Shown here: positions 1 through 64,000 of the stretch, piece by piece
Layout: each line of letters opens with the position of its first letter
Numbering within the stretch: the stretch's first letter is position 1
Assembly: GCF_900250075.1 (NCBI RefSeq)
Contig: NZ_LT977071.1
Coordinates: 1-64,000 of the forward strand
Source: Cupriavidus taiwanensis
Lineage (GTDB): Bacteria > Pseudomonadota > Gammaproteobacteria > Burkholderiales > Burkholderiaceae
Direction: 5' to 3'
Length of the DNA stretch: 64,000 bases
Translations under genes and position numbers: made by a program
The notes under the pieces: model-generated
The model's database searches: none
Seen by the model: the letters and a program-made list of their open reading frames with translations, nothing else
What the model was told of the DNA's origin: nothing

Positions 1-162
1 CTGCGCCAACCTCCCGGTCGACCCCGCATCCCTTGCTGCGCCTGCCTTGCAGGTGCCGCGTCGTGTTGCGAGGGGGCGAATAGTAAGCGAGCCCGGCGGG
101 GTTGGCAAGGGGTATTTGAAAACTTCTTCGTGCCGCCATCAGGGGCCCCTTAAAATCGGCAA

Positions 163-1758
163 ATGCCCGACCTGCCTACCTATCAACCGTCGCGCCTGCC
201 AGCGGACGGTACCCGCCTGCTGGACGCCCAGTCGCTGGCCGCCGCACTGTCGCGTCCTATAGTCTTTGTCGACCTGGAGACCACTGGCGCGGACGCCCAG
301 CGTGACCGCATCACCGAGATCGGCGTGGTCGAAGTTGGCCCGGACGGTATTGTCGAATGGGAAACCCTGCTGGACCCCGGCATGTCGATCCCGCCGTTTA
401 TCCAGCGCATGACCGGTATCAGCGACGACATGGTGCGCGGTCAGCCGACCTTTGAGTCACTGGCCGAGTCGCTCGCCGAGCGCCTGCAGGGCCGCCTGTT
501 CGTGGCCCATAACGCACGCTTCGACTACGGCTTCCTGAAGAACGCGTTCCGGCGCGCCGGTGTGACGTTCCGGGCCGACGTGCTGTGCACCGTCAGGCTC
601 TCGCGCTCACTGTATCCGTCGGTCGAGCGCCATGGCCTGGACGCGCTGATCGCCCGCTTCGGCCTGACGCCCAAGGGCCGGCACCGCGCGCTGGCCGATG
701 CCGAGCTGCTGTGGCAGTTCTGGCAGAAGATCCATGCCACATATTCGGTCGACCTGGTGGAAGCGGCGGTTCGCACGCTGGTGCGGCGCGCCAGCCTGCC
801 GGCCGGACTCGAAGAGACCGCGCTCGAAGACGTGCCCGCAACCCCGGGCGTCTATATCTTCTATGGCGACCAGGACGTGCCACTCTATATCGGCAAGAGC
901 GTGCACCTGCGCCAGCGCATCGGCGCGCATTTTTCCGGCGACTACCGCTATGGCAAGGATATGCGGCTGGCGCGGCTGGTGCGCCGGGTCGAATGGCGGG
1001 AAACCGGCGGCGAAACCGGCGCGCTGTTACTGGAAGCCCGGCTGGTCAAGGCCATGCAACCGGTGCACAACCAGATGCTGCGCCGGAATACGCGCCTCTA
1101 CGCCTGGGAGCTGCCGCAGCAGTTGCCGGTGCCGCGCCTGCGCTCGGATCGCGACACGGACTTTTGCCGGCATCGCGACCTGTTCGGCGTCTTCGGCAGC
1201 CGTGGCGCGGCCGAGGCACGGTTGCGCGCGCTGGCCGAGGAGCATGGCCTGTGCATGGCCACACTGTCGCTGGAAAAGACCACGCGCCGTGGCAGCCCGT
1301 GCTTTGCGCGACAGGTCCACCGCTGCGCCGGCGTCTGCGTCGGCGTGGAGTCGTCGCGCGACCATCGTGCCCGTCTGGCCGCCGCGCTGGGGCCGATCGC
1401 CCTGGTGCCATGGCCGTTCGACGGCCCGGTGGCCTGGCGCGAGCAACACGGCGCGCGCGCCTGGTGGCATGTGGTTGACGAGTGGTGCTACCTGGGCTGC
1501 GCGGACACGCTGGAGGAAGCCGGCGCACTGGCCGCCGCGCCCGCGCATTTCGACCTCGACACCTACCAGATTTTGGCGCCGCGCCGGGAGCAATGGATGC
1601 CGGACGCGGTGCCGCTGTCGGTGCGGCGGGATTTCACGCTGACCGCGCCAGTGACGCTCACTGAAGCCCCGCGTCCCGCACGCGCGGTGCCGACGCATGC
1701 TGCACGCAAGTCCTCCGCCACTGCAGGGCAGCAAACCCTGGGCTTGTTTGCCGAGTAA
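163..1758 (+). CDS. DEDDh 3'-5' exonuclease fused to GIY-YIG (UvrC/Cho-like) nuclease
   Basis: A 531-residue protein probably acting in DNA repair. The N-terminal part is a DnaQ-like DEDDh exonuclease: D37 and E39 in VDLETTG, HNARFD at 116-121 (D121), and H174 and D179 in GRHRALAD. From about residue 225 a GIY-YIG nuclease domain follows, with GVYIFY at 229, LYIGKS at 241 and the conserved arginine near 250. This resembles the UvrC N-terminal incision domain and E. coli Cho. The last 200 or so residues match the Cho/UvrC cysteine-containing region only loosely. The fusion is a known class, often annotated as a DNA polymerase III epsilon-like protein, but it is not the replicative epsilon subunit. 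The ATG at 163 is used because the exonuclease motif begins about 33 residues later. No strong ribosome binding site is visible. Confidence 0.9.
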   Translation: MPDLPTYQPSRLPADGTRLLDAQSLAAALSRPIVFVDLETTGADAQRDRITEIGVVEVGPDGIVEWETLLDPGMSIPPFIQRMTGISDDMVRGQPTFESLAESLAERLQGRLFVAHNARFDYGFLKNAFRRAGVTFRADVLCTVRLSRSLYPSVERHGLDALIARFGLTPKGRHRALADAELLWQFWQKIHATYSVDLVEAAVRTLVRRASLPAGLEETALEDVPATPGVYIFYGDQDVPLYIGKSVHLRQRIGAHFSGDYRYGKDMRLARLVRRVEWRETGGETGALLLEARLVKAMQPVHNQMLRRNTRLYAWELPQQLPVPRLRSDRDTDFCRHRDLFGVFGSRGAAEARLRALAEEHGLCMATLSLEKTTRRGSPCFARQVHRCAGVCVGVESSRDHRARLAAALGPIALVPWPFDGPVAWREQHGARAWWHVVDEWCYLGCADTLEEAGALAAAPAHFDLDTYQILAPRREQWMPDAVPLSVRRDFTLTAPVTLTEAPRPARAVPTHAARKSSATAGQQTLGLFAE

Positions 1759-1885
1759 GCCTGCGTGGCCGCGGGCCCCGGTAATCTGTACGCCAAGCCC
1801 CAAAAGCCCCTTGCAAACGATGTGACGGCTCCACTAGTCTCCACAGACCGGCCCTTGCCGCCGGCCGCGCCGATGTGGAGACCCC

Positions 1886-2338
1886 ATGCCCGTCGATCCA
1901 GCCCGAGTTGCGCATGCCGCCCGAATCGTGGCGCGCAGGCATGCGCGCGTCGCGGTCCTGTGCGCGGCGACCTTGGGGGCCACTTTGGCGGCGGGCTGCG
2001 CAGGAATCGGGACGGGAGCGATGCAAGACGTCATCGATTCCTGGAAGAGCATTCCGGTCGATGAAGCAAAGCGGCAGTGGGGCCCGCCGCAGGCCGTGCA
2101 GACCCTTCCCGCCGGCACCGCCTATGTCTGGACCGATTCCGTGCCGGCCGCGCGGCCGCCGGGCAGCGGTCCGCGCGATGCCGGCATGGAGCGCACACCC
2201 GTGCCGGGGCAGTGCCAGCGCAAGCTGGTAGCGGACCCCCAGGGCATCGTGACCGGCGGCGAGTGGCGCGGCGATGCCTGCTGCCTCACCGCACTGGCCG
2301 GGCGCTGCGCAGCGCTCAAGTATCGGGCGCGCGGCTGA
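1886..2338 (+). CDS. Putative lipoprotein, small, unknown function
   Basis: A 150-residue protein with an arginine-rich N-terminus (ARRHAR), a hydrophobic stretch and a lipobox LAAGC with C38 as the predicted lipidated residue. It is expected to be processed by signal peptidase II and anchored in the membrane. The mature part contains SWKSIPVDEAKRQWGPP followed by a YVWTDS segment, an arrangement found in small bacterial lipoproteins of unknown function. Several cysteines near the C-terminus (CQRK, ACCLT, RCAALK) could form disulfides in the periplasm. A GGAG lies just before the ATG. I do not recognise a specific function. Confidence 0.7.
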   Translation: MPVDPARVAHAARIVARRHARVAVLCAATLGATLAAGCAGIGTGAMQDVIDSWKSIPVDEAKRQWGPPQAVQTLPAGTAYVWTDSVPAARPPGSGPRDAGMERTPVPGQCQRKLVADPQGIVTGGEWRGDACCLTALAGRCAALKYRARG

Positions 2339-2372
2339 ACGCAGCCGTCGCCCGGCACCCACCATACCTCGG

Positions 2373-3347
2373 TCAGCGTTCCGGCCACGCGCCGGTATCG
2401 GCCAGCACCGGCGAGAATTCCCGAAATGCGAAGCGCAGCGGCAGCACGCGCTCGCGCCGCACCACGCGCTCCACATGCATCCGCACCAGCCGCTCGGCGC
2501 CGGCGTAAGCGGCCAGTTCCTCGCCCTCCCAGATCACTTCGGCGCGCCCATTCACATGCAACAGCGAACCGTCGGCAAAATCCGGCACGACGATGCCCGC
2601 TCGCGGGTTGGCCAGCAGGTTTCCGACCGTGTTGAAGAAGTTATTGCCGTTGAAATCCGGAAACGTCAGGGTATGGGCGTCGTCCACGCGGATAAAGCCA
2701 GGCTTGCCGCCGCGGTGCGAGACGTCGACACCCCCAGTGTGCTCTCCCTCGTCTTGCGGCGTCACGCTATGGCTGGAGGCAATGAACAACGTATCCGCTC
2801 CGCTCAGGCGGGCACTGGCATGCGCGTCGAGCGCGTCGCCGTGCCACACCGCAGGCGCGGCGGCCGGCTCGGCAGCGGCTACGTCGCGCAGCTGGATGTA
2901 GCGCGGACAGTTGCCGAAGCTCTGCTCGACCTCGACCGTCAGCCCTGCCGCATCCCGCGCCACGATGATCCCGTTCATGCGGTTGCGCCGGCGCGTGGGC
3001 AGCTCGATGCCAAGCAGCCCGATGCGGGCGCCATGCTCCAGCGCCTCGGCCAGTGGATCGCCGGGCAACGGCACGGCGTCGATGCGCAGGTGCGTGGCGT
3101 CAGGCGTGTGCGCAAACCCCGGCGGCCCGACCAGCAGCGTCGCCCAGGGCATGCCCCCGCCATCGACCGCGCCGGCCAGCAGGAACGGCAGTTGCGCGAA
3201 GAACGTGCGGTGCTGTTCCGGCATCTCGCCGCGGATCACGCGCGGACCCGCCGCGGCCATGCGCTCGCGCTTGCCGGCGCGCTGCTGTGCCGCGAGTTCG
3301 CCGGCGTGGAATGGCAGGCCGGCATGCGGCCAGGTGGGCAGGTCCAT
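2373..3347 (-). CDS. Pyridoxamine 5'-phosphate oxidase-like FMN-binding family protein
   Basis: A 324-residue protein with the split-barrel flavin-binding fold seen in PNPOx-like proteins of Proteobacteria. The segment around IRVDDAHTLTFPDFNGNNFFNTVGNLLANPRAGI is characteristic: it carries the FMN-phosphate contact region and the dimer segment. An N-terminal related half (PWATLLVGPPGFAH) suggests a duplicated split barrel. The start at 3347 follows AAGGAG. It lies 50 bp downstream of the glutathione S-transferase gene on the same strand, so the two are probably co-transcribed and controlled by the divergent LysR gene. The likely role is a flavin reductase or oxidoreductase in detoxification. 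The substrate is unknown. Confidence 0.8.
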   Translation of the reverse strand: MDLPTWPHAGLPFHAGELAAQQRAGKRERMAAAGPRVIRGEMPEQHRTFFAQLPFLLAGAVDGGGMPWATLLVGPPGFAHTPDATHLRIDAVPLPGDPLAEALEHGARIGLLGIELPTRRRNRMNGIIVARDAAGLTVEVEQSFGNCPRYIQLRDVAAAEPAAAPAVWHGDALDAHASARLSGADTLFIASSHSVTPQDEGEHTGGVDVSHRGGKPGFIRVDDAHTLTFPDFNGNNFFNTVGNLLANPRAGIVVPDFADGSLLHVNGRAEVIWEGEELAAYAGAERLVRMHVERVVRRERVLPLRFAFREFSPVLADTGAWPER

Positions 3348-3397
3348 GGTTTGCTCCTTCGCAAAGGGAATGGCTCGGCGCTCGCCGCAAGCAAGGG

Positions 3398-4048
3398 TTA
3401 GGCGGCCAGGCTGGGCTTCGATACCACCATCGGCACGAAGCCGGGCAATGCCTCGACGCGGCGCAGCCAGGCATTGAGCGCCGGGTACGGCGCCAGCGGC
3501 ACGTTGCCTTCCTCGGCGCGCGCGATATAGCTGTAGGCGGCCACATCGGCAATGGTGGCGTGATCGGCGGCGAGGAACGCGCCCCCGGCCAGCACGGACT
3601 CCATCAGTGTGAACAGCCGCTGCGCGCGGGCGACGGCATCCTCCATCGGCACCGGCCGTCCGAACAGCACGCCCAGGCGCGCGGCAGCCGGGCCGAACGC
3701 AATCTCGCCGGCGGCCACGGACAACCAGCGCTGCACGCGCGCGGCGCCGACCGGATCGCGCGGCAGCCAGCGGCCATCGTCGTAGCGCGTGGCCAGGTAG
3801 ACCAGGATCGCGTTGGAATCGCCCAGCACCACGCCGTCGTCGTCCAGCACCGGCACCTGGCCGAACGGATTCAGGCGCAGGAAGGCCTCGCTGTGCTGCT
3901 CGCCGCCGCGCAGGTCGACGTCCACCAGCCGGTAGGGCAGGCCCAGCAGCCCCAGCATCAGTTCGGCGCGATGCGCGTGGCCGGACAGCGGCGAACGGTA
4001 CAACACCAGCGGCCTGGCGGGCACGGCGGGGGAATTGGTCTGTTGCAT
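3398..4048 (-). CDS. Glutathione S-transferase family protein
   Basis: A 216-residue cytosolic GST. The N-terminal thioredoxin-like domain (about 10-95) includes the VLYRSPLSGHAHRAELML helix and the glutathione gamma-glutamyl site DSNAILVYLA around residues 80-90. The all-helical C-terminal domain covers about 100-216 and has the family motif IADVAAYSYIARAE. Length and layout are normal for bacterial GSTs that conjugate or reduce electrophiles. The start at 4048 has the Shine-Dalgarno CAGGAGAG. It is divergent from the LysR gene, with a 109-bp intergenic region carrying a LysR-like dyad. Confidence 0.9.
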   Translation of the reverse strand: MQQTNSPAVPARPLVLYRSPLSGHAHRAELMLGLLGLPYRLVDVDLRGGEQHSEAFLRLNPFGQVPVLDDDGVVLGDSNAILVYLATRYDDGRWLPRDPVGAARVQRWLSVAAGEIAFGPAAARLGVLFGRPVPMEDAVARAQRLFTLMESVLAGGAFLAADHATIADVAAYSYIARAEEGNVPLAPYPALNAWLRRVEALPGFVPMVVSKPSLAA

Positions 4049-4127
4049 GGCACTCTCCTGAGCGGTTGGTATGGACGGATTCTCGGTGCCGGCGACACTG
4101 GAATAAATGGGCCCATTGATATTTGAC

Positions 4128-4146
4128 TACTCCAGAAAACGGAGTA
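4128..4146. promoter_or_regulatory. Inverted repeat, candidate LysR operator
   Basis: TACTCC and GGAGTA form a perfect 6-bp dyad separated by seven bases in the intergenic region between the GST gene and the divergent LysR gene. It ends 11 bp before the LysR ATG and contains the GGAG that would serve as its ribosome binding site. Binding here could repress LysR expression and affect the divergent promoter. The assignment is inferred from symmetry and position only. Confidence 0.4.
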
Positions 4147-4157
4147 ATGTTGGCGCC

Positions 4158-5048
4158 ATGGACAAGCTACGTGCGATGCAGACCTTTGTGCGGATCGTCG
4201 ACGAAGGCAGCCTGACGGCCGCCGCGGCGTCGCTGCATACCTCGTTGCCGGCGGTGGTGCGCACCCTGGCGGCGCTCGAATCCGAACTGCAGGTGCGGCT
4301 GCTCAACCGCACCACGCGGCGGCTGTCGCTGACCGCCGAGGGGCGCAGCTACCTGGACGGCTGCCGGCGCATCCTGGCCAATATCGACGAAGTCGAAGCC
4401 GGCCTGACCGAGAGCCATGTCGAGCCCAGCGGCCAGCTCACCCTGACCGCCTCGGTCCTGTTCGGGCAGATGTACGTGGCGCCGGCGGTGACGCGCTTCG
4501 TGCAGCGCTATCCGCGCGTGCGCTGCCGCATGGAATTCACCGACCGCGTGGTGAACCTGCTCGAGGAAGACCTGGACGTGGGCGTGCGCATCGGCCCGCT
4601 GGCCGACTCCACGCTGGTGGCGCAGTCCGTCGGCAGCATCCGCCGCGTGGTGGTCGCCACGCCGGCCTATCTCCGCAAGCACGGCGTGCCGCGCCATCCG
4701 GACCAGCTGGCCGGCGCCAACTGCTTGCGCTTCACCGGCAACCATGCGCACTGGTGGTCGTTCCGCGATGGCGAACGCGAGTTCCATGTGCCGGTGTCGG
4801 GCAACCTGGAATTCAACCAGACCGCGCCCGCCGTGGCCGCCTGTGCGGCGGGCGCCGGCTTCGGCCATTTCCTGTCGTACCAGGTCGCGCAGCTGGTGGA
4901 GGAGCGCAAGCTGCGCATCGTGCTGGAAGACTTCGAGCTGCCGGCGTGGCCGCTGTCGCTGATCTATCCCCACGCGCGGCTGCTGCCGGCGCGTACCCGC
5001 GCCTTCATCGACTGGATGCGCGACGAGCTGAGCCCGCGGTTCAGCTGA
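4158..5048 (+). CDS. LysR-type transcriptional regulator
   Basis: A 296-residue LysR regulator. The N-terminal winged helix-turn-helix (about residues 1-60, MDKLRAMQTFVRIVDEGSLT then TSLPAVVRTLAALE) is followed by an effector-binding domain with the usual two alpha/beta lobes (EDLDVGVRIGPLADSTLVAQ, FNQTAPAVAACAAGAGFG). It belongs to the DsdC/AaeR-like group common beside GST and reductase genes. The ATG at 4158 is chosen over the upstream in-frame ATG at 4107: it starts exactly where the family begins, and GGAG lies at 4141. It probably controls the divergent GST/PNPOx-like operon. Confidence 0.92.
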   Translation: MDKLRAMQTFVRIVDEGSLTAAAASLHTSLPAVVRTLAALESELQVRLLNRTTRRLSLTAEGRSYLDGCRRILANIDEVEAGLTESHVEPSGQLTLTASVLFGQMYVAPAVTRFVQRYPRVRCRMEFTDRVVNLLEEDLDVGVRIGPLADSTLVAQSVGSIRRVVVATPAYLRKHGVPRHPDQLAGANCLRFTGNHAHWWSFRDGEREFHVPVSGNLEFNQTAPAVAACAAGAGFGHFLSYQVAQLVEERKLRIVLEDFELPAWPLSLIYPHARLLPARTRAFIDWMRDELSPRFS

Positions 5049-5183
5049 GGCCCGATCTCAGGCGCCCCGCATTCAGATTGTTCTGATTGATGGCCACCGC
5101 AAGGCGCAAGGCACGCGGCTCGCACCGTCGTGCACCGCACGGCATCCGTGCGGAACATTTGCAGGGCCAAACGACAAAACCTC

Positions 5184-5213
5184 TTGACGCGTTGCCGTGC
5201 GCACCGGTATTTT
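5184..5213 (+). promoter_or_regulatory. Candidate sigma-70 promoter of the TetR gene
   Basis: TTGACG at 5184-5189 and TATTTT at 5208-5213 are separated by 18 bp and lie just upstream of the TetR gene. The start site would fall inside the ATTCGAAT repeats that follow, the expected arrangement for an autorepressor. Predicted by eye. Confidence 0.5.
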
Positions 5214-5216
5214 CAA

Positions 5217-5236
5217 ATTCGAATCCGAATTCGAAT
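5217..5236. promoter_or_regulatory. Tandem ATTCGAAT palindromes, candidate TetR operator
   Basis: Two perfect ATTCGAAT palindromes at 5217-5224 and 5229-5236 are spaced 12 bp start to start. A third overlapping palindrome, CGAATTCG, lies at 5226-5233. The block sits between the predicted -10 element and the TetR start codon. AT-rich symmetric sequence in otherwise GC-rich DNA at this position is typical of a TetR autoregulatory operator. It argues against using the ATG at 5197, which would place the operator inside the coding region. Confidence 0.55.
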
Positions 5237-5250
5237 ACGGAAATATGACC

Positions 5251-5937
5251 ATGTCAGCGACGCCTTCCAGCTTCCCCGCCAACGCTTCCTTCCCCCGTAT
5301 CGACACCCCCTCGATCCTGCAGCCACCCCGCCAGCGCCGTGCGCGCGAGACCGAGCAGGCCTTGCTGGGCGCGGGCCGCGAACTGCTGGCGACGCGCGAC
5401 TTCGCCGCGGTCTCGGTGGCGCAGATCGCAGCCTCGTGCCAGGTATCGGTGGGTGCCTTCTACGGGCGCTTCCGCGACAAGATGGCCTATTTCGAGGCGC
5501 TGCGCGCGCTGGTGATGGAAGAGACCTCGGCATCGATCGACCGCTACCTGGCGCAGGAACGCTGGGAAGATGTCGCCACCCCGGTGCTGCTGGAAAAGAC
5601 CGCCAGGTTCATGGTGCTCGGCACGCTGGCCAACCGTGGCGTGATGCGCGCGTCGCTGCGCCATGCCTCCACGCGTCCCGAGGAATGGCTGCCCCACCGC
5701 CAGAACGGTGAAGCGATCGTCGAGCGCATGGTGCAACTGCTGGTGCCGCGCCTGCCGCTGCCCGCCGACACCGCAGAACTGCGCGTGCGCTTTGCCATGC
5801 AGGCCGTATTCAGCGTGCTGGTCAATGCCGTGCTCAATGATTCCGGCCCGCTGCACCTCGACGACGAACGGCTGATCACCGAGCTGAGCCGCCTGATGGC
5901 TGGCTACCTCGACGTCAAGCCGGCCGAGACCGCCTGA
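5251..5937 (+). CDS. TetR/AcrR family transcriptional regulator
   Basis: A 228-residue TetR-family repressor. The N-terminal DNA-binding domain is clear: RARETEQALLGAGRELLATR, then a helix-turn-helix SVAQIAASCQVSVGAFYGRF and the helix DKMAYFEALRAL. The remaining 150 residues form the helical ligand-binding and dimerisation domain, too variable to name a ligand. Starts at 5245 (MTMS) or 5251 (MSAT) are both possible. 5251 has the better distance from CGGAAA. The open frame extends upstream to 5197 through the palindromic operator, which makes that start unlikely. No target operon is directly adjacent: the next gene is a histidine phosphatase, 147 bp downstream. Confidence 0.9.
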   Translation: MSATPSSFPANASFPRIDTPSILQPPRQRRARETEQALLGAGRELLATRDFAAVSVAQIAASCQVSVGAFYGRFRDKMAYFEALRALVMEETSASIDRYLAQERWEDVATPVLLEKTARFMVLGTLANRGVMRASLRHASTRPEEWLPHRQNGEAIVERMVQLLVPRLPLPADTAELRVRFAMQAVFSVLVNAVLNDSGPLHLDDERLITELSRLMAGYLDVKPAETA

Positions 5938-6084
5938 GCCTGCCTGGGTAATGCAGCCGGGCCATGGCTGCTATGAATTGCGCGGCGCTTGCTTGGCGAT
6001 GACGCCGGCGCTCCCTAGAATGTGCCCACGCCCGGCCCCGCGCCGAGGCAGCCCTATCCGCCTCACTGCTTACCGGGACCGCTC

Positions 6085-6759
6085 ATGGCCACGCTTTTCC
6101 TCGTCCGTCACGGACAAGCCTCGTTTGGCGCCGCCAACTACGACTGCCTGTCGGCCACCGGCCGGCAGCAGGCGCGCTGGCTTGGCGAGTATTTCGCTGA
6201 GCGCGGCGTCAGCTTCAGCCGGGTCGTGGCCGGCACGCTGGTGCGCCAGCAGGACACCGCCACGGAAATCCTGGCCGGCATGGGGCAACCACAGGCCGCG
6301 GTGATCTCGCATCCCGGCCTGAACGAATACGACGGCGAGGCGCTGTACCGCTGCCACACCGGCGGCGCCGACCACCGCGCCCACCAGAACGCCGACTACA
6401 ACGACTACTGGCGCACCTTCCGCGCGGCCTACGCGGCCTGGACGCAGGACGGGCTCGCCGCAATGCCCGAGAGCTGGGCCGACTTCGGCGCGCGCATTGC
6501 CGGCGCGCTGGCGCAGGCCAGCGAGGGCACCACGCGCGAGGACGCCATCCTGGTGGTCAGCTCGGGCGGCGCCATCGGCCGCGCCACCGCCGACCTGCTG
6601 GGCGCGCCGGCGCAGGCCGCGATCGAGATGAACCTGCAGTTCCGCAATACCGCGTTCTGCGAAATCATTGTCGGCCGCGGCGTGCAGCGGCTGCTGAGCT
6701 TCAACAACGTGCCCCACCTCGAGCGTGCCGACCGGCGCAGCGCCGTGACCTTCGCCTGA
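6085..6759 (+). CDS. Histidine phosphatase (phosphoglycerate mutase-like) family protein
   Basis: A 224-residue member of the histidine phosphatase superfamily. LFLVRHGQASFG near residue 4 carries the phospho-accepting histidine in the RHG motif. The segment that normally holds the second catalytic histidine reads VVSSGGAIGR, with serine in its place, a variant I recall from a proteobacterial subgroup. Substrate and role cannot be inferred. The ATG at 6085 puts the RHG motif in the normal place at the first beta strand; an upstream in-frame start at 6022 gives a proline-rich extension. A strong terminator follows at 6800. Confidence 0.85.
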   Translation: MATLFLVRHGQASFGAANYDCLSATGRQQARWLGEYFAERGVSFSRVVAGTLVRQQDTATEILAGMGQPQAAVISHPGLNEYDGEALYRCHTGGADHRAHQNADYNDYWRTFRAAYAAWTQDGLAAMPESWADFGARIAGALAQASEGTTREDAILVVSSGGAIGRATADLLGAPAQAAIEMNLQFRNTAFCEIIVGRGVQRLLSFNNVPHLERADRRSAVTFA

Positions 6760-6799
6760 CGCGGATGGCGCGCTCCGCGCTATCCGCCCCTCGAATGAC

Positions 6800-6833
6800 A
6801 ATGGCCGCGATTTCGCGGCCATTCTTTATCTTT
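6800..6833. terminator. Rho-independent terminator
   Basis: AATGGCCGCGA pairs perfectly with TCGCGGCCATT across a two-base loop (6800-6823), and the T-rich tail CTTTATCTTT follows on the plus strand. It ends the histidine phosphatase transcript. An adjacent hairpin (about 6762-6787) precedes it. The convergent thiolase gene ends at 6930. Confidence 0.85.
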
Positions 6834-6929
6834 CTCCGGCTGCTGGCGCGGGCACTTTGACATGCCCGCGCCGCCGGTCCTTCTCCCTTTACTGCTCTTT
6901 GTCGTGCGCTGCGCGGCTGCGCCTCTGCT

Positions 6930-8105
6930 TTACAGGCGCTCGACGATGGTCACGTTGGCCAGCCCGCCGCCTTCGCACATGGTCTGCAGCCCGTAGCGCT
7001 TGCCATGCGTATGCAGCGCATGGATCAGCGTGGTCATCAGCTTGGCGCCGGAGCCGCCGAGCGGATGACCCAGCGCGATTGCGCCGCCATGCACGTTCAG
7101 GCGTTCCGGATCGGCGCCGGTGGCCTTGAGCCAGGCCAGCGGCACCGGCGCGAAGGCTTCGTTGACTTCGAACAGGTCGATATCGCCGATGCGCAGGCCG
7201 GCGCGCTTGAGCGCCACTTCGGTCGCTGGCAGCGGCGCTTCCAGCATCACCACCGGGTCATGGCCGATCACGGTCATGCTGTGCACGCGCGCCAGCGGCT
7301 TCACGCCCAGCTTTTTCAGTCCGGCCTCGTTGACCACCATCAGGCCGGCGGCGCCGTCGCAGATCTGGCTGGCGGTGGCGGCAGTGACGCGGCCGCCTTC
7401 GGCAATCAGCTTGACGCTGCCGATGCTTTCCAGCGTGGCGTCGTAGCGGATGCCTTCGTCGGTGGTGTGCATCTCGCCGTTGGCGCCGTCGGCGGTGCGC
7501 ACCTCCACCGGCAGGATCTCGGCGCTGAAGCGGCCGGCCTTGGTGGCGGCGATGGCGCGCTGGTGGCTTTGCAGCGCGTAGGCGTCGAGCTGTTCGCGCG
7601 ACAGCTCGTACTTGCGCGCGATCATCTCGGCGCCGGTGAACTGGTTGAACTGCACGCCGGGGTAGCGCGCCTCGACGCCCGGGCTCTTGGGCACGCCGAA
7701 GCCGTTCTTGGCCGGCAGCTGCGACGACAGGCCCATCGGCACGCGCGTCATGCTTTCCACGCCGGCGGCGATGACGATATCCATCGCACCCGACATCACC
7801 GCCTGCGCGGCAAAGTGCAGTGCCTGCTGGGATGAGCCGCACTGGCGGTCGACCGAGGTGCCCGGCACGCTTTCCGGCAGGCGCGAGGCCAGGATGGCAT
7901 TGCGCGCGACGTTGCCGGCCTGCTCGCCGACCTGGCTCACGCAGCCCATGATGACGTCTTCGACCAGCGCCGGATCGGCACCGGTGCGCTCCACCAGCGC
8001 GTCGAGCACCTGCGCGGCCAGGTCGGCCGGATGCCAGCCCGACAGCTTGCCGCCCTTGCGGCCGCCGGCGGTACGGACCGCCGCGACGATATATGCCTCA
8101 GCCAT
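6930..8105 (-). CDS. Thiolase family protein (acetyl-CoA C-acyltransferase)
   Basis: A 391-residue degradative-type thiolase that would cleave 3-ketoacyl-CoA with CoA (or condense two acyl-CoAs). The nucleophile C89 is in VDRQCGSSQQAL, the active-site histidine H347 in GGAIALGHPLGGSG, and the C-terminal catalytic C377 in CEGGGLANV. The CEGGG form instead of CIGGGQG is shared with steroid/lipid-type thiolases. Length is normal. It starts at 8105 after AAGGAG and lies downstream of the thioesterase and nitronate monooxygenase genes on the same strand. A separate 144-bp gap contains one copy of the 16-bp TCGTCG dyad, suggesting its own promoter. Confidence 0.95.
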   Translation of the reverse strand: MAEAYIVAAVRTAGGRKGGKLSGWHPADLAAQVLDALVERTGADPALVEDVIMGCVSQVGEQAGNVARNAILASRLPESVPGTSVDRQCGSSQQALHFAAQAVMSGAMDIVIAAGVESMTRVPMGLSSQLPAKNGFGVPKSPGVEARYPGVQFNQFTGAEMIARKYELSREQLDAYALQSHQRAIAATKAGRFSAEILPVEVRTADGANGEMHTTDEGIRYDATLESIGSVKLIAEGGRVTAATASQICDGAAGLMVVNEAGLKKLGVKPLARVHSMTVIGHDPVVMLEAPLPATEVALKRAGLRIGDIDLFEVNEAFAPVPLAWLKATGADPERLNVHGGAIALGHPLGGSGAKLMTTLIHALHTHGKRYGLQTMCEGGGLANVTIVERL

Positions 8106-8219
8106 GTGATCTCCTTGGTTCGGTGCAGGCCGCCGGGGCAGCCCGAGTGTTGTGCAACATGCCGGCGGGCGTGCCGGCAGCTTCGACGGCTATTGTTGCG
8201 CCGCGGGGAGTGGCCAGCG

Positions 8220-8235
8220 TCGTCGGAAGCGACGA
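8220..8235. promoter_or_regulatory. TCGTCGGAAGCGACGA dyad, copy A (candidate operator)
   Basis: An exact copy of the 16-bp element TCGTCG-GAAG-CGACGA, about 115 bp upstream of the thiolase ATG and between it and the thioesterase gene. The same element recurs at 9803, 16083, 16164 (two mismatches) and 50800 (one mismatch), always in front of acyl-CoA metabolism genes. It is therefore read as the operator of a shared regulator, probably the MalT-type LuxR protein encoded at 11530-14286. Confidence 0.6.
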
Positions 8236-8249
8236 AGTTGCCGCACCGC

Positions 8250-9726
<1,477 letters not shown>

Positions 9727-9802
9727 CTACGGCGGAATGTCGTGAGGTGCCGGCCCTGCCGCCTGATCGCATCAGTCTACGGCGCCGCGCGCCGTCCCAG
9801 CC

Positions 9803-9818
9803 TCGTCGGAAGCGACGA
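9803..9818. promoter_or_regulatory. TCGTCGGAAGCGACGA dyad, copy B (candidate operator)
   Basis: An exact copy of the shared 16-bp element. It lies almost midway between the divergent starts of the nitronate monooxygenase gene (9693) and the enoyl-CoA hydratase gene (9927), about 110 bp from each. One bound regulator could control both. Confidence 0.6.
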
Positions 9819-9834
9819 TTGCGGGCGACGCAAT
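9818..9834. promoter_or_regulatory. ATTGCG-N5-CGCAAT inverted repeat next to copy B
   Basis: A perfect 6-bp dyad (ATTGCG, five bases, CGCAAT) shares its first base with copy B of the TCGTCG element. It may be a second regulator site or a promoter-proximal structure for the hydratase gene. It is seen only here, so its function is unknown. Confidence 0.3.
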
Positions 9835-9926
9835 CTGCACTAGTGTTGGGCGAGCCCCCGCCCCGCGCTGCCGGCGCTAGCACCGGCACCTCCGGCATCC
9901 CTTCCTACCTCCCAGCAGGAGCCCGC

Positions 9927-10802
9927 ATGACGCCAGCCACGCCTTCGTTCGAAACCCTGCGTTACGCCGTTGCCGACGGCGTCGCCACCATCACCCTGCA
10001 CCGCCCGGACCAGCTCAATGCCTTCACCGCGCAGATGATGCACGAGCTGATCGCCGCGTTCGACGCCACCGATGCCGACGACAACGTGCGCGCGGTGATC
10101 GTCACCGGCTCCGGCCGCGCGTTCTGCGCCGGCGCCGACCTGTCCGGCGGCAGCTCCACCTTCGATTTCGAGAAGCGCTATGGCGCCAGCCCGGATACCG
10201 CCCATCGCGATGGCGGCGGGCGCGTGTCGCTGCGCATCTTCCGCAGCCTCAAGCCGGTGATCGCCGCGGTCAACGGCGCCGCGGTCGGCGTGGGCGTGAC
10301 CATGCAGCTGCCGATGGATATCCGGCTGGCCTCGACCGACGCCAAGTTCGGCTTTGTCTTCGCACGCCGCGGCATCACGCCGGAAGCGGCGTCGTCGTGG
10401 TTCCTGTCGCGCGTGGTCGGGATCTCGACCGCGCTGGAGTGGTGCTATACCGGCCGCGTATTCTCGGCGCAGGAGGCGCACGAACGCGGCCTGGTGCGCT
10501 CGCTGCACGCCCCCGAAGACCTGTTGCCGGCGGCGCAGGCGATTGCGCGCGAGATCGCCGCCAATGCCGCGCCGGTGTCGGTGGCGATCTCGCGCCAGCT
10601 GATCTGGCGCATGGCCGGGGCCAGCCACCCGATGGAAGCGCACAAGCTCGACAGCCGCGCGATCCAGTCGCGCGGACGCTCCGCCGACGTGAAGGAAGGC
10701 GTCAGCGCGTTCCTGGAAAAGCGCCCCGCCGCGTTCCCGGAAACCGTGTCGCACGACATGCCGGATTTCTTCGACTGGACCAGCGAGCCGCCCTTCGCCT
10801 GA
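9927..10802 (+). CDS. Enoyl-CoA hydratase/isomerase (crotonase) family protein
   Basis: A 291-residue crotonase. The oxyanion-hole segments are RAFCAGADLSGG (about residue 67) and AAVNGAAVGVGVTMQL (about 112). At the position of Glu144 of rat mitochondrial hydratase the sequence reads FGFVFARRGITPE, so the classical glutamate is replaced and a PE pair follows. The second acidic position is kept in STALEWCYTGR. This pattern is common in bacterial hydratase/isomerase homologues whose exact reaction (hydratase or isomerase) is uncertain. The ATG at 9927 follows CAGGAG. The upstream in-frame start at 9684 would run through the operator. The nitroreductase gene follows 34 bp later. Confidence 0.9.
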   Translation: MTPATPSFETLRYAVADGVATITLHRPDQLNAFTAQMMHELIAAFDATDADDNVRAVIVTGSGRAFCAGADLSGGSSTFDFEKRYGASPDTAHRDGGGRVSLRIFRSLKPVIAAVNGAAVGVGVTMQLPMDIRLASTDAKFGFVFARRGITPEAASSWFLSRVVGISTALEWCYTGRVFSAQEAHERGLVRSLHAPEDLLPAAQAIAREIAANAAPVSVAISRQLIWRMAGASHPMEAHKLDSRAIQSRGRSADVKEGVSAFLEKRPAAFPETVSHDMPDFFDWTSEPPFA

Positions 10803-10836
10803 TGCGCCCGCTTCCATCCCTGTTTCCGGAGTCCCG

Positions 10837-11508
10837 ATGAAAGTCAGCCAAGCCGTCGCCAGCCGCAAGTCCGTCCGCGGCTTCCTGCCCCGGGCGGTTG
10901 CACCCGACACCATCCGCCGCGTGCTCGACGCCGCCGCGCGCGCCCCGTCCGGCGGCAACCTGCAGCCGTGGCATATCCATGTGGTCGGCGGCGAGGCGCT
11001 GCAGCGGCTGCTCGGCATCATGCGCACGCGCATCGCCGAGGCCCCGACCGGCGAAGCGCGCGAGTACGACATCTATCCGCGCGAGCTGGTCTCGCCCTAC
11101 CGCGAGCGCCGCTTCCAGGTGGGAGAAGCGCTCTACCACCACCTCGGCATCCCGCGCGAGGACAAGGCCCGGCGGCTGGCGCAGTTCGCCAGCAACTTCA
11201 CCTTCTTCGGCGCGCCGCTGGCGTTGTTCTGCACCGTGGACCGGCGCATGGGCCCGCCGCAATGGTCGGACCTGGGCATGTACCTGCAGACGGTGATGCT
11301 GCTGCTGCGCGAAGAAGGCCTGGACAGCTGCGCGCAGGAGTGCTGGGCGATGTATCCGCAAACCATCGCCGGATTTCTGTCGCTGCCGGCCGAACGGATG
11401 CTGTTCAGCGGCATGGCGATCGGCTACGAGGATCCCGAGGCGCCCGCCAACCGGCTGCGCGCCGGGCGCGCGCCGCTGGGGGAATTCACCGAGTTCATCG
11501 GTATCTGA
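10837..11508 (+). CDS. Nitroreductase family FMN-dependent oxidoreductase
   Basis: A 223-residue nitroreductase-fold protein. SRKSVRGFLPRAV near the N-terminus and ARAPSGGNLQPWHIHVVGG (about residues 33-51) form the FMN phosphate-binding region. MLLLREEGLDSCAQECWAMYP and FSGMAIGYEDPEAPANRLR near the C-terminus match the NfsB-like BluB/NADPH reductase branch. Such enzymes use FMN and NAD(P)H to reduce nitro, quinone or enone groups. It is co-directional with the hydratase gene and likely co-transcribed with it. Function in the acyl-CoA island is unknown; enone reduction is conceivable. Confidence 0.9.
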   Translation: MKVSQAVASRKSVRGFLPRAVAPDTIRRVLDAAARAPSGGNLQPWHIHVVGGEALQRLLGIMRTRIAEAPTGEAREYDIYPRELVSPYRERRFQVGEALYHHLGIPREDKARRLAQFASNFTFFGAPLALFCTVDRRMGPPQWSDLGMYLQTVMLLLREEGLDSCAQECWAMYPQTIAGFLSLPAERMLFSGMAIGYEDPEAPANRLRAGRAPLGEFTEFIGI

Positions 11509-11529
11509 ATCAATATCTGAGCCGCAGGG

Positions 11530-14286
11530 TCAGAGCAGGCCGAGCTGGCGTGCGATCGCGACCGCCTGGGTGCGGTTGCTGGCGTGCAGCTTGGCGCTGA
11601 TATTGCGCAGGTGCGTGCGCACCGTGGTCTCGGACACGAACAGGCGCTCGGCCATGGCGACGTTGGAATAGCCCTCGGCCAGCAGGTGCAGCACCTTCTG
11701 CTCCTTGGGCGTCAGCGGCTCGACCAGCGCGGGCGGCGCGGGACGGCCGGCACCGGGCGGCTCGGCGGCGGCCTGGCCGCAAGCCTGCAGCAGCTTTTCG
11801 ACGTAAGGGGCCGGCAGGCTGGCAGCCTGGCGCGCGCAGGCGTCGGCCACCAGCCGGCGCACATCGTCGCCCTCGTCGGCAAAGATGCGCACGAAGCCTT
11901 CGGCCGCGCCGAAGCGCAACGCCTCGCCCATCACCACCAATGCATGCGCGCCGTCGCCGCAGCGCTGCCACGCCTGCGCCAGCAGGATGCGCAGCTTGAG
12001 CGCGCGGCGCATCAGCTGGTTGCCGGCGGCCGCCGCGAGTTCGCGTTCGATAGCCTCGCGCACCGGCGTGCCCGGGCGCGCGTACAGATCCAGCCGCAGC
12101 CGGCCCAGCGTGATGTCCTCGACATCGCTGGCAAACGAACTGACGCCGGGACGCGTGCGCCACAGCGCCGGATCGGCGGCGCGCTCGATCGCCTCCTGCG
12201 CGGCATGCACATTGCCCTGCCGCAGCGCCAGGCGGGCGCGCTCCAGCATCGCCGCCATCACCAGCCGCGTCAGGCCGCGGTGGTGGCCCAGCGCTTCGAG
12301 CTGCGCCAGCCACTCGTGGGCCTGGTCAATCTCGCGGCGCTCGAAGGCGATGCGGGCCAGTACCGCGTGGCCGGTGATGATCTGGTCGGGCAAGCCGAGG
12401 TCGCGCGAGAGCGGCAGGTAGACGTTGAGCAGGCGACTGGCGCGCTCGGAATCGCCGCTCTCGTACAGGCCCTCGGCCAGCAGGATGCCGGCCATGGCGT
12501 TGCCGTTGGTGGGCCCGAAGCGGTTCGGCAGCATGGTGCTGGCGGCGATGCGGAAGCGCGCCAGCGCCTGCTGCAGCCGCCCCTGGCGCAGATCGATCAG
12601 CCCTTCGACCGATTCCGAGAAGATCTTGTTGAAGTTGCTGTCGGACCCGCGCACCGCGTGCCGCGCCACCTGCAGCAGCCGGCGCGCCTCGGGGTAGTCC
12701 CCCGCCACCGCGGCCAGCCGCGCCATCGAGGTGGCCAGGATCGCGTCGGGGAAGGCATAGCCCATCGGCAACGGCGGCAGCTCGTTGCGGGCGAAGGCGC
12801 GCGCGTCGTCGAAGCGGTCCATCATGTTCAGCAGCATGTGGCGCAGCGCGCGGATATGCGCCAGCAGGTCGCCGGCCGCGCCCTCGGTGGGGATCTGCTG
12901 CAGCAGCGCGATGGCTTCGGCCGGCCCGCGCGTGAACGACACCGCCCACACTCGGGCGATCTGCAGCTTGGGCAGCCGCGCCAGGTCCTCGGCGGGCACC
13001 GCCTCCAGCCAGCGCGTCAGCAGCCGCATGCGGCCCTGCGCCAGCAGGTCGTCGGCGGCGCTGTCGAGCAACTGCAGCGCGTGCGCCAGCGCACCGGCGG
13101 CGAAGGCATGCTCGATGGCGGGCACCAGGCGCCCCTGCGATTCATACCAGCGCGACGCCGACAGGTGCAGCTGCGGCACGGACCCGGGCATGGCTTGCGC
13201 CAGCTGCGCGCGCAGGAAGCCGGAGAACAGGCTGTGATAGCGATACCACTGCTCGGGCGCGGCGCCGGAGCCGCGTTCGCCATAGCGTTCGCTCTCCAGC
13301 GGCAGCAGGAACAGGTTGGCGCGTTCCAGCCAGGCGAGGATCTCTTCGCTGCTGCCGGCGGCGGGCTGGCACACCGCATCGCACAGCGGCCCGCATAGCT
13401 GGTCCAGGATCGAGGTGCGCAGCAGGAAGTCGCGCACTGGCTCGGGCAAGTGCAGGAAGACGTCTTCGACCAGGTAATCGGCAATGGCTGCGTTCGAGCC
13501 CGAGAAGCCAGCAATGAAGCCCTCCGGCTGGGTACGCCGCTCCAGCGCCACCGACGCCAGCCACAGCGCCGTGGCCCAGCCCTCGGTGCGCCGGTGCAGC
13601 ACGCTGATGGCGGACTGCTCCAGCTTCAGCCCACGCGCCTGGCGCAGGAAGGATGCGGTCTCGTCGGCCGAGAAGCGCAGCTGCGCGGGCTCGATCTCGA
13701 GCAGTTCGCCGCGCGCGCGCAAGCGGGCCAGGCCGGTTTCTGGCACCCAGCGCGTGCCGATCACAACGCGGCAGCCGGGCGGCAGGCTTTCCACCAGCTG
13801 CCAGACCAGCCCCGCCACGGCGGCGTTCTGCACCGCCTCGAAATCGTCGAGGAACAGCGTGAAGTCGCCGTGATGGCTGGCGAGGCGGTCGATCAGCGCC
13901 AGCGCCTGTTCGCCCGGATCCTGTGCCAGCGGCTGGCGTGTGGACCGGTCCGGCCCGCCGCTGCCCAGGCCATGCGCGATGGCCGCCTCGATCGAGCCGA
14001 GGAAGCGCGAAGGGTCATTGTCCGAGCGGTCCAGCGTCAGCCAAGCAGAGCGGCCGCCGGCGGCCTCCAGCCGCGCGCGGCACTGGAGCATGGCGGTGGT
14101 CTTGCCGAAGCCGGCGGGTGCGCGCACCAGCACCAGCTTGACGAAGCCCGCCGCGCACACGGCATCGCAGATCGCCGCGCGCTGGACCTGGAACGGGGTC
14201 AGCAGCGGCGGGCGCAGCTTGGCGGCCAGCGACGCCGCGCCGGCGGGTGGCGGCGTGCGCCGTCCGGTCTCCTCGATACTTGCCAT
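11530..14286 (-). CDS. MalT-like ATP-binding LuxR-family transcriptional regulator
   Basis: A 918-residue STAND-type activator. Near residue 57 is the Walker A motif RAPAGFGKTTAM, and FTLFLDDFEAV (about 144) is the Walker B motif. A long helical TPR-like region follows. The C-terminal 65 residues are a LuxR helix-turn-helix starting LTPKEQKVLHLLAEGYSNVA with the recognition helix SETTVRTHLRNI. The layout equals that of MalT, AcoK and AlkS, which oligomerise on ATP and inducer binding. It sits between the hydratase/nitroreductase unit and the acyl-CoA ligase, so it is the best local candidate for reading the TCGTCG dyads. Its own upstream region has no such dyad. Confidence 0.93.
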   Translation of the reverse strand: MASIEETGRRTPPPAGAASLAAKLRPPLLTPFQVQRAAICDAVCAAGFVKLVLVRAPAGFGKTTAMLQCRARLEAAGGRSAWLTLDRSDNDPSRFLGSIEAAIAHGLGSGGPDRSTRQPLAQDPGEQALALIDRLASHHGDFTLFLDDFEAVQNAAVAGLVWQLVESLPPGCRVVIGTRWVPETGLARLRARGELLEIEPAQLRFSADETASFLRQARGLKLEQSAISVLHRRTEGWATALWLASVALERRTQPEGFIAGFSGSNAAIADYLVEDVFLHLPEPVRDFLLRTSILDQLCGPLCDAVCQPAAGSSEEILAWLERANLFLLPLESERYGERGSGAAPEQWYRYHSLFSGFLRAQLAQAMPGSVPQLHLSASRWYESQGRLVPAIEHAFAAGALAHALQLLDSAADDLLAQGRMRLLTRWLEAVPAEDLARLPKLQIARVWAVSFTRGPAEAIALLQQIPTEGAAGDLLAHIRALRHMLLNMMDRFDDARAFARNELPPLPMGYAFPDAILATSMARLAAVAGDYPEARRLLQVARHAVRGSDSNFNKIFSESVEGLIDLRQGRLQQALARFRIAASTMLPNRFGPTNGNAMAGILLAEGLYESGDSERASRLLNVYLPLSRDLGLPDQIITGHAVLARIAFERREIDQAHEWLAQLEALGHHRGLTRLVMAAMLERARLALRQGNVHAAQEAIERAADPALWRTRPGVSSFASDVEDITLGRLRLDLYARPGTPVREAIERELAAAAGNQLMRRALKLRILLAQAWQRCGDGAHALVVMGEALRFGAAEGFVRIFADEGDDVRRLVADACARQAASLPAPYVEKLLQACGQAAAEPPGAGRPAPPALVEPLTPKEQKVLHLLAEGYSNVAMAERLFVSETTVRTHLRNISAKLHASNRTQAVAIARQLGLL

Positions 14287-14456
14287 TGGCTGTCAGTGGT
14301 CTCCCGCACATCGCGGCCCTTGCCGGGCGCGCCATGCGCCCCCGGCGCTGCAGGATGCAGGCGGGTGGCCGTGGCTGTGGTGTAGCGAGGCATTATGACG
14401 TAAACCGCTGCGCTCGCGAAAACGCAGGCAGCGGCCAGGCACCGCTTGCCGATGCC

Positions 14457-16004
14457 TCACACCAGTTTGCTGGCGTGACCGGTCCAGTAGCGGTCGCGCA
14501 GCAGCCGCTTGAGCAGCTTGCCGGTTGGCAGCCGCGGCAACTCGGGCTCGAAGTCCACCGAGCGCGGGCACTTGATGGCCGAGAGGTTGGCGCGGCAGAA
14601 GGCAATCAGCTCGGCCGCCAGTTCGGGCCCCGCCTGGCCCATGTCGGCAGGCTGCACCACGGCCTTGACCTCTTCGCCGAAGTCCTCGTTGGGCACGCCG
14701 ATCACGGCCACATCCATCACCTTCGGATGCGTCATCAGCAGGTTCTCGGCCTCTTGCGGGTAGATGTTGACGCCGCCGGAGATGATCATGTTGGCCTTGC
14801 GGTCGGTCAGGTACAGATAGCCATCCGCGTCCACGTAACCGACATCGCCGATGGTGCTCCAGTCCGGATGTTGCGGATGGCGCGTCTCCGCGGTCTTGGC
14901 CTCGTCGTTGTGGTATGTGAACGGGCGGCCCTCGGCAAAGTAGATCGTGCCCGGCTCGCCCGGCGGCAGCAAGGCGCCGTCCGGCCCGCAGATGCGCAGC
15001 TTGCCTACCATGGCCCGCCCCACCGTGCCCTTGCGCGCCAGCCATTGCGGCGTGTCGACCACGGTCACGCCGTTGCCCTCGGTGCCGGCGTAGTATTCCC
15101 AGATCACCGGTCCCCACCACGCGATCATCGCTTCCTTCACCTGCACCGGGCACGGCGCGGCCGCGTGGATCGCCACGCGCAGCGACGACACGTCATAGCC
15201 CTGCCGCTGCGCCTCGGGCAGCTTGAGCATGCGCGAGAACATGGTCGGCACCAGTTGCGTATGCGTGATGCGGTGTTCCTGCACCAGCCGCAGGAACTGC
15301 GCGGCGTCGAAATGCTCCATCACCACCGCGGTGCCGCCCAGTGCCTGCACCGACATGGTGTAGCGCAGCGGCGCCGCATGGTACAGCGGCGCGGGCGACA
15401 GGTAGCGCGTGTCGGCATCGAAGCCGTAGAGCCGCTGGCACAGCGCGGTCAGCGTCGTCGGCGCGTCGATGTCGGGACTCGACGGGGGCGCGTACACGCC
15501 TTTGGGCCGGCCCGTGGTGCCCGATGAATACAGCATGTCGCCGCCGGTCACCTCGTCGTCGATGCGCGTGGCCGGGCAATCGGCCAGTGCGGTCTCATAG
15601 GCCTCATAGCCAGGCACCGTGTCGTCCAGCATCAGGCGCGCCTGCAGGGCCGGCGTCTGCCCGATCAGCGCCGTGGCGATCTCCGCCTGCGCGTGCGTGG
15701 TGACCAGCATGCGCGCGCCGCTGTCGTTGACGATATAGGCCGCGTCGGCCGCGTTCAGGCGCGTGCTCAGGCAGATATAGACAATGCCGCTGCGCTGGGC
15801 ACCCCAGCACAGCTCGAACAGCCGCGGATGGTTTTCCACCATGAAAGCCACGCGGTCGCCGCGCTGCAGGCCGAGCTTGCGGAACAGGTGGGCGACCTGG
15901 TTCGAGCGCTGGTCCAGCTCGCGGTAGGTGACGACGGCGCCGCTGCCGCCCATGATGACGGCGGGCTTGTCGGGCGTGCGCTGCGCGTGGATGTGCGGAT
16001 GCAT
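14457..16004 (-). CDS. AMP-dependent acyl-CoA synthetase/ligase
   Basis: A 515-residue adenylate-forming ligase. The P-loop-like AMP motif YSSGTTGRPKGVYAPP is near residue 155. YYAGTEGNGVT is the A5 motif, and YLYLTDRKANMIISGGVNIYPQE contains the hinge and A8 motif. A C-terminal lysine lies in PRLPTGKLLKR. It would activate a carboxylic acid with ATP and CoA for the adjacent dehydrogenase pair. The ATG at 16004 follows GAGGAG; the frame is open to 16106 but lacks family similarity there. Substrate is unknown. A dyad copy lies 79 bp upstream. Confidence 0.92.
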   Translation of the reverse strand: MHPHIHAQRTPDKPAVIMGGSGAVVTYRELDQRSNQVAHLFRKLGLQRGDRVAFMVENHPRLFELCWGAQRSGIVYICLSTRLNAADAAYIVNDSGARMLVTTHAQAEIATALIGQTPALQARLMLDDTVPGYEAYETALADCPATRIDDEVTGGDMLYSSGTTGRPKGVYAPPSSPDIDAPTTLTALCQRLYGFDADTRYLSPAPLYHAAPLRYTMSVQALGGTAVVMEHFDAAQFLRLVQEHRITHTQLVPTMFSRMLKLPEAQRQGYDVSSLRVAIHAAAPCPVQVKEAMIAWWGPVIWEYYAGTEGNGVTVVDTPQWLARKGTVGRAMVGKLRICGPDGALLPPGEPGTIYFAEGRPFTYHNDEAKTAETRHPQHPDWSTIGDVGYVDADGYLYLTDRKANMIISGGVNIYPQEAENLLMTHPKVMDVAVIGVPNEDFGEEVKAVVQPADMGQAGPELAAELIAFCRANLSAIKCPRSVDFEPELPRLPTGKLLKRLLRDRYWTGHASKLV

Positions 16005-16082
16005 GGCGTGGAGCTCCTCGACGGGGATGGTGGGTGGGCGAATGCCGCTTGCGCATTCTCGGAACCCTGGCCGGTTCGACCA

Positions 16083-16098
16083 TCGTCGGAAGCGACGA
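16083..16098. promoter_or_regulatory. TCGTCGGAAGCGACGA dyad, copy C (candidate operator)
   Basis: An exact copy of the shared element, 79 bp upstream of the acyl-CoA ligase start. The 262-bp divergent region holds two copies (see 16164), one near each gene, so each divergent promoter appears to have its own site. Confidence 0.6.
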
Positions 16099-16163
16099 AG
16101 CGGCACGGCCTGGTTTTGTCGCAGCGCCGCATAAAGACCGCGCCTGCGGCCCGCGCCTCAGCT

Positions 16164-16179
16164 TCGTCCGATGCGACGA
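16164..16179. promoter_or_regulatory. Variant TCGTCCGATGCGACGA dyad, copy C2
   Basis: Fourteen of sixteen bases match the shared element. It lies 88 bp upstream of the GTG start of the acyl-CoA dehydrogenase gene at 16267. Spacing to the gene equals that of copy C to the divergent ligase gene, which supports a real second operator. Confidence 0.5.
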
Positions 16180-16266
16180 TGCGCCGCCGGCCAGCCTCGC
16201 CGGAAGATCCCCGCCAGACTACCGCCCCTCACGCCTCACGCCTCACCCTTATCCGAAGGAGCCAAG

Positions 16267-17418
16267 GTGGATTTCCAGTTCAGCGAAGAACAGTCGATGC
16301 TGCGCGACACGCTCGCGCGTTACCTCGCCGACCACTACGATTTCGAAGCCCGCCGCGCCGCGGTGCAGTCCGCGGCGGGTTGGCGCCCGGACTGCTGGCG
16401 CGCGTTTGCACGTGACCTGGGCATCCTGGGCGCCGCGTTTCCCGAGCGCCTGGGCGGCCTGGGCGGCGGCGCCGTCGAGCATATGGTGGTGATGGAACAG
16501 CTGGGCCGGCACCTGGTGCTGGAGCCGTATCTGGGCACCGTGGTGATGGGGGGCGGCGCGTTGCTGCATGGCAGCCCCGAGCTGGCCGCGCAGTGGATTC
16601 CGGCCATTATCGGCGGCGAGGCCACCGTGGCGTGGGCCCATGCCGAGCCCGCCAGCCGCTACTGCCGGCACGACGTGCAGGCCAGCGCCACGCGCCAGGG
16701 CGACGGCTACCGGCTCAGCGGCCACAAGCACGCCGTGGCGGGCGCGCCGTTCGCCTCGCACCTGCTGGTCAGCGCGCGCAGCGGCGGCGCGCGCCGGGAC
16801 CAGGGCGGCATCAGCCTGTTCTGGATCGCGCGCGACACGCCGGGCGTAACGCTGCGCGAATATCCCACCTTCGACGGCCACCGCGCCGCCGAGGTGCTGC
16901 TCGACGACGTGCAGGTACCGGCCAGCCAGCGCATCGGCGACGAAGGCCAAGCGCTGCCGCTGATCGAACAGCTGTGCGACCACGCCATGATCGCGCTGGC
17001 CGCCGAAGCCAATGGCGCGATGGCGCGCATGCTGGCAGACACCATCGACTACGCGCGCCAGCGCAAGCAGTTCGGCGTGCCAATCGGCACCTTCCAGGTG
17101 CTGCAGCACCGCATGGCCGACATGTACATGCAGCTGGAGCAATCCGTGGCCCTGACTCAGGTGGCCGCCATGCAGGCCGCCGCCGCGCCGGAGACGCGCG
17201 CGCAGGCCGCGTGCGCGGCGAAGATCCAGGCCGGCCAGGCGGGCGCCTTCGTCGGCCAGGGCGCGGTGCAGATCCACGGCGGCATGGGCGTGACCGAGGA
17301 GCTGGCCGTGGGCCACTACTTCAAGCGCGTCACGGCGATCGACCTGCAGTTCGGCTCGGCCGAGCACCACCTGCGCCGCTATGCCGACCTGCTCTATCCC
17401 GCCAGCGCCGCGGCCTGA
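16267..17418 (+). CDS. Acyl-CoA dehydrogenase, smaller partner subunit
   Basis: A 383-residue flavoprotein of the acyl-CoA dehydrogenase fold, beginning VDFQFSEEQSMLRDTLARYL. A GTG at 16267 is preferred because it sits seven bases after GAAGGAG and matches the family N-terminus. The C-terminal region has the QIHGGMGVTEE motif (about residue 338) but not the classical substrate-proton-abstracting glutamate loop. It is followed 41 bp later by a second dehydrogenase gene. Adjacent pairs of this kind (as in FadE28/FadE29 of Mycobacterium) form alpha2beta2 enzymes in which only one subunit type carries the full active site. The substrate is unknown, possibly bulky or ring-containing acyl-CoA. Confidence 0.9.
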   Translation: MDFQFSEEQSMLRDTLARYLADHYDFEARRAAVQSAAGWRPDCWRAFARDLGILGAAFPERLGGLGGGAVEHMVVMEQLGRHLVLEPYLGTVVMGGGALLHGSPELAAQWIPAIIGGEATVAWAHAEPASRYCRHDVQASATRQGDGYRLSGHKHAVAGAPFASHLLVSARSGGARRDQGGISLFWIARDTPGVTLREYPTFDGHRAAEVLLDDVQVPASQRIGDEGQALPLIEQLCDHAMIALAAEANGAMARMLADTIDYARQRKQFGVPIGTFQVLQHRMADMYMQLEQSVALTQVAAMQAAAAPETRAQAACAAKIQAGQAGAFVGQGAVQIHGGMGVTEELAVGHYFKRVTAIDLQFGSAEHHLRRYADLLYPASAAA

Positions 17419-17459
17419 AGCCGCCCCTATCCACGATCGAATACCAGAGAGGCCCGCCG

Positions 17460-18695
17460 ATGCATCTCGATTTCTCTCCCCAAGACCAGCAGTTTCGCGA
17501 AGAAGTGCGCGCCTGGATTGCGCAGGCCTATGACGCCGACCTGCGCGCAATGATGGCGCAGTCCAAGAACGGTTACCTCGACAAGGCCGGACAGGTGCGC
17601 TGGCAGAAGGCGCTGCACGCGCGCGGCTGGGCCGCGCCGAACTGGCCGAAGGAATACGGCGGCCCGGGCTGGGGCGCAACCGAGCGCTTTATCTTCCAGT
17701 CCGAACTGGCCGCCGCGGGATGCCCGCCGGTATCGCCGATGGGCCTGAAGATGGTCGCGCCGGTGATCATGAAATACGGCACGCCCGAGCAGAAGCAGCG
17801 CTTCCTGCCGCCGATCCTGAGCTCCGACGTGTGGTGGTGCCAGGGCTATTCCGAGCCCAACTCCGGCTCCGACCTGGCGTCGCTGCAGCTGCGCGCCGAC
17901 CACTGCACCGACAGCGACGGCGAGCACTACGTCCTGAACGGCTCCAAGATCTGGACCACGCATGCGCAATGGGCCGACTGGATGTTCTGCCTGGTGCGCA
18001 CCAGCCGCGAATCGAAGCGCCAGGAAGGGATCTCGTTCCTGCTGCTCGACATGCACACGCCGGGCATCACGGTGTCGGCGCTACCGACGCTGGATGGCCC
18101 CATGCCCGGCCAGCAGGAGGTGAACCAGGTCTTCTTCGAGAACGTGCGGGTGCCGGTGGCCAACCGCATCGGCGAGGAAGGCAAGGGCTGGACCTACGCC
18201 AAGTACCTGCTGGAATTCGAGCGCGGCGGCACGTATAGCCCGATGCTGCGCAAGCAGCTTTCCAAGATTGCGGAGATCGCCGCGGAGCAGCCCGGCGATG
18301 ACGGTGGCCCGCTGCTGGACGACCCGCTGTTCCGGCACAAGCTGGCCGCGCTGCACCTGCGTGCGGCGGCGCTGGAAGCGGTTGAGTTGCGGGTGTTTTC
18401 CGGGGTGGAATCGGGCACCTCGATCGGCGCGGCTTCCAGCATGCTCAAGCTCACGGGCACCGAGACGCTGCAGGCGGCGAGCGAACTTGCGGTGGAGGCG
18501 GCGGGGCCTGCGGCGCTGCCGTTCGTGCAGGACACCTGGGCGGAACTGCAGGGGCGCGATGCGCCGGCGCGGGTCGGGGCTGACTATGCTGCGGTGCTGG
18601 CGCCGCGCTATTTCAACTATCGGAAGGCGTCGATCTATGGGGGGTCTAATGAGATCCAGCGGAACATTATTGCGAAGCTTGTTTTGGGGCTTTGA
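17460..18695 (+). CDS. Acyl-CoA dehydrogenase, larger partner subunit
   Basis: A 411-residue acyl-CoA dehydrogenase starting MHLDFSPQDQQFREEVRAWI. FAD/substrate motifs include WCQGYSEPNSGSDLASLQ (about residue 125) and NGSKIWTTHAQWADW (about 160). The C-terminal loop reads YGGSNEIQRNIIA, so the position of the MCAD catalytic Glu376 is glycine, usual in heteromeric or FadE26-like enzymes where the base comes from elsewhere. The ATG at 17460 matches the family start; the open frame extends upstream over the preceding gene only by chance. It likely pairs with the preceding gene product. Confidence 0.93.
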   Translation: MHLDFSPQDQQFREEVRAWIAQAYDADLRAMMAQSKNGYLDKAGQVRWQKALHARGWAAPNWPKEYGGPGWGATERFIFQSELAAAGCPPVSPMGLKMVAPVIMKYGTPEQKQRFLPPILSSDVWWCQGYSEPNSGSDLASLQLRADHCTDSDGEHYVLNGSKIWTTHAQWADWMFCLVRTSRESKRQEGISFLLLDMHTPGITVSALPTLDGPMPGQQEVNQVFFENVRVPVANRIGEEGKGWTYAKYLLEFERGGTYSPMLRKQLSKIAEIAAEQPGDDGGPLLDDPLFRHKLAALHLRAAALEAVELRVFSGVESGTSIGAASSMLKLTGTETLQAASELAVEAAGPAALPFVQDTWAELQGRDAPARVGADYAAVLAPRYFNYRKASIYGGSNEIQRNIIAKLVLGL

Positions 18696-18787
18696 GGGGG
18701 GTGGGGTTTCGAAAGATCTCGTCTTTTGGGGTGGGCGCTGTTGGTGACATGCTGTCGGCTCTTGAACCGCGTGGTTCCGCCCTGCTG

Positions 18788-19430
18788 GGCGGGTCACTTT
18801 TTGGCCGAGCGCCAAAACGTAACCAAAAAGCGCGTTTACTGCCCTGCGGGCGGCATGTCTTATCGTAGTGGGCCTGGGGGTTTTCGTACGGGGCTTTGCT
18901 TCCTCGCATAGCGGGACTGCCTGCCGCAGGGGTGCGCCACGGTGGTAGGGGGGTTGAAGTGTTGGTTGAACGAGCCCAGAGCGCGGAGTGGCCCCTGCTG
19001 CCGGCCTTACCGTAGGAACGCCTACGGCTGCGCTGCATCGCCGGCCCTATCGCGCGGCGTGTGCCCTGGCACGGGACGCATCGCTGCGCTCGCTTGGCGC
19101 TGCCGGTGCGACTCGGCCGGCGGATCGCACAACGCATTTGGCTGCATTCGCGCAAACACCCAATGCCGGCCAGCGCAATCGAGCCTGCGCAGCAGCCGCA
19201 GGCGTCCCCGCGATACGGCCGGCAGCAGGCTGCCTACACCCTCATTGGGATCGTCCAATAGTGGGTGATCGAAGGCACCGCCCCTGACTCACATAGCGTA
19301 GCAGGGCCGAACGGGCACCCACGCCCAAACGGAAAGCACCACCGCGCGACCCACCAGCGCCGTGAAATTGATTGCCAGCCGCACAGGCGACGCGCTTTTT
19401 GGTTACTTTTGGGCCAAAAAGTGACTCGCC
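18788..19430. repeat. Gene-free region bounded by long inverted repeats
   Basis: The 890 bp between 18696 and 19585 hold no convincing gene. Two arms of about 40-47 bp, at 18788-18834 and 19391-19430, are inverted copies. Both contain GTCACTTTTTGGCC on one strand, and the sequence (C)GTAACCAAAAAGCGCG. The central 556 bp have only short open frames on both strands with no protein-like composition. I recall similar GTCACTTTTTGG...AACCAAAAAG elements as interspersed non-coding repeats in Burkholderiales and Xanthomonadales genomes. There is no transposase, so this looks like a non-autonomous or structural repeat. The region does hold an IclR-type dyad near its right edge (19536). Confidence 0.6.
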
Positions 19431-19535
19431 GGCCACGCCGGCGAAACAGCCGCGCCCGCCAAGAACGATAACGGCGGCAATTCCCCCTAGGGTTCCCCCT
19501 TAATTGACGCTCACCCCACTCCCCCATATATTTTT

Positions 19536-19560
19536 ATGAACATTCAGTTCATTTTTGAAC
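19536..19560. promoter_or_regulatory. Overlapping GAAC/GTTC dyads upstream of the flavin hydroxylase
   Basis: ATGAAC-ATTCA-GTTCAT (19536-19552) is a perfect dyad. It shares its right arm with GTTCA-TTTT-TGAAC (19547-19560), giving three alternating half-sites 25-50 bp before the ATG at 19586. TGAAC/GTTCA half-sites suit IclR-family regulators, and an IclR gene follows the hydroxylase gene. This is the probable operator for that pair. Confidence 0.5.
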
Positions 19561-19585
19561 ACATCCCAACGGTCAGCTGGAAAAA

Positions 19586-20722
19586 ATGTCTCTCAAAATC
19601 GGAATCAACGGCGCCGGCATCGGCGGCCTCGCCGCGGCCATCGCGCTGCGCAAGCTCGGCATGGAAGCCGTGGTCTACGAACAAGCTCCCCGCTTTGCCC
19701 GCGTCGGCGCCGACATCAACCTGACCCCCAACGCCGTGCGCGCCCTGGACGGGCTGGGCGTGGGCGAGGCCCTGCGTGAAACCGCGGCGCGTCCCAGCCA
19801 CCGCATCAGCCGCATGTGGGATTCCGGCGCCGAAACCTCGCGCCTGCCGATGCAGGACGAAGCCGAGCGGCGCTATGGCGCGCCGCAGTTGACCATGCAC
19901 CGCGCCGACCTGATGACGGCGCTGGAAGCCGCCGTGCCAGGCGCGTGCGTGCGGCTGGATCACAAGGCCGTGGCGATCGAGACCCGCGCCGATGGCGCGA
20001 CGCTGCGCTTTGCCAACGGCGCGCAGGACGATGTCGACGTGCTGGTCGGCGCCGACGGCATCCACTCCACCGTGCGCACCGCGCTGTTCGGCCAGGAAAG
20101 CCCGATCTTCACCGGCGTGGTCGCGTATCGCGCCGTGGTGCCGGCCGCGCGCCTGGCCGGCGTGCCCAACCTGGGCGCCTTCACCAAATGGTGGGGTCCG
20201 GACGCTGCCACGCAGATCGTCACCTTTCCGCTCAACCGCGGCCGCGACATCTTTATCTTCGCCACGGTCGCGCAGGAAGCCTGGCGCCATGAGTCATGGA
20301 CCACGCCGGGCCGCGTGGAAGACCTGCGCAGCGCCTATGCCGGCTTCCACCCCGAGGCACGCGCGCTGCTCGACGCCTGCGACGACGTGTTGATCTCCGC
20401 GCTGTACGTGCGCGATCCGCTGCCGGCGTGGTCGGCTGGGCCGGTCACGCTGATGGGCGACGCCTGCCATCCGATGATGCCGTTCATGGCGCAGGGCGCG
20501 GGCATGGCGATCGAGGACGGCGTGGTGCTGGCGCGCTGCCTGGCCGATGCCGCGGGCGACGGTGCCGCCGGCGTGCCGGCCGCGCTGGCGCGCTACCAGG
20601 CCGCGCGCCACGCGCGCACCAGCCGCATCCAGATCGGCTCGCGCAGCAATGCCTGGCTCAAGGAAGGCGGCAATGCCGACTGGGTGTACGATTACGACGC
20701 CTGGAACGTCGCCCTCGGCTGA
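19586..20722 (+). CDS. FAD-dependent aromatic monooxygenase, NicC/salicylate hydroxylase-like
   Basis: A 378-residue class A flavoprotein hydroxylase. The N-terminal GxGxxG FAD motif is GINGAGIGGLAAAIALRKLG, the DG motif is VLVGADGIHSTVR (about residue 153), and the second FAD motif is LMGDACHPMMPFMAQGAGMAIED (about 288). KWWG, GFHPEA, LPAWS and a WVYDYDAWN-like C-terminus closely parallel 6-hydroxynicotinate 3-monooxygenase (NicC) of Pseudomonas as I remember its sequence. It would use NAD(P)H and O2 to hydroxylate (possibly decarboxylatively) an aromatic or heteroaromatic acid. Its own IclR regulator follows 71 bp downstream. Substrate is inferred only at family level. Confidence 0.88.
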   Translation: MSLKIGINGAGIGGLAAAIALRKLGMEAVVYEQAPRFARVGADINLTPNAVRALDGLGVGEALRETAARPSHRISRMWDSGAETSRLPMQDEAERRYGAPQLTMHRADLMTALEAAVPGACVRLDHKAVAIETRADGATLRFANGAQDDVDVLVGADGIHSTVRTALFGQESPIFTGVVAYRAVVPAARLAGVPNLGAFTKWWGPDAATQIVTFPLNRGRDIFIFATVAQEAWRHESWTTPGRVEDLRSAYAGFHPEARALLDACDDVLISALYVRDPLPAWSAGPVTLMGDACHPMMPFMAQGAGMAIEDGVVLARCLADAAGDGAAGVPAALARYQAARHARTSRIQIGSRSNAWLKEGGNADWVYDYDAWNVALG

Positions 20723-20749
20723 AGCCGCGGCCCAGCGTTCCATGCCAGC

Positions 20750-20772
20750 ACGGCCGCCAGCGCGGCCGTTTT
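20750..20772 (+). terminator. Probable Rho-independent terminator after the hydroxylase gene
   Basis: ACGGCCG and CGGCCGT form a 7-bp stem with a six-base loop, followed by TTTTCC. It lies between the hydroxylase stop (20722) and the IclR start (20794) and would allow only partial readthrough into the regulator gene. Confidence 0.55.
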
Positions 20773-20793
20773 CCATGGATAGTCAACGCCAAC

Positions 20794-21633
20794 ATGCCCA
20801 AATCCCGCCTGCCGACCGAACCCGACGACGACGCAGCATCGGAAGACGCCCGCGAGGCGCAACTGGTGTCGCCGGTCATCCGCGGCCTGCGCCTGCTGCG
20901 CTTTATCGCCGAAGGCGGCGCCACCGCCAACCTGAGCGAGGTCGGCCGCCGCATCGACGTGAACCGGGTCACCGTGATGCGCCTGCTCGATACGCTCGAG
21001 CATGAAGGCATGGTCGAGCGGCTGCCCCAGGGCGGCCACCAGGTCGGCTTCAATTTCCTGAAGCTGGCCTCGCGCGTACTGGCCTCCAACGACCTGACCA
21101 GCTTTGCCGGGCGCGTGCTGGCGCGGCTCAGTGCGTCGCTGCAGCTGTCGGCCTACCTGGCGGTGCGCGATGGCGGCGATGCACTCTACCTGCTGCGGCA
21201 GATGCCGGCCGCCGCGCTGGTCAGCAATATCCAGGTGGGCAGCCGCGTTGCCGCGCACCTGACCACGCCGGGCCGGATGCTGATTGCCGAGCTGCCGCCC
21301 GAGACGCTGCGCGAATTGCTGGGGCCCGATCCGCTGCCGGCGGCCACCGGGCAGAGCCCGGCAACCCATGCGCGCCTGGCCGAGATCCTGGCCGCGGACC
21401 GCGAACGCGGCTGCGCCTGGAGTTTCTCGGCATACGAGCCGGGCATCGACGCCTGCGCGGCGCCGGTGCGCGGCGCCGACGGCGCGGTGATCGCCGCCAT
21501 CAGCGTGGCCGGGCCGCAGCAGCGTTTCGAGGCCGACGGCACGCTGCGCGAGCGCGTGGCGAAGGAAGTCCGGCAAGCCGCGCGCGACCTGTCGGGCCTG
21601 ATGGGTTACCGGGGCGGCGCTACTCCGCGGTGA
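20794..21633 (+). CDS. IclR family transcriptional regulator
   Basis: A 279-residue IclR regulator. The N-terminal winged helix (about residues 28-90) includes VIRGLRLLRFIAEGGATANL and the recognition helix DVNRVTVMRLLDTLEHEGMV. The C-terminal GAF-like effector domain carries NIQVGSRVAAHLTTPGRMLI and SFSAYEPGIDACAAPVRGADG. It is distinct from the two closely related IclR proteins elsewhere in the window. It likely regulates the preceding hydroxylase gene through the dyads at 19536. Its stop overlaps the convergent Bug gene stop by 14 bp. Confidence 0.9.
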   Translation: MPKSRLPTEPDDDAASEDAREAQLVSPVIRGLRLLRFIAEGGATANLSEVGRRIDVNRVTVMRLLDTLEHEGMVERLPQGGHQVGFNFLKLASRVLASNDLTSFAGRVLARLSASLQLSAYLAVRDGGDALYLLRQMPAAALVSNIQVGSRVAAHLTTPGRMLIAELPPETLRELLGPDPLPAATGQSPATHARLAEILAADRERGCAWSFSAYEPGIDACAAPVRGADGAVIAAISVAGPQQRFEADGTLRERVAKEVRQAARDLSGLMGYRGGATPR

Positions 21634-22633
21634 TGCCGTACTGGCGGATCACCTTTGCCCACGTTGCGGTTTCCTCGCGGATGCGCTGAGCCAGCGCCTG
21701 CGGCGTGCTGCCCACCGGCTCCATGCCCTGGCGCTGCAGTTCGGCGCGCACCGCCGGCCTGGCCAGCAGCGCCCGCACGTCGGCGCCAAGCGCATCGGCC
21801 GCGGGCTGCGGCGTGGCTTTCGGCGCCAGCAGCGCGTACCAGGAACTGACGTCGATGCCGGGCACGCCCTGCTCCGCCAGCGACGGCACATTGGGCGCGG
21901 CCGGCGACCGTTGCGGCTGCGTCACCGCCAGCGCGCGCAGCGCGCCGGATTGGATGAACGGCGCCAGCGTCGGCCAGGTGCCGAACAGCATCGGCACCTG
22001 CCCGCCCACCACGTCGTTGAGCGCCTGCGTGGTGCCCTTGTACGGCACGTGCAGCAGCGTGATGCCGGCGTGGTGGCGGAACAGTTCGCCAGCCAGGTGC
22101 AGGCCGCTGCCGACGCCCGGGCTGGCGTAGCCCAGCGGCTTGCCCGACTTGTCGGCCTGCCTGGCCAGGCTGACCAGCTCCTGTACCGAATGCGCCTGCA
22201 CCGACGGGTGCACCGCCAGCACGTTAGGCGAGCCCGCCAGCAGCGACACCGGCCGGAAATCGCGCTCGACGTTGTAGGCCAGCGCCGGCATCAGGGTCGG
22301 GTTGATGGTCAGGTTGCCGGCGGGTGCCACCAGCAGGGTGCAGCCATCGCCCGGCGCGCGCCGCACCACGTCGATGCCGATATTGCCGTTGGCACCCGGC
22401 TTGTTGTCGACCACGAAGGGTGTGCCGCGCTGCTGCTGCAGCCCGTGGGCCAGCGTGCGCGCAAGCTGGTCCGCCGGCCCGCCCGCCGGGAACGGCACCA
22501 CGATGCGCACATTGGCGCAAGCGGCCTGTGCTGCCGGCCCGGGCAGGCATGCCGCCAGCGCCACGGCCAGCGCCGTGCCGGCCAGCCATCGGCGCCGCCG
22601 TGGCGCCCGCTTTCCTTGCATGCGTTGCTGCAT
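21620..22633 (-). CDS. Bug/TctC family periplasmic substrate-binding protein
   Basis: A 337-residue tripartite tricarboxylate transporter-type solute binding protein. An arginine-rich N-terminus and hydrophobic core ending AAQA form a secretion signal. The mature start CANVRIVVPFPAGGPADQLAR and the segment NKPGANGNIGIDVVRRAP are the standard Bug motifs contacting the ligand carboxylate. The ATG at 22633 follows AGGAAAG; the open frame from 22660 adds a short charged extension. No TctA/TctB membrane subunits are nearby, as is usual for orphan Bug genes in Burkholderiales. It is last in the molybdenum-hydroxylase operon, after the IclR gene. Confidence 0.92.
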   Translation of the reverse strand: MQQRMQGKRAPRRRRWLAGTALAVALAACLPGPAAQAACANVRIVVPFPAGGPADQLARTLAHGLQQQRGTPFVVDNKPGANGNIGIDVVRRAPGDGCTLLVAPAGNLTINPTLMPALAYNVERDFRPVSLLAGSPNVLAVHPSVQAHSVQELVSLARQADKSGKPLGYASPGVGSGLHLAGELFRHHAGITLLHVPYKGTTQALNDVVGGQVPMLFGTWPTLAPFIQSGALRALAVTQPQRSPAAPNVPSLAEQGVPGIDVSSWYALLAPKATPQPAADALGADVRALLARPAVRAELQRQGMEPVGSTPQALAQRIREETATWAKVIRQYGITAE

Positions 22634-22667
22634 CTTGTCTTTCCTGTAGCGGGGCGGCACCTTGCCG

Positions 22668-23519
22668 TCAGGCGAACGGCCTGGGCACCTCTGGCCGGTA
22701 ATCGAGCAACCGCGACAACTCGGCGGCGGCCCGCCGCACCTGTTCCACCATGTTGTCGAGCTGGTCCGGGTCGATGCGTGCGGCCGGGATAGTGGCGCCC
22801 AGCGCGGCCGTCACCTTGCCGCTGCGGTCACGCACCGGCGCCGCGATAGTGGAGATGCTGGCCTCGAAGAACCCTTCGTGCAGCACATAGCCGCGCTGGC
22901 GGTCGCGCTGGACCATCTCGTACAGCTCTTCGACCGTGCGCGGCGTGCTTTCGGAATAGACCTCCAGCCGCTCTTCCGGATAGAGCGCGCGCAGTTCGGC
23001 CAGCGACAGGTCTTCCAGCAGCACGCGTCCCAGCACCGTGGCATGCGCGGGCAGCCGGGTGCCGACATTGACCGTGCTGGCGAACGGACGCGATGCCACC
23101 GACTTCGCCACATAAACGATGGAGCGCCCGTCGCGCACCACCAGGTTGCACGGGTAATGGATCTCGTCGCGCAGCCGGTCGAGCAGCGGACGGCCCAGCT
23201 CGGTCAGCTCCAGCGAGGCCAGGTAGTCGAAACCGAGGCGCAGCACCGCCATGCCCAGCCGGAACTCGCGCCCGCCGTCGGTGCGCTCGACGAAGCCCAT
23301 CATTTCCAGCGTCGCCAGCAGGCGGAACACCGTCGAGCGCGGCACCTTGAGGCGGCGCGCCAGCTCGGCGGCCGACAGCGTGCGCTCGCGGCTGCTGAAC
23401 TCGCCCAGCAGGCGCAGGCCCCGCTCCAGCCCCGGCACGATGTACCTGTCCTGCGCGCTGTCGGGCGCACCCTCCTGGCCGCCTTCCTGCGTATCGTCCT
23501 GCGGCGAATCGGTCGTCAT
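22668..23519 (-). CDS. IclR family transcriptional regulator (PcaR/PobR-like), paralogue of 40061-40912
   Basis: A 283-residue IclR protein. The start ATG at 23519 (MTTDSPQ) precedes a low-complexity tail. The DNA-binding domain starts at YIVPGLERGLRLLGEF, with the recognition helix KVPRSTVFRLLATLEMMGFVE. The effector domain contains NVGTRLPAHATVLGRVLL, and the C-terminus ELSRLLDYRP. Roughly four residues in five match the IclR protein at 40061-40912, including the whole helix-turn-helix. Both should therefore recognise the same or nearly the same operator. It sits inside the molybdenum-hydroxylase operon, between CoxG-like and Bug genes. Confidence 0.92.
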   Translation of the reverse strand: MTTDSPQDDTQEGGQEGAPDSAQDRYIVPGLERGLRLLGEFSSRERTLSAAELARRLKVPRSTVFRLLATLEMMGFVERTDGGREFRLGMAVLRLGFDYLASLELTELGRPLLDRLRDEIHYPCNLVVRDGRSIVYVAKSVASRPFASTVNVGTRLPAHATVLGRVLLEDLSLAELRALYPEERLEVYSESTPRTVEELYEMVQRDRQRGYVLHEGFFEASISTIAAPVRDRSGKVTAALGATIPAARIDPDQLDNMVEQVRRAAAELSRLLDYRPEVPRPFA

Positions 23520-23621
23520 GGTCTGTCTCTGCAATATTCGGTCTTGGCGCAACGTTCTCATATATCACGCCCGCACCCGATAGGGTACCCGTATTGCGGA
23601 CAATCCCTGCCGGCCAGGCCG

Positions 23622-24371
23622 CTATGCGCCGGGGCGCAGGTAGTCGCGCAGCCATGCCGCGCACTGCTCGCCGTGCGCCGCGGGCCAGCGCACCACGATG
23701 GTTTCGTCATGGCGGCGCAGTTCGATGCAGATGTCGGCAAGCGATCCGCGCCCGGCGTCCCGGCGCCCCAGCAGCCGCGCGAGCAGTCCGGCCGGTGCTG
23801 GCGGCGCGGGCTCCGGCGGCGCCCCCCGCACCGGGTGGCCGTTGGCGGCCGGGCGCGGCGCGACGGCAGCCGCCTGCGCCGCCGTGGCCGCTTGCCGGGC
23901 CGGCCCGGGTGCGGGCTGCGCGGCCTGCGGCGACAGCCGCGCCAGCAGGTTGGCACCAAACTCGTCCCACATGCGGTCGGCCTTGGTCTTCATCACGCTC
24001 AGGCCGAAGGTGCCCAGCCGGCCCAGCACATCGACCTGCACCCGGATGCGCAGCTGTGTGCCGCCATGGTCCAGCGGCGTCAGGAACAGCTCGCTCGACT
24101 GCCGCAGCGAGCTGGCAACCGAAGCGTCCTCGCCGGTGCCCTCGGTACGCAGGTAATGGGGCGCGCGGGTCTCGACGATCTTCGTATGCAGCCGGAAGCG
24201 CGCGTTGATGAAGGCGATCTTTACCGCCATGTGCGCGACGTACTCGACCTCGCTGAGCACTTCGATCGATTCCATGCCGGGCACGCACGCGCCCATCACG
24301 TTGGGGTCGAGCAGCAGCTCCCACACGCGCGCCGGCGGCGCCGCGGTGACCAGGGTCTTTTCAATTTCCAC
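23622..24371 (-). CDS. CoxG-like SRPBCC family protein
   Basis: A 249-residue protein. Residues 1-150 or so match CoxG, a START/SRPBCC-fold protein associated with carbon monoxide dehydrogenase-type operons: EIEKTLVTAAPPARVWELLLDP, then MGACVPGMESIEVL. CoxG is involved in membrane anchoring or maturation of the CoxLMS enzyme. A proline/alanine-rich linker (about 155-200) and a C-terminal segment with LADICIELRRHDETIVVRW are an extension beyond typical CoxG length. A GTG at 24371 is chosen because GGAGG precedes it and the fold begins at once; it overlaps the 2Fe-2S gene by 11 bp. Confidence 0.88.
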   Translation of the reverse strand: MEIEKTLVTAAPPARVWELLLDPNVMGACVPGMESIEVLSEVEYVAHMAVKIAFINARFRLHTKIVETRAPHYLRTEGTGEDASVASSLRQSSELFLTPLDHGGTQLRIRVQVDVLGRLGTFGLSVMKTKADRMWDEFGANLLARLSPQAAQPAPGPARQAATAAQAAAVAPRPAANGHPVRGAPPEPAPPAPAGLLARLLGRRDAGRGSLADICIELRRHDETIVVRWPAAHGEQCAAWLRDYLRPGA

Positions 24372-24837
24372 GCATTGCCTCCGCGGCGGACAGGACCGAT
24401 TCGACGATGCCGACATAGCCGGTGCAACGACACAGGTTGCCGTTCAGGCCATGGCGGACCTCCTCTTCAGTCGGGTTGGGGTTGTTGGCGAGCAGTGCGC
24501 ACGCCGCCATCAGGAAGCCCGGCGTGCAATAGCCGCACTGCAGTCCGCCGTGCTCCATGAAGCTTTGCTGCAGCGGATGCAGCTGGCCGTCGGCGGCCAG
24601 GCCCTCCACGGTCATCACATGGCGGCCGCGCGCCTGCACCGCGAGCATCAGGCAGGACTTGACCACCTCGCCGTCGACCAGCACGGAGCAGGCGCCGCAG
24701 ATGCCGGTCTCGCAGCCGCGCTTGGTGCCGGTCAGGTTCAGGTCGTCGCGCAGCAGGTCGGCAAGCAGGCGCCGCGCCGGCACCTGCACCCGGTGTTCTT
24801 CACCGTTGACGGTGACTTCGATGGTGACTGGGTTCAT
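24361..24837 (-). CDS. 2Fe-2S subunit of molybdenum hydroxylase (CoxS/XdhC-type small subunit)
   Basis: A 158-residue iron-sulfur protein with two 2Fe-2S centres. The plant-ferredoxin-type cysteines are C42, C47, C50 and C62 in the GCETGICGACSVLVDGE region. The second cluster uses C101 and C104 (CGYCTPG) and C136 and C138 (LCRCTG). It passes electrons from the molybdenum subunit to the FAD subunit. Length and spacing are fully normal. The start at 24837 is 11 bp after the FAD subunit stop, in the same leftward operon. Confidence 0.95.
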   Translation of the reverse strand: MNPVTIEVTVNGEEHRVQVPARRLLADLLRDDLNLTGTKRGCETGICGACSVLVDGEVVKSCLMLAVQARGRHVMTVEGLAADGQLHPLQQSFMEHGGLQCGYCTPGFLMAACALLANNPNPTEEEVRHGLNGNLCRCTGYVGIVESVLSAAEAMRGN

Positions 24838-24848
24838 GGGTAGGCTCC

Positions 24849-25715
24849 TTAGTCCGATGCCACGCCGAACAATGCGGCAATGGTGCGGCGCGCGACCACG
24901 CGCACCATCTCGCGGCGGTAGGCTTCGGCCCCGCGCGCGTCCGATACCGCGTTGATGTCCTCGGCGACGATGGCCGCGGCCTGCGCGGCAAGTTCCGCCG
25001 TTACCGCCTTGCCCGCCAGCAGCGCCTCGGCGCGCCGCAGCCGGCATGGCACCGGCGTGGAGGCGCCCACCGCCAGGCGGGCCTCGATGCAGAACGCGCC
25101 CTCGCGCCGCACCGACAGCGCCACGCTGGCCAGCGGGCGATGCTCGGCGGCCGTGCGCAGGAAGCGCGCATAGCGGCCATCGGCGCCGGCACCCGGCGCG
25201 GGCACGCGGATCTGCGTGACGATCTCGTCCGGCGCCAGCGCCGTGACGTAGTAGTCGACCAGGAAGTCTTCGATGTCGATCACGCGCTCGCCGCCGCGGC
25301 CGCTGACCACCACCTGCGCGCCCAGCGCCATCAGGCAACCGGGAGGATCGGTGGCCGGGTCGGCATAGCACAGGTTGCCGCCCAGCGTGCCCTGGTTGCG
25401 CACCTGCGGATTGGCCACGCGAGCGGCCATGCTGGCCAGCATCGGATAGTGCGCCTGCACCAGCGGCGAGCGCGCGAGCTCGGCATGCAAGGTCAGCGCG
25501 CCGATGCGCAGGCCTTCGCGCGCGTCGAAGCTGATGCCGCGAAGCCCATCGAGCCGGCCCAGCGACACCAGGTGGCTAGGCGCCAGCATGCGCTGGCGCA
25601 TGCCCAGCATCAGCGCCGTGCCGCCGGCAAAGAGGCGGCAGCTGTCGCCCAGGTCGGCCAGCATGGCGCTGGCTTCGGCCACGGTGGCCGGCTCCAGGAA
25701 GGCAAAGTCACGCAT
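24849..25715 (-). CDS. FAD-binding subunit of molybdenum hydroxylase (CoxM-type)
   Basis: A 288-residue medium subunit of the xanthine dehydrogenase/CO dehydrogenase family. MRDFAFLEPATVAEASAML starts the FAD domain, LFAGGTALMLGMRQRM (about residue 28) is the first pyrophosphate contact, and TLGGNLCYADPATDPP (about 107) the second. ATVEHRP-like RTAAEHRPLASVALSV follows. The gene overlaps the large subunit gene by 8 bp (translational coupling). It holds the FAD that accepts electrons from the 2Fe-2S subunit and reduces an external acceptor. Confidence 0.94.
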   Translation of the reverse strand: MRDFAFLEPATVAEASAMLADLGDSCRLFAGGTALMLGMRQRMLAPSHLVSLGRLDGLRGISFDAREGLRIGALTLHAELARSPLVQAHYPMLASMAARVANPQVRNQGTLGGNLCYADPATDPPGCLMALGAQVVVSGRGGERVIDIEDFLVDYYVTALAPDEIVTQIRVPAPGAGADGRYARFLRTAAEHRPLASVALSVRREGAFCIEARLAVGASTPVPCRLRRAEALLAGKAVTAELAAQAAAIVAEDINAVSDARGAEAYRREMVRVVARRTIAALFGVASD

Positions 25716-27999
25716 GGGCGGCCTCCGTTTCGCGCAGCGCACGCAGGCCCGCCAGCACCTTTTCCGGCGTGATCGGCAGCGACTGGATGCGCACGCCGAC
25801 CGCGTCGAACACGGCATTGGCGATTGCTGCCGCGCCCGGCAGGATCGCGGTCTCGCTGGCGCCCTTGGCGCCGTAGGGGCCGTTGGGGTCGTTCGATTCC
25901 ACCACGTCGGTGCGCAGCATCGGCACCGCGTCGGCGGTGGGCATGGTGTAGTCGGCAAAGTTGCCGTTCATCAGGCGGCCGTCCTCGTATTGCAGGTGCT
26001 CGTACAGGGTCCAGCCGATCGCCTGCACGGTGGCGCCATGGGTCTGGCCGTGCACCGCGAGCGGGTTGATGGCCTTGCCGCAGTCGTCGGCGACAAAGCT
26101 GTCGATCACGGTGACCTGGCCGGTGCGGATGTCGACCTCTACTTCCACCGCCTGCGCCGCGAACGAATGCGCGGGGGCGACGTTGCCGTAATAGTCGGCG
26201 TCGTGCATCACCGTGGGCGCGTCGTAGCTGGCGCGCACGTGGATGCCCTCGCCGCCATGGCGGAAGATATGCAGCCGCGCGATCTCGGCCAGCGTGGCGG
26301 ACTTGTCAGGCTGGTCGGGCACCGCGATGCGGCCATCGGCGATCACCAGTTGCCGCGCATCGACGCCGAGCTTTTCCGCCGCCAGCGCCAGCAGCTTCTG
26401 CCGCGCCTCGCGCGCCGCGCGCAGCACCGCGTTGCCCGAGATGATGGTCACGCGCGACGCCAGCGAGCCCAGGCAGAACGGCGCGGTATCGGTATCCGGC
26501 GCCATCACGGTGACGTGCGACAGCGGAATGCCCAGCTCCTGCGCGCAGATCTGGCTGAGCATGGTGTTGGCGCCCTGCCCCATGTCGCACTCACTGGTCT
26601 GCAGCATCACGCGCCCGTCCTCGTTCATCTTGAGCAGGATGGTCGAGCCGTCCCAGTTGCCCAGCGTGCGGTTGCCGCTGACATGCATCGCCGCGGCAAT
26701 CCCCACGCCGCGCCGGCGCGTGCCGGCGCCGCGCGGGACGGCGCGCTTTTCGTCCCAGCCAATGGCGCGGCGGGTCATGTCCAGGCATTCGGCCATGCCG
26801 GTGCTGCTGATCTTCCAGCCATGCACGCTGGTCTCGCCGGCGCCGATGGCATTGCGCTTGTGCAATTCGATCGGGTCGATGCCGAGCATGCCAGCCAGCA
26901 CCGTCAGGTGGCAGTTCAGCGGAAACTGCATCTGCTGCCCGCCAAAGCCGCGGAAAGCGCCGCGCGGGGGGTTGTTGGTATAGGCCAGCACCGCGTGCGA
27001 GCGCACGTTGTGCAGGCGGTGCATGTTGTCGCTGCGCATGGCGGTGACGTGCATCACATCGCCGGCAAGGCCGGAATAGGCGCCGCACTCGGCCGTGATG
27101 CGCACGTCCTTGGCCAGGATCACGCCGTCGGCGTCAACGCCCAGGCGCAGCCAGACCTGCATCGGCACGCTGGCGCGCGCGCCCTGGAAGTCTTCGAGCC
27201 GATTGTTGACCAGCCGCACCGGGCGCTCCAGCCGGCTGGCCAGGAAGGCGCAGATCAGGCTGTTGTTCTCTTCGACGATCTTGGCGCCGAAGCCGCCGCC
27301 GGTGGTGGCCTGCACCACGCGGATGGTCGAGACCGGCCGGTCCAGCGCCTCGGCCAGCCGCGCGCGCGCCAGGAACACCGACTGCGTCGACGCCCACACC
27401 GTAAGCCGCCCGTTGCCGTCCTGCGCCGCGACCGAGGCCATCGGCTCGAGGTAGCCGGGGTACTGCGAGTGCATGTCGTAGGTCGCCTCGTATACCGCGG
27501 CGCACGCCGCGAAGGCGGCCTCGACGTCGCCGCGCTCGATGCGCATTTCATGGCCGATATTGCCCGTACCGGCGTGGATCTCCGGCGCGCCCGCGGCCAG
27601 CGCCGCGGCCGGCGTCAGCAGCGCGGGCAGCGTCTCGTACTCGACCCGGACCAGGTCCAGCGCATCGCGCGCGATCTCCTCGCTGACCGCCACCACCGCC
27701 GCCACTTCCTCGCCGACGTGTCGCACCACGCCGCAGGCCAGGATGCGCTGCTCCTTGCGGTGCGGCCCCCAGTGGCGGGCGGGCACGTCGTACCCCGTTA
27801 CCACCAGCTTCACCCCGGGCAGCGCCCTGGCGGCGGCGGTGTCGATGCGCACGATGCGCGCGTGCGGGTGCGGGCTGCGCAGCACCTTGGCGTGCAGCAT
27901 GCCGGGCAGCTTGAGGTCGCCGGCATACTGCGCGCGTCCCATGACCTTTTCCCGCGCGGTCACCTGCGGCGTGGACGTTCCCACGATGGCCCTGCTCAT
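25708..27999 (-). CDS. Molybdopterin-binding large subunit of molybdenum hydroxylase (CoxL/XDH-type)
   Basis: A 763-residue catalytic subunit. MPT and substrate-side motifs are visible: TTGGGFGAK (about residue 235), NPPRGAFRGFGGQQ (about 350), ECDMGQGANTMLSQI (about 470) and the C-terminal GAKGASET (about 710), which holds the base glutamate. The CO-dehydrogenase signature VAYRCSFR is absent, so this is a hydroxylase for an organic (often N-heteroaromatic, aldehyde or aromatic) substrate and not a CO dehydrogenase. The ATG at 27999 follows AGGAGG; an in-frame ATG at 28026 is possible. No dedicated XdhC or MocA chaperone gene is in the window. Confidence 0.94.
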   Translation of the reverse strand: MSRAIVGTSTPQVTAREKVMGRAQYAGDLKLPGMLHAKVLRSPHPHARIVRIDTAAARALPGVKLVVTGYDVPARHWGPHRKEQRILACGVVRHVGEEVAAVVAVSEEIARDALDLVRVEYETLPALLTPAAALAAGAPEIHAGTGNIGHEMRIERGDVEAAFAACAAVYEATYDMHSQYPGYLEPMASVAAQDGNGRLTVWASTQSVFLARARLAEALDRPVSTIRVVQATTGGGFGAKIVEENNSLICAFLASRLERPVRLVNNRLEDFQGARASVPMQVWLRLGVDADGVILAKDVRITAECGAYSGLAGDVMHVTAMRSDNMHRLHNVRSHAVLAYTNNPPRGAFRGFGGQQMQFPLNCHLTVLAGMLGIDPIELHKRNAIGAGETSVHGWKISSTGMAECLDMTRRAIGWDEKRAVPRGAGTRRRGVGIAAAMHVSGNRTLGNWDGSTILLKMNEDGRVMLQTSECDMGQGANTMLSQICAQELGIPLSHVTVMAPDTDTAPFCLGSLASRVTIISGNAVLRAAREARQKLLALAAEKLGVDARQLVIADGRIAVPDQPDKSATLAEIARLHIFRHGGEGIHVRASYDAPTVMHDADYYGNVAPAHSFAAQAVEVEVDIRTGQVTVIDSFVADDCGKAINPLAVHGQTHGATVQAIGWTLYEHLQYEDGRLMNGNFADYTMPTADAVPMLRTDVVESNDPNGPYGAKGASETAILPGAAAIANAVFDAVGVRIQSLPITPEKVLAGLRALRETEAAHA

Positions 28000-28060
28000 G
28001 CCGGCCTCCTGTCTGTCGTTATCCATGGCGTGGCGCTGGACGGCGATGCGCTGGCGCCGC

Positions 28061-29056
28061 TCATTCCGCGGCAATCGCCAGCTCGCGGACCACCTTGCCC
28101 AGGCGCTCGTAGTCGGCCGCGTTGACCTTCTCCAGCGCGGCCGGCGCGCCGCCGACGGGGATGGCGCCGAAGGTGGCCATCTTGTCGGCCACCTCGGGCA
28201 GGCGCAGCACCTCGTTGAGTTGCTGGTTCAGTGTCCTGACCACCTCGGGTGGCGTGCCTTTGGGCGCCATGACACCGTGCCACGCGCCGACCACCACGTC
28301 CTTGTAGCCCAGCTCGGCCAGCGTCGGCACGTTGGGCAGCAGCGGCGAGCGGCGGGCATCGGTGATCGCCAGCGGGATCAGCCGGCCGGTGTTGATGTAT
28401 TGCGCCACCGGGCCCAGCGTGACGTAGGCAAACGGCACGTGCCCCGCCACCACATCGTTGACCGCGGGGGCCACGCCCTTGTAGGGGACGTGCTGGATCT
28501 TCACGGCGGCGGCGCGGTTCAGCATCTCGCCGGCGATATGCATCGGCGAACCCGCGCCCGGGCTGCCATAGGTCAGCGCCTTGCCGCCCCGGGCCGCGGC
28601 CACCATCTCGCCCACGGTCTTTACGCCCGCCTGCGGGTTGGCCACCAGCAGCACCGCCTGCACGGCGGTCTGGATCACCGGCGTAAAGCCGTGCAGCGGG
28701 TCATAGCTGGCCGACGGCGCCAGCTTCAGCACCATCGGCGCCAGCGTGAACGGATTCGGCGTGTACAGCAGCGTGTAGCCGTCCGCCGGCGCACGGCTGA
28801 CAAACGCGGCACCTACCACGCCGCCGGCGCCGGGACGGTTTTCGACGATGACCGGCTGCTTCAGGCGGGCCGACAGCTTGTCGGCGTAGAGCCGGGCCAT
28901 GGCGTCGGTATCGCCGCCTGGCGGGTAGGCCACCACCATGGTCACGGCCTTGGCCGGATACGTGGTGGCGGCCAGCGCGCTGCCCGTGCTCAGGCCGAGC
29001 ACGGCCATGGCGGCAATTGCGACGGCAGCGGCGCGTCGGGGACGTTGTTGTCTCAT
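28061..29056 (-). CDS. Bug/TctC family periplasmic substrate-binding protein
   Basis: A 331-residue secreted binding protein. The signal peptide (MRQQRPRRAAAVAIAAMAVL to ALAA) precedes TTYPAKAVTMVVAYPPGGDTD, and VENRPGAGGVVGAAFVSRAP is the second Bug motif. It is the first gene of the leftward molybdenum-hydroxylase operon, 61 bp before the large subunit gene, and so probably captures the pathway substrate or a related acid. It resembles the Bug protein at 46474 (both have VVAYP-GGD and a long shared C-terminal block) more than the one at 21620. The upstream region holds the tandem IclR-type sites. Confidence 0.93.
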   Translation of the reverse strand: MRQQRPRRAAAVAIAAMAVLGLSTGSALAATTYPAKAVTMVVAYPPGGDTDAMARLYADKLSARLKQPVIVENRPGAGGVVGAAFVSRAPADGYTLLYTPNPFTLAPMVLKLAPSASYDPLHGFTPVIQTAVQAVLLVANPQAGVKTVGEMVAAARGGKALTYGSPGAGSPMHIAGEMLNRAAAVKIQHVPYKGVAPAVNDVVAGHVPFAYVTLGPVAQYINTGRLIPLAITDARRSPLLPNVPTLAELGYKDVVVGAWHGVMAPKGTPPEVVRTLNQQLNEVLRLPEVADKMATFGAIPVGGAPAALEKVNAADYERLGKVVRELAIAAE

Positions 29057-29150
29057 CTACAGCTCCTGTGGGGGCGCATTCGCGACGACGAAGTCAGCGG
29101 TTGTGCTCATCGCGAAAACAGGGGTGGCTTGGGAACAACTCTCTTCGGTT

Positions 29151-29185
29151 GTTTTATTAATGAAACGCAAGTTCAATAAAGGAAC
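29151..29185. promoter_or_regulatory. Tandem IclR-type operator before the molybdenum-hydroxylase operon
   Basis: Site I, GTTTTATTAATGAAAC (29151-29166), and site II, GTTCAATAAAGGAAC (29171-29185), start exactly 20 bp apart, 95-130 bp upstream of the Bug ATG at 29056. Both are GTT...AAC dyads with AT-rich centres. Site I differs by a single base from the site before the Rieske operon (43895). The block is strikingly AT-rich against its surroundings. IclR-family regulators commonly bind such paired dyads; the cognate proteins are probably those at 22668 and 40061. Confidence 0.65.
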
Positions 29186-29205
29186 ACAACCATCCTAGGC
29201 ACTGC

Positions 29206-29223
29206 AAGTTGACAACTCAACTT
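29206..29223. promoter_or_regulatory. AAGTTGA-CAAC-TCAACTT dyad, candidate MarR operator and promoter
   Basis: A perfect 7-bp inverted repeat with a four-base centre, containing TTGACA (29209-29214) as a likely -35 element. ACTAAT at 29233-29238 is a possible -10, 18 bp later, reading towards the MarR gene at 29379. Dyad size and promoter overlap fit MarR autorepression. The remaining part of the 322-bp gap (about 29240-29378) shows only possible secondary promoters. Confidence 0.5.
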
Positions 29224-29378
29224 ACGTTAACCACTAATTGACGGATTGTGCTTTTTGCGGATTTATTTGCGCTCATCCGGATCGCCACACGGTGGCGGCA
29301 ATGGCAAGCGCCTGTGAGACAATCTGCCCCGCCCACCGGCCACGCATCCTGGCCGGCAGACCAGACCAAGAGGAACGC

Positions 29379-29906
29379 ATGCCCCGTGATGCCGCGCCCG
29401 CCCATGGCACGCCCGCGCCCACCCCTGCCCCCGCCGCCAACGCCAGCCCGTGGACGGACCTCGACGAGGCCGGCAGCGGCCTGACCGTCGACAACTTCCT
29501 GACCACGATGCTGAGCCAGCTGGTCACCGCGCTGCGCAGCACGGTCACCAAGCCCTATGCGGAACAGTTCGGCCTGACCGTGCCCGAATGGCGCATCCTG
29601 GCGTTGCTGGCCCATGCGCGCACGCTGCCGTTTGCCGAGCTGGTGACGCAGTCGACCTCGGACAAGGCGCTGGTCAGCCGCACCCTGCGGCTGCTGGAAG
29701 ACCGCGGGCTGGTGCAGCTGACCTCCGCCGGCAATACCCCACGCAAGAAGCTGCTGTGCGCCATCACCGAGGCCGGCATCGCGCTGCACGACCAGGTGAT
29801 GCCGCTGGCGCGGCGCGGCCAGGCCGAGGTGATCCGGCAGCTGTCGCCGCAGGAGCGCGAGGCGGTGTACCAGGGACTGCGCAAGTTGTTGCGCGCCCAG
29901 GCATAA
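29379..29906 (+). CDS. MarR family transcriptional regulator
   Basis: A 175-residue MarR regulator with a proline/alanine-rich N-terminal tail of about 25 residues. The winged helix covers about 60-130, with PEWRILALLAHARTLPFAEL and the recognition helix TSDKALVSRTLRLLEDRGLV. The flanking helices form the dimer interface. The ATG at 29379 has AAGAGGAA upstream; an earlier in-frame start at 29238 would run through unrelated sequence. It is divergent from the molybdenum-hydroxylase operon, and the dyad at 29206 lies between them, so it may control itself and possibly that operon in response to an aromatic ligand. Confidence 0.9.
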   Translation: MPRDAAPAHGTPAPTPAPAANASPWTDLDEAGSGLTVDNFLTTMLSQLVTALRSTVTKPYAEQFGLTVPEWRILALLAHARTLPFAELVTQSTSDKALVSRTLRLLEDRGLVQLTSAGNTPRKKLLCAITEAGIALHDQVMPLARRGQAEVIRQLSPQEREAVYQGLRKLLRAQA

Positions 29907-29914
29907 AACGAAAG

Positions 29915-29940
29915 GGCCGCGGCGAGCGCGGCCTGTTTTC
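29915..29940 (+). terminator. Rho-independent terminator after the MarR gene
   Basis: GGCCGCG and CGCGGCC form a perfect 7-bp stem with loop GCGAG, followed by TGTTTTCC. It starts nine bases after the MarR stop. Confidence 0.75.
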
Positions 29941-30128
29941 CTTGCGCAAGACTTCTCCACGCCGGGCATGACGGCACCAGCCAGATCGCCTATAACGTCT
30001 GCTACCGGTTTCCTGTAAGGAACACCGGATCCAGGCGACGAACAGCGCGACCAACCCGCGCGGCGACGCCGATCGCCACGGCCTGGCCTGGCCAGTAGGA
30101 GAAATCACTACACACGGGAGGAGACACC

Positions 30129-31370
30129 ATGACGCTTTGCCACTCGATCCGACGCCGGTCCGCCGGCGTGCTCGCGGTTGCCGCGGCGCTGGCCTGCGGC
30201 GCCGCACAGGCCCAGCCCAGGGCGTCGATTTCCGACGACGTGGTCAAGCTCGGCATGCTGCTCGACATGAGCGGCCTGTACGCCGACGTCACCGGCCGCG
30301 GCAGCGCCACCGCGGCGCAGATGGCGATCGACGATTTCGGCGGCAAGGTGCTCGGCAAGAAGATCGAGCTGGTGGTGGTCGATCACCAGAACAAGGCCGA
30401 TATCGCCGCCAACAAGGCACGCGAGTGGTACGACGCCGGCAATGTCGACGCCATCCTCGACGTGGCCGCCTCGGCGCCCGCGCTGGCAGTGCTGGAAGTG
30501 GCGAAGCAGAAGAACCGCATCGTGGTGTTCTCGGGGCCGGGCACCGAGCGCATCACCAACGACCTGTGCACGCCGGTGTCAGTGCACTACGCCTACGACA
30601 CCTACGCGCTTGCCAACACCACCGCGCGCGCCACCGTGCAGCGCGGCGGCAAGAGCTGGTTCTTCCTGACCGCCGACTACGCCTTCGGGCACACGCTGCA
30701 AGACTCCGCCACCGCGGTCATCAACGAGACCGGCGGCAAGGTGGTGGGGGCCGCGCGCCACCCGATCGGCGCCAGCGACTTCGCCTCGTACCTGCTGCAG
30801 GCGCAGGCCAGCAAGGCGCAGATCGTCGGTCTGGCCAACGCCGGCGGCGACGCCATCAACGCGATCAAGGCGGCATCGGAATTCGGCCTCACGCGCAACC
30901 ACGCCCAGCGCATGGCGGGGCTGCTGCTGTACGTCAACGACATCCACGCCCTCGGGCTGAAGACCACGGCCGGCCTGCTGCTGACCGAAGGCTTCTACTG
31001 GGACATGAACGACGCCACCCGCGCCTGGTCGCGACGCTATTTCGAGAAGCTGAAGAAGATGCCCAACATGAGCCAGGCCGGCGCCTATTCGTCGGTGACG
31101 CACTACCTGAAGGCGGTGCAGGCGGCGGGCACCGACGAGACCGCGGCGGTAATGAAGCAGATGAAGTCGATGCCGATCAACGACTTCTTCGCGAAGAACG
31201 GCCGCATCCGCGACGACGGCCGCATGATCCACGACATGTACCTGTTCGAGGTAAAGACGCCGGCCGAATCGAAATACCCGTGGGACTACTACAAGGTGGT
31301 GGCGACGGTGCCGGGCGAGCAGGCCTTCATGCCGGCATCGAAGTCGAAATGCCCGCTGCTGCGGCACTGA
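30129..31370 (+). CDS. ABC transporter branched-chain amino acid-type substrate-binding protein
   Basis: A 413-residue periplasmic binding protein of the LivJ/LivK (Peripla_BP_6) family. The signal peptide ends AAQAQ. VVKLGMLLDMSGLYADVTGRGS is the ligand-facing first strand and helix, and AQMAIDDFGGKVLGKKIELVVVDHQNKADIA matches the family. In Burkholderiales such proteins often bind aromatic acids or amides rather than leucine. A good GGGAGGAG ribosome site lies at 30118. No permease or ATPase genes flank it, so it is an orphan receptor. It is transcribed towards the MFS gene (convergent), 73 bp apart. Confidence 0.92.
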   Translation: MTLCHSIRRRSAGVLAVAAALACGAAQAQPRASISDDVVKLGMLLDMSGLYADVTGRGSATAAQMAIDDFGGKVLGKKIELVVVDHQNKADIAANKAREWYDAGNVDAILDVAASAPALAVLEVAKQKNRIVVFSGPGTERITNDLCTPVSVHYAYDTYALANTTARATVQRGGKSWFFLTADYAFGHTLQDSATAVINETGGKVVGAARHPIGASDFASYLLQAQASKAQIVGLANAGGDAINAIKAASEFGLTRNHAQRMAGLLLYVNDIHALGLKTTAGLLLTEGFYWDMNDATRAWSRRYFEKLKKMPNMSQAGAYSSVTHYLKAVQAAGTDETAAVMKQMKSMPINDFFAKNGRIRDDGRMIHDMYLFEVKTPAESKYPWDYYKVVATVPGEQAFMPASKSKCPLLRH

Positions 31371-31443
31371 GAGCGTTGATCCAGGTACCACAAGCCGCAC
31401 TGCCCATGCGCTCCTGACGGAAGCAGCACGGGCACGTGCCCGC

Positions 31444-32907
31444 TCAGACCTCCAGCTCCTCCAGCACCCGTCCCTTGGTCTCGATGCCCAGGCAATGTAC
31501 GGTGACGGCCGCCAGCGCCGGCACCACCGACAGCGCAAAGAAGGCGAAGCTCAGGTCGCCGCTGCCGATGGTGCTGGCGATCAGCCCCGGCGCGAAGATC
31601 GCCGCCAGCTTCAGCCAGGCCCCGCCGAGGCCGCAGCCCATGGCCCGCACGCTGGTCGGGTACAGCTCCGGCGTATAGACGTAGGCGGTGATGAAGCCGC
31701 TGGCGAGGAAGCCCATCGCCAGCGCGCAGAAGGTCGCGACCACGTACACGCTGGCGGCGTGGAACACGCCCGCCAGCACCAGCGACAGCGCGCACAGCAG
31801 GAACGACACATTGATCACCGGCTTGCGCCCGACCTTGTCGACAATCATGGCGCAGACCAGCGACCCCACCACGCCCAGCACCGATGCCGCGGCGGCCAGG
31901 TTCAGCGCCAGCTGCAGCGGCGCATGGTAGACGGTCTTGTAGACCGTGGGCAGCCAGGTCGACAGCCCGTACTGGATGAAGCCGCAGGTGGCCCACAGCA
32001 TCCACACCGCCATGGTGCGCCCTACGTAGGCCTTGCTGACCAGGTCCCGCACGCGGCGGCGCGGGTGCTGGGTCATGCGGTCGTAGGCGCTGGCATTCTG
32101 CGGCGGCGGCAGCGGTCCTTTGGCGCGCGCCTCGAACGCGCGCAGCGCGGCGTCGGCTTCTTCCAGGCGGCCCTTCTCGGCCAGCCAGCGTGGCGATTCG
32201 GGGATCACGCGCTTCAGGAGGAAGAACAGCACCAGCGGCACGCCGCCGATGAAGTACATGACCTCCCAGCCATAGTGCGGCACCAGCCAGGCACCAACGC
32301 CGTTGGATACCATCAGGCCGATCGGGAACACCACCTCGTACAACAGCACGAAGCGCCCGCGGCCGTGCGCGCGCGTGACTTCGTTGATATAGGTGGCGGC
32401 CACCGGCAGTTCGCCGCCAAGGCCCAGGCCCTGCACGATGCGCAGCAGCAGGAAGATCTCGAACGACGGCGCGAAGCCACAGGCAATGCTCATCAGGCCG
32501 ATGATGCCCGCGCTCCAGCCGATCGAGCGCAAGCGGCCGAAGCGCTCGGCCAGCCCGGGGAACAGCAGCGCACCGACCAGCTGGCCGACCGAGGGCGCCG
32601 CGATCAGGACGCCGATCTGCGCCGGCGTCAGCGACCATTGCGCGATCAGCAGCGGCAGCGTGGCGGCGATGGCGATGACGTCGAAGCCATCGAAGAAGGT
32701 GGCCAGGCCGATCAGCAGCCGGGCGCGGACATGCATGGCGTTGCCCGGCATGCGCTCGATGCGGGCGACGATATTGCCGCGCGTGACCGGGCCGCTGCGG
32801 GCGGTGGCCGCGGCGCCCTGGCCGGCACTGTCGGCCGTGGTCACGATACCTGCGGTGGCGGCCACCGGTGCGCCGGGGGACGCTGCGTCTTGTCTCTGGG
32901 TTAGCAC
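31444..32907 (-). CDS. MFS transporter, aromatic acid:H+ symporter (AAHS) family
   Basis: A 487-residue twelve-helix permease. The first transmembrane segment contains LLIGLATFFDGFDVIAIAATLP with the DGFD motif of AAHS transporters such as PcaK and BenK. The loop 2-3 motif GALLFPGLAERFGR follows, and RIVQGLGLGGELPVAATYINE is in helix 4. It would import an aromatic or related acid with protons. The reading frame has only a GTG at 32907 with no clear ribosome site; a start nearer residue 40-55 is possible. It is the last gene of the ring-oxidation operon, separated from the reductase gene by 235 bp of repeat sequence. Confidence 0.88.
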   Translation of the reverse strand: MLTQRQDAASPGAPVAATAGIVTTADSAGQGAAATARSGPVTRGNIVARIERMPGNAMHVRARLLIGLATFFDGFDVIAIAATLPLLIAQWSLTPAQIGVLIAAPSVGQLVGALLFPGLAERFGRLRSIGWSAGIIGLMSIACGFAPSFEIFLLLRIVQGLGLGGELPVAATYINEVTRAHGRGRFVLLYEVVFPIGLMVSNGVGAWLVPHYGWEVMYFIGGVPLVLFFLLKRVIPESPRWLAEKGRLEEADAALRAFEARAKGPLPPPQNASAYDRMTQHPRRRVRDLVSKAYVGRTMAVWMLWATCGFIQYGLSTWLPTVYKTVYHAPLQLALNLAAAASVLGVVGSLVCAMIVDKVGRKPVINVSFLLCALSLVLAGVFHAASVYVVATFCALAMGFLASGFITAYVYTPELYPTSVRAMGCGLGGAWLKLAAIFAPGLIASTIGSGDLSFAFFALSVVPALAAVTVHCLGIETKGRVLEELEV

Positions 32908-32940
32908 GGGTATTTTTTGGGTTGGGTCTTTCGAATGGCT

Positions 32941-33109
32941 CCCCTCTCCCGCTTGCGGGAGAGGGGTTGGGGGAGAGGGCAGGCGCTTGCAGGCGGCAGA
33001 TGCCTGGCTTGCACGGCGGCCTTGGTGAGGAAGTCGGGACTTGGCAGCGTGCTGGCTGCGGCCAGCGCTGGCCCTCTCCCCCGCCCCTCTCCCGCTTGCG
33101 GGAGAGGGG
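32941..33109. repeat. Pair of inverted palindromic repeats (REPIN-like)
   Basis: Two near-perfect 26-bp palindromes (CCCCTCTCCCGC-TT-GCGGGAGAGGGG) lie at 32941-32966 and 33084-33109. Each has a GGGGGAGAGGGC or GCCCTCTCCCCC flank on its inner side, so the two units are inverted with respect to each other. This doublet arrangement resembles REP doublets (REPINs). It fills the gap between the reductase and MFS genes and may act as a transcript-stabilising or partial stop structure. No REP-associated transposase is seen nearby. Confidence 0.65.
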
Positions 33110-33142
33110 AGAAAACACTCGCGGAACGAGCAGACCGCAGGA

Positions 33143-34099
33143 TTACAAATCCAGCACCAGCTTGCTGCCCTTGCAACCGGACACGCACACCATCATGGTC
33201 TTGTTGCTGGCGCGCTCGCTGTTGCTCAGCACGCTGTCGCGGTGGTCCGGGCAGCCTTCCAGCACCGCGGTCTCGCACGAGCCGCACACGCCTTCGCGGC
33301 AGCTGTACTCGACCTCCACGCCGGAGTCGAGCAGCGCATCGAGCAGCGACTTGCCAGACGGCACCTTGACCAGCGAGCCGGTGCGCGACAGTTGCACCAC
33401 GTATTCGCCTTCCTGCACCGCCTCGGTCGACGGATCGGCGGCAAAGCGCTCGATATGGACGTTGGGGTAGGCATGCGCCTCGCACGCGGCTTCGAACGCA
33501 TTCAGCATCGGGCCCGGGCCGCAGCAATAGAAGTGCGTCTGCGCATCCTGTCCGCCAAGCATTGCCTTCAGGTCCGGCGGCGCGCCCGCTTCGTCGTCGA
33601 AGTGGAAGCGCACCGCGTCGCCATAGGCCGACAGCGGTTCGACGAATGCCGCCTCGGCGCGCGAACGCGCGCAGTAGATCAGCGTGAACGACTTGCCCAG
33701 CTCGGCCAGCCGGCGCGCCATGCAGACGATCGGCGTGACGCCGATGCCGCCGGCGACCAGCACCGTATGCGCTGCGCTCTCGTCCAGCTCGAAGTTGTTG
33801 CGCGGCGCGCCCACCGTCAGCGTGGTGCCCACGCGCAGCTGCTCATGCACGTAGCGCGAGCCGCCGCGGCTGCCGCGGTCCAGCAGCACGCCCACGGTGT
33901 AGCGGTTGCGCGCTTCCGGCGCGCCGCACAGCGAGTAGCTGCGCACCAGGCCGTTACCCAGGTGCAGGTCGATATGGGCGCCCGGGCTGTACTCGGGCAG
34001 GGGCTTCCCTTCGGGGTCTTGCAGTTCGATGCTGACCACGCCGCGCGCTTCAAAACGCATGGCCTGGACGCGCAGGGTCAGGGACTGGTGGGCACTCAT
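33143..34099 (-). CDS. PDR/VanB family oxidoreductase (reductase of a Rieske oxygenase)
   Basis: A 318-residue reductase with the phthalate dioxygenase reductase layout. The flavin-binding barrel contains RSYSLCGAPEARNRY (about residue 53). The NAD-binding domain has VLVAGGIGVTPIVCMARRL (about 113) and HFYCCGPGPML. The C-terminal plant-type 2Fe-2S domain has C267, C272, C275 and C305. It would feed electrons from NAD(P)H to the Rieske oxygenase encoded at the head of the same operon. The start has GAAGGAA upstream. The other reductases in the window lack this architecture. Confidence 0.94.
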   Translation of the reverse strand: MSAHQSLTLRVQAMRFEARGVVSIELQDPEGKPLPEYSPGAHIDLHLGNGLVRSYSLCGAPEARNRYTVGVLLDRGSRGGSRYVHEQLRVGTTLTVGAPRNNFELDESAAHTVLVAGGIGVTPIVCMARRLAELGKSFTLIYCARSRAEAAFVEPLSAYGDAVRFHFDDEAGAPPDLKAMLGGQDAQTHFYCCGPGPMLNAFEAACEAHAYPNVHIERFAADPSTEAVQEGEYVVQLSRTGSLVKVPSGKSLLDALLDSGVEVEYSCREGVCGSCETAVLEGCPDHRDSVLSNSERASNKTMMVCVSGCKGSKLVLDL

Positions 34100-34115
34100 T
34101 GCTGCTTCCTTCGTT

Positions 34116-34207
34116 CGTCGTTCCCGCGCAGGCGGGAACCCAGTGACTTTGCTTTTCGCCAGCGTTTCAAAGACGCTGGGCTCCCGCCTTCGCGGGAGCG
34201 ACGGTGG
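34116..34207. repeat. Intergenic palindromic repeat, copy 1
   Basis: A 92-bp element with two hairpins (GTTCCCGCGCAGGCGGGAAC, then a later CTCCCGCCTTCGCGGGAG) separated by CCAGTG and AGACGCTGG segments. It fills the gap between the extradiol enzyme and reductase genes. Related copies are at 41529 and 48115. Confidence 0.75.
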
Positions 34208-34213
34208 TTATGC

Positions 34214-35188
34214 TTACCGCTTCTCGGTCAGGAACTTGCCTGCCGGGCCGCCGGCGTTCTTCTGGCGGCGGGTGTTGCCGTCGATGCCGCCCTCGATCGC
34301 CCATTCGGCGAACATGGTCGGCCCCGGCTCGAAGGCGCGCGCCTCCCAGTGTTCGTCGAGCTGGTCTTCATCGGCGTAGTACTCGATCAGGCCGCCGGCC
34401 GGGTTCTTGAAGTACCAGAAGTAGGCCGAGGAAATCGGGTGCCGGCCCGGGCCGAGCTGCGTGTCCCAGCCCTTGCGCGAGACGTGCATGCCGCCGCCGA
34501 ACACCTCATGGATATCGCGCACGGTGAAGGCGACGTGGTTCAGGCCGCTCTTCGGTTCCGGCAGCTGCAGCAGGAACAGGTCGTGGTGGCCGCCGTCCGT
34601 GGTGCAGCGCAGGAACGCGCCGCGGTCCGGGTAGCGGTCGGACGGCACGAAGCCGAACTTCTCCACATAGAACTGCTCGGTGGCCTTGACGTCCTTCACG
34701 AAGAACACCACGTGGCCCACTTCGATCGGCGTGGCGTGGTCGTAGATCGGGCTGCGCTGGTTCATGCGCGGCTTGTCGTTCCACGTATTCATCAGCGCGC
34801 ATTCGACCTGCACGTCATGCTTGCGCGTGACCTGGAAACGCACCGCCAGGCCATTCGGGTCGGTGCAGCCGATGCGCAGCGCGGCGCCTTCGCCTTGCTT
34901 CACAAAGCCCGGCGCATCGGCGATCGCGTCAGCCAGATGGTCGAGCGATGCCTGCGACTCGACCCCCCACACCACTTCGCGCAGCGTCGGGCCGGCCTCG
35001 ATCGCGGGCGGCAGCGACGGATCATCGATGCGGCGCACCAGCACGCGGCAGCCGTTCAGCGTTTCGAAGTCCAGGCCCTGCGCGTCATCGCGCTTGATGG
35101 CCAGGCCCCAGTCGGTGAAAAAGCCACGGCAGGCGTCAAAGTCATCCGCGCCGTAGACGATCTCGTCGATTCCCAATACCTTGATCAT
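34214..35188 (-). CDS. VOC family protein, type I extradiol ring-cleavage dioxygenase-like
   Basis: A 324-residue two-domain vicinal oxygen chelate protein. The C-terminal domain carries the expected iron ligands H159 (EVGHVVFF), H218 (GLNHVAF) and E269 (GGLIEYY). Active-site histidines are plausible at H201/H202 (GGHHDLF) and H250 (GPGRHPISSAYF), the latter in the same context as in BphC-type enzymes. It would cleave a catechol-like ring meta to the hydroxyls, consistent with a Rieske oxygenase and dehydrogenases in the same operon. The N-terminal domain is degenerate, as in the class. The start at 35188 follows AGGAGAG; the upstream open frame is chance. Confidence 0.87.
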   Translation of the reverse strand: MIKVLGIDEIVYGADDFDACRGFFTDWGLAIKRDDAQGLDFETLNGCRVLVRRIDDPSLPPAIEAGPTLREVVWGVESQASLDHLADAIADAPGFVKQGEGAALRIGCTDPNGLAVRFQVTRKHDVQVECALMNTWNDKPRMNQRSPIYDHATPIEVGHVVFFVKDVKATEQFYVEKFGFVPSDRYPDRGAFLRCTTDGGHHDLFLLQLPEPKSGLNHVAFTVRDIHEVFGGGMHVSRKGWDTQLGPGRHPISSAYFWYFKNPAGGLIEYYADEDQLDEHWEARAFEPGPTMFAEWAIEGGIDGNTRRQKNAGGPAGKFLTEKR

Positions 35189-35211
35189 TGCTTCTCTCCT
35201 GCGTGCCGGGT

Positions 35212-36690
35212 TCAGTGGCTGGCCCACGGCAGCGGTTGTTCGTTCAGGCCCCAGTACACGCTTTTCTGCTCCATGTACTGCAGGATGCCCAGCCGTCCCT
35301 TCTCGCGGCCCAGGCCGCTGTCGCGCCAGCCGCCGAAGGGCGTCGAGATCGAGAACTGCTTGTAGGTGTTGATCCACACGTTGCCCGCCTGCACCGCACG
35401 GGCCACGCGCCAGGCGCGCTTGTAGTCGCGCGTCCAGATGCCGGCGGCCAGCGCGTAGACGCTGTCGTTGGCCTGTTCGATCAGGTCGTCCTCGTCGTCG
35501 AACGGGATCGCCACCAGCACCGGCCCGAAGATCTCTTCCTGGCAGATGCGGGCGTTGTTATCCAGGCCTTCGATGATGGTGGGCGTGTAGAAGTAGCCGT
35601 TGGGCAGGCCGGCCACGTCGGGACGCACGCCGCCGGTGCGCAGCTGGCCGCCTTCGTGCACGCCGGTCGCGACGTAGGACTCGATGCTGTCGCGATGGCG
35701 GTCGGTGATCAGCGGGCCCATCTGGGTACGTTCGTCGGCGGGATCGCCCACGCGCAGGTGCGCGGCACCGGCGGCCAGGCGGTCGATAAAGGCCTCGTAC
35801 TGCGAACGGGCGACGAACAGGCGCGAGCCGGCGATGCACGACTCGCCCGACGAGCTGAAGATGCCGTACAGCACGCCGTTGACCGCATGGTCGAGGTCGG
35901 CATCGTCGAACACCATGGTCGGCGACTTGCCGCCCAGTTCCAGCGACACCGGCATCATCTTGTCGGCGGCGATATGGGCGATGTGCTTGCCGGTGGTGGT
36001 GCCGCCGGTGAACGACACGCGGCGCACCAGCGGATGCTTGGTGATGGCGTCGCCGATCACCGAGCCCTTGCCCGGCAGCACGCTGATCAGTCCCTTGGGC
36101 ACGCCGGCTTCTTCGCAGATGCGCGCCAGTTCCAGTGCCATCAGCGGCGTGACTTCGGCGGGCTTGACCACCACGGCATTGCCGGCGGCCAGCGCGGGCG
36201 CCATCTTCTGCGCCTCGCTGGCGATCGGCGAATTCCAAGGCGTGATCGCCGCGACCACGCCCATCGGCTCGTAGACGCTCATGGTCAGGCAGTCGCCGCG
36301 CTGCGGCGTGATGGTTTCCTCCAGCGTTTCGCAGGCGGCGGCAAAGAACTGGAAGGTGCCGGCGGCACTGGCGACCAGCGCGCGCGTTTCGCTGATGGGC
36401 TTGCCGTTATCCAGGCGCTGGCGCTGTGCCAGCGGCTCGGCTTGTGCGCGGATCAGTTCGGCCACGCGGTACAGCACGGCGGCGCGCTCGTGCGGCTTGC
36501 GCTGGGCCCAGCCGCTGGTGAGGAAGGCATGGTGGGCGCCCTGCACGGCCTCTTCCACGTCAGCCAGGCTGGCGGCGTTGAGTTCGGCCACCACTTCGCC
36601 GGTGGCCGGGTAGCGGGTGCCGTAGCGGTCGCCGGTCCCCAGGCGCCATTCGCCCGCGATGCAGATGGGGAGTACTTCTTGCGTCTTCAT
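35212..36690 (-). CDS. NAD(P)-dependent aldehyde dehydrogenase
   Basis: A 492-residue aldehyde dehydrogenase. The cofactor region includes ITPWNSP (about 149) and FTGGTTTGK (about 227), with general base E251 in LELGGKSP and nucleophile C285 in SGESCIAGS. Overall pattern is that of 5-carboxymethyl-2-hydroxymuconate semialdehyde or betaine aldehyde-type enzymes. After extradiol cleavage an aldehyde group must often be oxidised, and this enzyme could do that. It follows the aspartate dehydrogenase gene by 40 bp and precedes the extradiol gene by 23 bp. Exact substrate is unknown. Confidence 0.93.
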   Translation of the reverse strand: MKTQEVLPICIAGEWRLGTGDRYGTRYPATGEVVAELNAASLADVEEAVQGAHHAFLTSGWAQRKPHERAAVLYRVAELIRAQAEPLAQRQRLDNGKPISETRALVASAAGTFQFFAAACETLEETITPQRGDCLTMSVYEPMGVVAAITPWNSPIASEAQKMAPALAAGNAVVVKPAEVTPLMALELARICEEAGVPKGLISVLPGKGSVIGDAITKHPLVRRVSFTGGTTTGKHIAHIAADKMMPVSLELGGKSPTMVFDDADLDHAVNGVLYGIFSSSGESCIAGSRLFVARSQYEAFIDRLAAGAAHLRVGDPADERTQMGPLITDRHRDSIESYVATGVHEGGQLRTGGVRPDVAGLPNGYFYTPTIIEGLDNNARICQEEIFGPVLVAIPFDDEDDLIEQANDSVYALAAGIWTRDYKRAWRVARAVQAGNVWINTYKQFSISTPFGGWRDSGLGREKGRLGILQYMEQKSVYWGLNEQPLPWASH

Positions 36691-36730
36691 TGTCGTTGCC
36701 TGCTAAGTCTGTGGGGCCTGGCTGCCGGGG

Positions 36731-37531
36731 CTAGATCGATACCGCGTGCGCGCGGTTGCCCAGTGCGCGCACCACGCTGAACACCGTCAGCGCGGAAGTC
36801 TTGGGATTTGCCGCGAGCGGCTTGCCGCGCATGGTCAGCTCGAAGCCGCCGAAGGCGCCGCGCGCTTCCACGTGATGCACGTTCTCCACCGCATGCGGGT
36901 CGGCCAGCAGCTTGACCGAGGTGCGGTCCAGCCCCAGGCCTGCCAGCGACACCGTGGCGGCCACGTTGGCGTTCTTGGGATACAGGCGCGCCGCATCGCG
37001 CGCCGTGCCTTCGAAGATCACCGTGGCTTCGGTCAGCGCATCCAGATCGAAGAGCTGCTCGGCCGGGGTGCCAGTCCAGGCGCGCGCCGGCTTGCGGCCG
37101 GTGTAGATCACTTCATCCAGCCCGCCGACGCGCGCCGCTGCCAGCGCGTCGATGGCGCCGATCGCGCCGGACAGCAGCTGCACCTGCGTGCCGCCGCGGC
37201 GCGCCGCCGCTTCCAGCCGCTCGGCCATGCCGGGTTCGGACAGCGCGCCCACCGACACCACCATGCACGGGATGCCGCGCTCCAGCGCCGGCACGATGTG
37301 CTCTTCCAGCGCATGGTGGCCGGCGCACTCGACCAGCAGGTCGGGCCGCTGGTCGTCCAGGTGGGTGGCGACGCGGGCACGCGGCGCCAGCGCGGAGACC
37401 GCGCCACGGGCCTCATCCATCGTGTGCTCCGGCACAATCACCACGTCAAACACCACGTCCGGATCGCTCTTGAGCAATTCCAGCACGCCGCGGCCGATCG
37501 CGCCGCAGCCAACCATGGACACATGCAGCAT
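36731..37531 (-). CDS. nadX: Aspartate dehydrogenase family (NadX, DUF108)
   Basis: A 266-residue NAD(P)-dependent dehydrogenase. The Rossmann motif VGCGAIGRGVLELL is at residues 7-20. LVECAGHHALEEHIVPALERG and VSVGALSEPGM form the cofactor pocket. GTARDAARLYPKNANVAATVSLAGLGLDRTSV (about 175-206) is the conserved NadX signature. Family members oxidise L-aspartate to iminosuccinate or run the reverse reductive amination. Here it is embedded in a catabolic operon instead of with nadA/nadC, which suggests a role in amine or amino acid metabolism for this pathway. The symbol is the family name only. Confidence 0.85.
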   Translation of the reverse strand: MLHVSMVGCGAIGRGVLELLKSDPDVVFDVVIVPEHTMDEARGAVSALAPRARVATHLDDQRPDLLVECAGHHALEEHIVPALERGIPCMVVSVGALSEPGMAERLEAAARRGGTQVQLLSGAIGAIDALAAARVGGLDEVIYTGRKPARAWTGTPAEQLFDLDALTEATVIFEGTARDAARLYPKNANVAATVSLAGLGLDRTSVKLLADPHAVENVHHVEARGAFGGFELTMRGKPLAANPKTSALTVFSVVRALGNRAHAVSI

Positions 37532-37543
37532 TGCGGCTCTCCC

Positions 37544-39259
37544 TCAGGCGGTGACAGTGGTTTGTTCGCGGGCCGGCTCTTCGTTGTCCTTGTTCACCGG
37601 GGGGCCGGCGAAGATGGTCTTGAAGGAACCGATCGACAGCATGTCGATTTCCAGCAGGAACGGGCCGGATTCGGCCTTGGCCGCCTCGAGCGCGGCACCG
37701 ACCTCGGCCAGGTTGCTGACGCGCGCGTGGCGCAGCGACAGCGACTTCGCCAGCGTGGCGTAGTCCGGCGTATGCAGGTCCACATAGTGGCGGCGGCCGC
37801 CGTATTGCGCGTCCTGGATGTTCTTGATGACGCCGTAGCCCTTGTCGTTCATCAGCACGATGACCATGTCGGCGCGCTCCTGCACCGCCGTGGCCAGCTC
37901 GCCCAGGTTCAGGATGAAGCCACCGTCGCCGGCCAGCGTGAAGGTCTTCTTGCCCGAAGCCGTGGCCGCGGCGCCGATCGCGGCGCCGATGCCCATCGCC
38001 AGGCCCTGGCCGATGCCGCCGCCCAGCGCATGCACGCCGGCGCGGGAGTCGAAGATGCGCAGCTGGCGGTTGCCCCAGGTGCTGTTCGACACGGTCACGT
38101 CGCGCACCCAGTTGAAGTTGCGGCCGACCGCGCCCTGCAGCGCCTGCACCAGCGCCGAGTACGGGCCCAGGCCATCAACCAGGCTGTTGACCGCGGTGTC
38201 GTGCGCGCGGCGCAGGTCGGCGGCGAAGGCCGGGTCGATCTGCATGCGCTGTTCGAGCCGATCCGCCAGCGCATCCAGCGCCAGCGCGGCGTCGCCGCTG
38301 ACAAAGTAGTCGCTCATATAGCAGCGGCCTTCGGCGGCGGGATCGGCGTCGATGCGCAGCAGCGGGCGCGGCAGCTTCAGTTCGTATTTCAGGGTTTCAT
38401 TGCCGCGCAGGCGCGAGCCCACCACCAGCATCGCGTCGCAGGTCTGGTAGAAGGCCTCGACCGGCTTGTGCAGGTTGAACGCGCCCAGCGAGCGCGGATC
38501 GTCCTCCGGCACGATGCCGCGGCCTTGGGTGCTGGTGACCACGCCGAAGCCCAGGTCCAGCAGGCGCTGCACCTGCTTGCTGGCATGGCGCGCGCCGCCG
38601 CCCAGCCACAGCAGCGGGCGCTTCGCCTTCACCAGGCGCTCGGCCAGCGCGTCCAGCGCGTGCGCGGACGGCACGTGCTGCGGCACCGGCAGCGGCTGCA
38701 GGTCGGCCGGCAGGTCGATCAGCGCGGCCTGGATGTCGATGGGGATCTCCACGCTGACCGGGCCGGTCGGCGCGGTCAGCGCGGTCTGCACCGCCAGCTT
38801 GATGGTGCTGATGGCGGTGTCGGCGCTGCGGATGCGGAAGGCGGCCTTGGACACGGCTTTCAGCATGGTGAGCTGGTCCGGCGCTTCGTGGATGTAGGCG
38901 AGGCTCTGGTCCAGGTAAGGCGTTTCGATCTGGCCGGTGATGTGCAGCATCGGCGTGCCGGCGGTCAGCGCTTCGACCATGGCGCCGGCGGCGTTGCCGG
39001 CGGCGGTGCCGGTGCTGGTCAGGCACACGCCCAGGCCGCCGGTGGTGCGGGCGTAGGCGTCGGCCATATTGGTGCCGCCCGCTTCGCCGCGCGCCGGCAC
39101 GAAGCGGATCTTGCCGCGCTCGCCCATGGCGTCGAGGATCGGCATGTTGTGGATCGAGATCACGCCGAAGGCGGCCTTGACGCCGCACTGCTCGAGAAAC
39201 GCCGTGATGGCGCAGCCGACGGTGACCTGCTGTTGTTCGTACTGGTGTTGATTAGGCAT
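37544..39259 (-). CDS. Thiamine diphosphate-dependent enzyme (acetolactate synthase-like)
   Basis: A 571-residue ThDP enzyme with the three domains of the POX/acetolactate synthase family. The catalytic glutamate lies in ARGEAGGTNMADAYAR (about residue 58). The C-terminal ThDP/Mg motif is AGDGGFILNLGELATAV then MNDKGYG (about 450-480). FAD-binding residues cannot be judged. Such enzymes decarboxylate 2-oxo acids or make carbon-carbon bonds. The start at 39259 overlaps the SDR stop by 8 bp; the longer open frame to 39373 lies within the SDR gene. It is followed by aspartate dehydrogenase 12 bp later. Function in the operon is unknown. Confidence 0.87.
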   Translation of the reverse strand: MPNQHQYEQQQVTVGCAITAFLEQCGVKAAFGVISIHNMPILDAMGERGKIRFVPARGEAGGTNMADAYARTTGGLGVCLTSTGTAAGNAAGAMVEALTAGTPMLHITGQIETPYLDQSLAYIHEAPDQLTMLKAVSKAAFRIRSADTAISTIKLAVQTALTAPTGPVSVEIPIDIQAALIDLPADLQPLPVPQHVPSAHALDALAERLVKAKRPLLWLGGGARHASKQVQRLLDLGFGVVTSTQGRGIVPEDDPRSLGAFNLHKPVEAFYQTCDAMLVVGSRLRGNETLKYELKLPRPLLRIDADPAAEGRCYMSDYFVSGDAALALDALADRLEQRMQIDPAFAADLRRAHDTAVNSLVDGLGPYSALVQALQGAVGRNFNWVRDVTVSNSTWGNRQLRIFDSRAGVHALGGGIGQGLAMGIGAAIGAAATASGKKTFTLAGDGGFILNLGELATAVQERADMVIVLMNDKGYGVIKNIQDAQYGGRRHYVDLHTPDYATLAKSLSLRHARVSNLAEVGAALEAAKAESGPFLLEIDMLSIGSFKTIFAGPPVNKDNEEPAREQTTVTA

Positions 39260-40055
39260 GACGGGAGTGTCCTCCGGAGATATCGATATGGCTGCCCGTG
39301 GTGTACGAAGACAACGGCGAGGCAAGGAACAGGATGGCGCGGGCTGCCTCGACGGGCAGGCCCAGGCGGCCAAGGGGAATATGTTTCTGCCGGGCCAGGC
39401 GCGCGGTCCACGCGGCCCAGTCCAGGTGGCGGTCTTCCTCGGGGCGCGCGTCGAAGCGGCGACGCCACTGGCCCGATTCGACCAGCCCGATCAGGATGCC
39501 GTTGACGCGGACACCTTTGGGCGCGAACTCGGTGGCCATCGAGCGCACCAGGTTCAGCACGCCGGCGCGCGCGGCGGAAGTCGCCACCATGTGCGGCTCC
39601 GGCTGCTGCGCCAGCAGCGAGTTGACGCAGACGATGGCGCCCTGGCCCGACTTCTCCAGTTGCGGCAGGAACGCGCGCGTCGGGTGGATCACCGAGAAGA
39701 ACTTGAGCTGCAGTTCGTCCATCCAGGCCGCGTCTTCGGTATTGGCGAAGGTGGACACGCGGCCCTGGCCGGCGTTGTTGACCAGCATGTCGACGTTGCC
39801 GAGCTTCTGCTGCACGTCGGCCGCGAAGGCGGCAACCTGTTCCGGCTTGAGCACGTCGCAGCTGGCGGCATAAAGCCGGCAGCCGGCGAATTTCTCGCGC
39901 AGCTGCGCTTCGGCGCTGCGCAGGCGGGCTTCGTCGCGGCCGCACATGGCGACGGCGGCGCCCGCTTCGAGCAGCAGCTCGACGGTCGCCAGCCCGATGC
40001 CGGAGGACCCGCCGGTGACGACGGCAACCTTGCCGCCGAGTTCAATCATGGACAT
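39252..40055 (-). CDS. Short-chain dehydrogenase/reductase (SDR)
   Basis: A 267-residue classical SDR. The cofactor motif VAVVTGGSSGIGLATVELL is at about residues 9-27, and MLVNNAGQGRVS lies near 90. The catalytic position reads CVNSLLAQQPEPHMVATSAARAG, so the usual tyrosine of the Ser-Tyr-Lys set is histidine or absent: after the Ser, the YxxxK motif is replaced by MVATSAARAG. This is unusual and could make the enzyme atypical or inactive. The start at 40055 (MSMIELGG) follows GAGGACA, five bases after the IclR stop. It is in the ring-oxidation operon. Confidence 0.85.
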   Translation of the reverse strand: MSMIELGGKVAVVTGGSSGIGLATVELLLEAGAAVAMCGRDEARLRSAEAQLREKFAGCRLYAASCDVLKPEQVAAFAADVQQKLGNVDMLVNNAGQGRVSTFANTEDAAWMDELQLKFFSVIHPTRAFLPQLEKSGQGAIVCVNSLLAQQPEPHMVATSAARAGVLNLVRSMATEFAPKGVRVNGILIGLVESGQWRRRFDARPEEDRHLDWAAWTARLARQKHIPLGRLGLPVEAARAILFLASPLSSYTTGSHIDISGGHSRHA

Positions 40056-40060
40056 TGTCC

Positions 40061-40912
40061 TCACTCCCGATACAGATTCACGACCTTGCCGGCGCTGTGC
40101 AGCGACGGCCGGTAGTCGAGCAGGCGCGACAGCTCGCCCGCGGTGCTTCTCACCTTCTCCACCATCGCGTCCAGCTGTTCCGGATCGATATGCGCGGCGG
40201 GGATGGTGGCGCCCAGCGCCGCCACCACCTTGCCGGTGCGGTCGCGCACCGGCGCCGCGATGGTCGAGATGCTCGATTCGAAAAAGCCTTCCTGCAGCAC
40301 GTAGCCGCGCTCGCGGTCGCGCTGGACGATGGCGAAGAGCGCATCGGCGGTGCGCGGCGTGCTGTCGGAGAACACTTCGAGCTGCGCCTCCGGATACAGC
40401 GCGCGCAGCTCCGCCAGCGACAGGTCTTCCAGCAGCACGCGCCCCAGCACGGTGGCATGCGCGGGCAGCCGCGTGCCGACGTTGACCGAACTGGCGAAGG
40501 GCCGCGGCGACATCGCCTTGGCCACGTAGACGATCGAGCGCCCGTCGCGCACCACCAGGTTGGTCGGGTAGCCGATCTCGTCGCGCAGCCGCTCCAGCAG
40601 CGGGCGGCCCAGTTCGGTCAACTCCAGCGACGCCAGGTACTCGAACCCGAGCCGCAGCACCGCCATGCCCAGCCGGAAATCCCGCCCGCCATCGGCGCGC
40701 TCGACAAAGCCCAGCATTTCCAGCGTGGTCAGCAGGCGGAACACGGTGGAGCGCGGCACCTTGAGGCGGCGCGCCAGTTCCGCGGCCGACATGGTGCGGT
40801 CCTTGCTGCTGAACTCGCCGAGCAGGCGCAGTCCGCGCTCGAGGCCCGGGACGATGTACTTGTCCGGGGTCTCGTTGGCGGCGGGCGTCGTCGGGATGGC
40901 GTTGGTGCTCAT
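40061..40912 (-). CDS. IclR family transcriptional regulator (PcaR/PobR-like), paralogue of 22668-23519
   Basis: A 283-residue IclR protein with YIVPGLERGLRLLGEFSSKD leading into the winged helix, and the recognition helix KVPRSTVFRLLTTLEMLGFVE. The effector domain has SSVNVGTRLPAHATVLGRVL and SISTIAAPVRDRTGKVVAAL. It is about 80 percent identical by eye to the IclR protein in the molybdenum-hydroxylase operon, with virtually the same DNA-binding domain. It differs mainly in the first 15 residues and the C-terminal tail (HSAGKVVNLYRE). It lies between cupin and SDR genes in the ring-oxidation operon, so both regulators are probably co-expressed with the pathways they control. Confidence 0.93.
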   Translation of the reverse strand: MSTNAIPTTPAANETPDKYIVPGLERGLRLLGEFSSKDRTMSAAELARRLKVPRSTVFRLLTTLEMLGFVERADGGRDFRLGMAVLRLGFEYLASLELTELGRPLLERLRDEIGYPTNLVVRDGRSIVYVAKAMSPRPFASSVNVGTRLPAHATVLGRVLLEDLSLAELRALYPEAQLEVFSDSTPRTADALFAIVQRDRERGYVLQEGFFESSISTIAAPVRDRTGKVVAALGATIPAAHIDPEQLDAMVEKVRSTAGELSRLLDYRPSLHSAGKVVNLYRE

Positions 40913-40943
40913 GGTCAGTGCGTGTGGACGGGCCGATGGCGCA

Positions 40944-41480
40944 TCAGCGCTTGATCTTCGTCAGCGGATGCTCGGGCGGGTAGGTCGGCGTGATCGGCTT
41001 CTTGGCGCCGAGCATCACGCACATCAGCGCGTCTTCCTCGCCGATATTGATTTCCTCGCGGTACACGCCCGGCGGCACCGAGACCAGGTCGCGGTCGGTC
41101 AGGATGGTCTCGAAGCGCTCGCCATCCTTTTCAAGAATCAGCTTGATCTTGCCGCGCAGGATGAAGAACACCTCTTCCACGTCGGTGTGCAGGTGCGACG
41201 GGCCTTCATGGCCGGCCGGGATGATCATGGTGGAGAAGGTGAAGTGCTCCGACGGCACGGTGTTGGTGTCCGCGGCCACGCCGGTGCCGCCGGTGCCCAG
41301 GTAGCGCATCTGCGCGCGGCGGTACTTGGGGTCGTAGTCGGCCTGGAACTTCAGCGCGTCCCAGTCGTACTTGCGCGTGGAGAAGCGCGCCACCCGGCTT
41401 TCCATCCACTGGTCGAACGAGGCGCCGTCCGGCTGGTCCCAGGAACGCTTGATGTTTTGCTGTTGGGAAAGATCGCTCAT
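40944..41480 (-). CDS. Cupin domain-containing protein
   Basis: A 178-residue single-cupin protein. The metal-binding motif 1 is PAGHEGPSHLHTDVEEVFFILRG, with H96, H98 and E102/E103 as candidate ligands. The second motif region reads VSVPPGVYREEINIGEEDALM, where the usual histidine is missing, so metal binding may use fewer ligands. Cupins in aromatic operons are often dioxygenases, decarboxylases or small-molecule sensors; here no direct activity can be assigned. It is followed by the IclR gene after 31 bp, and preceded by a 162-bp gap holding repeat copy 2. Confidence 0.85.
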   Translation of the reverse strand: MSDLSQQQNIKRSWDQPDGASFDQWMESRVARFSTRKYDWDALKFQADYDPKYRRAQMRYLGTGGTGVAADTNTVPSEHFTFSTMIIPAGHEGPSHLHTDVEEVFFILRGKIKLILEKDGERFETILTDRDLVSVPPGVYREEINIGEEDALMCVMLGAKKPITPTYPPEHPLTKIKR

Positions 41481-41528
41481 TTGGATTCCTTCGATTGAAT
41501 GTTTTCGGAATTCACGACGCCGCCCGCA

Positions 41529-41605
41529 CGTCGTCGTCCCCGCGCACGCGGGGACCCAGTGTCGTTAAAGACGCTGGATTCCCGCCTGCGCGGGAATGAC
41601 GGTGG
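41529..41605. repeat. Intergenic palindromic repeat, copy 2
   Basis: A 77-bp element with hairpins GTCCCCGCGCACGCGGGGAC and ATTCCCGCCTGCGCGGGAAT, separated by CCAGTG and AGACGCTGG as in the other copies. It lies between the cupin and SDR genes of the ring-oxidation operon. Confidence 0.75.
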
Positions 41606-41642
41606 TGTGCGAGTGTGGTCATGAAATAAGAAACGCCCTGAA

Positions 41643-42416
41643 TCAATGCATGACGAAGCCGCCGTTGACCGCCAGCGTCTGCCCGGTCACGAACCGGGCG
41701 AGGTCAGACAGCGCGAACAGCACCGCGCCGCAGACGTCCTCAGGCAGTTGCTCGCGCGAGATCGCGCGTTGCTCGCGGTACAGGTCGTGCCGGTGCTGGG
41801 GCACGTACTCGGTGGCTTCGACCAGCGTCAGGCCCGGCGCCACGGCGTTGACCGTGATCTGGTCGCGGCCCAGCTCGCGTGCCAGCGAACGGGTCATGCC
41901 GATGATGGCGCTCTTGCTGGCCACGTAGGCGAGCAGGTTGGGCGCGCCCCACAGCGGCGTGTCAGAGGCCAGGTTGACCACCGCGCCACGGCCGCTGGCG
42001 CGCAGCGCCGGCAGGCAGGCGGCAGTCATCAGCCAGGTGCCCCGCACGTTGACGTTCATCACGCGGTCCCAGGTGGCAATGTCGATGGCGCTGGCGTCGC
42101 GGCCGCCGGAGTCGGTCACGGCAGCGTTGTTGACCAGGCCGTCGAGGCCGCCCAGTGCCTTCACCGCGGCGTCGGCGCAAGCCTGCACCGAGGCGGGATC
42201 CGACAGGTCCAGCGTGACCGGCACCACCTTCAGGCCGCGGGCGCGCAGTGCGTCGGCCTCCTGCTGCAGGCGTTCGGCCAGGATATCGGCCATGGCCACG
42301 CTGGCGCCGGCTTCGGCCAGCGACCGGGCGAAGGCCAGGCCCAGGCCGCGCGCGGCGCCGGTGACCAGCACCTTGCGGCCCGCCAGCAGCGGGTTGTGCT
42401 TGATGGCTTCAGGCAT
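41643..42416 (-). CDS. Short-chain dehydrogenase/reductase (candidate dihydrodiol dehydrogenase)
   Basis: A 257-residue SDR with the TGAARGLGLAFARSLAEAG cofactor motif (about residue 19), LVNNAAVTDSGG (about 91), NLASDTPLWGAPNLLAYVASKSA (about 145-170, with S, Y and K of the catalytic set), and a canonical C-terminus TLAVNGGFVMH. It overlaps the Rieske oxygenase gene by 8 bp. In Rieske pathways an SDR of this kind oxidises the cis-dihydrodiol to the catechol, so that role is plausible, but related SDRs also act on ketones and alcohols. Confidence 0.9.
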   Translation of the reverse strand: MPEAIKHNPLLAGRKVLVTGAARGLGLAFARSLAEAGASVAMADILAERLQQEADALRARGLKVVPVTLDLSDPASVQACADAAVKALGGLDGLVNNAAVTDSGGRDASAIDIATWDRVMNVNVRGTWLMTAACLPALRASGRGAVVNLASDTPLWGAPNLLAYVASKSAIIGMTRSLARELGRDQITVNAVAPGLTLVEATEYVPQHRHDLYREQRAISREQLPEDVCGAVLFALSDLARFVTGQTLAVNGGFVMH

Positions 42417-43470
42417 GGCTGGCGGCTCCGGCGGGCTTCAGCATGGCAACCGGCTCGTCGGCGACTTCCTGCTCGGCGCGGCGCTTGAGCAGGCGGCGCA
42501 CGCGGGTGATGCCGGCGTCGTGCTGGTACAGCATCTCGTGGTCGCGGGCGTTCGGGGCCATCATTTCCAGCACCACGCGGTCCTGCTCCAGCACGTCCCA
42601 GTGCAGCTGCTCCAGGCGGTTGCGATACAGGAAGCGCCACACGTCGCGTTCCCAGCCCTGCACCTGGCGGGTACGCCAGAAGAACACCATGCAGTGGTCT
42701 TCATCCACCGGCGTGGCCATGCCGACGATGCCGAACGGGCCGCCGGGGCCGACCTTGGCGCGGTACGGGATCGCCAGGCGCAGCCACAGCGTGCCGGTCT
42801 CGCCGAATTCCACCCAGTCGAAGTTGACGCCGCGCTGGCCGGTCTTCTCGAACACCAGGCCATGCTCGGTCTCGCGGATCTGCATCACGGCGGACTTCTC
42901 GCCGGAGGCCATCGAGTGCGACACCGCGTGCAGGTAGGCGCCGTGCATCGGGTCCATCACGTTGTCGATGGCATAGCGGTAGTTGCAGTCCCAGTGCGCC
43001 ACGCACAGGAAGTTGCTGTGTTCCTCGCTGACCAGTTCTTCCGGCAGGCGCAGTTCGTCGGGACTGCCCTCGCCTTGCGGGGCCTGGTCGCCGAACCACA
43101 GGAAGATCGCGCCGGCCCTTTCCTGCACCGGATAGCTGCGCACGCAGGTGCGGCCTTCCAGCGGGCAGCTTTCCACCGCCGGCACGCTCTTGACCCGGCC
43201 GTCGCCGCCGACTTCCACGCCGTGGTACCAGCAGGCGACGCGGTCGCCCAGATTCCAGCCCATCGACAGGCGCGCGCCGCGGTGCGGGCAGCGGTCTTCG
43301 AGCGCGTGGACCTGGCCGGCGCCATCGCGCCACAGCACGATGTTCTGGCTCAGGCGGGTGATGCCGATCGGGGCATGGGACACGGCCCACGAGGCGGCGA
43401 CGGGGTACCAGTAGTTGCGCAGGCCGGTGTTGAGGCGGGCTTCGGCGCGGGCTTGCTTGTTCGATTCCAT
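42409..43470 (-). CDS. Aromatic ring-hydroxylating Rieske oxygenase, alpha subunit
   Basis: A 353-residue oxygenase of the phthalate/vanillate-O-demethylase class. The Rieske 2Fe-2S site is C61-P-H63 and C80-W-Y-H83 (CXH-X16-CXXH). The mononuclear iron facial triad begins in NVMDPMHGAYLH with D173, H176 and H181. The C-terminal fold matches single-subunit oxygenases that lack a separate beta subunit, and none is present here. It takes electrons from the reductase encoded at 33143-34099 in the same operon. It is preceded by a 101-residue protein gene 39 bp upstream. The ring or methyl group attacked is not known. Confidence 0.94.
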   Translation of the reverse strand: MESNKQARAEARLNTGLRNYWYPVAASWAVSHAPIGITRLSQNIVLWRDGAGQVHALEDRCPHRGARLSMGWNLGDRVACWYHGVEVGGDGRVKSVPAVESCPLEGRTCVRSYPVQERAGAIFLWFGDQAPQGEGSPDELRLPEELVSEEHSNFLCVAHWDCNYRYAIDNVMDPMHGAYLHAVSHSMASGEKSAVMQIRETEHGLVFEKTGQRGVNFDWVEFGETGTLWLRLAIPYRAKVGPGGPFGIVGMATPVDEDHCMVFFWRTRQVQGWERDVWRFLYRNRLEQLHWDVLEQDRVVLEMMAPNARDHEMLYQHDAGITRVRRLLKRRAEQEVADEPVAMLKPAGAASHA

Positions 43471-43509
43471 GTGGTTCTCGCTTAGACGCTGTGCTGGGGC
43501 GGCGGGGGC

Positions 43510-43815
43510 TCAGGCGCCCAGGCGGCGCATTTCCGACAGGAAGCGCTCTTCGGTCCAGGGCTGGCTGTCGACGGTCAGGAAGCCGGCGGCGTTGCACGCG
43601 CGCACGATGTCCTGCGGGTTCTGCGCGCCGCCCTCGAAGGCAGCTTCGAGCGCGTCGCCCAGCGCGTTCTCATAAGCGCTCGGGGCGCTGGCGCGGGTCT
43701 GCCAGACGATGTTGGCGACCTTGCCGGGTCGCTCGATATGGCCCTTGCCCGCCACGTTGTTCGGCGCCGGACGCTCCCAGGGCACCAGGTTCGGGTTGTA
43801 CGAGAGGCTTTCCAT
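43510..43815 (-). CDS. Small helper protein, recombinase-like helix-turn-helix family (tentative)
   Basis: A 101-residue protein starting MESLSYNPNLVPWERPAPNN at 43815, with GGAG nine bases upstream. A longer start at 43830 lacks a ribosome site. The end WTEERFLSEMRRLGA and the middle YENALGDALEAAFEGGAQNPQDIV resemble small proteins annotated as recombinase-like HTH that commonly lie immediately before Rieske oxygenase genes. This comes from memory and is not verified. It is the first gene of the twelve-gene ring-oxidation operon. DNA binding, subunit or adaptor roles are all possible. Confidence 0.65.
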   Translation of the reverse strand: MESLSYNPNLVPWERPAPNNVAGKGHIERPGKVANIVWQTRASAPSAYENALGDALEAAFEGGAQNPQDIVRACNAAGFLTVDSQPWTEERFLSEMRRLGA

Positions 43816-43894
43816 TGCGCTTGGCTCCATGTCTTGCAGCTGGGGGACCGTGTTCCGCGTGCGTGGTCGGCCGGTCTGCTGGCTGCCGCGCTAC

Positions 43895-43929
43895 GTTTTA
43901 CTAATGAAACACTGGTTTAGATATTGAAC
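43895..43929. promoter_or_regulatory. Tandem IclR-type operator before the Rieske operon
   Basis: Site I, GTTTTACTAATGAAAC (43895-43910), and site II, GTTTAGATATTGAAC (43915-43929), start exactly 20 bp apart, 80-115 bp upstream of the small protein ATG at 43815. The overall block is nearly the same as at 29151 (site I differs by one base, and both end GAACACA). The remaining part of the 251-bp gap, 43945-44066, is very GC-rich, with a hairpin (GGCGGCGC...GCGCCGCC) and no gene. Confidence 0.65.
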
Positions 43930-44066
43930 ACAGGTACGACTATAGACAACGACGGCCTAAAAATTGACTGGGGTTAACCCGCGACCGGGCAGATTGCCCG
44001 GCGGCGCGGCGCAAGCGAGGCGCCGCCAAGGCGGGACGCGGCGACAGGACGCCGCAGGGCGAGGAG

Positions 44067-44945
44067 TTACTGGCCGGCCGGCAGGGCCGAACGGATCAGC
44101 CGCGCCGTGGCGGCGGCCTGGTCGATATAGCAGGCGTGCCCGGCATCCGGGATCAGCGAGAACGGCAGGTCGAAGCGTTCTGCCAGCGCCGCGCAGGCGG
44201 GCGGCGTGGTGACGATATCGCGGCCGCCGCAGGCGATCTGCGTCGGCAGCCGGTCGGGGCGCCGCGCCAGGTAGGCATCGATGTCGTCGCCGCACAGCAT
44301 CGCCACCGCCTGGCGATAGCCGTCCGGGTTCAGCCGCCGCATGTTCCAGCGCACCCAGGCCTGCGCGCCCGCATCGGCCGCTTCGCTGAGCAGCCGGGCC
44401 GGGCCCCGCTGCGCCAGCCCGTCGACGCCCAGCGACGCCAGCGCCTCCAGGCGCTGGCTTGCCACCGCGCTGGCCTGCGCCTCCTTGCCAGGCGCGCCGT
44501 AGCCTTGCGCCACGCTCAGCAGCAGCAGGCGATCTGGTAGCGCGCGCGCGGTGGCGGCATAGGCGGCCGCCATCAGCGCACCCAGCGAATGCCCGACTAC
44601 CAGCGCCGGCTGCACGCCGAGCGCCGCCAGCAGGCCCTCGAGCCGCCGCGCATAGTCCGCGGCCAGCGGCCGGGCCTGCGCCAGCGGCGAGGAATCGCCG
44701 TAGCCCGGCGCGTCCCATGCGATCACGCGCGCATGCGCGGCGAGCAGGCTGGCGCAGGGCAGCCACGACGCCGCCCCGGAGCTGATGCCATGCAGCAGCA
44801 CCACCACCGGACCGGAGCCGCCGCCGCAGCGGTAGGCCACGCGCGCGCCATCCACCTGCGCCACGCGCTGGGCAAAGCCGCTGTCCAGGGCGTCCAGCAC
44901 GCCACGGTCCGGTTCGGCATGCGTCTGACGCTGATTTTGTTCCAT
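44067..44945 (-). CDS. Alpha/beta hydrolase
   Basis: A protein of up to 292 residues with the alpha/beta hydrolase fold. VVVLLHGISSGAASW holds the oxyanion hole, WDAPGYGDSSPL follows, the nucleophile elbow is VGHSLGALMAA (Ser), and the C-terminal catalytic histidine is in IPDAGHACYID. Members include meta-cleavage product hydrolases, fitting the nearby extradiol enzyme, but esterase or lactonase activity is also possible. The start is uncertain. The ATG at 44945 lies inside the shared 16-bp operator and has no ribosome site; a GTG at 44900 would put the operator 39-73 bp upstream, a more usual position, and still leaves a complete fold. Confidence 0.82.
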   Translation of the reverse strand: MEQNQRQTHAEPDRGVLDALDSGFAQRVAQVDGARVAYRCGGGSGPVVVLLHGISSGAASWLPCASLLAAHARVIAWDAPGYGDSSPLAQARPLAADYARRLEGLLAALGVQPALVVGHSLGALMAAAYAATARALPDRLLLLSVAQGYGAPGKEAQASAVASQRLEALASLGVDGLAQRGPARLLSEAADAGAQAWVRWNMRRLNPDGYRQAVAMLCGDDIDAYLARRPDRLPTQIACGGRDIVTTPPACAALAERFDLPFSLIPDAGHACYIDQAAATARLIRSALPAGQ

Positions 44946-44973
44946 ATATAAAACTGTAGTTGGCAAATAAAAC
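44939..44973. promoter_or_regulatory. Tandem IclR-type operator before the hydrolase gene
   Basis: Site I, GTTCCATATATAAAAC (44939-44954), is identical base for base to the porin site at 45154. On the other strand it reads GTTTTATATATGGAAC, aligned with the GTTTTA...TGAAAC sites at 29151 and 43895. Site II, GTTGGCAAATAAAAC (44959-44973), begins exactly 20 bp after it. Geometry relative to the gene (site I nearer, site II further) is the same in all three tandem cases. Confidence 0.6.
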
Positions 44974-45153
44974 CCTCTAAGCATAGGCGCTGCGCAAGCG
45001 CTACCGGGATCAGGGTTAACGATAGGCCTGCCTCCAAACGGCGTCGGCACGCCAACCGGCGCCGTCCGGGCCCGCCGCTTTAGGGATAACCCTCCTCACA
45101 TGTTCCGGAAAGTCACGGCTATATTTTGCCAAACGTTTCTTATGTTGTTTGAC

Positions 45154-45169
45154 GTTCCATATATAAAAC
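45154..45169. promoter_or_regulatory. IclR-type operator site before the porin gene
   Basis: GTTCCATATATAAAAC, an exact repeat of the sequence at 44939 and in the same orientation. It lies 99-115 bp before the porin ATG. Where a second site would be expected 20 bp upstream only one half (GTTTC at 45135) is present. The rest of the 323-bp gap between hydrolase and porin genes holds AT-rich promoter-like sequence and no gene. Confidence 0.6.
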
Positions 45170-45268
45170 ACAAAAGAGGCGAAGACGACATCCGGTGCCG
45201 CCATCCGCACGGGTACCGGAGCACAAGAGCAAAACACCACAAGACGGAAAACGGAAGGAAACTGGTAG

Positions 45269-46372
45269 ATGAAACTTGCACGAACCGCCGCGGCGCTGCT
45301 TGCGGCCTCCCCCCTGCTGGCCTCGGCGCAATCGGCGCAATCGTCGGTGACGCTGTACGGCGTGATCGACAGCGGCGTCGAGTACGTGAGCAATGTCGGC
45401 GCCAACGGCGACGGCCTGGTGCGCATGCCCAACAACACCGCCACGGTGCCGTCGCGCTGGGGTATCCGTGGCACGGAAGACCTCGGCGGCGGGCTGAAGG
45501 GCCTGTTCGTGCTGGAATCGGGCTTCTCGCCGGACAGCGGCAGCGCCAACCAGGGCGGCCGCCTGTTCGGGCGCCAGGCGCTGGTGGGCCTGAGCAACCC
45601 CTACGGCCAACTGTCGTTCGGCCGCCAGTACACCATGCTGTTCTGGGCCATCCTGGACAGCGATATCCTGGGACCCAACGTCTACGGCTCCGGCTCGCTG
45701 GACAGCTACCTGCCCAATACGCGCGCCGACAACGCGGTCGCGTACAAGGCTAACTTCAACGGTTTCGTCGTCGGCGCCACCTACAGCTTCGGGCGCGACG
45801 CGGTCAACGCCGGGCCCAGTCCAGCCGGCACCAACTGCGCGGGCGAGAACCCCGCCGACAAGAAGGCGTGCCGCGAATGGTCGGCCATGGTCGGCTACGA
45901 CAACAAGACCTGGGGCGTGATCGCGGCGTACGACTCGCAGCGCGGTGGCCCCGGCGCCTTCGGCGGCCTGACCAGCAGCAACCTGACCGATGACCGCCTG
46001 TCGCTGGGCGGCTACATGCTGCTGAAGAACACCAAGCTCGGCGCCGGCTGGATCCGCCGCGACAACGAGGGCAGCCCGACGCCGGTCAGCGACCTGTACT
46101 ACGCCGGCGTCTCGCACGACATCACGCCCGCAGTCAATCTGGCCGGGCAGGTGTACTTCCTGAATTACCACGGCAGCGACAACCAGGCCATGCTGTACGC
46201 GCTGCGCGCGACCTACAGTTTCAGCAAGCGCACCTCGGTCTATGCCACCGCGGGCTTTATCAACAACGGCGGCCAGCTTGCCATGTCGGTCAGCGGCGGC
46301 TCGCCCGGTTCCGCCCCGCGTCCGGGCGAGAACCAGTGGGGCTCGATGCTCGGCATCAAGCACATTTTCTGA
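45269..46372 (+). CDS. Gram-negative trimeric porin
   Basis: A 367-residue outer membrane porin. A signal peptide (MKLARTAAALLAASPLLASA) precedes QSSVTLYGVIDSGVEYVSN, the first beta strand of OmpC/Omp32-type betaproteobacterial porins. RWGIRGTEDLGGGLKGLFVLESG is the canonical second strand pair, and the C-terminus SMLGIKHIF ends with the aromatic residue needed for BAM-mediated assembly. It would let a small solute enter the periplasm. It shares an operator with the divergent hydrolase gene, consistent with uptake of the pathway substrate. A Bug gene follows 101 bp later. Confidence 0.95.
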   Translation: MKLARTAAALLAASPLLASAQSAQSSVTLYGVIDSGVEYVSNVGANGDGLVRMPNNTATVPSRWGIRGTEDLGGGLKGLFVLESGFSPDSGSANQGGRLFGRQALVGLSNPYGQLSFGRQYTMLFWAILDSDILGPNVYGSGSLDSYLPNTRADNAVAYKANFNGFVVGATYSFGRDAVNAGPSPAGTNCAGENPADKKACREWSAMVGYDNKTWGVIAAYDSQRGGPGAFGGLTSSNLTDDRLSLGGYMLLKNTKLGAGWIRRDNEGSPTPVSDLYYAGVSHDITPAVNLAGQVYFLNYHGSDNQAMLYALRATYSFSKRTSVYATAGFINNGGQLAMSVSGGSPGSAPRPGENQWGSMLGIKHIF

Positions 46373-46436
46373 GTCCGTCGATTCATCGTCGCCACCGGCG
46401 CCGCGCGCCGGATTCCACTCCACGCGGCACCGCCCC

Positions 46437-46456
46437 CCGGGCCGGTGCCCGGTTTT
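46437..46456 (+). terminator. Possible terminator between porin and Bug genes
   Basis: CCGGGC-CGGT-GCCCGG followed by TTTT. It ends 18 bp before the Bug ATG, so it could stop porin transcripts or attenuate expression of the Bug gene. The U tract is short. Confidence 0.45.
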
Positions 46457-46473
46457 ACCGAGGTCTGAAGATC

Positions 46474-47472
46474 ATGAAGTCCGCACGACGCCACCTCCTG
46501 GCCACGCTGGCCGCCGCCACGCTCGCTCCCGCCGCCTTGCTGGGCGCCGGCAGCGCGCTGGCCCAGGGTTCATACCCGAGCAAGCCCGTCACCATCGTCG
46601 TCGCTTACCCCGCCGGCGGCGACGTCGACGTGCTGGCGCGCATGCTGGCCGAAAAGCTCGCCCCGCGCCTGAAGCAATCCGTGGTGGTGGAAAACCGCAC
46701 CGGCGCCGCCGGCACCATCGGCAGCGCCTACGTGGCGCGCGCCAACCCGGACGGCCACACGCTGCTGCTCGCGCCCAACACCGTCGCCATCGCGCCGCTG
46801 GTGCTGCGCGCCGGCACCGGCGCCAGCTACGACGTGCAGCAGGACTTCACGCCGATCAGCCAGATCGGCACGCAGTCGCTGTTCGTGGTGGTCAACAAGG
46901 GCACCGGCATCACCAAGGTCAGCGACCTGGTCGCGCGCGCCAAGGCCGGCAAGGTCGAGACCTATGCCACCCCGGGCAACGGCTCGCCGATGCACATCAT
47001 GGGCGAGCTGTTCAACAAGTCCGCCGGCATCAAGATCAGCCAGGTGCCATACCGCGGCCTGGCGCCCGCCATCGTCGACGTGATCGGCGGCCAGGTGCCG
47101 GTCACCTACATCACCTACGGCGCGATTTCGCAATACGTCGGCAACGGCAGCCTGGTGCCGCTGGCGGTGGCCGACCAGAAACGCTCGCCGTTCGCGCCCA
47201 ACGTGCCGACGCTGGCCGAACTCGGCTACAAGGATGTCGAGATCGGCGCCTGGCAGGCGCTGCTGGGGCCGAAGAACATGCCGCCCGAGGTGGTGCGCAC
47301 GCTCAACGCGCACGTCAACGAGATCCTGAAGATGCCCGACGTGGTGGCGCGCATGGCCACCATCGCCGTCACGCCATCCGGCGGCGAGCCGGCCGTTCTG
47401 TCCAGGCTGATCGCCAGCGATACCTCGCGCTACACCAAGGTCGTGAAGGAGTTCGGCATCCAGGCCGACTGA
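46474..47472 (+). CDS. Bug/TctC family periplasmic substrate-binding protein
   Basis: A 332-residue secreted binding protein. The signal peptide ends GSALA. GSYPSKPVTIVVAYPAGGDVDVLARML, then VVENRTGAAGTIGSAYVARANPDG, are Bug motifs. It is similar along its length to the Bug protein at 28061, for instance PNVPTLAELGYKDV in both, so the two may bind related ligands. It lies just behind the porin gene and may be co-transcribed with it. The ATG at 46474 is chosen because the signal peptide starts there; the open frame reaches back to 46336 inside the porin gene. Confidence 0.92.
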   Translation: MKSARRHLLATLAAATLAPAALLGAGSALAQGSYPSKPVTIVVAYPAGGDVDVLARMLAEKLAPRLKQSVVVENRTGAAGTIGSAYVARANPDGHTLLLAPNTVAIAPLVLRAGTGASYDVQQDFTPISQIGTQSLFVVVNKGTGITKVSDLVARAKAGKVETYATPGNGSPMHIMGELFNKSAGIKISQVPYRGLAPAIVDVIGGQVPVTYITYGAISQYVGNGSLVPLAVADQKRSPFAPNVPTLAELGYKDVEIGAWQALLGPKNMPPEVVRTLNAHVNEILKMPDVVARMATIAVTPSGGEPAVLSRLIASDTSRYTKVVKEFGIQAD

Positions 47473-47617
47473 CCGCGGTTTGCAGGCACGGCTAGCGAGG
47501 CCGGTGCGTGCCTGTAAGAACTACCATTCGATACCTGCGATATAGCGGCGCCGGCGCCACGGCGCGGCCGCTCCAGGCTGTCCGCCGGCTGGCAAGGAAG
47601 TTGCAGCCAATGCCGGC

Positions 47618-48109
47618 ATGGACTTTTCTATCGACTGGCGTGAAGCGCTCTTCTTCACCGTCTCGCCGCTCGAAACCATCGTGCGCGGCACGGTCATGTA
47701 CTGGTCGCTGTTCCTGCTGTTCCGCTTCGTGGTGCGGCGCGACATCGGCTCGATGGGCATCGCCGACCTGCTGCTGATTGTCATCGTCGCCGACGCGGCG
47801 CAGAACGGCATGGCGGGCAAGGGCGAAGGCGTGGCCGACGCCGTGCTGCTGGTGATCACGCTGATCGCCTGGAACCGGCTGATCGACTTCCTCGCCTACA
47901 AATACCCGGGCTTCCAGCGCTTTGCCGAAGCCAGGAAGGTGCTGCTGGTGCGCGACGGCGTCAAACTGCACGAGAACATGCGGCGCGAGAACATCACCGA
48001 CGAGGAACTCGAGGCCAAGTACCGCCAGCATGGCGTCGATTCCATCGAAGGCGTCAAGGCGCTCTACCTGGAAGCCGATGGCAAGGTCAGCGTGATCAAG
48101 AAGGAGTAG
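47618..48109 (+). CDS. DUF421 domain-containing membrane protein (YetF-like)
   Basis: A 163-residue protein. The N-terminal half has three hydrophobic helices: TVMYWSLFLLFRFVVRRDIG, MGIADLLLIVIVADAAQNGM and AVLLVITLIAWNRLIDFLAY. The C-terminal cytosolic DUF421 domain has RKVLLVRDGVKLHENMRRENITDEEL and ends VSVIKKE. Proteins of this family are widespread, with unknown biochemical role. It is followed by repeat copy 3. No link to the neighbouring catabolic genes is evident. Confidence 0.9.
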   Translation: MDFSIDWREALFFTVSPLETIVRGTVMYWSLFLLFRFVVRRDIGSMGIADLLLIVIVADAAQNGMAGKGEGVADAVLLVITLIAWNRLIDFLAYKYPGFQRFAEARKVLLVRDGVKLHENMRRENITDEELEAKYRQHGVDSIEGVKALYLEADGKVSVIKKE

Positions 48110-48114
48110 GCGAT

Positions 48115-48187
48115 CGTCGTTCCCGCGCAGGCGGGAACCCAGTGACTTTGAAGGACGCTGGATTCCCGCCTGCGCGGGAATGGCCGT
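48115..48187. repeat. Intergenic palindromic repeat, copy 3
   Basis: A 73-bp element with hairpins GTTCCCGCGCAGGCGGGAAC and ATTCCCGCCTGCGCGGGAAT around CCAGTG and GGACGCTGG. It lies between the convergent DUF421 and acyl-CoA ligase genes and is the most symmetric of the three copies. Confidence 0.75.
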
Positions 48188-48214
48188 GATGTTTTGGTGG
48201 CTCGAGTGAACGGC

Positions 48215-49798
48215 TCAGTTCACCTGCCGGTTCATGCCTTCCCAGAACGGCTCGCGCAGCTTGCGGCGCAGCAGCTTGCCCGACGGGTTGCGCGGCAGCG
48301 CCTCGACGAACTCGATGCTCTTCGGCACCTTGAAGCCCGCCACCCGCTGGCGCGTCCAGGCGAGGATGGCATCGCGGTCGGCCGCCTGCCCCGGCTTGAG
48401 CACGACGATGGCCTTGACCGCCTCGCCCCACTTCTCGTCCGGCACGCCGATCACGGCCACGTCGGCCACCTGCGGATGGCCGTAGATGGCGCTTTCCACC
48501 TCGGCCGGATAGACGTTCTCGCCGCCGCTGATGATCATGTCCTTGACGCGGTCGTGGATGTACAGGTAGCCCTCGGCATCCATGTAGCCGGCGTCGCCGG
48601 TGCGCAGCCAGCCGTCGGCGTCGATGGTGCGCGCGGTCTCCTCGGGCTGCTTCCAGTAGCCGGCCATGTTGTGCTGCGAGCGCACCACCACTTCGCCGAC
48701 CTCGCCCGGTGCCAGCTGGCGCCCTTCGTAATCCACCACCTTCAGCTCGACCCCCGGCAGCGCCTTGCCCGCGGCGCGCATGCGCGGCACCTCGTCGGTG
48801 GTGTGGTCCTCGGGCGGCAGCGCGACGATGGTGCCGGTGGTCTCGGTCATGCCGTACTGCTGCACGAAGCCGCAGCCGAACACTTCGATGCCTTCGCGCA
48901 GCAGCGCCGCAGGAATCGGCGCGGCGCCGTACAGCAGGTACTTCAGGCGCGAATAGTCGACCTGGCGCGCGCGCGGGTCGCGCAGCACGATCTGCATCGC
49001 GGCCGGCACCAGGAACAGCTTGCTGACGCGCTCGTGCTCGATAAAGTCGAGCACCGCGCGCGGATCGAACTCGCGCGCGACCACGCCCTTGGCGCCCGAC
49101 AGCAGGTTGCGCAGGCCCCAGCCGGAGCCGCCGATATGCGCCACCGGCATCGCCACCAGCGAAATATCGTCGGCCACCCAATGTGACCACGCCAGGTGTT
49201 CGCGCTCGCTGACCTCGGTGCCGATGGTCAGGTTGCGGTGCGTCAGCATCGCCCCCTTGGGCCGGCCGGTGGTGCCCGATGTGTAGAGCTGCAGCACCAC
49301 GTCGTGCGCGGCCGGCTCATGGTCGGGCGGCGTGGCCGGATGCGCGTCGCGCCAGTCGGTGTAGCACGGCGAGTCGCCCTGCCCGGCGCACGGCTCCATC
49401 ACCACCACCTTGCGCACCAGCGGCAGCGCCGGCAGCAGGTTGCGCACCATCGCCGCCGACTCGGCGCCGACAAACAGCACCACGGCATCGCAATGCGCGA
49501 GGATGAACTCGACCTCGGGCGGCGCCAGGCGCCAGCTGGCCGGCGCCATCACCGCGCCGGTCTTGCCCGCGCCCAGCAGCAGCTCGAAATAGTGGTCGCT
49601 GTTCTTGCCGACATAGGCGATGCGATCGCCCGCGCGCACGCCTTCGGCCAGCAGGGCCTGCGCCACGCGGTCCGTGTTGCGCTCGAATTCGGCGTAGGTG
49701 GTCTGCCGGCCTTCGAACGAATACGCCACCGCCTCCGGCCGCAGGCGCGCGAAATGGCGCACCGCGTGAGGCAGCGTCGTCAGATAGCTGAAATCCAT
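48215..49798 (-). CDS. AMP-dependent acyl-CoA synthetase (fatty acid--CoA ligase-like)
   Basis: A 527-residue adenylate-forming enzyme. LYTSGTTGRPKGAMLTHRNL (about residue 173) is the core AMP motif, QQYGMTETTGTIVALP is the A5 motif, and YLYIHDRVKDMIISGGENVYPAEVE (about 410) the hinge and A8 region. The C-terminal catalytic lysine is in PRNPSGKLLRR. It activates a carboxylic acid as an acyl-CoA. It lies downstream of an SDR gene on the same strand (78-bp gap), and the SDR carries copy D of the shared dyad, so this unit may be co-regulated with the island at 7-18 kb. Confidence 0.93.
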   Translation of the reverse strand: MDFSYLTTLPHAVRHFARLRPEAVAYSFEGRQTTYAEFERNTDRVAQALLAEGVRAGDRIAYVGKNSDHYFELLLGAGKTGAVMAPASWRLAPPEVEFILAHCDAVVLFVGAESAAMVRNLLPALPLVRKVVVMEPCAGQGDSPCYTDWRDAHPATPPDHEPAAHDVVLQLYTSGTTGRPKGAMLTHRNLTIGTEVSEREHLAWSHWVADDISLVAMPVAHIGGSGWGLRNLLSGAKGVVAREFDPRAVLDFIEHERVSKLFLVPAAMQIVLRDPRARQVDYSRLKYLLYGAAPIPAALLREGIEVFGCGFVQQYGMTETTGTIVALPPEDHTTDEVPRMRAAGKALPGVELKVVDYEGRQLAPGEVGEVVVRSQHNMAGYWKQPEETARTIDADGWLRTGDAGYMDAEGYLYIHDRVKDMIISGGENVYPAEVESAIYGHPQVADVAVIGVPDEKWGEAVKAIVVLKPGQAADRDAILAWTRQRVAGFKVPKSIEFVEALPRNPSGKLLRRKLREPFWEGMNRQVN

Positions 49799-49876
49799 CC
49801 GCGTCTCCCAGAGATTTCATGCCATGGGCGGACTCGCGCGACGCGGGTCGCCCATGGCGACAGGCCAGTCGGGGGT

Positions 49877-50659
49877 TTAGCGCGGCGCCATGCGGATGGC
49901 GCCATCCAGGCGCACCGACTCGCCGTTGAAATAGCCGTTGCGGCACATCTCGACGGCCAGCGAGGCAAACTCTTCCGGCTGCCCCAGGCGCTTGGGGAAC
50001 GGCACCGAGGCGGCCAGCGCGGCCTTGACGTTCTCGGCCGCGCCCTGCAGCAGCGGCGTATTGAAGATGCCCGGCAGGATGGTGTTGACGCGGATGCCCT
50101 CGCCCGCCAGGTCGCGCGCGATCGGCAGCGTCATGCCTACCACGGCCGCCTTCGACGCCGAGTACGCCGCCTGCCCCATCTGGCCGTCCTGCGCCGCCAC
50201 CGACGCGGTGTTGATGATCACGCCGCGCTCGCCGCCCGCGGTGTCCAGCGTCAGCATGCCGGCGGCCGAACGCGCGATGCAGCGGAAGGTGCCGATCAGG
50301 TTGATCTGGATGATGCGCTCGAAGGCATCGGACGGGAAATGCTTGATCTGGTCCGGCGCCTCCTTGGAGCGCGAGGCGGTCTTGATCGCATTGCCGGTGC
50401 CGGCGCAGTTGACCAGGATGCGCTCCTGGCCGATGGCGGCGCGTGCCTTGGCAAAGCCGGCCTCGACCTCGGCCTCGGAGGTCACGTTGACCTGGCAGAA
50501 CACGCCGCCGAGTTCACGCGCCAGCGCCTCGCCCTTCTCGGCGTTCAGGTCGAACAGTGCCACGCGCACGCCCTGTGCCGCCAGCGCCCGCGCGGTCGCC
50601 GCGCCCAGTCCCGAAGCGCCGCCCGTCACTACTGCCGATACCGATGCATTGAGTTCCAT
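49877..50659 (-). CDS. SDR, 3-hydroxyacyl-CoA dehydrogenase type II-like
   Basis: A 260-residue SDR with VTGGASGLGAATARALAAQG (about residue 10), ILVNCAGTGNAIK (about 83), NTASVAAQDGQMGQAAYSASKAAV (Ser/Tyr/Lys around 142-165) and IRVNTILPGIFNTPLL. The sequence matches the type II HSD17B10-like 3-hydroxyacyl-CoA dehydrogenase group that oxidises 3-hydroxyacyl-CoA with NAD. This fits the neighbouring acyl-CoA ligase. The start at 50659 follows AAAGGAAA. Copy D of the dyad lies 141 bp upstream. Confidence 0.92.
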   Translation of the reverse strand: MELNASVSAVVTGGASGLGAATARALAAQGVRVALFDLNAEKGEALARELGGVFCQVNVTSEAEVEAGFAKARAAIGQERILVNCAGTGNAIKTASRSKEAPDQIKHFPSDAFERIIQINLIGTFRCIARSAAGMLTLDTAGGERGVIINTASVAAQDGQMGQAAYSASKAAVVGMTLPIARDLAGEGIRVNTILPGIFNTPLLQGAAENVKAALAASVPFPKRLGQPEEFASLAVEMCRNGYFNGESVRLDGAIRMAPR

Positions 50660-50799
50660 GCCGTCTTTCCTTTGTCTCTTGTTGCCGTGCGGCCGGCGCT
50701 GCCCGACCGCTTTCTGGTTGATGGGGTTGAAGCCGGCAGGCGCGAGAAGCGCCTGTACCGGAGTGAGTTCGAGATTCGGGGATCGGGGCCGCCGATGCA

Positions 50800-50815
50800 T
50801 CGTCTGAAGCGACGA
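50800..50815. promoter_or_regulatory. TCGTCTGAAGCGACGA dyad, copy D (candidate operator)
   Basis: Fifteen of sixteen bases match the shared element (one substitution in the left arm). It lies between the SDR gene (start 50659) and the divergent MscS gene (start about 50941). The presence of this element before a distant beta-oxidation gene supports a regulon wider than the 7-18 kb island. Confidence 0.5.
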
Positions 50816-50940
50816 ATGCGACGAATGCGGCCGATGCGCGCGCCAGAACGCCGCCCGGCACACCGCGCGACCGATGCGTTACAGTGGCGCGATCGATGGC
50901 CATTCCGGCGCCGGTGCAAGCCGGCAGACGATCACCCGCC

Positions 50941-53235
50941 ATGCGCAAACCCCAACCTCACGCCCTTGTCCGGCGCCGCCGGCATGCCGCCCTGGCCTGG
51001 CTGGCCGGCCTGCTGGCGCTGCTGTGCGCCATGCCCGCGGCCCCGGCCGGCCCGCTCTCGGCCTTGCTGGCGCCGGCGGAAAAACCCGCAGCCGCCGCCA
51101 GCGCCCCCGCCGCCAGCATGCCGCTGGCGCAGTCGCTGGACCAGGTCATCGCCACGCTGCAGGACGACGGCGAGCGGCGCGCGCTGGTAGGCCAGCTGCA
51201 AACCCTGCGGCAGGGCCTGGCGGCGTCAGCCGCAATGGCGCCGCCGGCCGCGGCCTCGGCCCCCGGGCTGATCGGTGCCATGGCGCAGGTGCTGGACGAA
51301 GTCGACTCGCACCTGCGCGAAGACCGCGGCCCTTGGCAATACTGGGGCTGGCGCACACGCTTCGCGGCCGAGGAATGGCGCGCCGCGCTGACGCAGGGCG
51401 GCACGCGCACCGGCCTGGACTCGCTGCGCGAATTCGCGCTGGTGCTGGCGGCATGGGCGGTGTGCGGCTGGCTGCTGTACGAGGCCGGCCACCGGCTGCG
51501 GCGGCGGCGCACCGCGGGCACCGCGCGCGCGCCGCGCGGCAAGCTGCCGGAACTGCCCTCGTGGGTCGACGTCGGCCTCTACATGCTGCGCCATATCGGG
51601 CCCTGGGTGGTGGCATTCGGGCTGACGCTGTTGCTGGCCCGGCACCTGTTCGCGCAATCGCCGGCCAGCGTCGCCGCGGTGCTGGTGGCCTACGCGATCG
51701 TGGCCGGCGCGATCGCCGCGGCGGTGTGCCAGGTCATCTTCGCGCTGTTCCGCAGCGCACACCGGCAACTGGCGGTGCGGCAACTGCTGGCGCGTTCGCC
51801 GTGGCTGCTGTTCTGCACCGGCGCGCTGGCGGCACTGGGCAACGGCGCGGCCGACGGCCGCATGGTCGCGTTGCTGGGCAGCAACCTGTCGGCGCTGGTC
51901 TCCACCCTGGCCAATATCGCCGCGGCGCTCGGCATCGGTGCGTTCGCGCTGTGTTTCCGGCGCCAGATCGGCCAGCTGATCAGCCAGCGGCCGCTGCCCT
52001 TCCGCCAGGCCCATCCCGCCCTGACCGACCTGCTGCGCCTGGCCGGCCACGCCTGGCACCTGCCGGTGCTGGCCGTGGTGGTGGCGTCAGTGATCGGCAC
52101 GGTGCTGGCCACGGGGCATGCCGACGTGTTCCTGCGCCGCACGGTGGCATCGGTGGCACTGTTTGTCGCCGCGCTGCTGATGACGATGGTGCTGGGGCGC
52201 TCGCCCAAGGCCGACGCGCGCGCGCCGCGCATCCGCGACCGGCGCCGCTCGGCCTACCTGCAGCGCTTCGGGCGCTTTGCGCTGGCGCTGGCGCGTGTGG
52301 TGGTGTGGGCAGGGTTCGTGGAAATGGTCATGCGCGTGTGGGGCTCTTCGCTGGTGCGGCTGGCCGAGTCGTCGGCCGCCGCACGCCACCTGACCGAGGC
52401 CGCGTTGCGCGTCACCAGTACGGTGCTGCTGGCCTGGCTGGTGTGGCTGCTGATCGATACCGCCATCACGCAGTCCTTGTCGCCCGCGCACGCGCGCGCC
52501 GCACAGCCCAGCCTGCGCGCCAGGACCATCCTGCCGCTGGTGCGCAATGCCTCGTTCATCGGCCTGCTGGTGCTCACCGTGATCGTGGTGCTCGCCAACC
52601 TGGGGGTCAACGTGACGCCGCTGCTGGCCGGCGCGGGAGTGGTCGGCCTGGCCATCGGCTTCGGCGCGCAAAGCCTGGTGCAGGACCTGATCACCGGCCT
52701 GTTTATCGTGGTCGAGGATTCCATCGCCATCGGCGACTCGATCGAGCTGCCCGACCACGCCGGCGTGGTCGAGGCCATGACCATCCGCACCGTCAAGCTG
52801 CGCGATGGCCGCGGCGCGCTGCATACGCTGCCATACAGCCAGATCAAGGCCGTCAAGAACCTGTCGCGCGGCTACGGCTATGCCGTGCTCAGTATCGGCA
52901 TCAGCTACCAGAGCGACCTGGACCGGGCGCTGGAACTGATCCGCGCCACCGGCGCCGAGCTGGCACGCGACCTCCGCTTCGGCCACAAGCTGATGTCCGG
53001 GCTCGAGATCCTCGGCCTGGACCGCTTCGACCCGAGCGGCCCGGTGGTGCTGGCCCAGATCAAGACCCGGCCGCTGATGCAGGCGGAAATCACGCGTGCC
53101 TTCAACGCCAGGCTCAAGCGCAACTTCGACGCCAGCGGCATCCGCATGGCATCACCGAACCTGACCATCCAGGTGGACGGCGGGACGGCGGAGCTGCCCG
53201 TCGGGGAACTGGCGCCGAAAGGCGCGCCGCCGTGA
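50941..53235 (+). CDS. Large mechanosensitive ion channel (MscS family)
   Basis: A 764-residue inner membrane channel. A signal peptide (RRRHAALAWLAGLLALLCAM to PAGP) is followed by a periplasmic region of about 130 residues, then a series of hydrophobic helices (about 175-540). The conserved MscS core has VTPLLAGAGVVGLAIGFGAQ and LVQDLITGLFIVVEDSIAIGDSIELP (about 555-610) and a C-terminal cytosolic cage. It releases solutes on hypo-osmotic shock. The ATG at 50941 gives the signal peptide directly; an alternative GTG at 50884 adds 19 residues. It is divergent from the SDR gene. Confidence 0.92.
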   Translation: MRKPQPHALVRRRRHAALAWLAGLLALLCAMPAAPAGPLSALLAPAEKPAAAASAPAASMPLAQSLDQVIATLQDDGERRALVGQLQTLRQGLAASAAMAPPAAASAPGLIGAMAQVLDEVDSHLREDRGPWQYWGWRTRFAAEEWRAALTQGGTRTGLDSLREFALVLAAWAVCGWLLYEAGHRLRRRRTAGTARAPRGKLPELPSWVDVGLYMLRHIGPWVVAFGLTLLLARHLFAQSPASVAAVLVAYAIVAGAIAAAVCQVIFALFRSAHRQLAVRQLLARSPWLLFCTGALAALGNGAADGRMVALLGSNLSALVSTLANIAAALGIGAFALCFRRQIGQLISQRPLPFRQAHPALTDLLRLAGHAWHLPVLAVVVASVIGTVLATGHADVFLRRTVASVALFVAALLMTMVLGRSPKADARAPRIRDRRRSAYLQRFGRFALALARVVVWAGFVEMVMRVWGSSLVRLAESSAAARHLTEAALRVTSTVLLAWLVWLLIDTAITQSLSPAHARAAQPSLRARTILPLVRNASFIGLLVLTVIVVLANLGVNVTPLLAGAGVVGLAIGFGAQSLVQDLITGLFIVVEDSIAIGDSIELPDHAGVVEAMTIRTVKLRDGRGALHTLPYSQIKAVKNLSRGYGYAVLSIGISYQSDLDRALELIRATGAELARDLRFGHKLMSGLEILGLDRFDPSGPVVLAQIKTRPLMQAEITRAFNARLKRNFDASGIRMASPNLTIQVDGGTAELPVGELAPKGAPP

Positions 53236-53538
53236 CCGCTGGCCCATGCCGGCGGCTCATCAGTACCGGGGGCTATACGCCCGGGAACCCCGACCGGGTG
53301 GGGACTTAATAGAAATCTTGCGCCGCACAATCGGGGTTTCCCCCCCCAAGCACGGGGTATAAAACATACAACATTGTTTGGCATGATTGCGGCACGGCAA
53401 GCGCGACCTACTTTGCGCTGCCGGCAGCAGCCGTATCGGCGCACTACAGAACGCCAGAACGGAACCGATAGTACGTAGGGATGTGGCCACTTGCCGTGGC
53501 GCAGAGCAAGAGGCGTTTGCCACCGGGGGGATCTGAAC
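53236..53538. other. Intergenic region without a recognised gene
   Basis: The 303 bp between the MscS stop and the LuxR start contain a C-rich run (about 53341), AT-rich sequence GGGGTATAAAACATACAACA (about 53354) and TTGTTTGGCATGATTGC, which could be promoter elements for the LuxR gene. There is no clear -10/-35 pair with proper spacing and no ORF with protein-like composition. Confidence 0.4.
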
Positions 53539-54699
53539 ATGGGCGAACACCCGACAACAGACGAGGACTTCCATCGTCTGGTCGACTCCATCTATGAGTC
53601 CGCGCTGGATGTCGCGGCCATGCCCGCCGCCCTCGATCTCTTTTCACGATACACCTGCACCGTCAGCCCCCGCTACCTGATCTGGGACAAGCTGGCCGGC
53701 CATGCCCGGCTGGGCGTGACCCCGCACGGCTGCTTCACCACAGGGGCCACCCTGCCGGACTGCCTGCCCGGACCGCTCGACTGGTCTGGCCACGGCGCCG
53801 GCCACGCCCCGCTGGACGCCGCCCCGCTGTGCTGCGCCGGCGCCGCGGCCGCGGCGCCGGCGCTGGCCTGCAGCGAGCTGGAACAGGGCATCCGGCTGGT
53901 CGAGAACGCCGAAGTCTGCGTGCTGATGAGCGGCACCAACGCAGGCAGCATCAGCGCGGGCCAGCGCGAGCGGCGCCTGTCCCACGTCATGCCGCACTGG
54001 GTGCGCGCCGCGCGCATGCAGCAGCGCAACTTTGAACTGAGCGGGCTGGCCAGCCTGGGCCTGGCCGGGCTCGACACCCTGGACTTCGGCGTGATGGTGC
54101 TGCAGGCCGACCTGCGCGTGCGCTATGCCAACAGCTGGGCCGAAGCGCTGGTGCAGGCCGACAGCTACCTGTCGCTGCAGGACGGCGTGCTGCGCGCCCA
54201 CAGCGACACGCTGCAGGCGGTGCTGCGCAAGCTGCTCGACGGCGCCATGCGCGGCCGCGGCGCCGACGCCGCGTCCGGCTCGTGGATGCATATCACCTCG
54301 GGCGGGCAGCCAGTGCCGATCATCGTCACGCCGCTGGTGTCGCGCCAGCCGGTGGAGGGCCCCTGGCAGCTGCCGGCGGCGATGCTGCTGCTGGGCAATT
54401 CCGAATCGCGGTCCGTGCTGGATGCCGGCGTGCTGACCTCGCTGTTCGGGCTGTCGCGCAAGGAAAGCATCATTGCCATCCGGCTGGCCGCCGGCGAAAC
54501 CCTCAACGAGATTGCCGAGCGCGAGTTCCTCTCGCCCCATACCGTGCGCGTGCATATCCGCGACACGCTGCGCAAGACCGGCACGCATCGCCAGTCCGAA
54601 CTGGTGCGGCTGCTGCACCTGTTGCCCGGCGTGAACCTGGAGCGCGCCGGCGTGACTTCCGCGGTGCGGCCGCGCGCCCCGCGCCCACGCGCCGCCTGA
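53539..54699 (+). CDS. LuxR family regulator with PAS-like sensing region
   Basis: A 386-residue protein. The N-terminal 300 residues have no clear named domain; LDFGVMVLQADLRVRYANSW (about 178) is PAS-like. The C-terminal 65 residues are a LuxR helix-turn-helix: GLSRKESIIAIRLAAGETLN, then SPHTVRVHIRDTLRKTGTHRQ. There is no autoinducer-binding or receiver domain. The ATG at 53539 follows GGGGGGAT. A hairpin GCCGCC-TGA-GGCGGC spans the stop codon and separates it from the convergent LysR gene. No target gene is obvious. Confidence 0.88.
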   Translation: MGEHPTTDEDFHRLVDSIYESALDVAAMPAALDLFSRYTCTVSPRYLIWDKLAGHARLGVTPHGCFTTGATLPDCLPGPLDWSGHGAGHAPLDAAPLCCAGAAAAAPALACSELEQGIRLVENAEVCVLMSGTNAGSISAGQRERRLSHVMPHWVRAARMQQRNFELSGLASLGLAGLDTLDFGVMVLQADLRVRYANSWAEALVQADSYLSLQDGVLRAHSDTLQAVLRKLLDGAMRGRGADAASGSWMHITSGGQPVPIIVTPLVSRQPVEGPWQLPAAMLLLGNSESRSVLDAGVLTSLFGLSRKESIIAIRLAAGETLNEIAEREFLSPHTVRVHIRDTLRKTGTHRQSELVRLLHLLPGVNLERAGVTSAVRPRAPRPRAA

Positions 54700-54716
54700 G
54701 GCGGCGCCCCGCTGCA

Positions 54717-55607
54717 CTACCTCACCGCGGCCTGCGCCGCCGCGAGGAAGCGTTGCACCTGGCGGTCGCCGTCATCGGGCCGCGCCGCCAGCGCAATGCC
54801 GATGCGGCCCGCCGGACGCGGGCTCGACAACGGCAGGAAGCGCACGCGCTGGTTGGCGTAGCGCGCCGCCACGCTGGGCACCAGCGCCACGCCCAACCCG
54901 CTTTCCACCAGGCTGACCTGGGTCTGAACCTGCACCGCCTCCTGCGTGACGCGCGGCACGAAGCCCGCCTGCTGGCACAGCATCATCGCCACCGCATGCA
55001 GGTTCGGCACCTGCGCCGCCGGGTACATGATGAAGGGCTGGTCGGCCAGCGCGCGCAGCGCGATCGCGTCGGCGCGCGCCAGCGGGCTGTCAGCCGGCAC
55101 GGCGGCGACGAAGACATCGTTCTCCAGCGGCGTGAGCACATAGCCGCCGCTGCTCAGGATCGGAAAGCGCACCAGCCCGGCATCGATCTGGTGCTTTTCC
55201 AGCCGGTCGAGGATCGCGGCGGTGGTGGATTCGTGCAGGATCAGCTCGATGCCGGGATGCGCGGCGCGGAATGCCGGGATCAGCTTGGGCAGCAGCGCAT
55301 AGGTGGCCGAGCCGATAAAGCCGATGCGCAATGCGCCGCGCTCACCCTGCCCCGCCGCCATTGCCGCGGCGCGCGCCTGCTGCGCGTGGAACAGCGCCCG
55401 GCGCGCGTCATGCAGCGCGGCCTCGCCCGCCTGCGTCAGCCGCACCCCGCGCGAGGTGCGCACGAACAGCGCCGTGCCGAGCTGTTCCTCGAGCTTGCGG
55501 ATCGAAATCGAAAGGGGCGGCTGCGCCATGTGCAGCCGCTCGGCGGCGCGGTGGAAATTGCCGGTCTCGGCCAGGGCGACGAACTGCTGCAGTTGGCGCA
55601 GGTCCAT
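54717..55607 (-). CDS. LysR-type transcriptional regulator
   Basis: A 296-residue LysR protein. MDLRQLQQFVALAETGNFHR starts the winged helix (recognition part MAQPPLSISIRKLEEQLGT), and the effector domain includes GALRIGFIGSATYALLPKLI and LVESGLGVALVPSVAARY. It belongs to the CatR/BenM/CbnR-like group. It is divergent from a CaiB/MaoC/acyl-CoA dehydrogenase operon, with a 105-bp region holding a T-N11-A motif. It probably activates that operon with a CoA-pathway intermediate as co-inducer. Confidence 0.93.
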   Translation of the reverse strand: MDLRQLQQFVALAETGNFHRAAERLHMAQPPLSISIRKLEEQLGTALFVRTSRGVRLTQAGEAALHDARRALFHAQQARAAAMAAGQGERGALRIGFIGSATYALLPKLIPAFRAAHPGIELILHESTTAAILDRLEKHQIDAGLVRFPILSSGGYVLTPLENDVFVAAVPADSPLARADAIALRALADQPFIMYPAAQVPNLHAVAMMLCQQAGFVPRVTQEAVQVQTQVSLVESGLGVALVPSVAARYANQRVRFLPLSSPRPAGRIGIALAARPDDGDRQVQRFLAAAQAAVR

Positions 55608-55615
55608 GGTCTGCA

Positions 55616-55630
55616 ATATCCAGAAGATAT
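55616..55630. promoter_or_regulatory. ATATC-CAGAA-GATAT, LysR box (T-N11-A)
   Basis: A perfect 5-bp dyad with the T-N11-A spacing typical of LysR recognition sites, nine bases upstream of the LysR gene start and 83 bp before the CaiB ATG. A second palindrome, CTAATATTAG, at 55645-55654 could be the activation site. Together they match the two-site layout of LysR-controlled divergent promoters. Confidence 0.55.
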
Positions 55631-55712
55631 CGATTGCTAAAAAACTAATATTAGACCAGCCGGTCCGCGCTGATCTACCCTGTGGCCCACAGTAAAAAAG
55701 ACCGGAGACACT

Positions 55713-56936
55713 ATGCTGCCGCTTGCAGGCATCCGCGTGGTCGACCTGTCCACGGTGGTGATGGGGCCGTATGCCAGCCAGTGGCTGGCCGACCTGGGCG
55801 CCGACGTGCTCAAGGTCGAGCCGCCCGAGGGCGATTCCACGCGCCGCACCGGGCCCGCCGCCGAACCCGGCATGGCGGCGATCTTCCTGGGGGTCAATCG
55901 GGGCAAGCGCAGCGTGGTGCTGGACCTGAAGCAGCCGGCGGCACAGGCGGCGCTGGCGCGCGTGCTGGACCGCGCCGACGTGCTGATGCACAGCATGCGC
56001 CCGCAGAAGCTGGCGGCGCTCGGGCTGGATCCCGACACGGTGCGGGCGCGGCATCCGGACCTGGTCTTCGTCAGCCTGCTCGGCTTTGCCGAGGACGGCC
56101 CCTATGGCGGCCGGCCGGCCTACGACGACATCATCCAGGGCCTGTCCGGCAATGCCGCGCTGATGGCGGCGCAGACCGGCGACAGCCGCTACTTCCCGAC
56201 CATTGCCGCGGACAAGACCAGCGGGCTGGTGGTGGCGCTGTCGGTGTGCGCGGCGCTGGCCGGCCGCGCCCGGCGCCAGGCCGGCGGCGGCAGCGGGCAT
56301 GGCACGCTGGTCGAGGTGCCGATGTTCGAATCGATGGTGGCGTTCAACCTGGTCGAGCACTTCTACGGCCGGCATTTCGACCCGCCGCGCGGCCCGAGCG
56401 GTTATCCGCGCGTGCTGGCGCCGTTGCGCCGCCCGTACCGCAGCGCCGACGGCCATGTCTGCATGATGCCGTACACCGATGCGCACTGGCGCGACTTCTT
56501 CCACGCCGCCGGCCGTCCGGAGCTGGCCGCCGATGCGCGCTTTGCCGACATCGCCGCCCGCACCGAGCATATCGAGACCCTGTACGAACTGACCGGCGAG
56601 ATCGTGCAGGCGCACAGCACCGCGCACTGGGTGGGCTTGTGCGAACGCCTGCAGATCCCGGTGGCGCGCATCAATACGCTCGACGACCTGCCCCAGGATC
56701 CGCACCTGGCCGCCACCGGCTTTTTCGAGACCGCCGACGATCCGGCCATGGGCAAGCTCCGCTTTCCCGGCGCGCCGGTGCGTTTCGACGGCCAGCGCGC
56801 ACCGCTGGCGGTGCCGCCGCGGCTGGGCGAACACACCCACGCGGTGCTGGCCGAGGCCGGGCTCGGCACCGAGCAGATCGCGCAACTGCAACAGAGCGGC
56901 GCGGCGCGCTGCGCCCCCGCCACGGAGACACCATGA
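55713..56936 (+). CDS. CaiB/BaiF family CoA transferase (class III)
   Basis: A 407-residue class III CoA transferase. GIRVVDLSTVVMGPYASQWLADLGADVLKVEPPEGDSTR is the N-terminal signature and carries the CoA-binding region. The catalytic aspartate of the family (Asp169 in E. coli FRC) should lie near residue 165-175, in the segment with TGDSRYFPTIAADKTSG. The length is normal. It would move CoA from a donor acyl-CoA to the pathway acid. It overlaps the MaoC gene by 4 bp (ATGA), indicating translational coupling. Confidence 0.93.
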   Translation: MLPLAGIRVVDLSTVVMGPYASQWLADLGADVLKVEPPEGDSTRRTGPAAEPGMAAIFLGVNRGKRSVVLDLKQPAAQAALARVLDRADVLMHSMRPQKLAALGLDPDTVRARHPDLVFVSLLGFAEDGPYGGRPAYDDIIQGLSGNAALMAAQTGDSRYFPTIAADKTSGLVVALSVCAALAGRARRQAGGGSGHGTLVEVPMFESMVAFNLVEHFYGRHFDPPRGPSGYPRVLAPLRRPYRSADGHVCMMPYTDAHWRDFFHAAGRPELAADARFADIAARTEHIETLYELTGEIVQAHSTAHWVGLCERLQIPVARINTLDDLPQDPHLAATGFFETADDPAMGKLRFPGAPVRFDGQRAPLAVPPRLGEHTHAVLAEAGLGTEQIAQLQQSGAARCAPATETP

Positions 56937-57394
56937 CGCATGCAGAACTGCCCCGCCTGGGCCAGGGCTTCTACTGGCAAGACCTGCACGAGGGCCAGGC
57001 CTTCCGCACCTTCTCCCGCACCGTGACCGAGACCGACCTGGTCAACTTCATCTCGGTCACCGGCATGGTCGAGGCCATCTTTATCGAAGTCGGCTACGAC
57101 GGCGGCGCGATCCAGGGCCGGCCGGTGCCGGCAGCGCTGACCTATACGCTGATCGAAGGCTTCATCCTGCAGACCATGATCCAGGGCACCGGGCTGGCGA
57201 TGCTGGAGCTGACGCAGCAGATCCACGGCCCGGTGCTGGTCGGCGACACCATCCACGCCACCGTGACCGTGACCGGCATCCGCCCGACCTCGCGCAGCGG
57301 CCGCGCCGTAGTGGATTCGCGCATCGAGGTGTTCAACCAGCGCGGCGAACTGGTGATGACCTATACCGCGCGCCGGCTGCTGGCAGGTCGGTGA
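56933..57394 (+). CDS. MaoC-like hotdog dehydratase family protein
   Basis: A 153-residue single-hotdog protein. In the normal active-site helix the sequence reads TDLVNFISVTGMVEAIFIEV, where (R)-specific enoyl-CoA hydratases have an Asp-x4-His motif. Neither residue is present at the expected positions, so classical hydratase activity is doubtful. GRPVPAALTYTLIEGFI and LTQQIHGPVLVGDTIHATVTVTGIRPT match the fold. It is coupled to the CoA transferase gene and followed by two acyl-CoA dehydrogenase genes. It may be a binding or non-classical hydratase subunit. Confidence 0.85.
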   Translation: MTHAELPRLGQGFYWQDLHEGQAFRTFSRTVTETDLVNFISVTGMVEAIFIEVGYDGGAIQGRPVPAALTYTLIEGFILQTMIQGTGLAMLELTQQIHGPVLVGDTIHATVTVTGIRPTSRSGRAVVDSRIEVFNQRGELVMTYTARRLLAGR

Positions 57395-57449
57395 CGCTGC
57401 GCGGAATCCAAAGCACGCCCTCTGCCATATCAAGCGACAGGACTCAAAC

Positions 57450-58610
57450 GTGACCGCATTGCTCTCCACCTTCAGCCTTACCACCTTGCCACCCCACGCC
57501 GCGGCATTCCGCGCCGAGGTGCGGGCCTTCCTGGACCAGCACCTGCCGGCACTGCCGCCGGAAACGCGGGCGCGCTCGTGGATGGGCTTCGATGCCGGCT
57601 TCAGCCGGGCGCTGGCCGCGCGCGGCTGGGTCGGCATCACGCTGCCGGCGCAGTACGGCGGCGCGGGGCTGGACCCGTTCTCGCGCTTCGTGCTGGTGGA
57701 GGAACTGCTGGCCTGCGGCGCGCCGGTGTCGGCGCACTGGATCGCCGACCGCCAGAGCGGCCCGCTGATCCTGCGCTACGGCGACGACGCGCAGAAGGCC
57801 CGCTACCTGCCGGCGATCAGCCGCGGCGAGGCCTTTTTCTGCATCGGCATGAGCGAGCCCAATTCCGGCTCGGACCTGGCCAGCGTGGCCACGCGCGCGG
57901 TGCGCCAGCCTGATGGCGGCTGGCGCCTGAACGGGCGCAAGATCTGGACCACCAACGCCGACCGCTGCCACTTCATGATCGCGCTGGTGCGCACCTCGGG
58001 CACGCCGCAGGACCGGCAGGCCGGGCTGTCGCAGTTCATCGTCGACCTGCACGCGCCGGGCGTCACGGTGCGGCCGATCCGCGACCTGACCGGCGATGCG
58101 CACTTCTCGGAAGTGAGCTTCGACGACGTGGCGCTGGCGCCGGATGCGCTGGTCGGCAACGAGGGCAGCGGCTGGGAGCAGGTTAACGCCGAGCTGGCGT
58201 TCGAGCGCAGCGGGCCGGAGCGGCTGTACTCCAGCGTGGTGCTGCTCGACACCTGGCTCGACGCCCTGCGCCGGCTGCCGCCCGCGCGGCGCGACACCGT
58301 CACCGCGGGCCGCCTTGCCGGCCACCTGGCGGTGCTGCGCGCAATGTCGCTGGCGGTCACGGCGCGGCTGGCCGCGGGCGAAAGCCCGGTGGTGGAGGCG
58401 GCGCTGGTGAAGGACCTGGGCACCACCTTCGAGCAGTCGGTGCCGGCCCTGGTCGAAGCCGCGCTTGGCGACGAACCGGCACTCGCTGCCGATGGAGCGC
58501 TGTACCGCACCCTGGCCTATGTGACGCAGATCGCGCCGTCGTATTCGCTGCGCGGCGGCACCCGCGAAATCCTGCGCGGCATGATCGCGCGCGGGCTGGG
58601 CCTGCGCTGA
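57450..58610 (+). CDS. Acyl-CoA dehydrogenase, larger partner subunit
   Basis: A 386-residue acyl-CoA dehydrogenase. FAD/substrate motifs are IGMSEPNSGSDLASVATRAV (about 130) and LNGRKIWTTNADRCHFM. The C-terminal loop YSLRGGTREILRGMIA has no glutamate at the MCAD Glu376 position, as in heteromeric enzymes. A GTG start at 57450 is used because the family begins there; AGG at 57440 is a weak ribosome site. It is followed 38 bp later by a smaller partner. Together they resemble the pair at 16267-18695. Confidence 0.92.
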   Translation: MTALLSTFSLTTLPPHAAAFRAEVRAFLDQHLPALPPETRARSWMGFDAGFSRALAARGWVGITLPAQYGGAGLDPFSRFVLVEELLACGAPVSAHWIADRQSGPLILRYGDDAQKARYLPAISRGEAFFCIGMSEPNSGSDLASVATRAVRQPDGGWRLNGRKIWTTNADRCHFMIALVRTSGTPQDRQAGLSQFIVDLHAPGVTVRPIRDLTGDAHFSEVSFDDVALAPDALVGNEGSGWEQVNAELAFERSGPERLYSSVVLLDTWLDALRRLPPARRDTVTAGRLAGHLAVLRAMSLAVTARLAAGESPVVEAALVKDLGTTFEQSVPALVEAALGDEPALAADGALYRTLAYVTQIAPSYSLRGGTREILRGMIARGLGLR

Positions 58611-58648
58611 TCCAGCCGCGCCGACCGCCATCCTGAACGAGATTGCCC

Positions 58649-59659
58649 ATGCATAACGCCTACTCCGATGCCCTCGACGCGCTGCTGCGCGACTGCTGCG
58701 CTCCCGCCACGGTGCGCGCGCTGGAACAGCAGGCCATTCCGCAGCCGCTATGGCAGCCGCTATGGCAAGCGCTGCAAGGCAGCGGCTTCGCCGACTGCCT
58801 GTTGCCCGAATCCGCCGGCGGCGCCGCGCTGGCGCTGCGCGAACTTGCGCCGGTGCTGTTCGTCACCGGCCGCCACGCCCTGCCGCTGCCGCTGGCGCAG
58901 ACCATCTTTGCGCGCGCGCTGCTGCATGCCAACGGCGTCGCGCTGCCACACGGCCCGATCGCGCTGGCAAGCTTCGACGACGGCGCCGCCGCCACGCTGG
59001 TGGCGGACGCCCGCCATGCGCAGTGGTTGCTGCTTCAGGACGGCGAGCGCTGCCTGCTGCTGCCGGCCGCGGCGGCGCGCGCCGAGGCCACCGGCGCCCA
59101 CGGCGACCTGACGGTGCGCGTGCCGCGCCCCGACACCGCCGCGCCCGCGGCATTCCAGTTGCCGGCCGGCACCGTGCGCACGCTGGGCGCCTGCCTGCAT
59201 GCGGCGCAGCTGGCCGGCGCGCTGTCGCAAGTGCTCGACCTGACGCTGCAGTACGCCAACGACCGCCAGCAGTTCGGCCGCGCCATCGGCAAGTTCCAGG
59301 CGATCCAGCATCAGGTCAGCGAGATGGCCGAGCATGTCGCCGCGGCGCGAGTGGCGGCGCAACTGGCCTGCGACAGCGACGGCGCCACGCCCGCCCCGCT
59401 GCGCGCGGCAATCGGCAAGCTGCGCGCCAGCGACGCGGTCACGCCGGTGGCCGCGATCGCGCACGCCGTGCATGGCGCGATCGGCATTACCGAGGAATAT
59501 GACCTGCAGCTCTATACGCGCCGGTTGCATGCGTGGCGCGTGGCGGACGGGTCGGAACGCTGGTGGAGCCGCGTGCTGGGCGAAGTAGCCTGTGCCAGCG
59601 ACGGCCGCAAGGCGGTGGAACTGGTGCGCGACTGGTGCGAGCCGGCGCCCGCCGCCTGA
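58649..59659 (+). CDS. Acyl-CoA dehydrogenase, smaller partner subunit
   Basis: A 336-residue protein of the acyl-CoA dehydrogenase fold. QLAGALSQVLDLTLQYANDRQQFGRAIGKFQAIQHQVSEMAEHV (about 188-235) is the helical C-terminal domain, and GAIGITEEYDLQLYTRRL lies near the end. The N-terminal part is short and lacks the usual FAD-contact motif, which suggests a non-catalytic partner to the preceding subunit. The ATG at 58649 is preferred over TTG at 58643. It is the last gene of the LysR-controlled operon. Confidence 0.9.
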   Translation: MHNAYSDALDALLRDCCAPATVRALEQQAIPQPLWQPLWQALQGSGFADCLLPESAGGAALALRELAPVLFVTGRHALPLPLAQTIFARALLHANGVALPHGPIALASFDDGAAATLVADARHAQWLLLQDGERCLLLPAAAARAEATGAHGDLTVRVPRPDTAAPAAFQLPAGTVRTLGACLHAAQLAGALSQVLDLTLQYANDRQQFGRAIGKFQAIQHQVSEMAEHVAAARVAAQLACDSDGATPAPLRAAIGKLRASDAVTPVAAIAHAVHGAIGITEEYDLQLYTRRLHAWRVADGSERWWSRVLGEVACASDGRKAVELVRDWCEPAPAA

Positions 59660-59696
59660 AGCGGCGGGGCCCCGGGGCGCCGCCTGCCGCTCAGGC
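59654..59696. terminator. Hairpin spanning both convergent stop codons
   Basis: GCCTGA (59654) pairs with TCAGGC (59691), and inner GCGGCG pairs with CGCCGC, giving a long stem over the stop codons of the acyl-CoA dehydrogenase gene and the convergent SpoVR gene. No U tract is present, so it may act as a bidirectional stop or RNA stabiliser rather than a classical terminator. Confidence 0.4.
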
Positions 59697-61244
59697 GGCC
59701 AGGCTTAGCCCGCTGCCATGCGGGCGACGGTGGCGGCGCTCAGGCTTGCATTCGTACTTCAGCTCGGTGCGGCCGTCTTCATAGGCCACCTCCAGCCGCA
59801 CGGTAAAGCCCCACAGCCGGGTCACGTGCCGCACCACTTCATCGAAGTTGTGCGCCAGCGGACGCCGGTCGTTCTGCAGGTGGCGCAATGTCAGCGAGCG
59901 GTCGCCGCCGACATCGACGTTGGTGACCTGGATATTGGGTTCCATGCTGGACAGGTCGTACTGCGCCGCCATCAGCTGGCGGATCGCGCGGTAGCCCTCG
60001 TCGTCGTGGATCGCGGTCACGCGCAGCTTGCCCTCGCGGTCATCGTCCAGCACGGAGAACAGCTTCAGCTCGCGGATCACGCGCGGCGACAGGAACTGCA
60101 GCAGGAAGCTCTCGTCCTTGAAGTTGCGCATGGCGAAGTCCAGCGTCTTGCGCCAGTCGGTGCCGGCGATCTCTGGCGCCCAGCGGTAGTCCTCGTCGGT
60201 CGGGCTCTCGCACATGCGGCGCAAATCCTGGAACATCAGGAAGCCCACCGTGTAGGGGTTCATGCCGCTGTAGTACGGGCTGTGGTACGGCGGCTGGTAG
60301 ATGACGTTGGTGTGCGCCTGCAGCAGCTCCATCATGAAGGCGTCGTTGACCAGCTTTTCCTCGTACAGCTGGTTGATGATGGTGTAATGCCAGAACGTGG
60401 CCCAGCCTTCGTTCATCACCTTGGTCTGGCGCTGCGGATAGAAATACTGCGCGATCTTGCGCACGATGCGCACGATCTCGCGCTGCCACGGCGCCAGCTT
60501 GGGGGCATTCTTTTCGATGAAATACAGCAGGTTCTCCTGCGGCTCGGGCGGGAACGGCACATCCGGCTCGGTCGTGTCGTCCTCGGACGCCAGCGCGTGC
60601 GGCCGGTGCTTGGGCAGCGTGCGCCACAGGTCGTTGACCTGCATCTGCAGGTAGTTCTCGCGGTCGGCCTGGCGCGCCTTTTCCTCGGTGATCGACAGCT
60701 TCTTGGGCCGCTTGTAGCGGTCCACGCCATAGTTCTGCAGCGCGTGGCAGGAGTCCAGCAGCAGTTCCACCTCCTGCTCGCCGTAGCGCTGCTCGCACTC
60801 GGCCACGTAGTTCTTGGCGAACAGCAGGTAGTCGACGATGGCGTCGGCGTTGGTCCAGGTGCGGAACAGGTAGTTGCCCTTGAAGAAGGAGTTGTGGCCG
60901 TAGCAGGCATGCGCGATCGTCAGCGCCTGCATCGGCATGGTGTTCTCCTCCATCAGGTAGGCGATGCAGGGATTGGAATTGATGACGATCTCGTACGCCA
61001 GCCCCATGTGGCCGCGCTGGTAGCTGCGCTCCGACGCCAGGAAGTGCTTGCCGTAGGACCAGTGGCTGTAGCCCACCGGCAGCCCCGCCGACGCATAGGC
61101 GTCGAGCATCTGCTCGGCGGTGATGATCTCGATCTGGTTGGGATAGGTATCCAGGCCGAATTCGCCGGCGATGCGGGAAATCTCGCGGTCATACCGGTTG
61201 ATCAGCTCGAAGGTCCATTCCGAACCCGTGGACAGATAAGCCAT
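59691..61244 (-). CDS. SpoVR family protein
   Basis: A 517-residue SpoVR/YcgB-type protein. It starts MAYLSTGSEWTFELINRYDR. YSHWSYGKHFLASERSYQRGHMGLAYEIVINSNPCIAYLMEENTM is the characteristic region (about 64-106). THACYGHN-type AHACYGHNSFFKGNYLFRTW and NEGWATFWHYTIINQLYEE (about 310) follow. In Enterobacteria ycgB is co-regulated with yeaGH. The ATG at 61244 follows GAAAGGGG; the upstream open frame has no family similarity. It lies 130 bp after the YeaH stop, on the same strand. The molecular role is not known. Confidence 0.95.
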   Translation of the reverse strand: MAYLSTGSEWTFELINRYDREISRIAGEFGLDTYPNQIEIITAEQMLDAYASAGLPVGYSHWSYGKHFLASERSYQRGHMGLAYEIVINSNPCIAYLMEENTMPMQALTIAHACYGHNSFFKGNYLFRTWTNADAIVDYLLFAKNYVAECEQRYGEQEVELLLDSCHALQNYGVDRYKRPKKLSITEEKARQADRENYLQMQVNDLWRTLPKHRPHALASEDDTTEPDVPFPPEPQENLLYFIEKNAPKLAPWQREIVRIVRKIAQYFYPQRQTKVMNEGWATFWHYTIINQLYEEKLVNDAFMMELLQAHTNVIYQPPYHSPYYSGMNPYTVGFLMFQDLRRMCESPTDEDYRWAPEIAGTDWRKTLDFAMRNFKDESFLLQFLSPRVIRELKLFSVLDDDREGKLRVTAIHDDEGYRAIRQLMAAQYDLSSMEPNIQVTNVDVGGDRSLTLRHLQNDRRPLAHNFDEVVRHVTRLWGFTVRLEVAYEDGRTELKYECKPERRHRRPHGSGLSLAA

Positions 61245-61374
61245 CGTCGCCCCTTTCGTCCGCGCAAGACAGGCAGGCCGGTGCTTGCGGCACGCGCGCG
61301 CCGCCAGGTCCCCTGTCTTGCCAATATTGCCCTTCTTCACCGCGGCTTGCCGGCAACCCGCCGGCCAGCACTGA

Positions 61375-62637
61375 TTATGCCGCGCGTTTCTGGAACAGGT
61401 CGTGCAGCACCGGGTAGATTTCGTCCGCGCCGATGATGCGCTGCATCGCAAAGTGATCGAACTGGCTCTTCACCGTCAGATACTCTTCCCAGAGGTTCTG
61501 CGGCTCTTCCGACGCTACCTCCACATACGCGTAATACTGCACCAGCGGCAGGATCGACTCGCGCAGCAGCCGCCCGCACAGCTCGGAATCGCCGGCCCAG
61601 TTATCCCCGTCCGAGGCCTGCGCGCAATAGATGTTCCACTGGCTGGGCGGATAGCGGTCGTGGATGACCTCCACCATCAGCTTCAGCGCGCTCGACACGA
61701 CGGTTCCGCCGGACTCGCGCGAGTGGAAGAAATCTTCCTCTTCGACTTCCTTCGCCACGGTGTGATGGCGGATAAACACCACGTCGATGCGCTCGTAGTT
61801 GCGCTTCAGGAACAGGTACAGCAGCATGAAGAAGCGCTTGGCCAGGTCCTTGCGGCTCTCGTCCATCGAGCCGGACACGTCCATCAGGCAGAACATCACC
61901 GCCTGGGCCTGCGGGCGCTTCTTCAGCACGCGGTTGTTGTAGCGCAGGTCGAGCTTCTCGATAAAGGGAACGCGATCGATGCAGGCGCGCAGGTGCCGCA
62001 TCTTCTCCATCAGCTCGAGCGTGCCTTCGGCATACGGTCCGTCCTGCTCCAGTGCCTCGGCATAGGCCAGCTCAAGCTGGCGCAGGCGCTTCTGGTAAGG
62101 GCTGGACAAGGCGATACGCCGCCCCAGCGAACTGCGCATGGTGCGCAGGATCGACAGGTTGGACGGGGTGCCGTCGATGGAATAGCCGGCGCGCACCTTG
62201 CGCACCTCGGCAATCTTGGCGAGGTGGCGCTTGGCCAGGTCCGGCAGCGCCATGTCCTCGAAGAAGAAATTGAGGAAGTCCTCGCGCGACAGCGTGAAGA
62301 CGAAATCGTCCTCGCCCTCGCCGCTGTCGCTGGCCCGCGAACCGGTCCCGCCGCCGCCCTGCTGCTGGCGGTCGAAGGAATCGCCCTTGACGAACTTCTT
62401 GTTGCCAGGGTGAATCCACTCGCGCCGCCCGCCCGGGCCGTGGTGGAAGATCGGTTCGCTGATGTCCTTGACCGGAATGGACACCTGCCCGCTCTGCTCG
62501 ATGTCCATGATCTTCCGGCCGGACACCGCCTTTGCCACCGCTTGCCGGATCTGCTCGCGGTAGCGCTTGATGAAGCGTTGCTGGTTGACGGCACTCTTGT
62601 TGCCGCCGTTTTCGCGCCGATCGATGACCGTAGCCAT
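61375..62637 (-). CDS. YeaH/YhbH family protein (DUF444)
   Basis: A 420-residue protein. MATVIDRRENGGNKSAVNQQRFIKRYREQI starts the conserved N-terminal region. The central segment FCLMDVSGSMDESRKDLAKRF (about residue 250) is a von Willebrand A/MIDAS-type DxSxS motif that may bind a metal. Family members are encoded next to PrkA-type kinases and are required, with PrkA, for certain starvation responses in other bacteria. It lies 37 bp downstream of PrkA on the same strand and is probably co-transcribed with it. Confidence 0.95.
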   Translation of the reverse strand: MATVIDRRENGGNKSAVNQQRFIKRYREQIRQAVAKAVSGRKIMDIEQSGQVSIPVKDISEPIFHHGPGGRREWIHPGNKKFVKGDSFDRQQQGGGGTGSRASDSGEGEDDFVFTLSREDFLNFFFEDMALPDLAKRHLAKIAEVRKVRAGYSIDGTPSNLSILRTMRSSLGRRIALSSPYQKRLRQLELAYAEALEQDGPYAEGTLELMEKMRHLRACIDRVPFIEKLDLRYNNRVLKKRPQAQAVMFCLMDVSGSMDESRKDLAKRFFMLLYLFLKRNYERIDVVFIRHHTVAKEVEEEDFFHSRESGGTVVSSALKLMVEVIHDRYPPSQWNIYCAQASDGDNWAGDSELCGRLLRESILPLVQYYAYVEVASEEPQNLWEEYLTVKSQFDHFAMQRIIGADEIYPVLHDLFQKRAA

Positions 62638-62674
62638 ATGTTGCCCTCGTTGAGAGACCTGTTCCGCGGCGCCG

Positions 62675-64000
62675 TTACGATGACTTTCTTACGCGCAGAT
62701 ACCACTCCACCAACAGTCTCACTTGCTTGGGCGTATACCCCTTCTCGACCATGCGGTTGACGAAGTTCTCGTGCTTGTCCTGGTCTTCGCGCGAAGACTT
62801 GGCGTTGAACGAGATCACCGGAAGCAGGTCCTCCGTGGTGGAGAACATGCGCTTCTCGATCACCATCCGCAGCTTTTCATAGCTGGTCCAGACCGGGTTC
62901 TTGCCACCGTTGTTGGCCCGCGCCCGCAGCACGAAGTTGACGATCTCGTTGCGGAAGTCCTTCGGGTTGGAGATCCCCGCGGGCTTTTCCACTTTCTCGA
63001 GCTCGTCGTTCAGCGCGTTGCGGTCGAGGATTTCGCCGGTGTTGGGATCGCGGTACTCCTGGTCCTGGATCCACAGGTCGGCGAACACCACATAGCGGTC
63101 GAAGATGTTCTGCCCGTACTCAGAATACGATTCAAGGTAGGCGGTCTGGATCTCCTTGCCGATGAACTCCACGAACGGGGTGGTCAGGTACTCCTTGATA
63201 TACGACAGCAGCTTGGCTTCCTGCTCCGGCGGAAACTGCTCGCGCTCGATCTGCTGCTCGAGCACGTACAGCAGGTGCACCGGGTTGGCCGCCACTTCGG
63301 TGTTGTCGAAGTTGAAGACCTTGGACAGGACCTTGAACGCGAAGCGCGTCGACAGCCCGTTCATGCCTTCGTCGATGCCGGCGTAGTCGCGATATTCCTG
63401 GTACGACTTTGCCTTCGGGTCCACGTCCTTCAGGCTCTCGCCGTCGTAGACGCGCATCTTGGAAAAGATGTTGGAGTTCTCGGGCTCCTTGATGCGCGTG
63501 AGCACCGCGAACTGCGCCATCATCTTCAGGGTATTGGGCGCGCACGGGGCGGCCGACAGCGAACTGCTGCGCAACAGCTTGTCGTAGATCTTGACCTCGT
63601 CGGACACGCGCAGGCAGTACGGCACCTTGACGATATAGATCCGGTCGAGGAAAGCCTCGTTGTTCTTGTCCGCCTTGAAGGTCTGCCACTCGGCCTCGTT
63701 CGAGTGCGCCAGGATGACGCCGTCGAACGGGATCGCGCCGAAGCCTTCCGTGCCCTTGTAGTTGCCTTCCTGGGTCGCGGTCAGCAGCGGGTGCAGCACC
63801 TTGATCGGCGCCTTGAACATTTCGACGAACTCGAGCAGTCCGCGGTTGGCCAGGCACAGGCCGCCGGAATACGAGTACGCGTCCGGATCGTCCTGCGGGA
63901 AGTCCTCGAGCTTGCGGATGTCGACCTTGCCCACCAGCGACGAGATGTCCTGGTTGTTCTCGTCGCCCGGCTCGGTCTTCGAGATCGCGATCTGCGACAG
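62675..64000 (-). CDS. prkA: PrkA family serine protein kinase (partial, C-terminal 441 residues)
   Basis: The start lies beyond the window's right edge; the visible frame is open to 64000 (LSQIAISKTEPGDENNQDIS then SLVGKVDIRKLEDFPQ). PrkA proteins of about 640 residues combine an AAA+ ATPase-like domain with a C-terminal kinase-like region. Visible conserved parts include YSYSGGLCLANRGLLEFVEMFKAPIKVLHPLLTATQEGNYKG, FGAIPFDGVILAHSNEAEW and the C-terminal region with REDQDKHENFVNRMVEKGYTPKQVRLL. The first gene of a PrkA-YeaH-SpoVR operon, associated in other bacteria with stationary-phase or nitrogen-starvation responses. Confidence 0.95.
   Translation of the reverse strand: MSQIAISKTEPGDENNQDISSLVGKVDIRKLEDFPQDDPDAYSYSGGLCLANRGLLEFVEMFKAPIKVLHPLLTATQEGNYKGTEGFGAIPFDGVILAHSNEAEWQTFKADKNNEAFLDRIYIVKVPYCLRVSDEVKIYDKLLRSSSLSAAPCAPNTLKMMAQFAVLTRIKEPENSNIFSKMRVYDGESLKDVDPKAKSYQEYRDYAGIDEGMNGLSTRFAFKVLSKVFNFDNTEVAANPVHLLYVLEQQIEREQFPPEQEAKLLSYIKEYLTTPFVEFIGKEIQTAYLESYSEYGQNIFDRYVVFADLWIQDQEYRDPNTGEILDRNALNDELEKVEKPAGISNPKDFRNEIVNFVLRARANNGGKNPVWTSYEKLRMVIEKRMFSTTEDLLPVISFNAKSSREDQDKHENFVNRMVEKGYTPKQVRLLVEWYLRVRKSS

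Follow-up and report, generated by a model that had tools for sequence, protein, structure and literature searches.

Four intergenic elements in the analyzed 64,000-nucleotide stretch of Cupriavidus taiwanensis DNA (the window) are, with high probability, operators of two paralogous regulators of the IclR family, IclR1 and IclR2, which most likely repress all four adjacent promoters until released by a pathway compound. Judging from the paired site that the four promoters have in common and that is retained in relatives with the corresponding IclR-type gene, one switch very probably controls a whole breakdown pathway (Table 1). The regulon appears to be new and deeply conserved, and the kind of switch, namely IclR tandem sites, is already known. 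A literature search limited to open-access papers found no published account of this regulon, the gene cluster or its substrate.

Tandem operators in front of four transcription units

Direct reading of the window confirms, with respect to both position and strand, the 16-bp dyads that the initial annotation had described at 29151, 43895, 44939 and 45154, including the identity of the copies at 44939 and 45154. A GTT-N9-AAC partner had been reported for three of these dyads, and the three partners are indeed present (29171, 43915 and 44959), but the one in front of the porin gene, GTTTCTTATGTTGTT at 45135-45149, had been overlooked. This partner is in the same register and its right half is decayed, a shape that is also seen in relatives; hence all four sites are tandem. 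Each consists of a 15-bp dyad, a 4-bp spacer and a 16-bp dyad, with the dyad centres 19.5 bp apart in all four window sites. The ATG of the hydrolase gene (44943-44945) lies within its own dyad, and the first 60 codons contain no stop in 28/28 sequences.

Table 1. Genes, predicted operators and predicted promoter elements of the regulon in the window.
Feature	Position	Strand	Content or sequence
Unit 1	21620..29056	-	TTT receptor, Mo-hydroxylase large, FAD and Fe-S subunits, CoxG-like protein, IclR2, second TTT receptor; one transcript assumed
IclR2 (distal part of unit 1), probable repressor	22668..23519	-	HTH_IclR and IclR_C over cut-off
Unit 1 (TTT-receptor/Mo-hydroxylase/IclR2) tandem operator, predicted	29151..29185	-	GTTCCTTTATTGAAC-TTGC-GTTTCATTAATAAAAC
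Unit 1 -10, predicted	29192..29197	-	TAGGAT (weak match), 6 bp upstream of operator
Second palindrome, over unit 1 -35	29206..29223	.	AAGTTGACAACTCAACTT
Unit 1 -35, predicted	29215-29220	-	TTGAGT
MarR protein gene, divergent from unit 1	29379-29906	+	MarR domain over cut-off
Unit 2 (Rieske operon)	31444..43830	-	Small HTH_62 protein, Rieske oxygenase, SDR, cupin, IclR1, SDR, TPP enzyme, aspartate dehydrogenase, ALDH, extradiol-type VOC, reductase, MFS; one transcript assumed
IclR1 (within unit 2), probable repressor	40061..40912	-	HTH_IclR and IclR_C over cut-off (IclR-family HMMs)
Rieske operon tandem operator, predicted	43895..43929	-	GTTCAATATCTAAAC-CAGT-GTTTCATTAGTAAAAC
Rieske operon -10, predicted	43939..43944	-	TATAGT, 9 bp upstream of operator
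GGG-N4-CCC box	43971..43980	.	GGGTTAACCC, 26 bp upstream of Rieske -10
Unit 3, alpha/beta hydrolase	44067..44945	-	
Hydrolase tandem operator, predicted	44939..44973	-	GTTTTATTTGCCAAC-TACA-GTTTTATATATGGAAC; ATG inside
Hydrolase -10, predicted	44980..44985	-	TATGCT, 6 bp upstream of operator
Half-degenerate box	45013..45020	-	GTTAACCC, 27 bp upstream of hydrolase -10
GGG-N4-CCC box	45083..45092	.	GGGATAACCC, 27 bp upstream of porin -10
Porin -10, predicted	45120..45125	+	TATATT, 9 bp upstream of operator
Porin tandem operator, predicted	45135..45169	+	GTTTCTTATGTTGTT-TGAC-GTTCCATATATAAAAC
Unit 4, Gram-negative porin	45269..46372	+	

The 16-mer pattern has 6 matches in the sequence, two of which arise because the two near-palindromic sites also match on the opposite strand, compared to a mean of 0.02 and a maximum of 1 in 100 shuffles. 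A scan of all 6.77 Mb of the genome with the paired pattern, which was built from the sites themselves, finds it at 0-1 mismatch only in these four places (0 matches in the backwards control). Single dyads occur in 12 other places, and the genomic context was examined for 11 of these (all except L017): six overlap an ORF (L011, L014, L015, L016, L021, L022) and five do not (L012, L013, L020, L023, L024). None appears as a tandem in the whole-genome scan, so these dyads were rejected as candidate members of the regulon.

Both IclR1 and IclR2 belong to the IclR family, with an N-terminal HTH_IclR and a C-terminal IclR_C domain. They had been described as nearly identical, whereas the measured identity is 80% overall and 89% over the 64 HTH residues; each is the sole close paralogue of the other, the best of the 32 other proteins reaching 33%. 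Among solved structures, the nearest relative of the Rieske oxygenase is dicamba O-demethylase (a weak match, 6e-23), that of the Mo subunit (starts of the extended ORFs were used) is 4-hydroxybenzoyl-CoA reductase, and that of the VOC protein is an entry annotated simply as glyoxalase/bleomycin resistance protein/dioxygenase; from these three relatives, no pathway substrate can be deduced.

Conservation of the operators and co-occurrence with IclR

Dyad loss before the orthologous operons of close relatives had been named as one observation that would refute a common regulon; in the relatives, dyads are kept before all four units. Tandem sites with at most 2 mismatches in the 12 edge positions precede the Rieske operon in 39/39 Cupriavidus/Ralstonia-type promoters (34 without any mismatch) and the hydrolase gene in 28/28, and the edges of the proximal porin dyad (the 16-mer) are perfect in 28/28. 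For the Mo-hydroxylase unit, 30 loci, the window's own included, were fetched out of 33 receptor orthologues; 29 of these 30 promoters have at most 2 edge mismatches (23 are perfect) and one has 3. A locus in which the contig begins at the first gene (L050) was excluded from the promoter counts, and the shuffle controls of the locus scans preserve base composition only. The TPP-enzyme query of the locus comparison was translated out of frame, so that its identities are not protein identities and it serves solely as a place marker; the family assignment of this enzyme is based on the correct frame.

On average, half-site edges are conserved at 95-98%, compared to 45-56% for the 4-bp spacers. 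The flank downstream of the Mo-unit operator is itself 76% conserved, and therefore the footprint of this unit alone is weak; in the hydrolase alignment, the control region far upstream reaches 96%, but it comprises few columns, over the GTTAACCC box.

Across 60 genomes of the genus, sites are found in 48/48 genomes with the IclR gene and in 1/12 without it (Fisher p 3.5e-11); these per-genome counts are complete. Because the IclR gene sits within the gene cluster, the co-occurrence does not distinguish between an effect of the regulator and one of the cluster as such. In genomes that have IclR2 but lack the orthologue of the Mo-unit receptor, a tandem site is located within 150 bp before IclR2 in 8/11 cases, which implies autoregulation of IclR2; in the other 3/11 (G009, G012, G041), the search upstream of this gene gave no site. 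The retention of the sites before all four units, the co-occurrence and the tandem before IclR2 support the original proposal of one IclR regulon, with binding and a common inducer as predictions. A few tandem matches, among those listed, lie outside the cluster (in G019:C3, G041:C25 and G027).

A residue of the recognition helix co-varies with the operator, Ser with GTTT and Thr with GTTC...GAAC, a correlation that reflects about two independent events and provides a testable rule for DNA recognition by IclR proteins. Related gene sets with the site are present in Beta-, Gamma- and Alphaproteobacteria, so that a single result would help to annotate a large number of genomes. The Mo-hydroxylase, the Rieske/extradiol-type pathway, the hydrolase and the porin are joined in one predicted pathway under one inducer, and this inducer should therefore be findable by compound screening on a reporter.

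Predicted promoters and mode of regulation

Promoters and start sites are predictions throughout. The gap between the -10 box and the operator is 6-10 bp in 30/30 loci of the Mo unit, 9 bp in 37/39 and 8 bp in 2/39 Rieske promoters; the hydrolase -10 pattern with a gap of 6 fits 26/28 sequences (the exceptions are L045 and L046), and the porin TATATT is kept in 28/28, with a gap, read from the alignment, of 9 in 23 and 10 in 5. Because the operator pair starts 6-10 bp after the -10-like box, bound IclR would cover the predicted transcription start along with the first ~35 bases, and at the hydrolase gene also the start codon, which makes repression of all four promoters most likely. Given the 19.5-bp distance between dyad centres, two dimers (a tetramer) could occupy one DNA face, one per dyad. 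Through the operon promoters, IclR would repress its own synthesis as well, and a pathway compound would release the protein, resulting in derepression.

It is unlikely that the IclR proteins bind these sites as activators. PcaU and PobR are activators, and the best-scoring NCBIfam model for IclR1 is PcaR/PcaU/PobR, albeit at 179 bits, under the cut-off of 284.75. Furthermore, inspection by eye reveals no good -35 in the promoters of the Rieske operon, the hydrolase gene and the porin gene, and activators are included in the IclR family (PMC8222616). However, the tandem lies downstream of a -10-like box in all four promoters, where an activator is not expected, and in several distant loci it directly follows a full TTGACA-type promoter. 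Binding of the dyads by another regulator, either encoded elsewhere or one of two products of the cluster itself, the small HTH_62 protein or the MarR protein, seems distinctly improbable: the Rieske operon opens with the HTH_62 gene and a MarR gene is oriented divergently from the Mo unit, but the dyad sequence and the tandem spacing fit IclR operators (PMC8222616), the site directly precedes IclR2 in several genomes, and the Mo-unit promoter contains a separate MarR-fitting palindrome, AAGTTGACAACTCAACTT, with the core present in 30/30 loci. This palindrome is the probable binding site of the divergent MarR protein. Finally, a fortuitous likeness of AT-rich stretches or a recent duplication of intergenic DNA, suggested by two identical 16-mers about 200 bp apart, can be virtually dismissed: chance is excluded by the shuffles and the whole-genome scan, and the half-site edges persist across the genus and beyond although the spacers between them differ.

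A second box, GGG-N4-CCC, is common to three of the promoters, about 27 bp before the -10. As a general promoter element, it is not clearly supported, with 23 matches at 2 mismatches vs 26 in the backwards control; across 60 genomes, there are 146 matches vs 109 in the control, an excess that partly consists of regulon promoters, and the perfect box with TATA occurs three times vs 0 in the control, a small number with only one case within this regulon. We tentatively suggest a portable promoter module with two inputs, in which an activator might read the box in place of a -35 and the tandem IclR sites just after the -10 would act as a roadblock. Such a module might stand before different transporters and entry enzymes in different genomes (the Mo-hydroxylases are of two unlike kinds), and all of these might supply one and the same widespread ring-cleavage pathway, perhaps for a nitrogen-containing aromatic compound.

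Comparison with known IclR systems

Tandem sites have been described for 94 IclR groups in a survey that covers 181 groups, and distances of 18-22 bp between them are common (Suvorova and Gelfand, 2021, PMC8222616). The window sites share with the group 1 operators the half-sites GTTYC...GRAAC, in the same order and with an AT-rich centre, and the 19.5-bp spacing falls in the above range in all four. A further likeness is that sites with their centre between -3 and +1 relative to the start codon make up a known peak in the survey. The GTT subgroup of the survey differs in having 11 bp between GTT and AAC (17 bp), as opposed to the conserved 10 bp in the proximal (16 bp) and 9 bp in the distal (15 bp) dyad, in fixed order, observed here.

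The likeness to KdgR boxes proposed in the initial annotation does not hold: the half-site letters GTTTC/GAAAC are common to both, but the order is opposite, GAAAC-N3-GTTTC (Table 1 of PMC8222616), which by our reading fits the group 2 consensus, and the curated KdgR model gives IclR1 108 bits, below the cut-off of 275. Control of aromatic catabolism is shared with PcaR/PcaU/PobR, the subfamily (TIGR02431) to which IclR1 does not belong by score, but the PcaU and PobR motifs of the survey have GTTCG/GTCCG cores, unlike those seen here (PMC8222616). The operator position, which suggests repression, is a further difference. TtgV, an IclR family member that controls efflux (structures 2xrn and 2xro), matches IclR1 at 1.5e-10, the sequences being distant. 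In the survey, TtgV is cited for the asymmetry of dimer and tetramer (PMC8222616).

Tandem sites in the window and in the genome

The four 16-bp elements that the initial annotation placed before the molybdenum-hydroxylase (Mo) unit, the Rieske operon, the hydrolase gene and the porin gene are all present at those positions, and the motif, with six matches in the window versus a mean of 0.02 in 100 dinucleotide shuffles, is far above chance. Read in gene direction, all four sites share a tandem layout, GTT-N9-AAC, 4 bp and GTT-N10-AAC. The 15-bp partner dyad is indeed perfect in the three sites for which it had been described, but it is not confined to them: the porin site is tandem too, with a decayed distal dyad that has the same shape in relatives. 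In the whole 6.77-Mb genome, where the window opens a 2.78-Mb contig, the tandem pattern with at most two mismatches occurs in six places, namely the window sites (0, 0, 0 and 1 mismatch) and two weak matches with two mismatches each. As the pattern was derived from the sites themselves, this result speaks for its absence elsewhere but does not support the sites independently. A backwards control pattern had no match in the same scan.

Coordinates of predicted regulatory elements and associated genes
Feature	Position	Strand	Remarks
Three GTTCA/TGAAC boxes (TGAACATTCAGTTCATTTTTGAACA)	19537-19561		just after a TATATT
Third, distant IclR gene	IclR_C at 21076-21594	+	
Conserved palindrome AAGTTGACAACTCAACTT	29206-29223		over Mo-unit -35 TTGAGT
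HTH_62 protein (PF20552), 106 aa	43510-43830		first gene of Rieske operon
Porin tandem site	45135-45169		distal dyad: left half and register kept, AAC lost
GGG-N4-CCC box or half form	43971-43980		Rieske
GGG-N4-CCC box or half form	45013-45020		hydrolase
GGG-N4-CCC box or half form	45083-45092		porin
Further GGG-N4-CCC box or half form	19490-19499		26-27 bp before -10-like hexamer

Conservation before orthologous units

A scan of relatives, proposed earlier as a check, finds the sites kept before all four orthologous units. Judged by the Rieske protein, the closest named relatives of this genome belong to Cupriavidus. A related Rieske oxygenase is encoded in 80 loci (28 Cupriavidus-type, 11 Ralstonia-type and 41 remaining); the HTH_62 gene accompanies it in most loci compared. 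In the Rieske promoter set (n = 39: both types plus the window, minus L050, a locus whose contig begins at the first gene), the tandem is found in 39/39 with at most two of 12 edge mismatches, 34 of them with none. It precedes the hydrolase gene in 28/28 cases (at most two mismatches), and the edges of the proximal porin dyad are perfect in 28/28. The orthologue of the TTT receptor of the Mo unit is present in 33 of the 60 genomes of the genus, among them that of the window; 29 of the 30 promoters fetched have the tandem with at most two mismatches (23 perfect), and one has it at three. Mean conservation is 95-98% at half-site edges versus 45-56% in the 4-bp spacers. The flank 5-55 bp downstream of the tandem is conserved at 76% in the Mo unit, 55% before the hydrolase gene and only 37% in the Rieske promoter, where the footprint is thus clearest.

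Regulator genes and the site before IclR2

IclR1, encoded inside the Rieske operon, and IclR2, encoded in the distal Mo unit, share 80% identity (89% in the HTH); among the 32 other IclR-type proteins of the genome the highest value is 33%. Across the 60 genomes, with a close IclR gene called at E <= 1e-85, at least one tandem site (at most one mismatch) is found in 48/48 genomes that have the gene and in 1/12 that lack it (G027, with one palindromic place); the backwards control yields one match. This co-occurrence (Fisher p 3.5e-11) cannot separate regulator from cluster because the IclR gene sits in the cluster.

The position of the site before IclR2 is stronger evidence. Fifteen IclR-bearing genomes lack the Mo-unit receptor orthologue, of which 11 were used (G016 has one IclR; G047, G048 and G054 had no places among the matches listed). 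A tandem lies within 150 bp before IclR2 in 8/11: in G001, G028, G045 and G053 reading of the sequence puts it 114-135 bp ahead of the estimated start, and in G008, G029, G031 and G037 it was placed from coordinates; none was seen within this distance in G009, G012 and G041. In the four genomes read, the IclR2 promoter resembles the Mo-unit promoter, so that one promoter seems to drive either the Mo genes with IclR2 or IclR2 alone, which would imply autoregulation of IclR2. A CoxG-like end left before IclR2 in G041 (L202; by eye) suggests that the Mo genes were probably lost there.

The recognition helix covaries with the operator, as counted on the top-scoring site per locus; the counts are inflated by relatedness and reflect roughly two independent changes, one in the Burkholderia group and one in L090. 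IclR proteins with Ser at the helix start (PRSTVFR or similar) go with no C/G at operator positions 4/13 in 48/49 loci, the remaining one having one C/G; those with Thr go with both C/G in 17/20 and one in 3/20 (L063, L068, L090). Lower-scoring Cupriavidus hydrolase and porin sites have one C or G half too.

Promoter context and mode of control

In the Rieske promoter, 8-9 bp separate the end of a -10-like hexamer from the tandem (39/39). This gap is 6 bp in the hydrolase promoter (26/28 by searched pattern), 6-10 bp in the Mo unit (30/30, hexamers weak) and 9 or 10 bp in the porin promoter (28/28, read from the alignment). Several of the 29 distant sites listed (Zobellella, Ignatzschineria, Glaciimonas and others) have a TTGACA-type promoter followed directly by the tandem. 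A protein bound just after the promoter would block polymerase, and this position makes repression the likeliest mode for the predicted operators. The hydrolase ATG lies inside the proximal dyad; the frame is open in 28/28, and by eye no ribosome-binding site is evident. For IclR proteins, PMC8222616 describes a peak of sites with centres close to the start codon. The palindrome over the Mo-unit -35 is MarR-like and adjoins a divergent MarR gene (29379-29906), and is a probable second control of this promoter.

The Rieske, porin and hydrolase promoters have a GGG-N4-CCC box, or its half form, 26-27 bp ahead of the -10; this box is not clearly present in the Mo-unit promoter and shows no clear enrichment genome-wide. 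In G016, the combination of box, -10 and tandem is found before a different type of Mo-hydroxylase (L200, about 1045-3805; 2Fe-2S and molybdopterin-domain proteins) and, at a distance of about 70 kb from the main cluster, before an ABC transporter operon (L203, about 6040-8054) with genes for an ATPase and an NMT1-like binding protein. A text search of the available portion of PMC6449761 for GGGTTA and AACCC found neither.

The three GTTCA/TGAAC boxes precede an FAD monooxygenase-like gene (19586) and then the third IclR gene, and resemble a three-box IclR site belonging to another regulon.

Operon history and distant relatives

The 11 Ralstonia-type loci and G016 (L200) have the hydrolase gene within the Rieske operon, between the cupin and IclR genes, as do the Burkholderia-type loci where it was detected (not L062). 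It stands before the operon, with its own copy of the predicted operator, in the 27 Cupriavidus-type loci counted. On this reading, the gene would have moved out of the operon while control by the same site was retained.

Of the 41 remaining loci, 33 contain a 16-mer with exact edges that scores 11 bits or more, compared with a mean of 3.5 and a largest value of 7 in 20 composition-only shuffles; a few of these matches, L063 and L068 among them, are probably due to chance. No such 16-mer was found in L062, L069, L083, L085, L091, L092, L094 and L096, with near-miss dyads in L083, L091, L092 and L094. The tandem geometry is seen in Zobellella, Ignatzschineria and some alphaproteobacterial loci. 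Upstream of the main site, Kluyvera loci L098 and L101 carry two more elements that resemble the dyad (8987-9320), which suggests a larger regulatory region.

Comparison with known systems

A literature search on the gene cluster itself, in one open-access library, found nothing relevant. The proposal of one IclR regulon is right in substance. The new elements are the tandem at all four sites, the second box shared by three of the promoters, the start codon within a predicted operator, the predicted operator before IclR2 and a position that is probably that of a repressor. According to PMC8222616, where this regulog may already be listed, 94 of 181 IclR groups have tandem sites, and the predicted regulon of four units is a well-supported case of this known IclR tandem-site kind.
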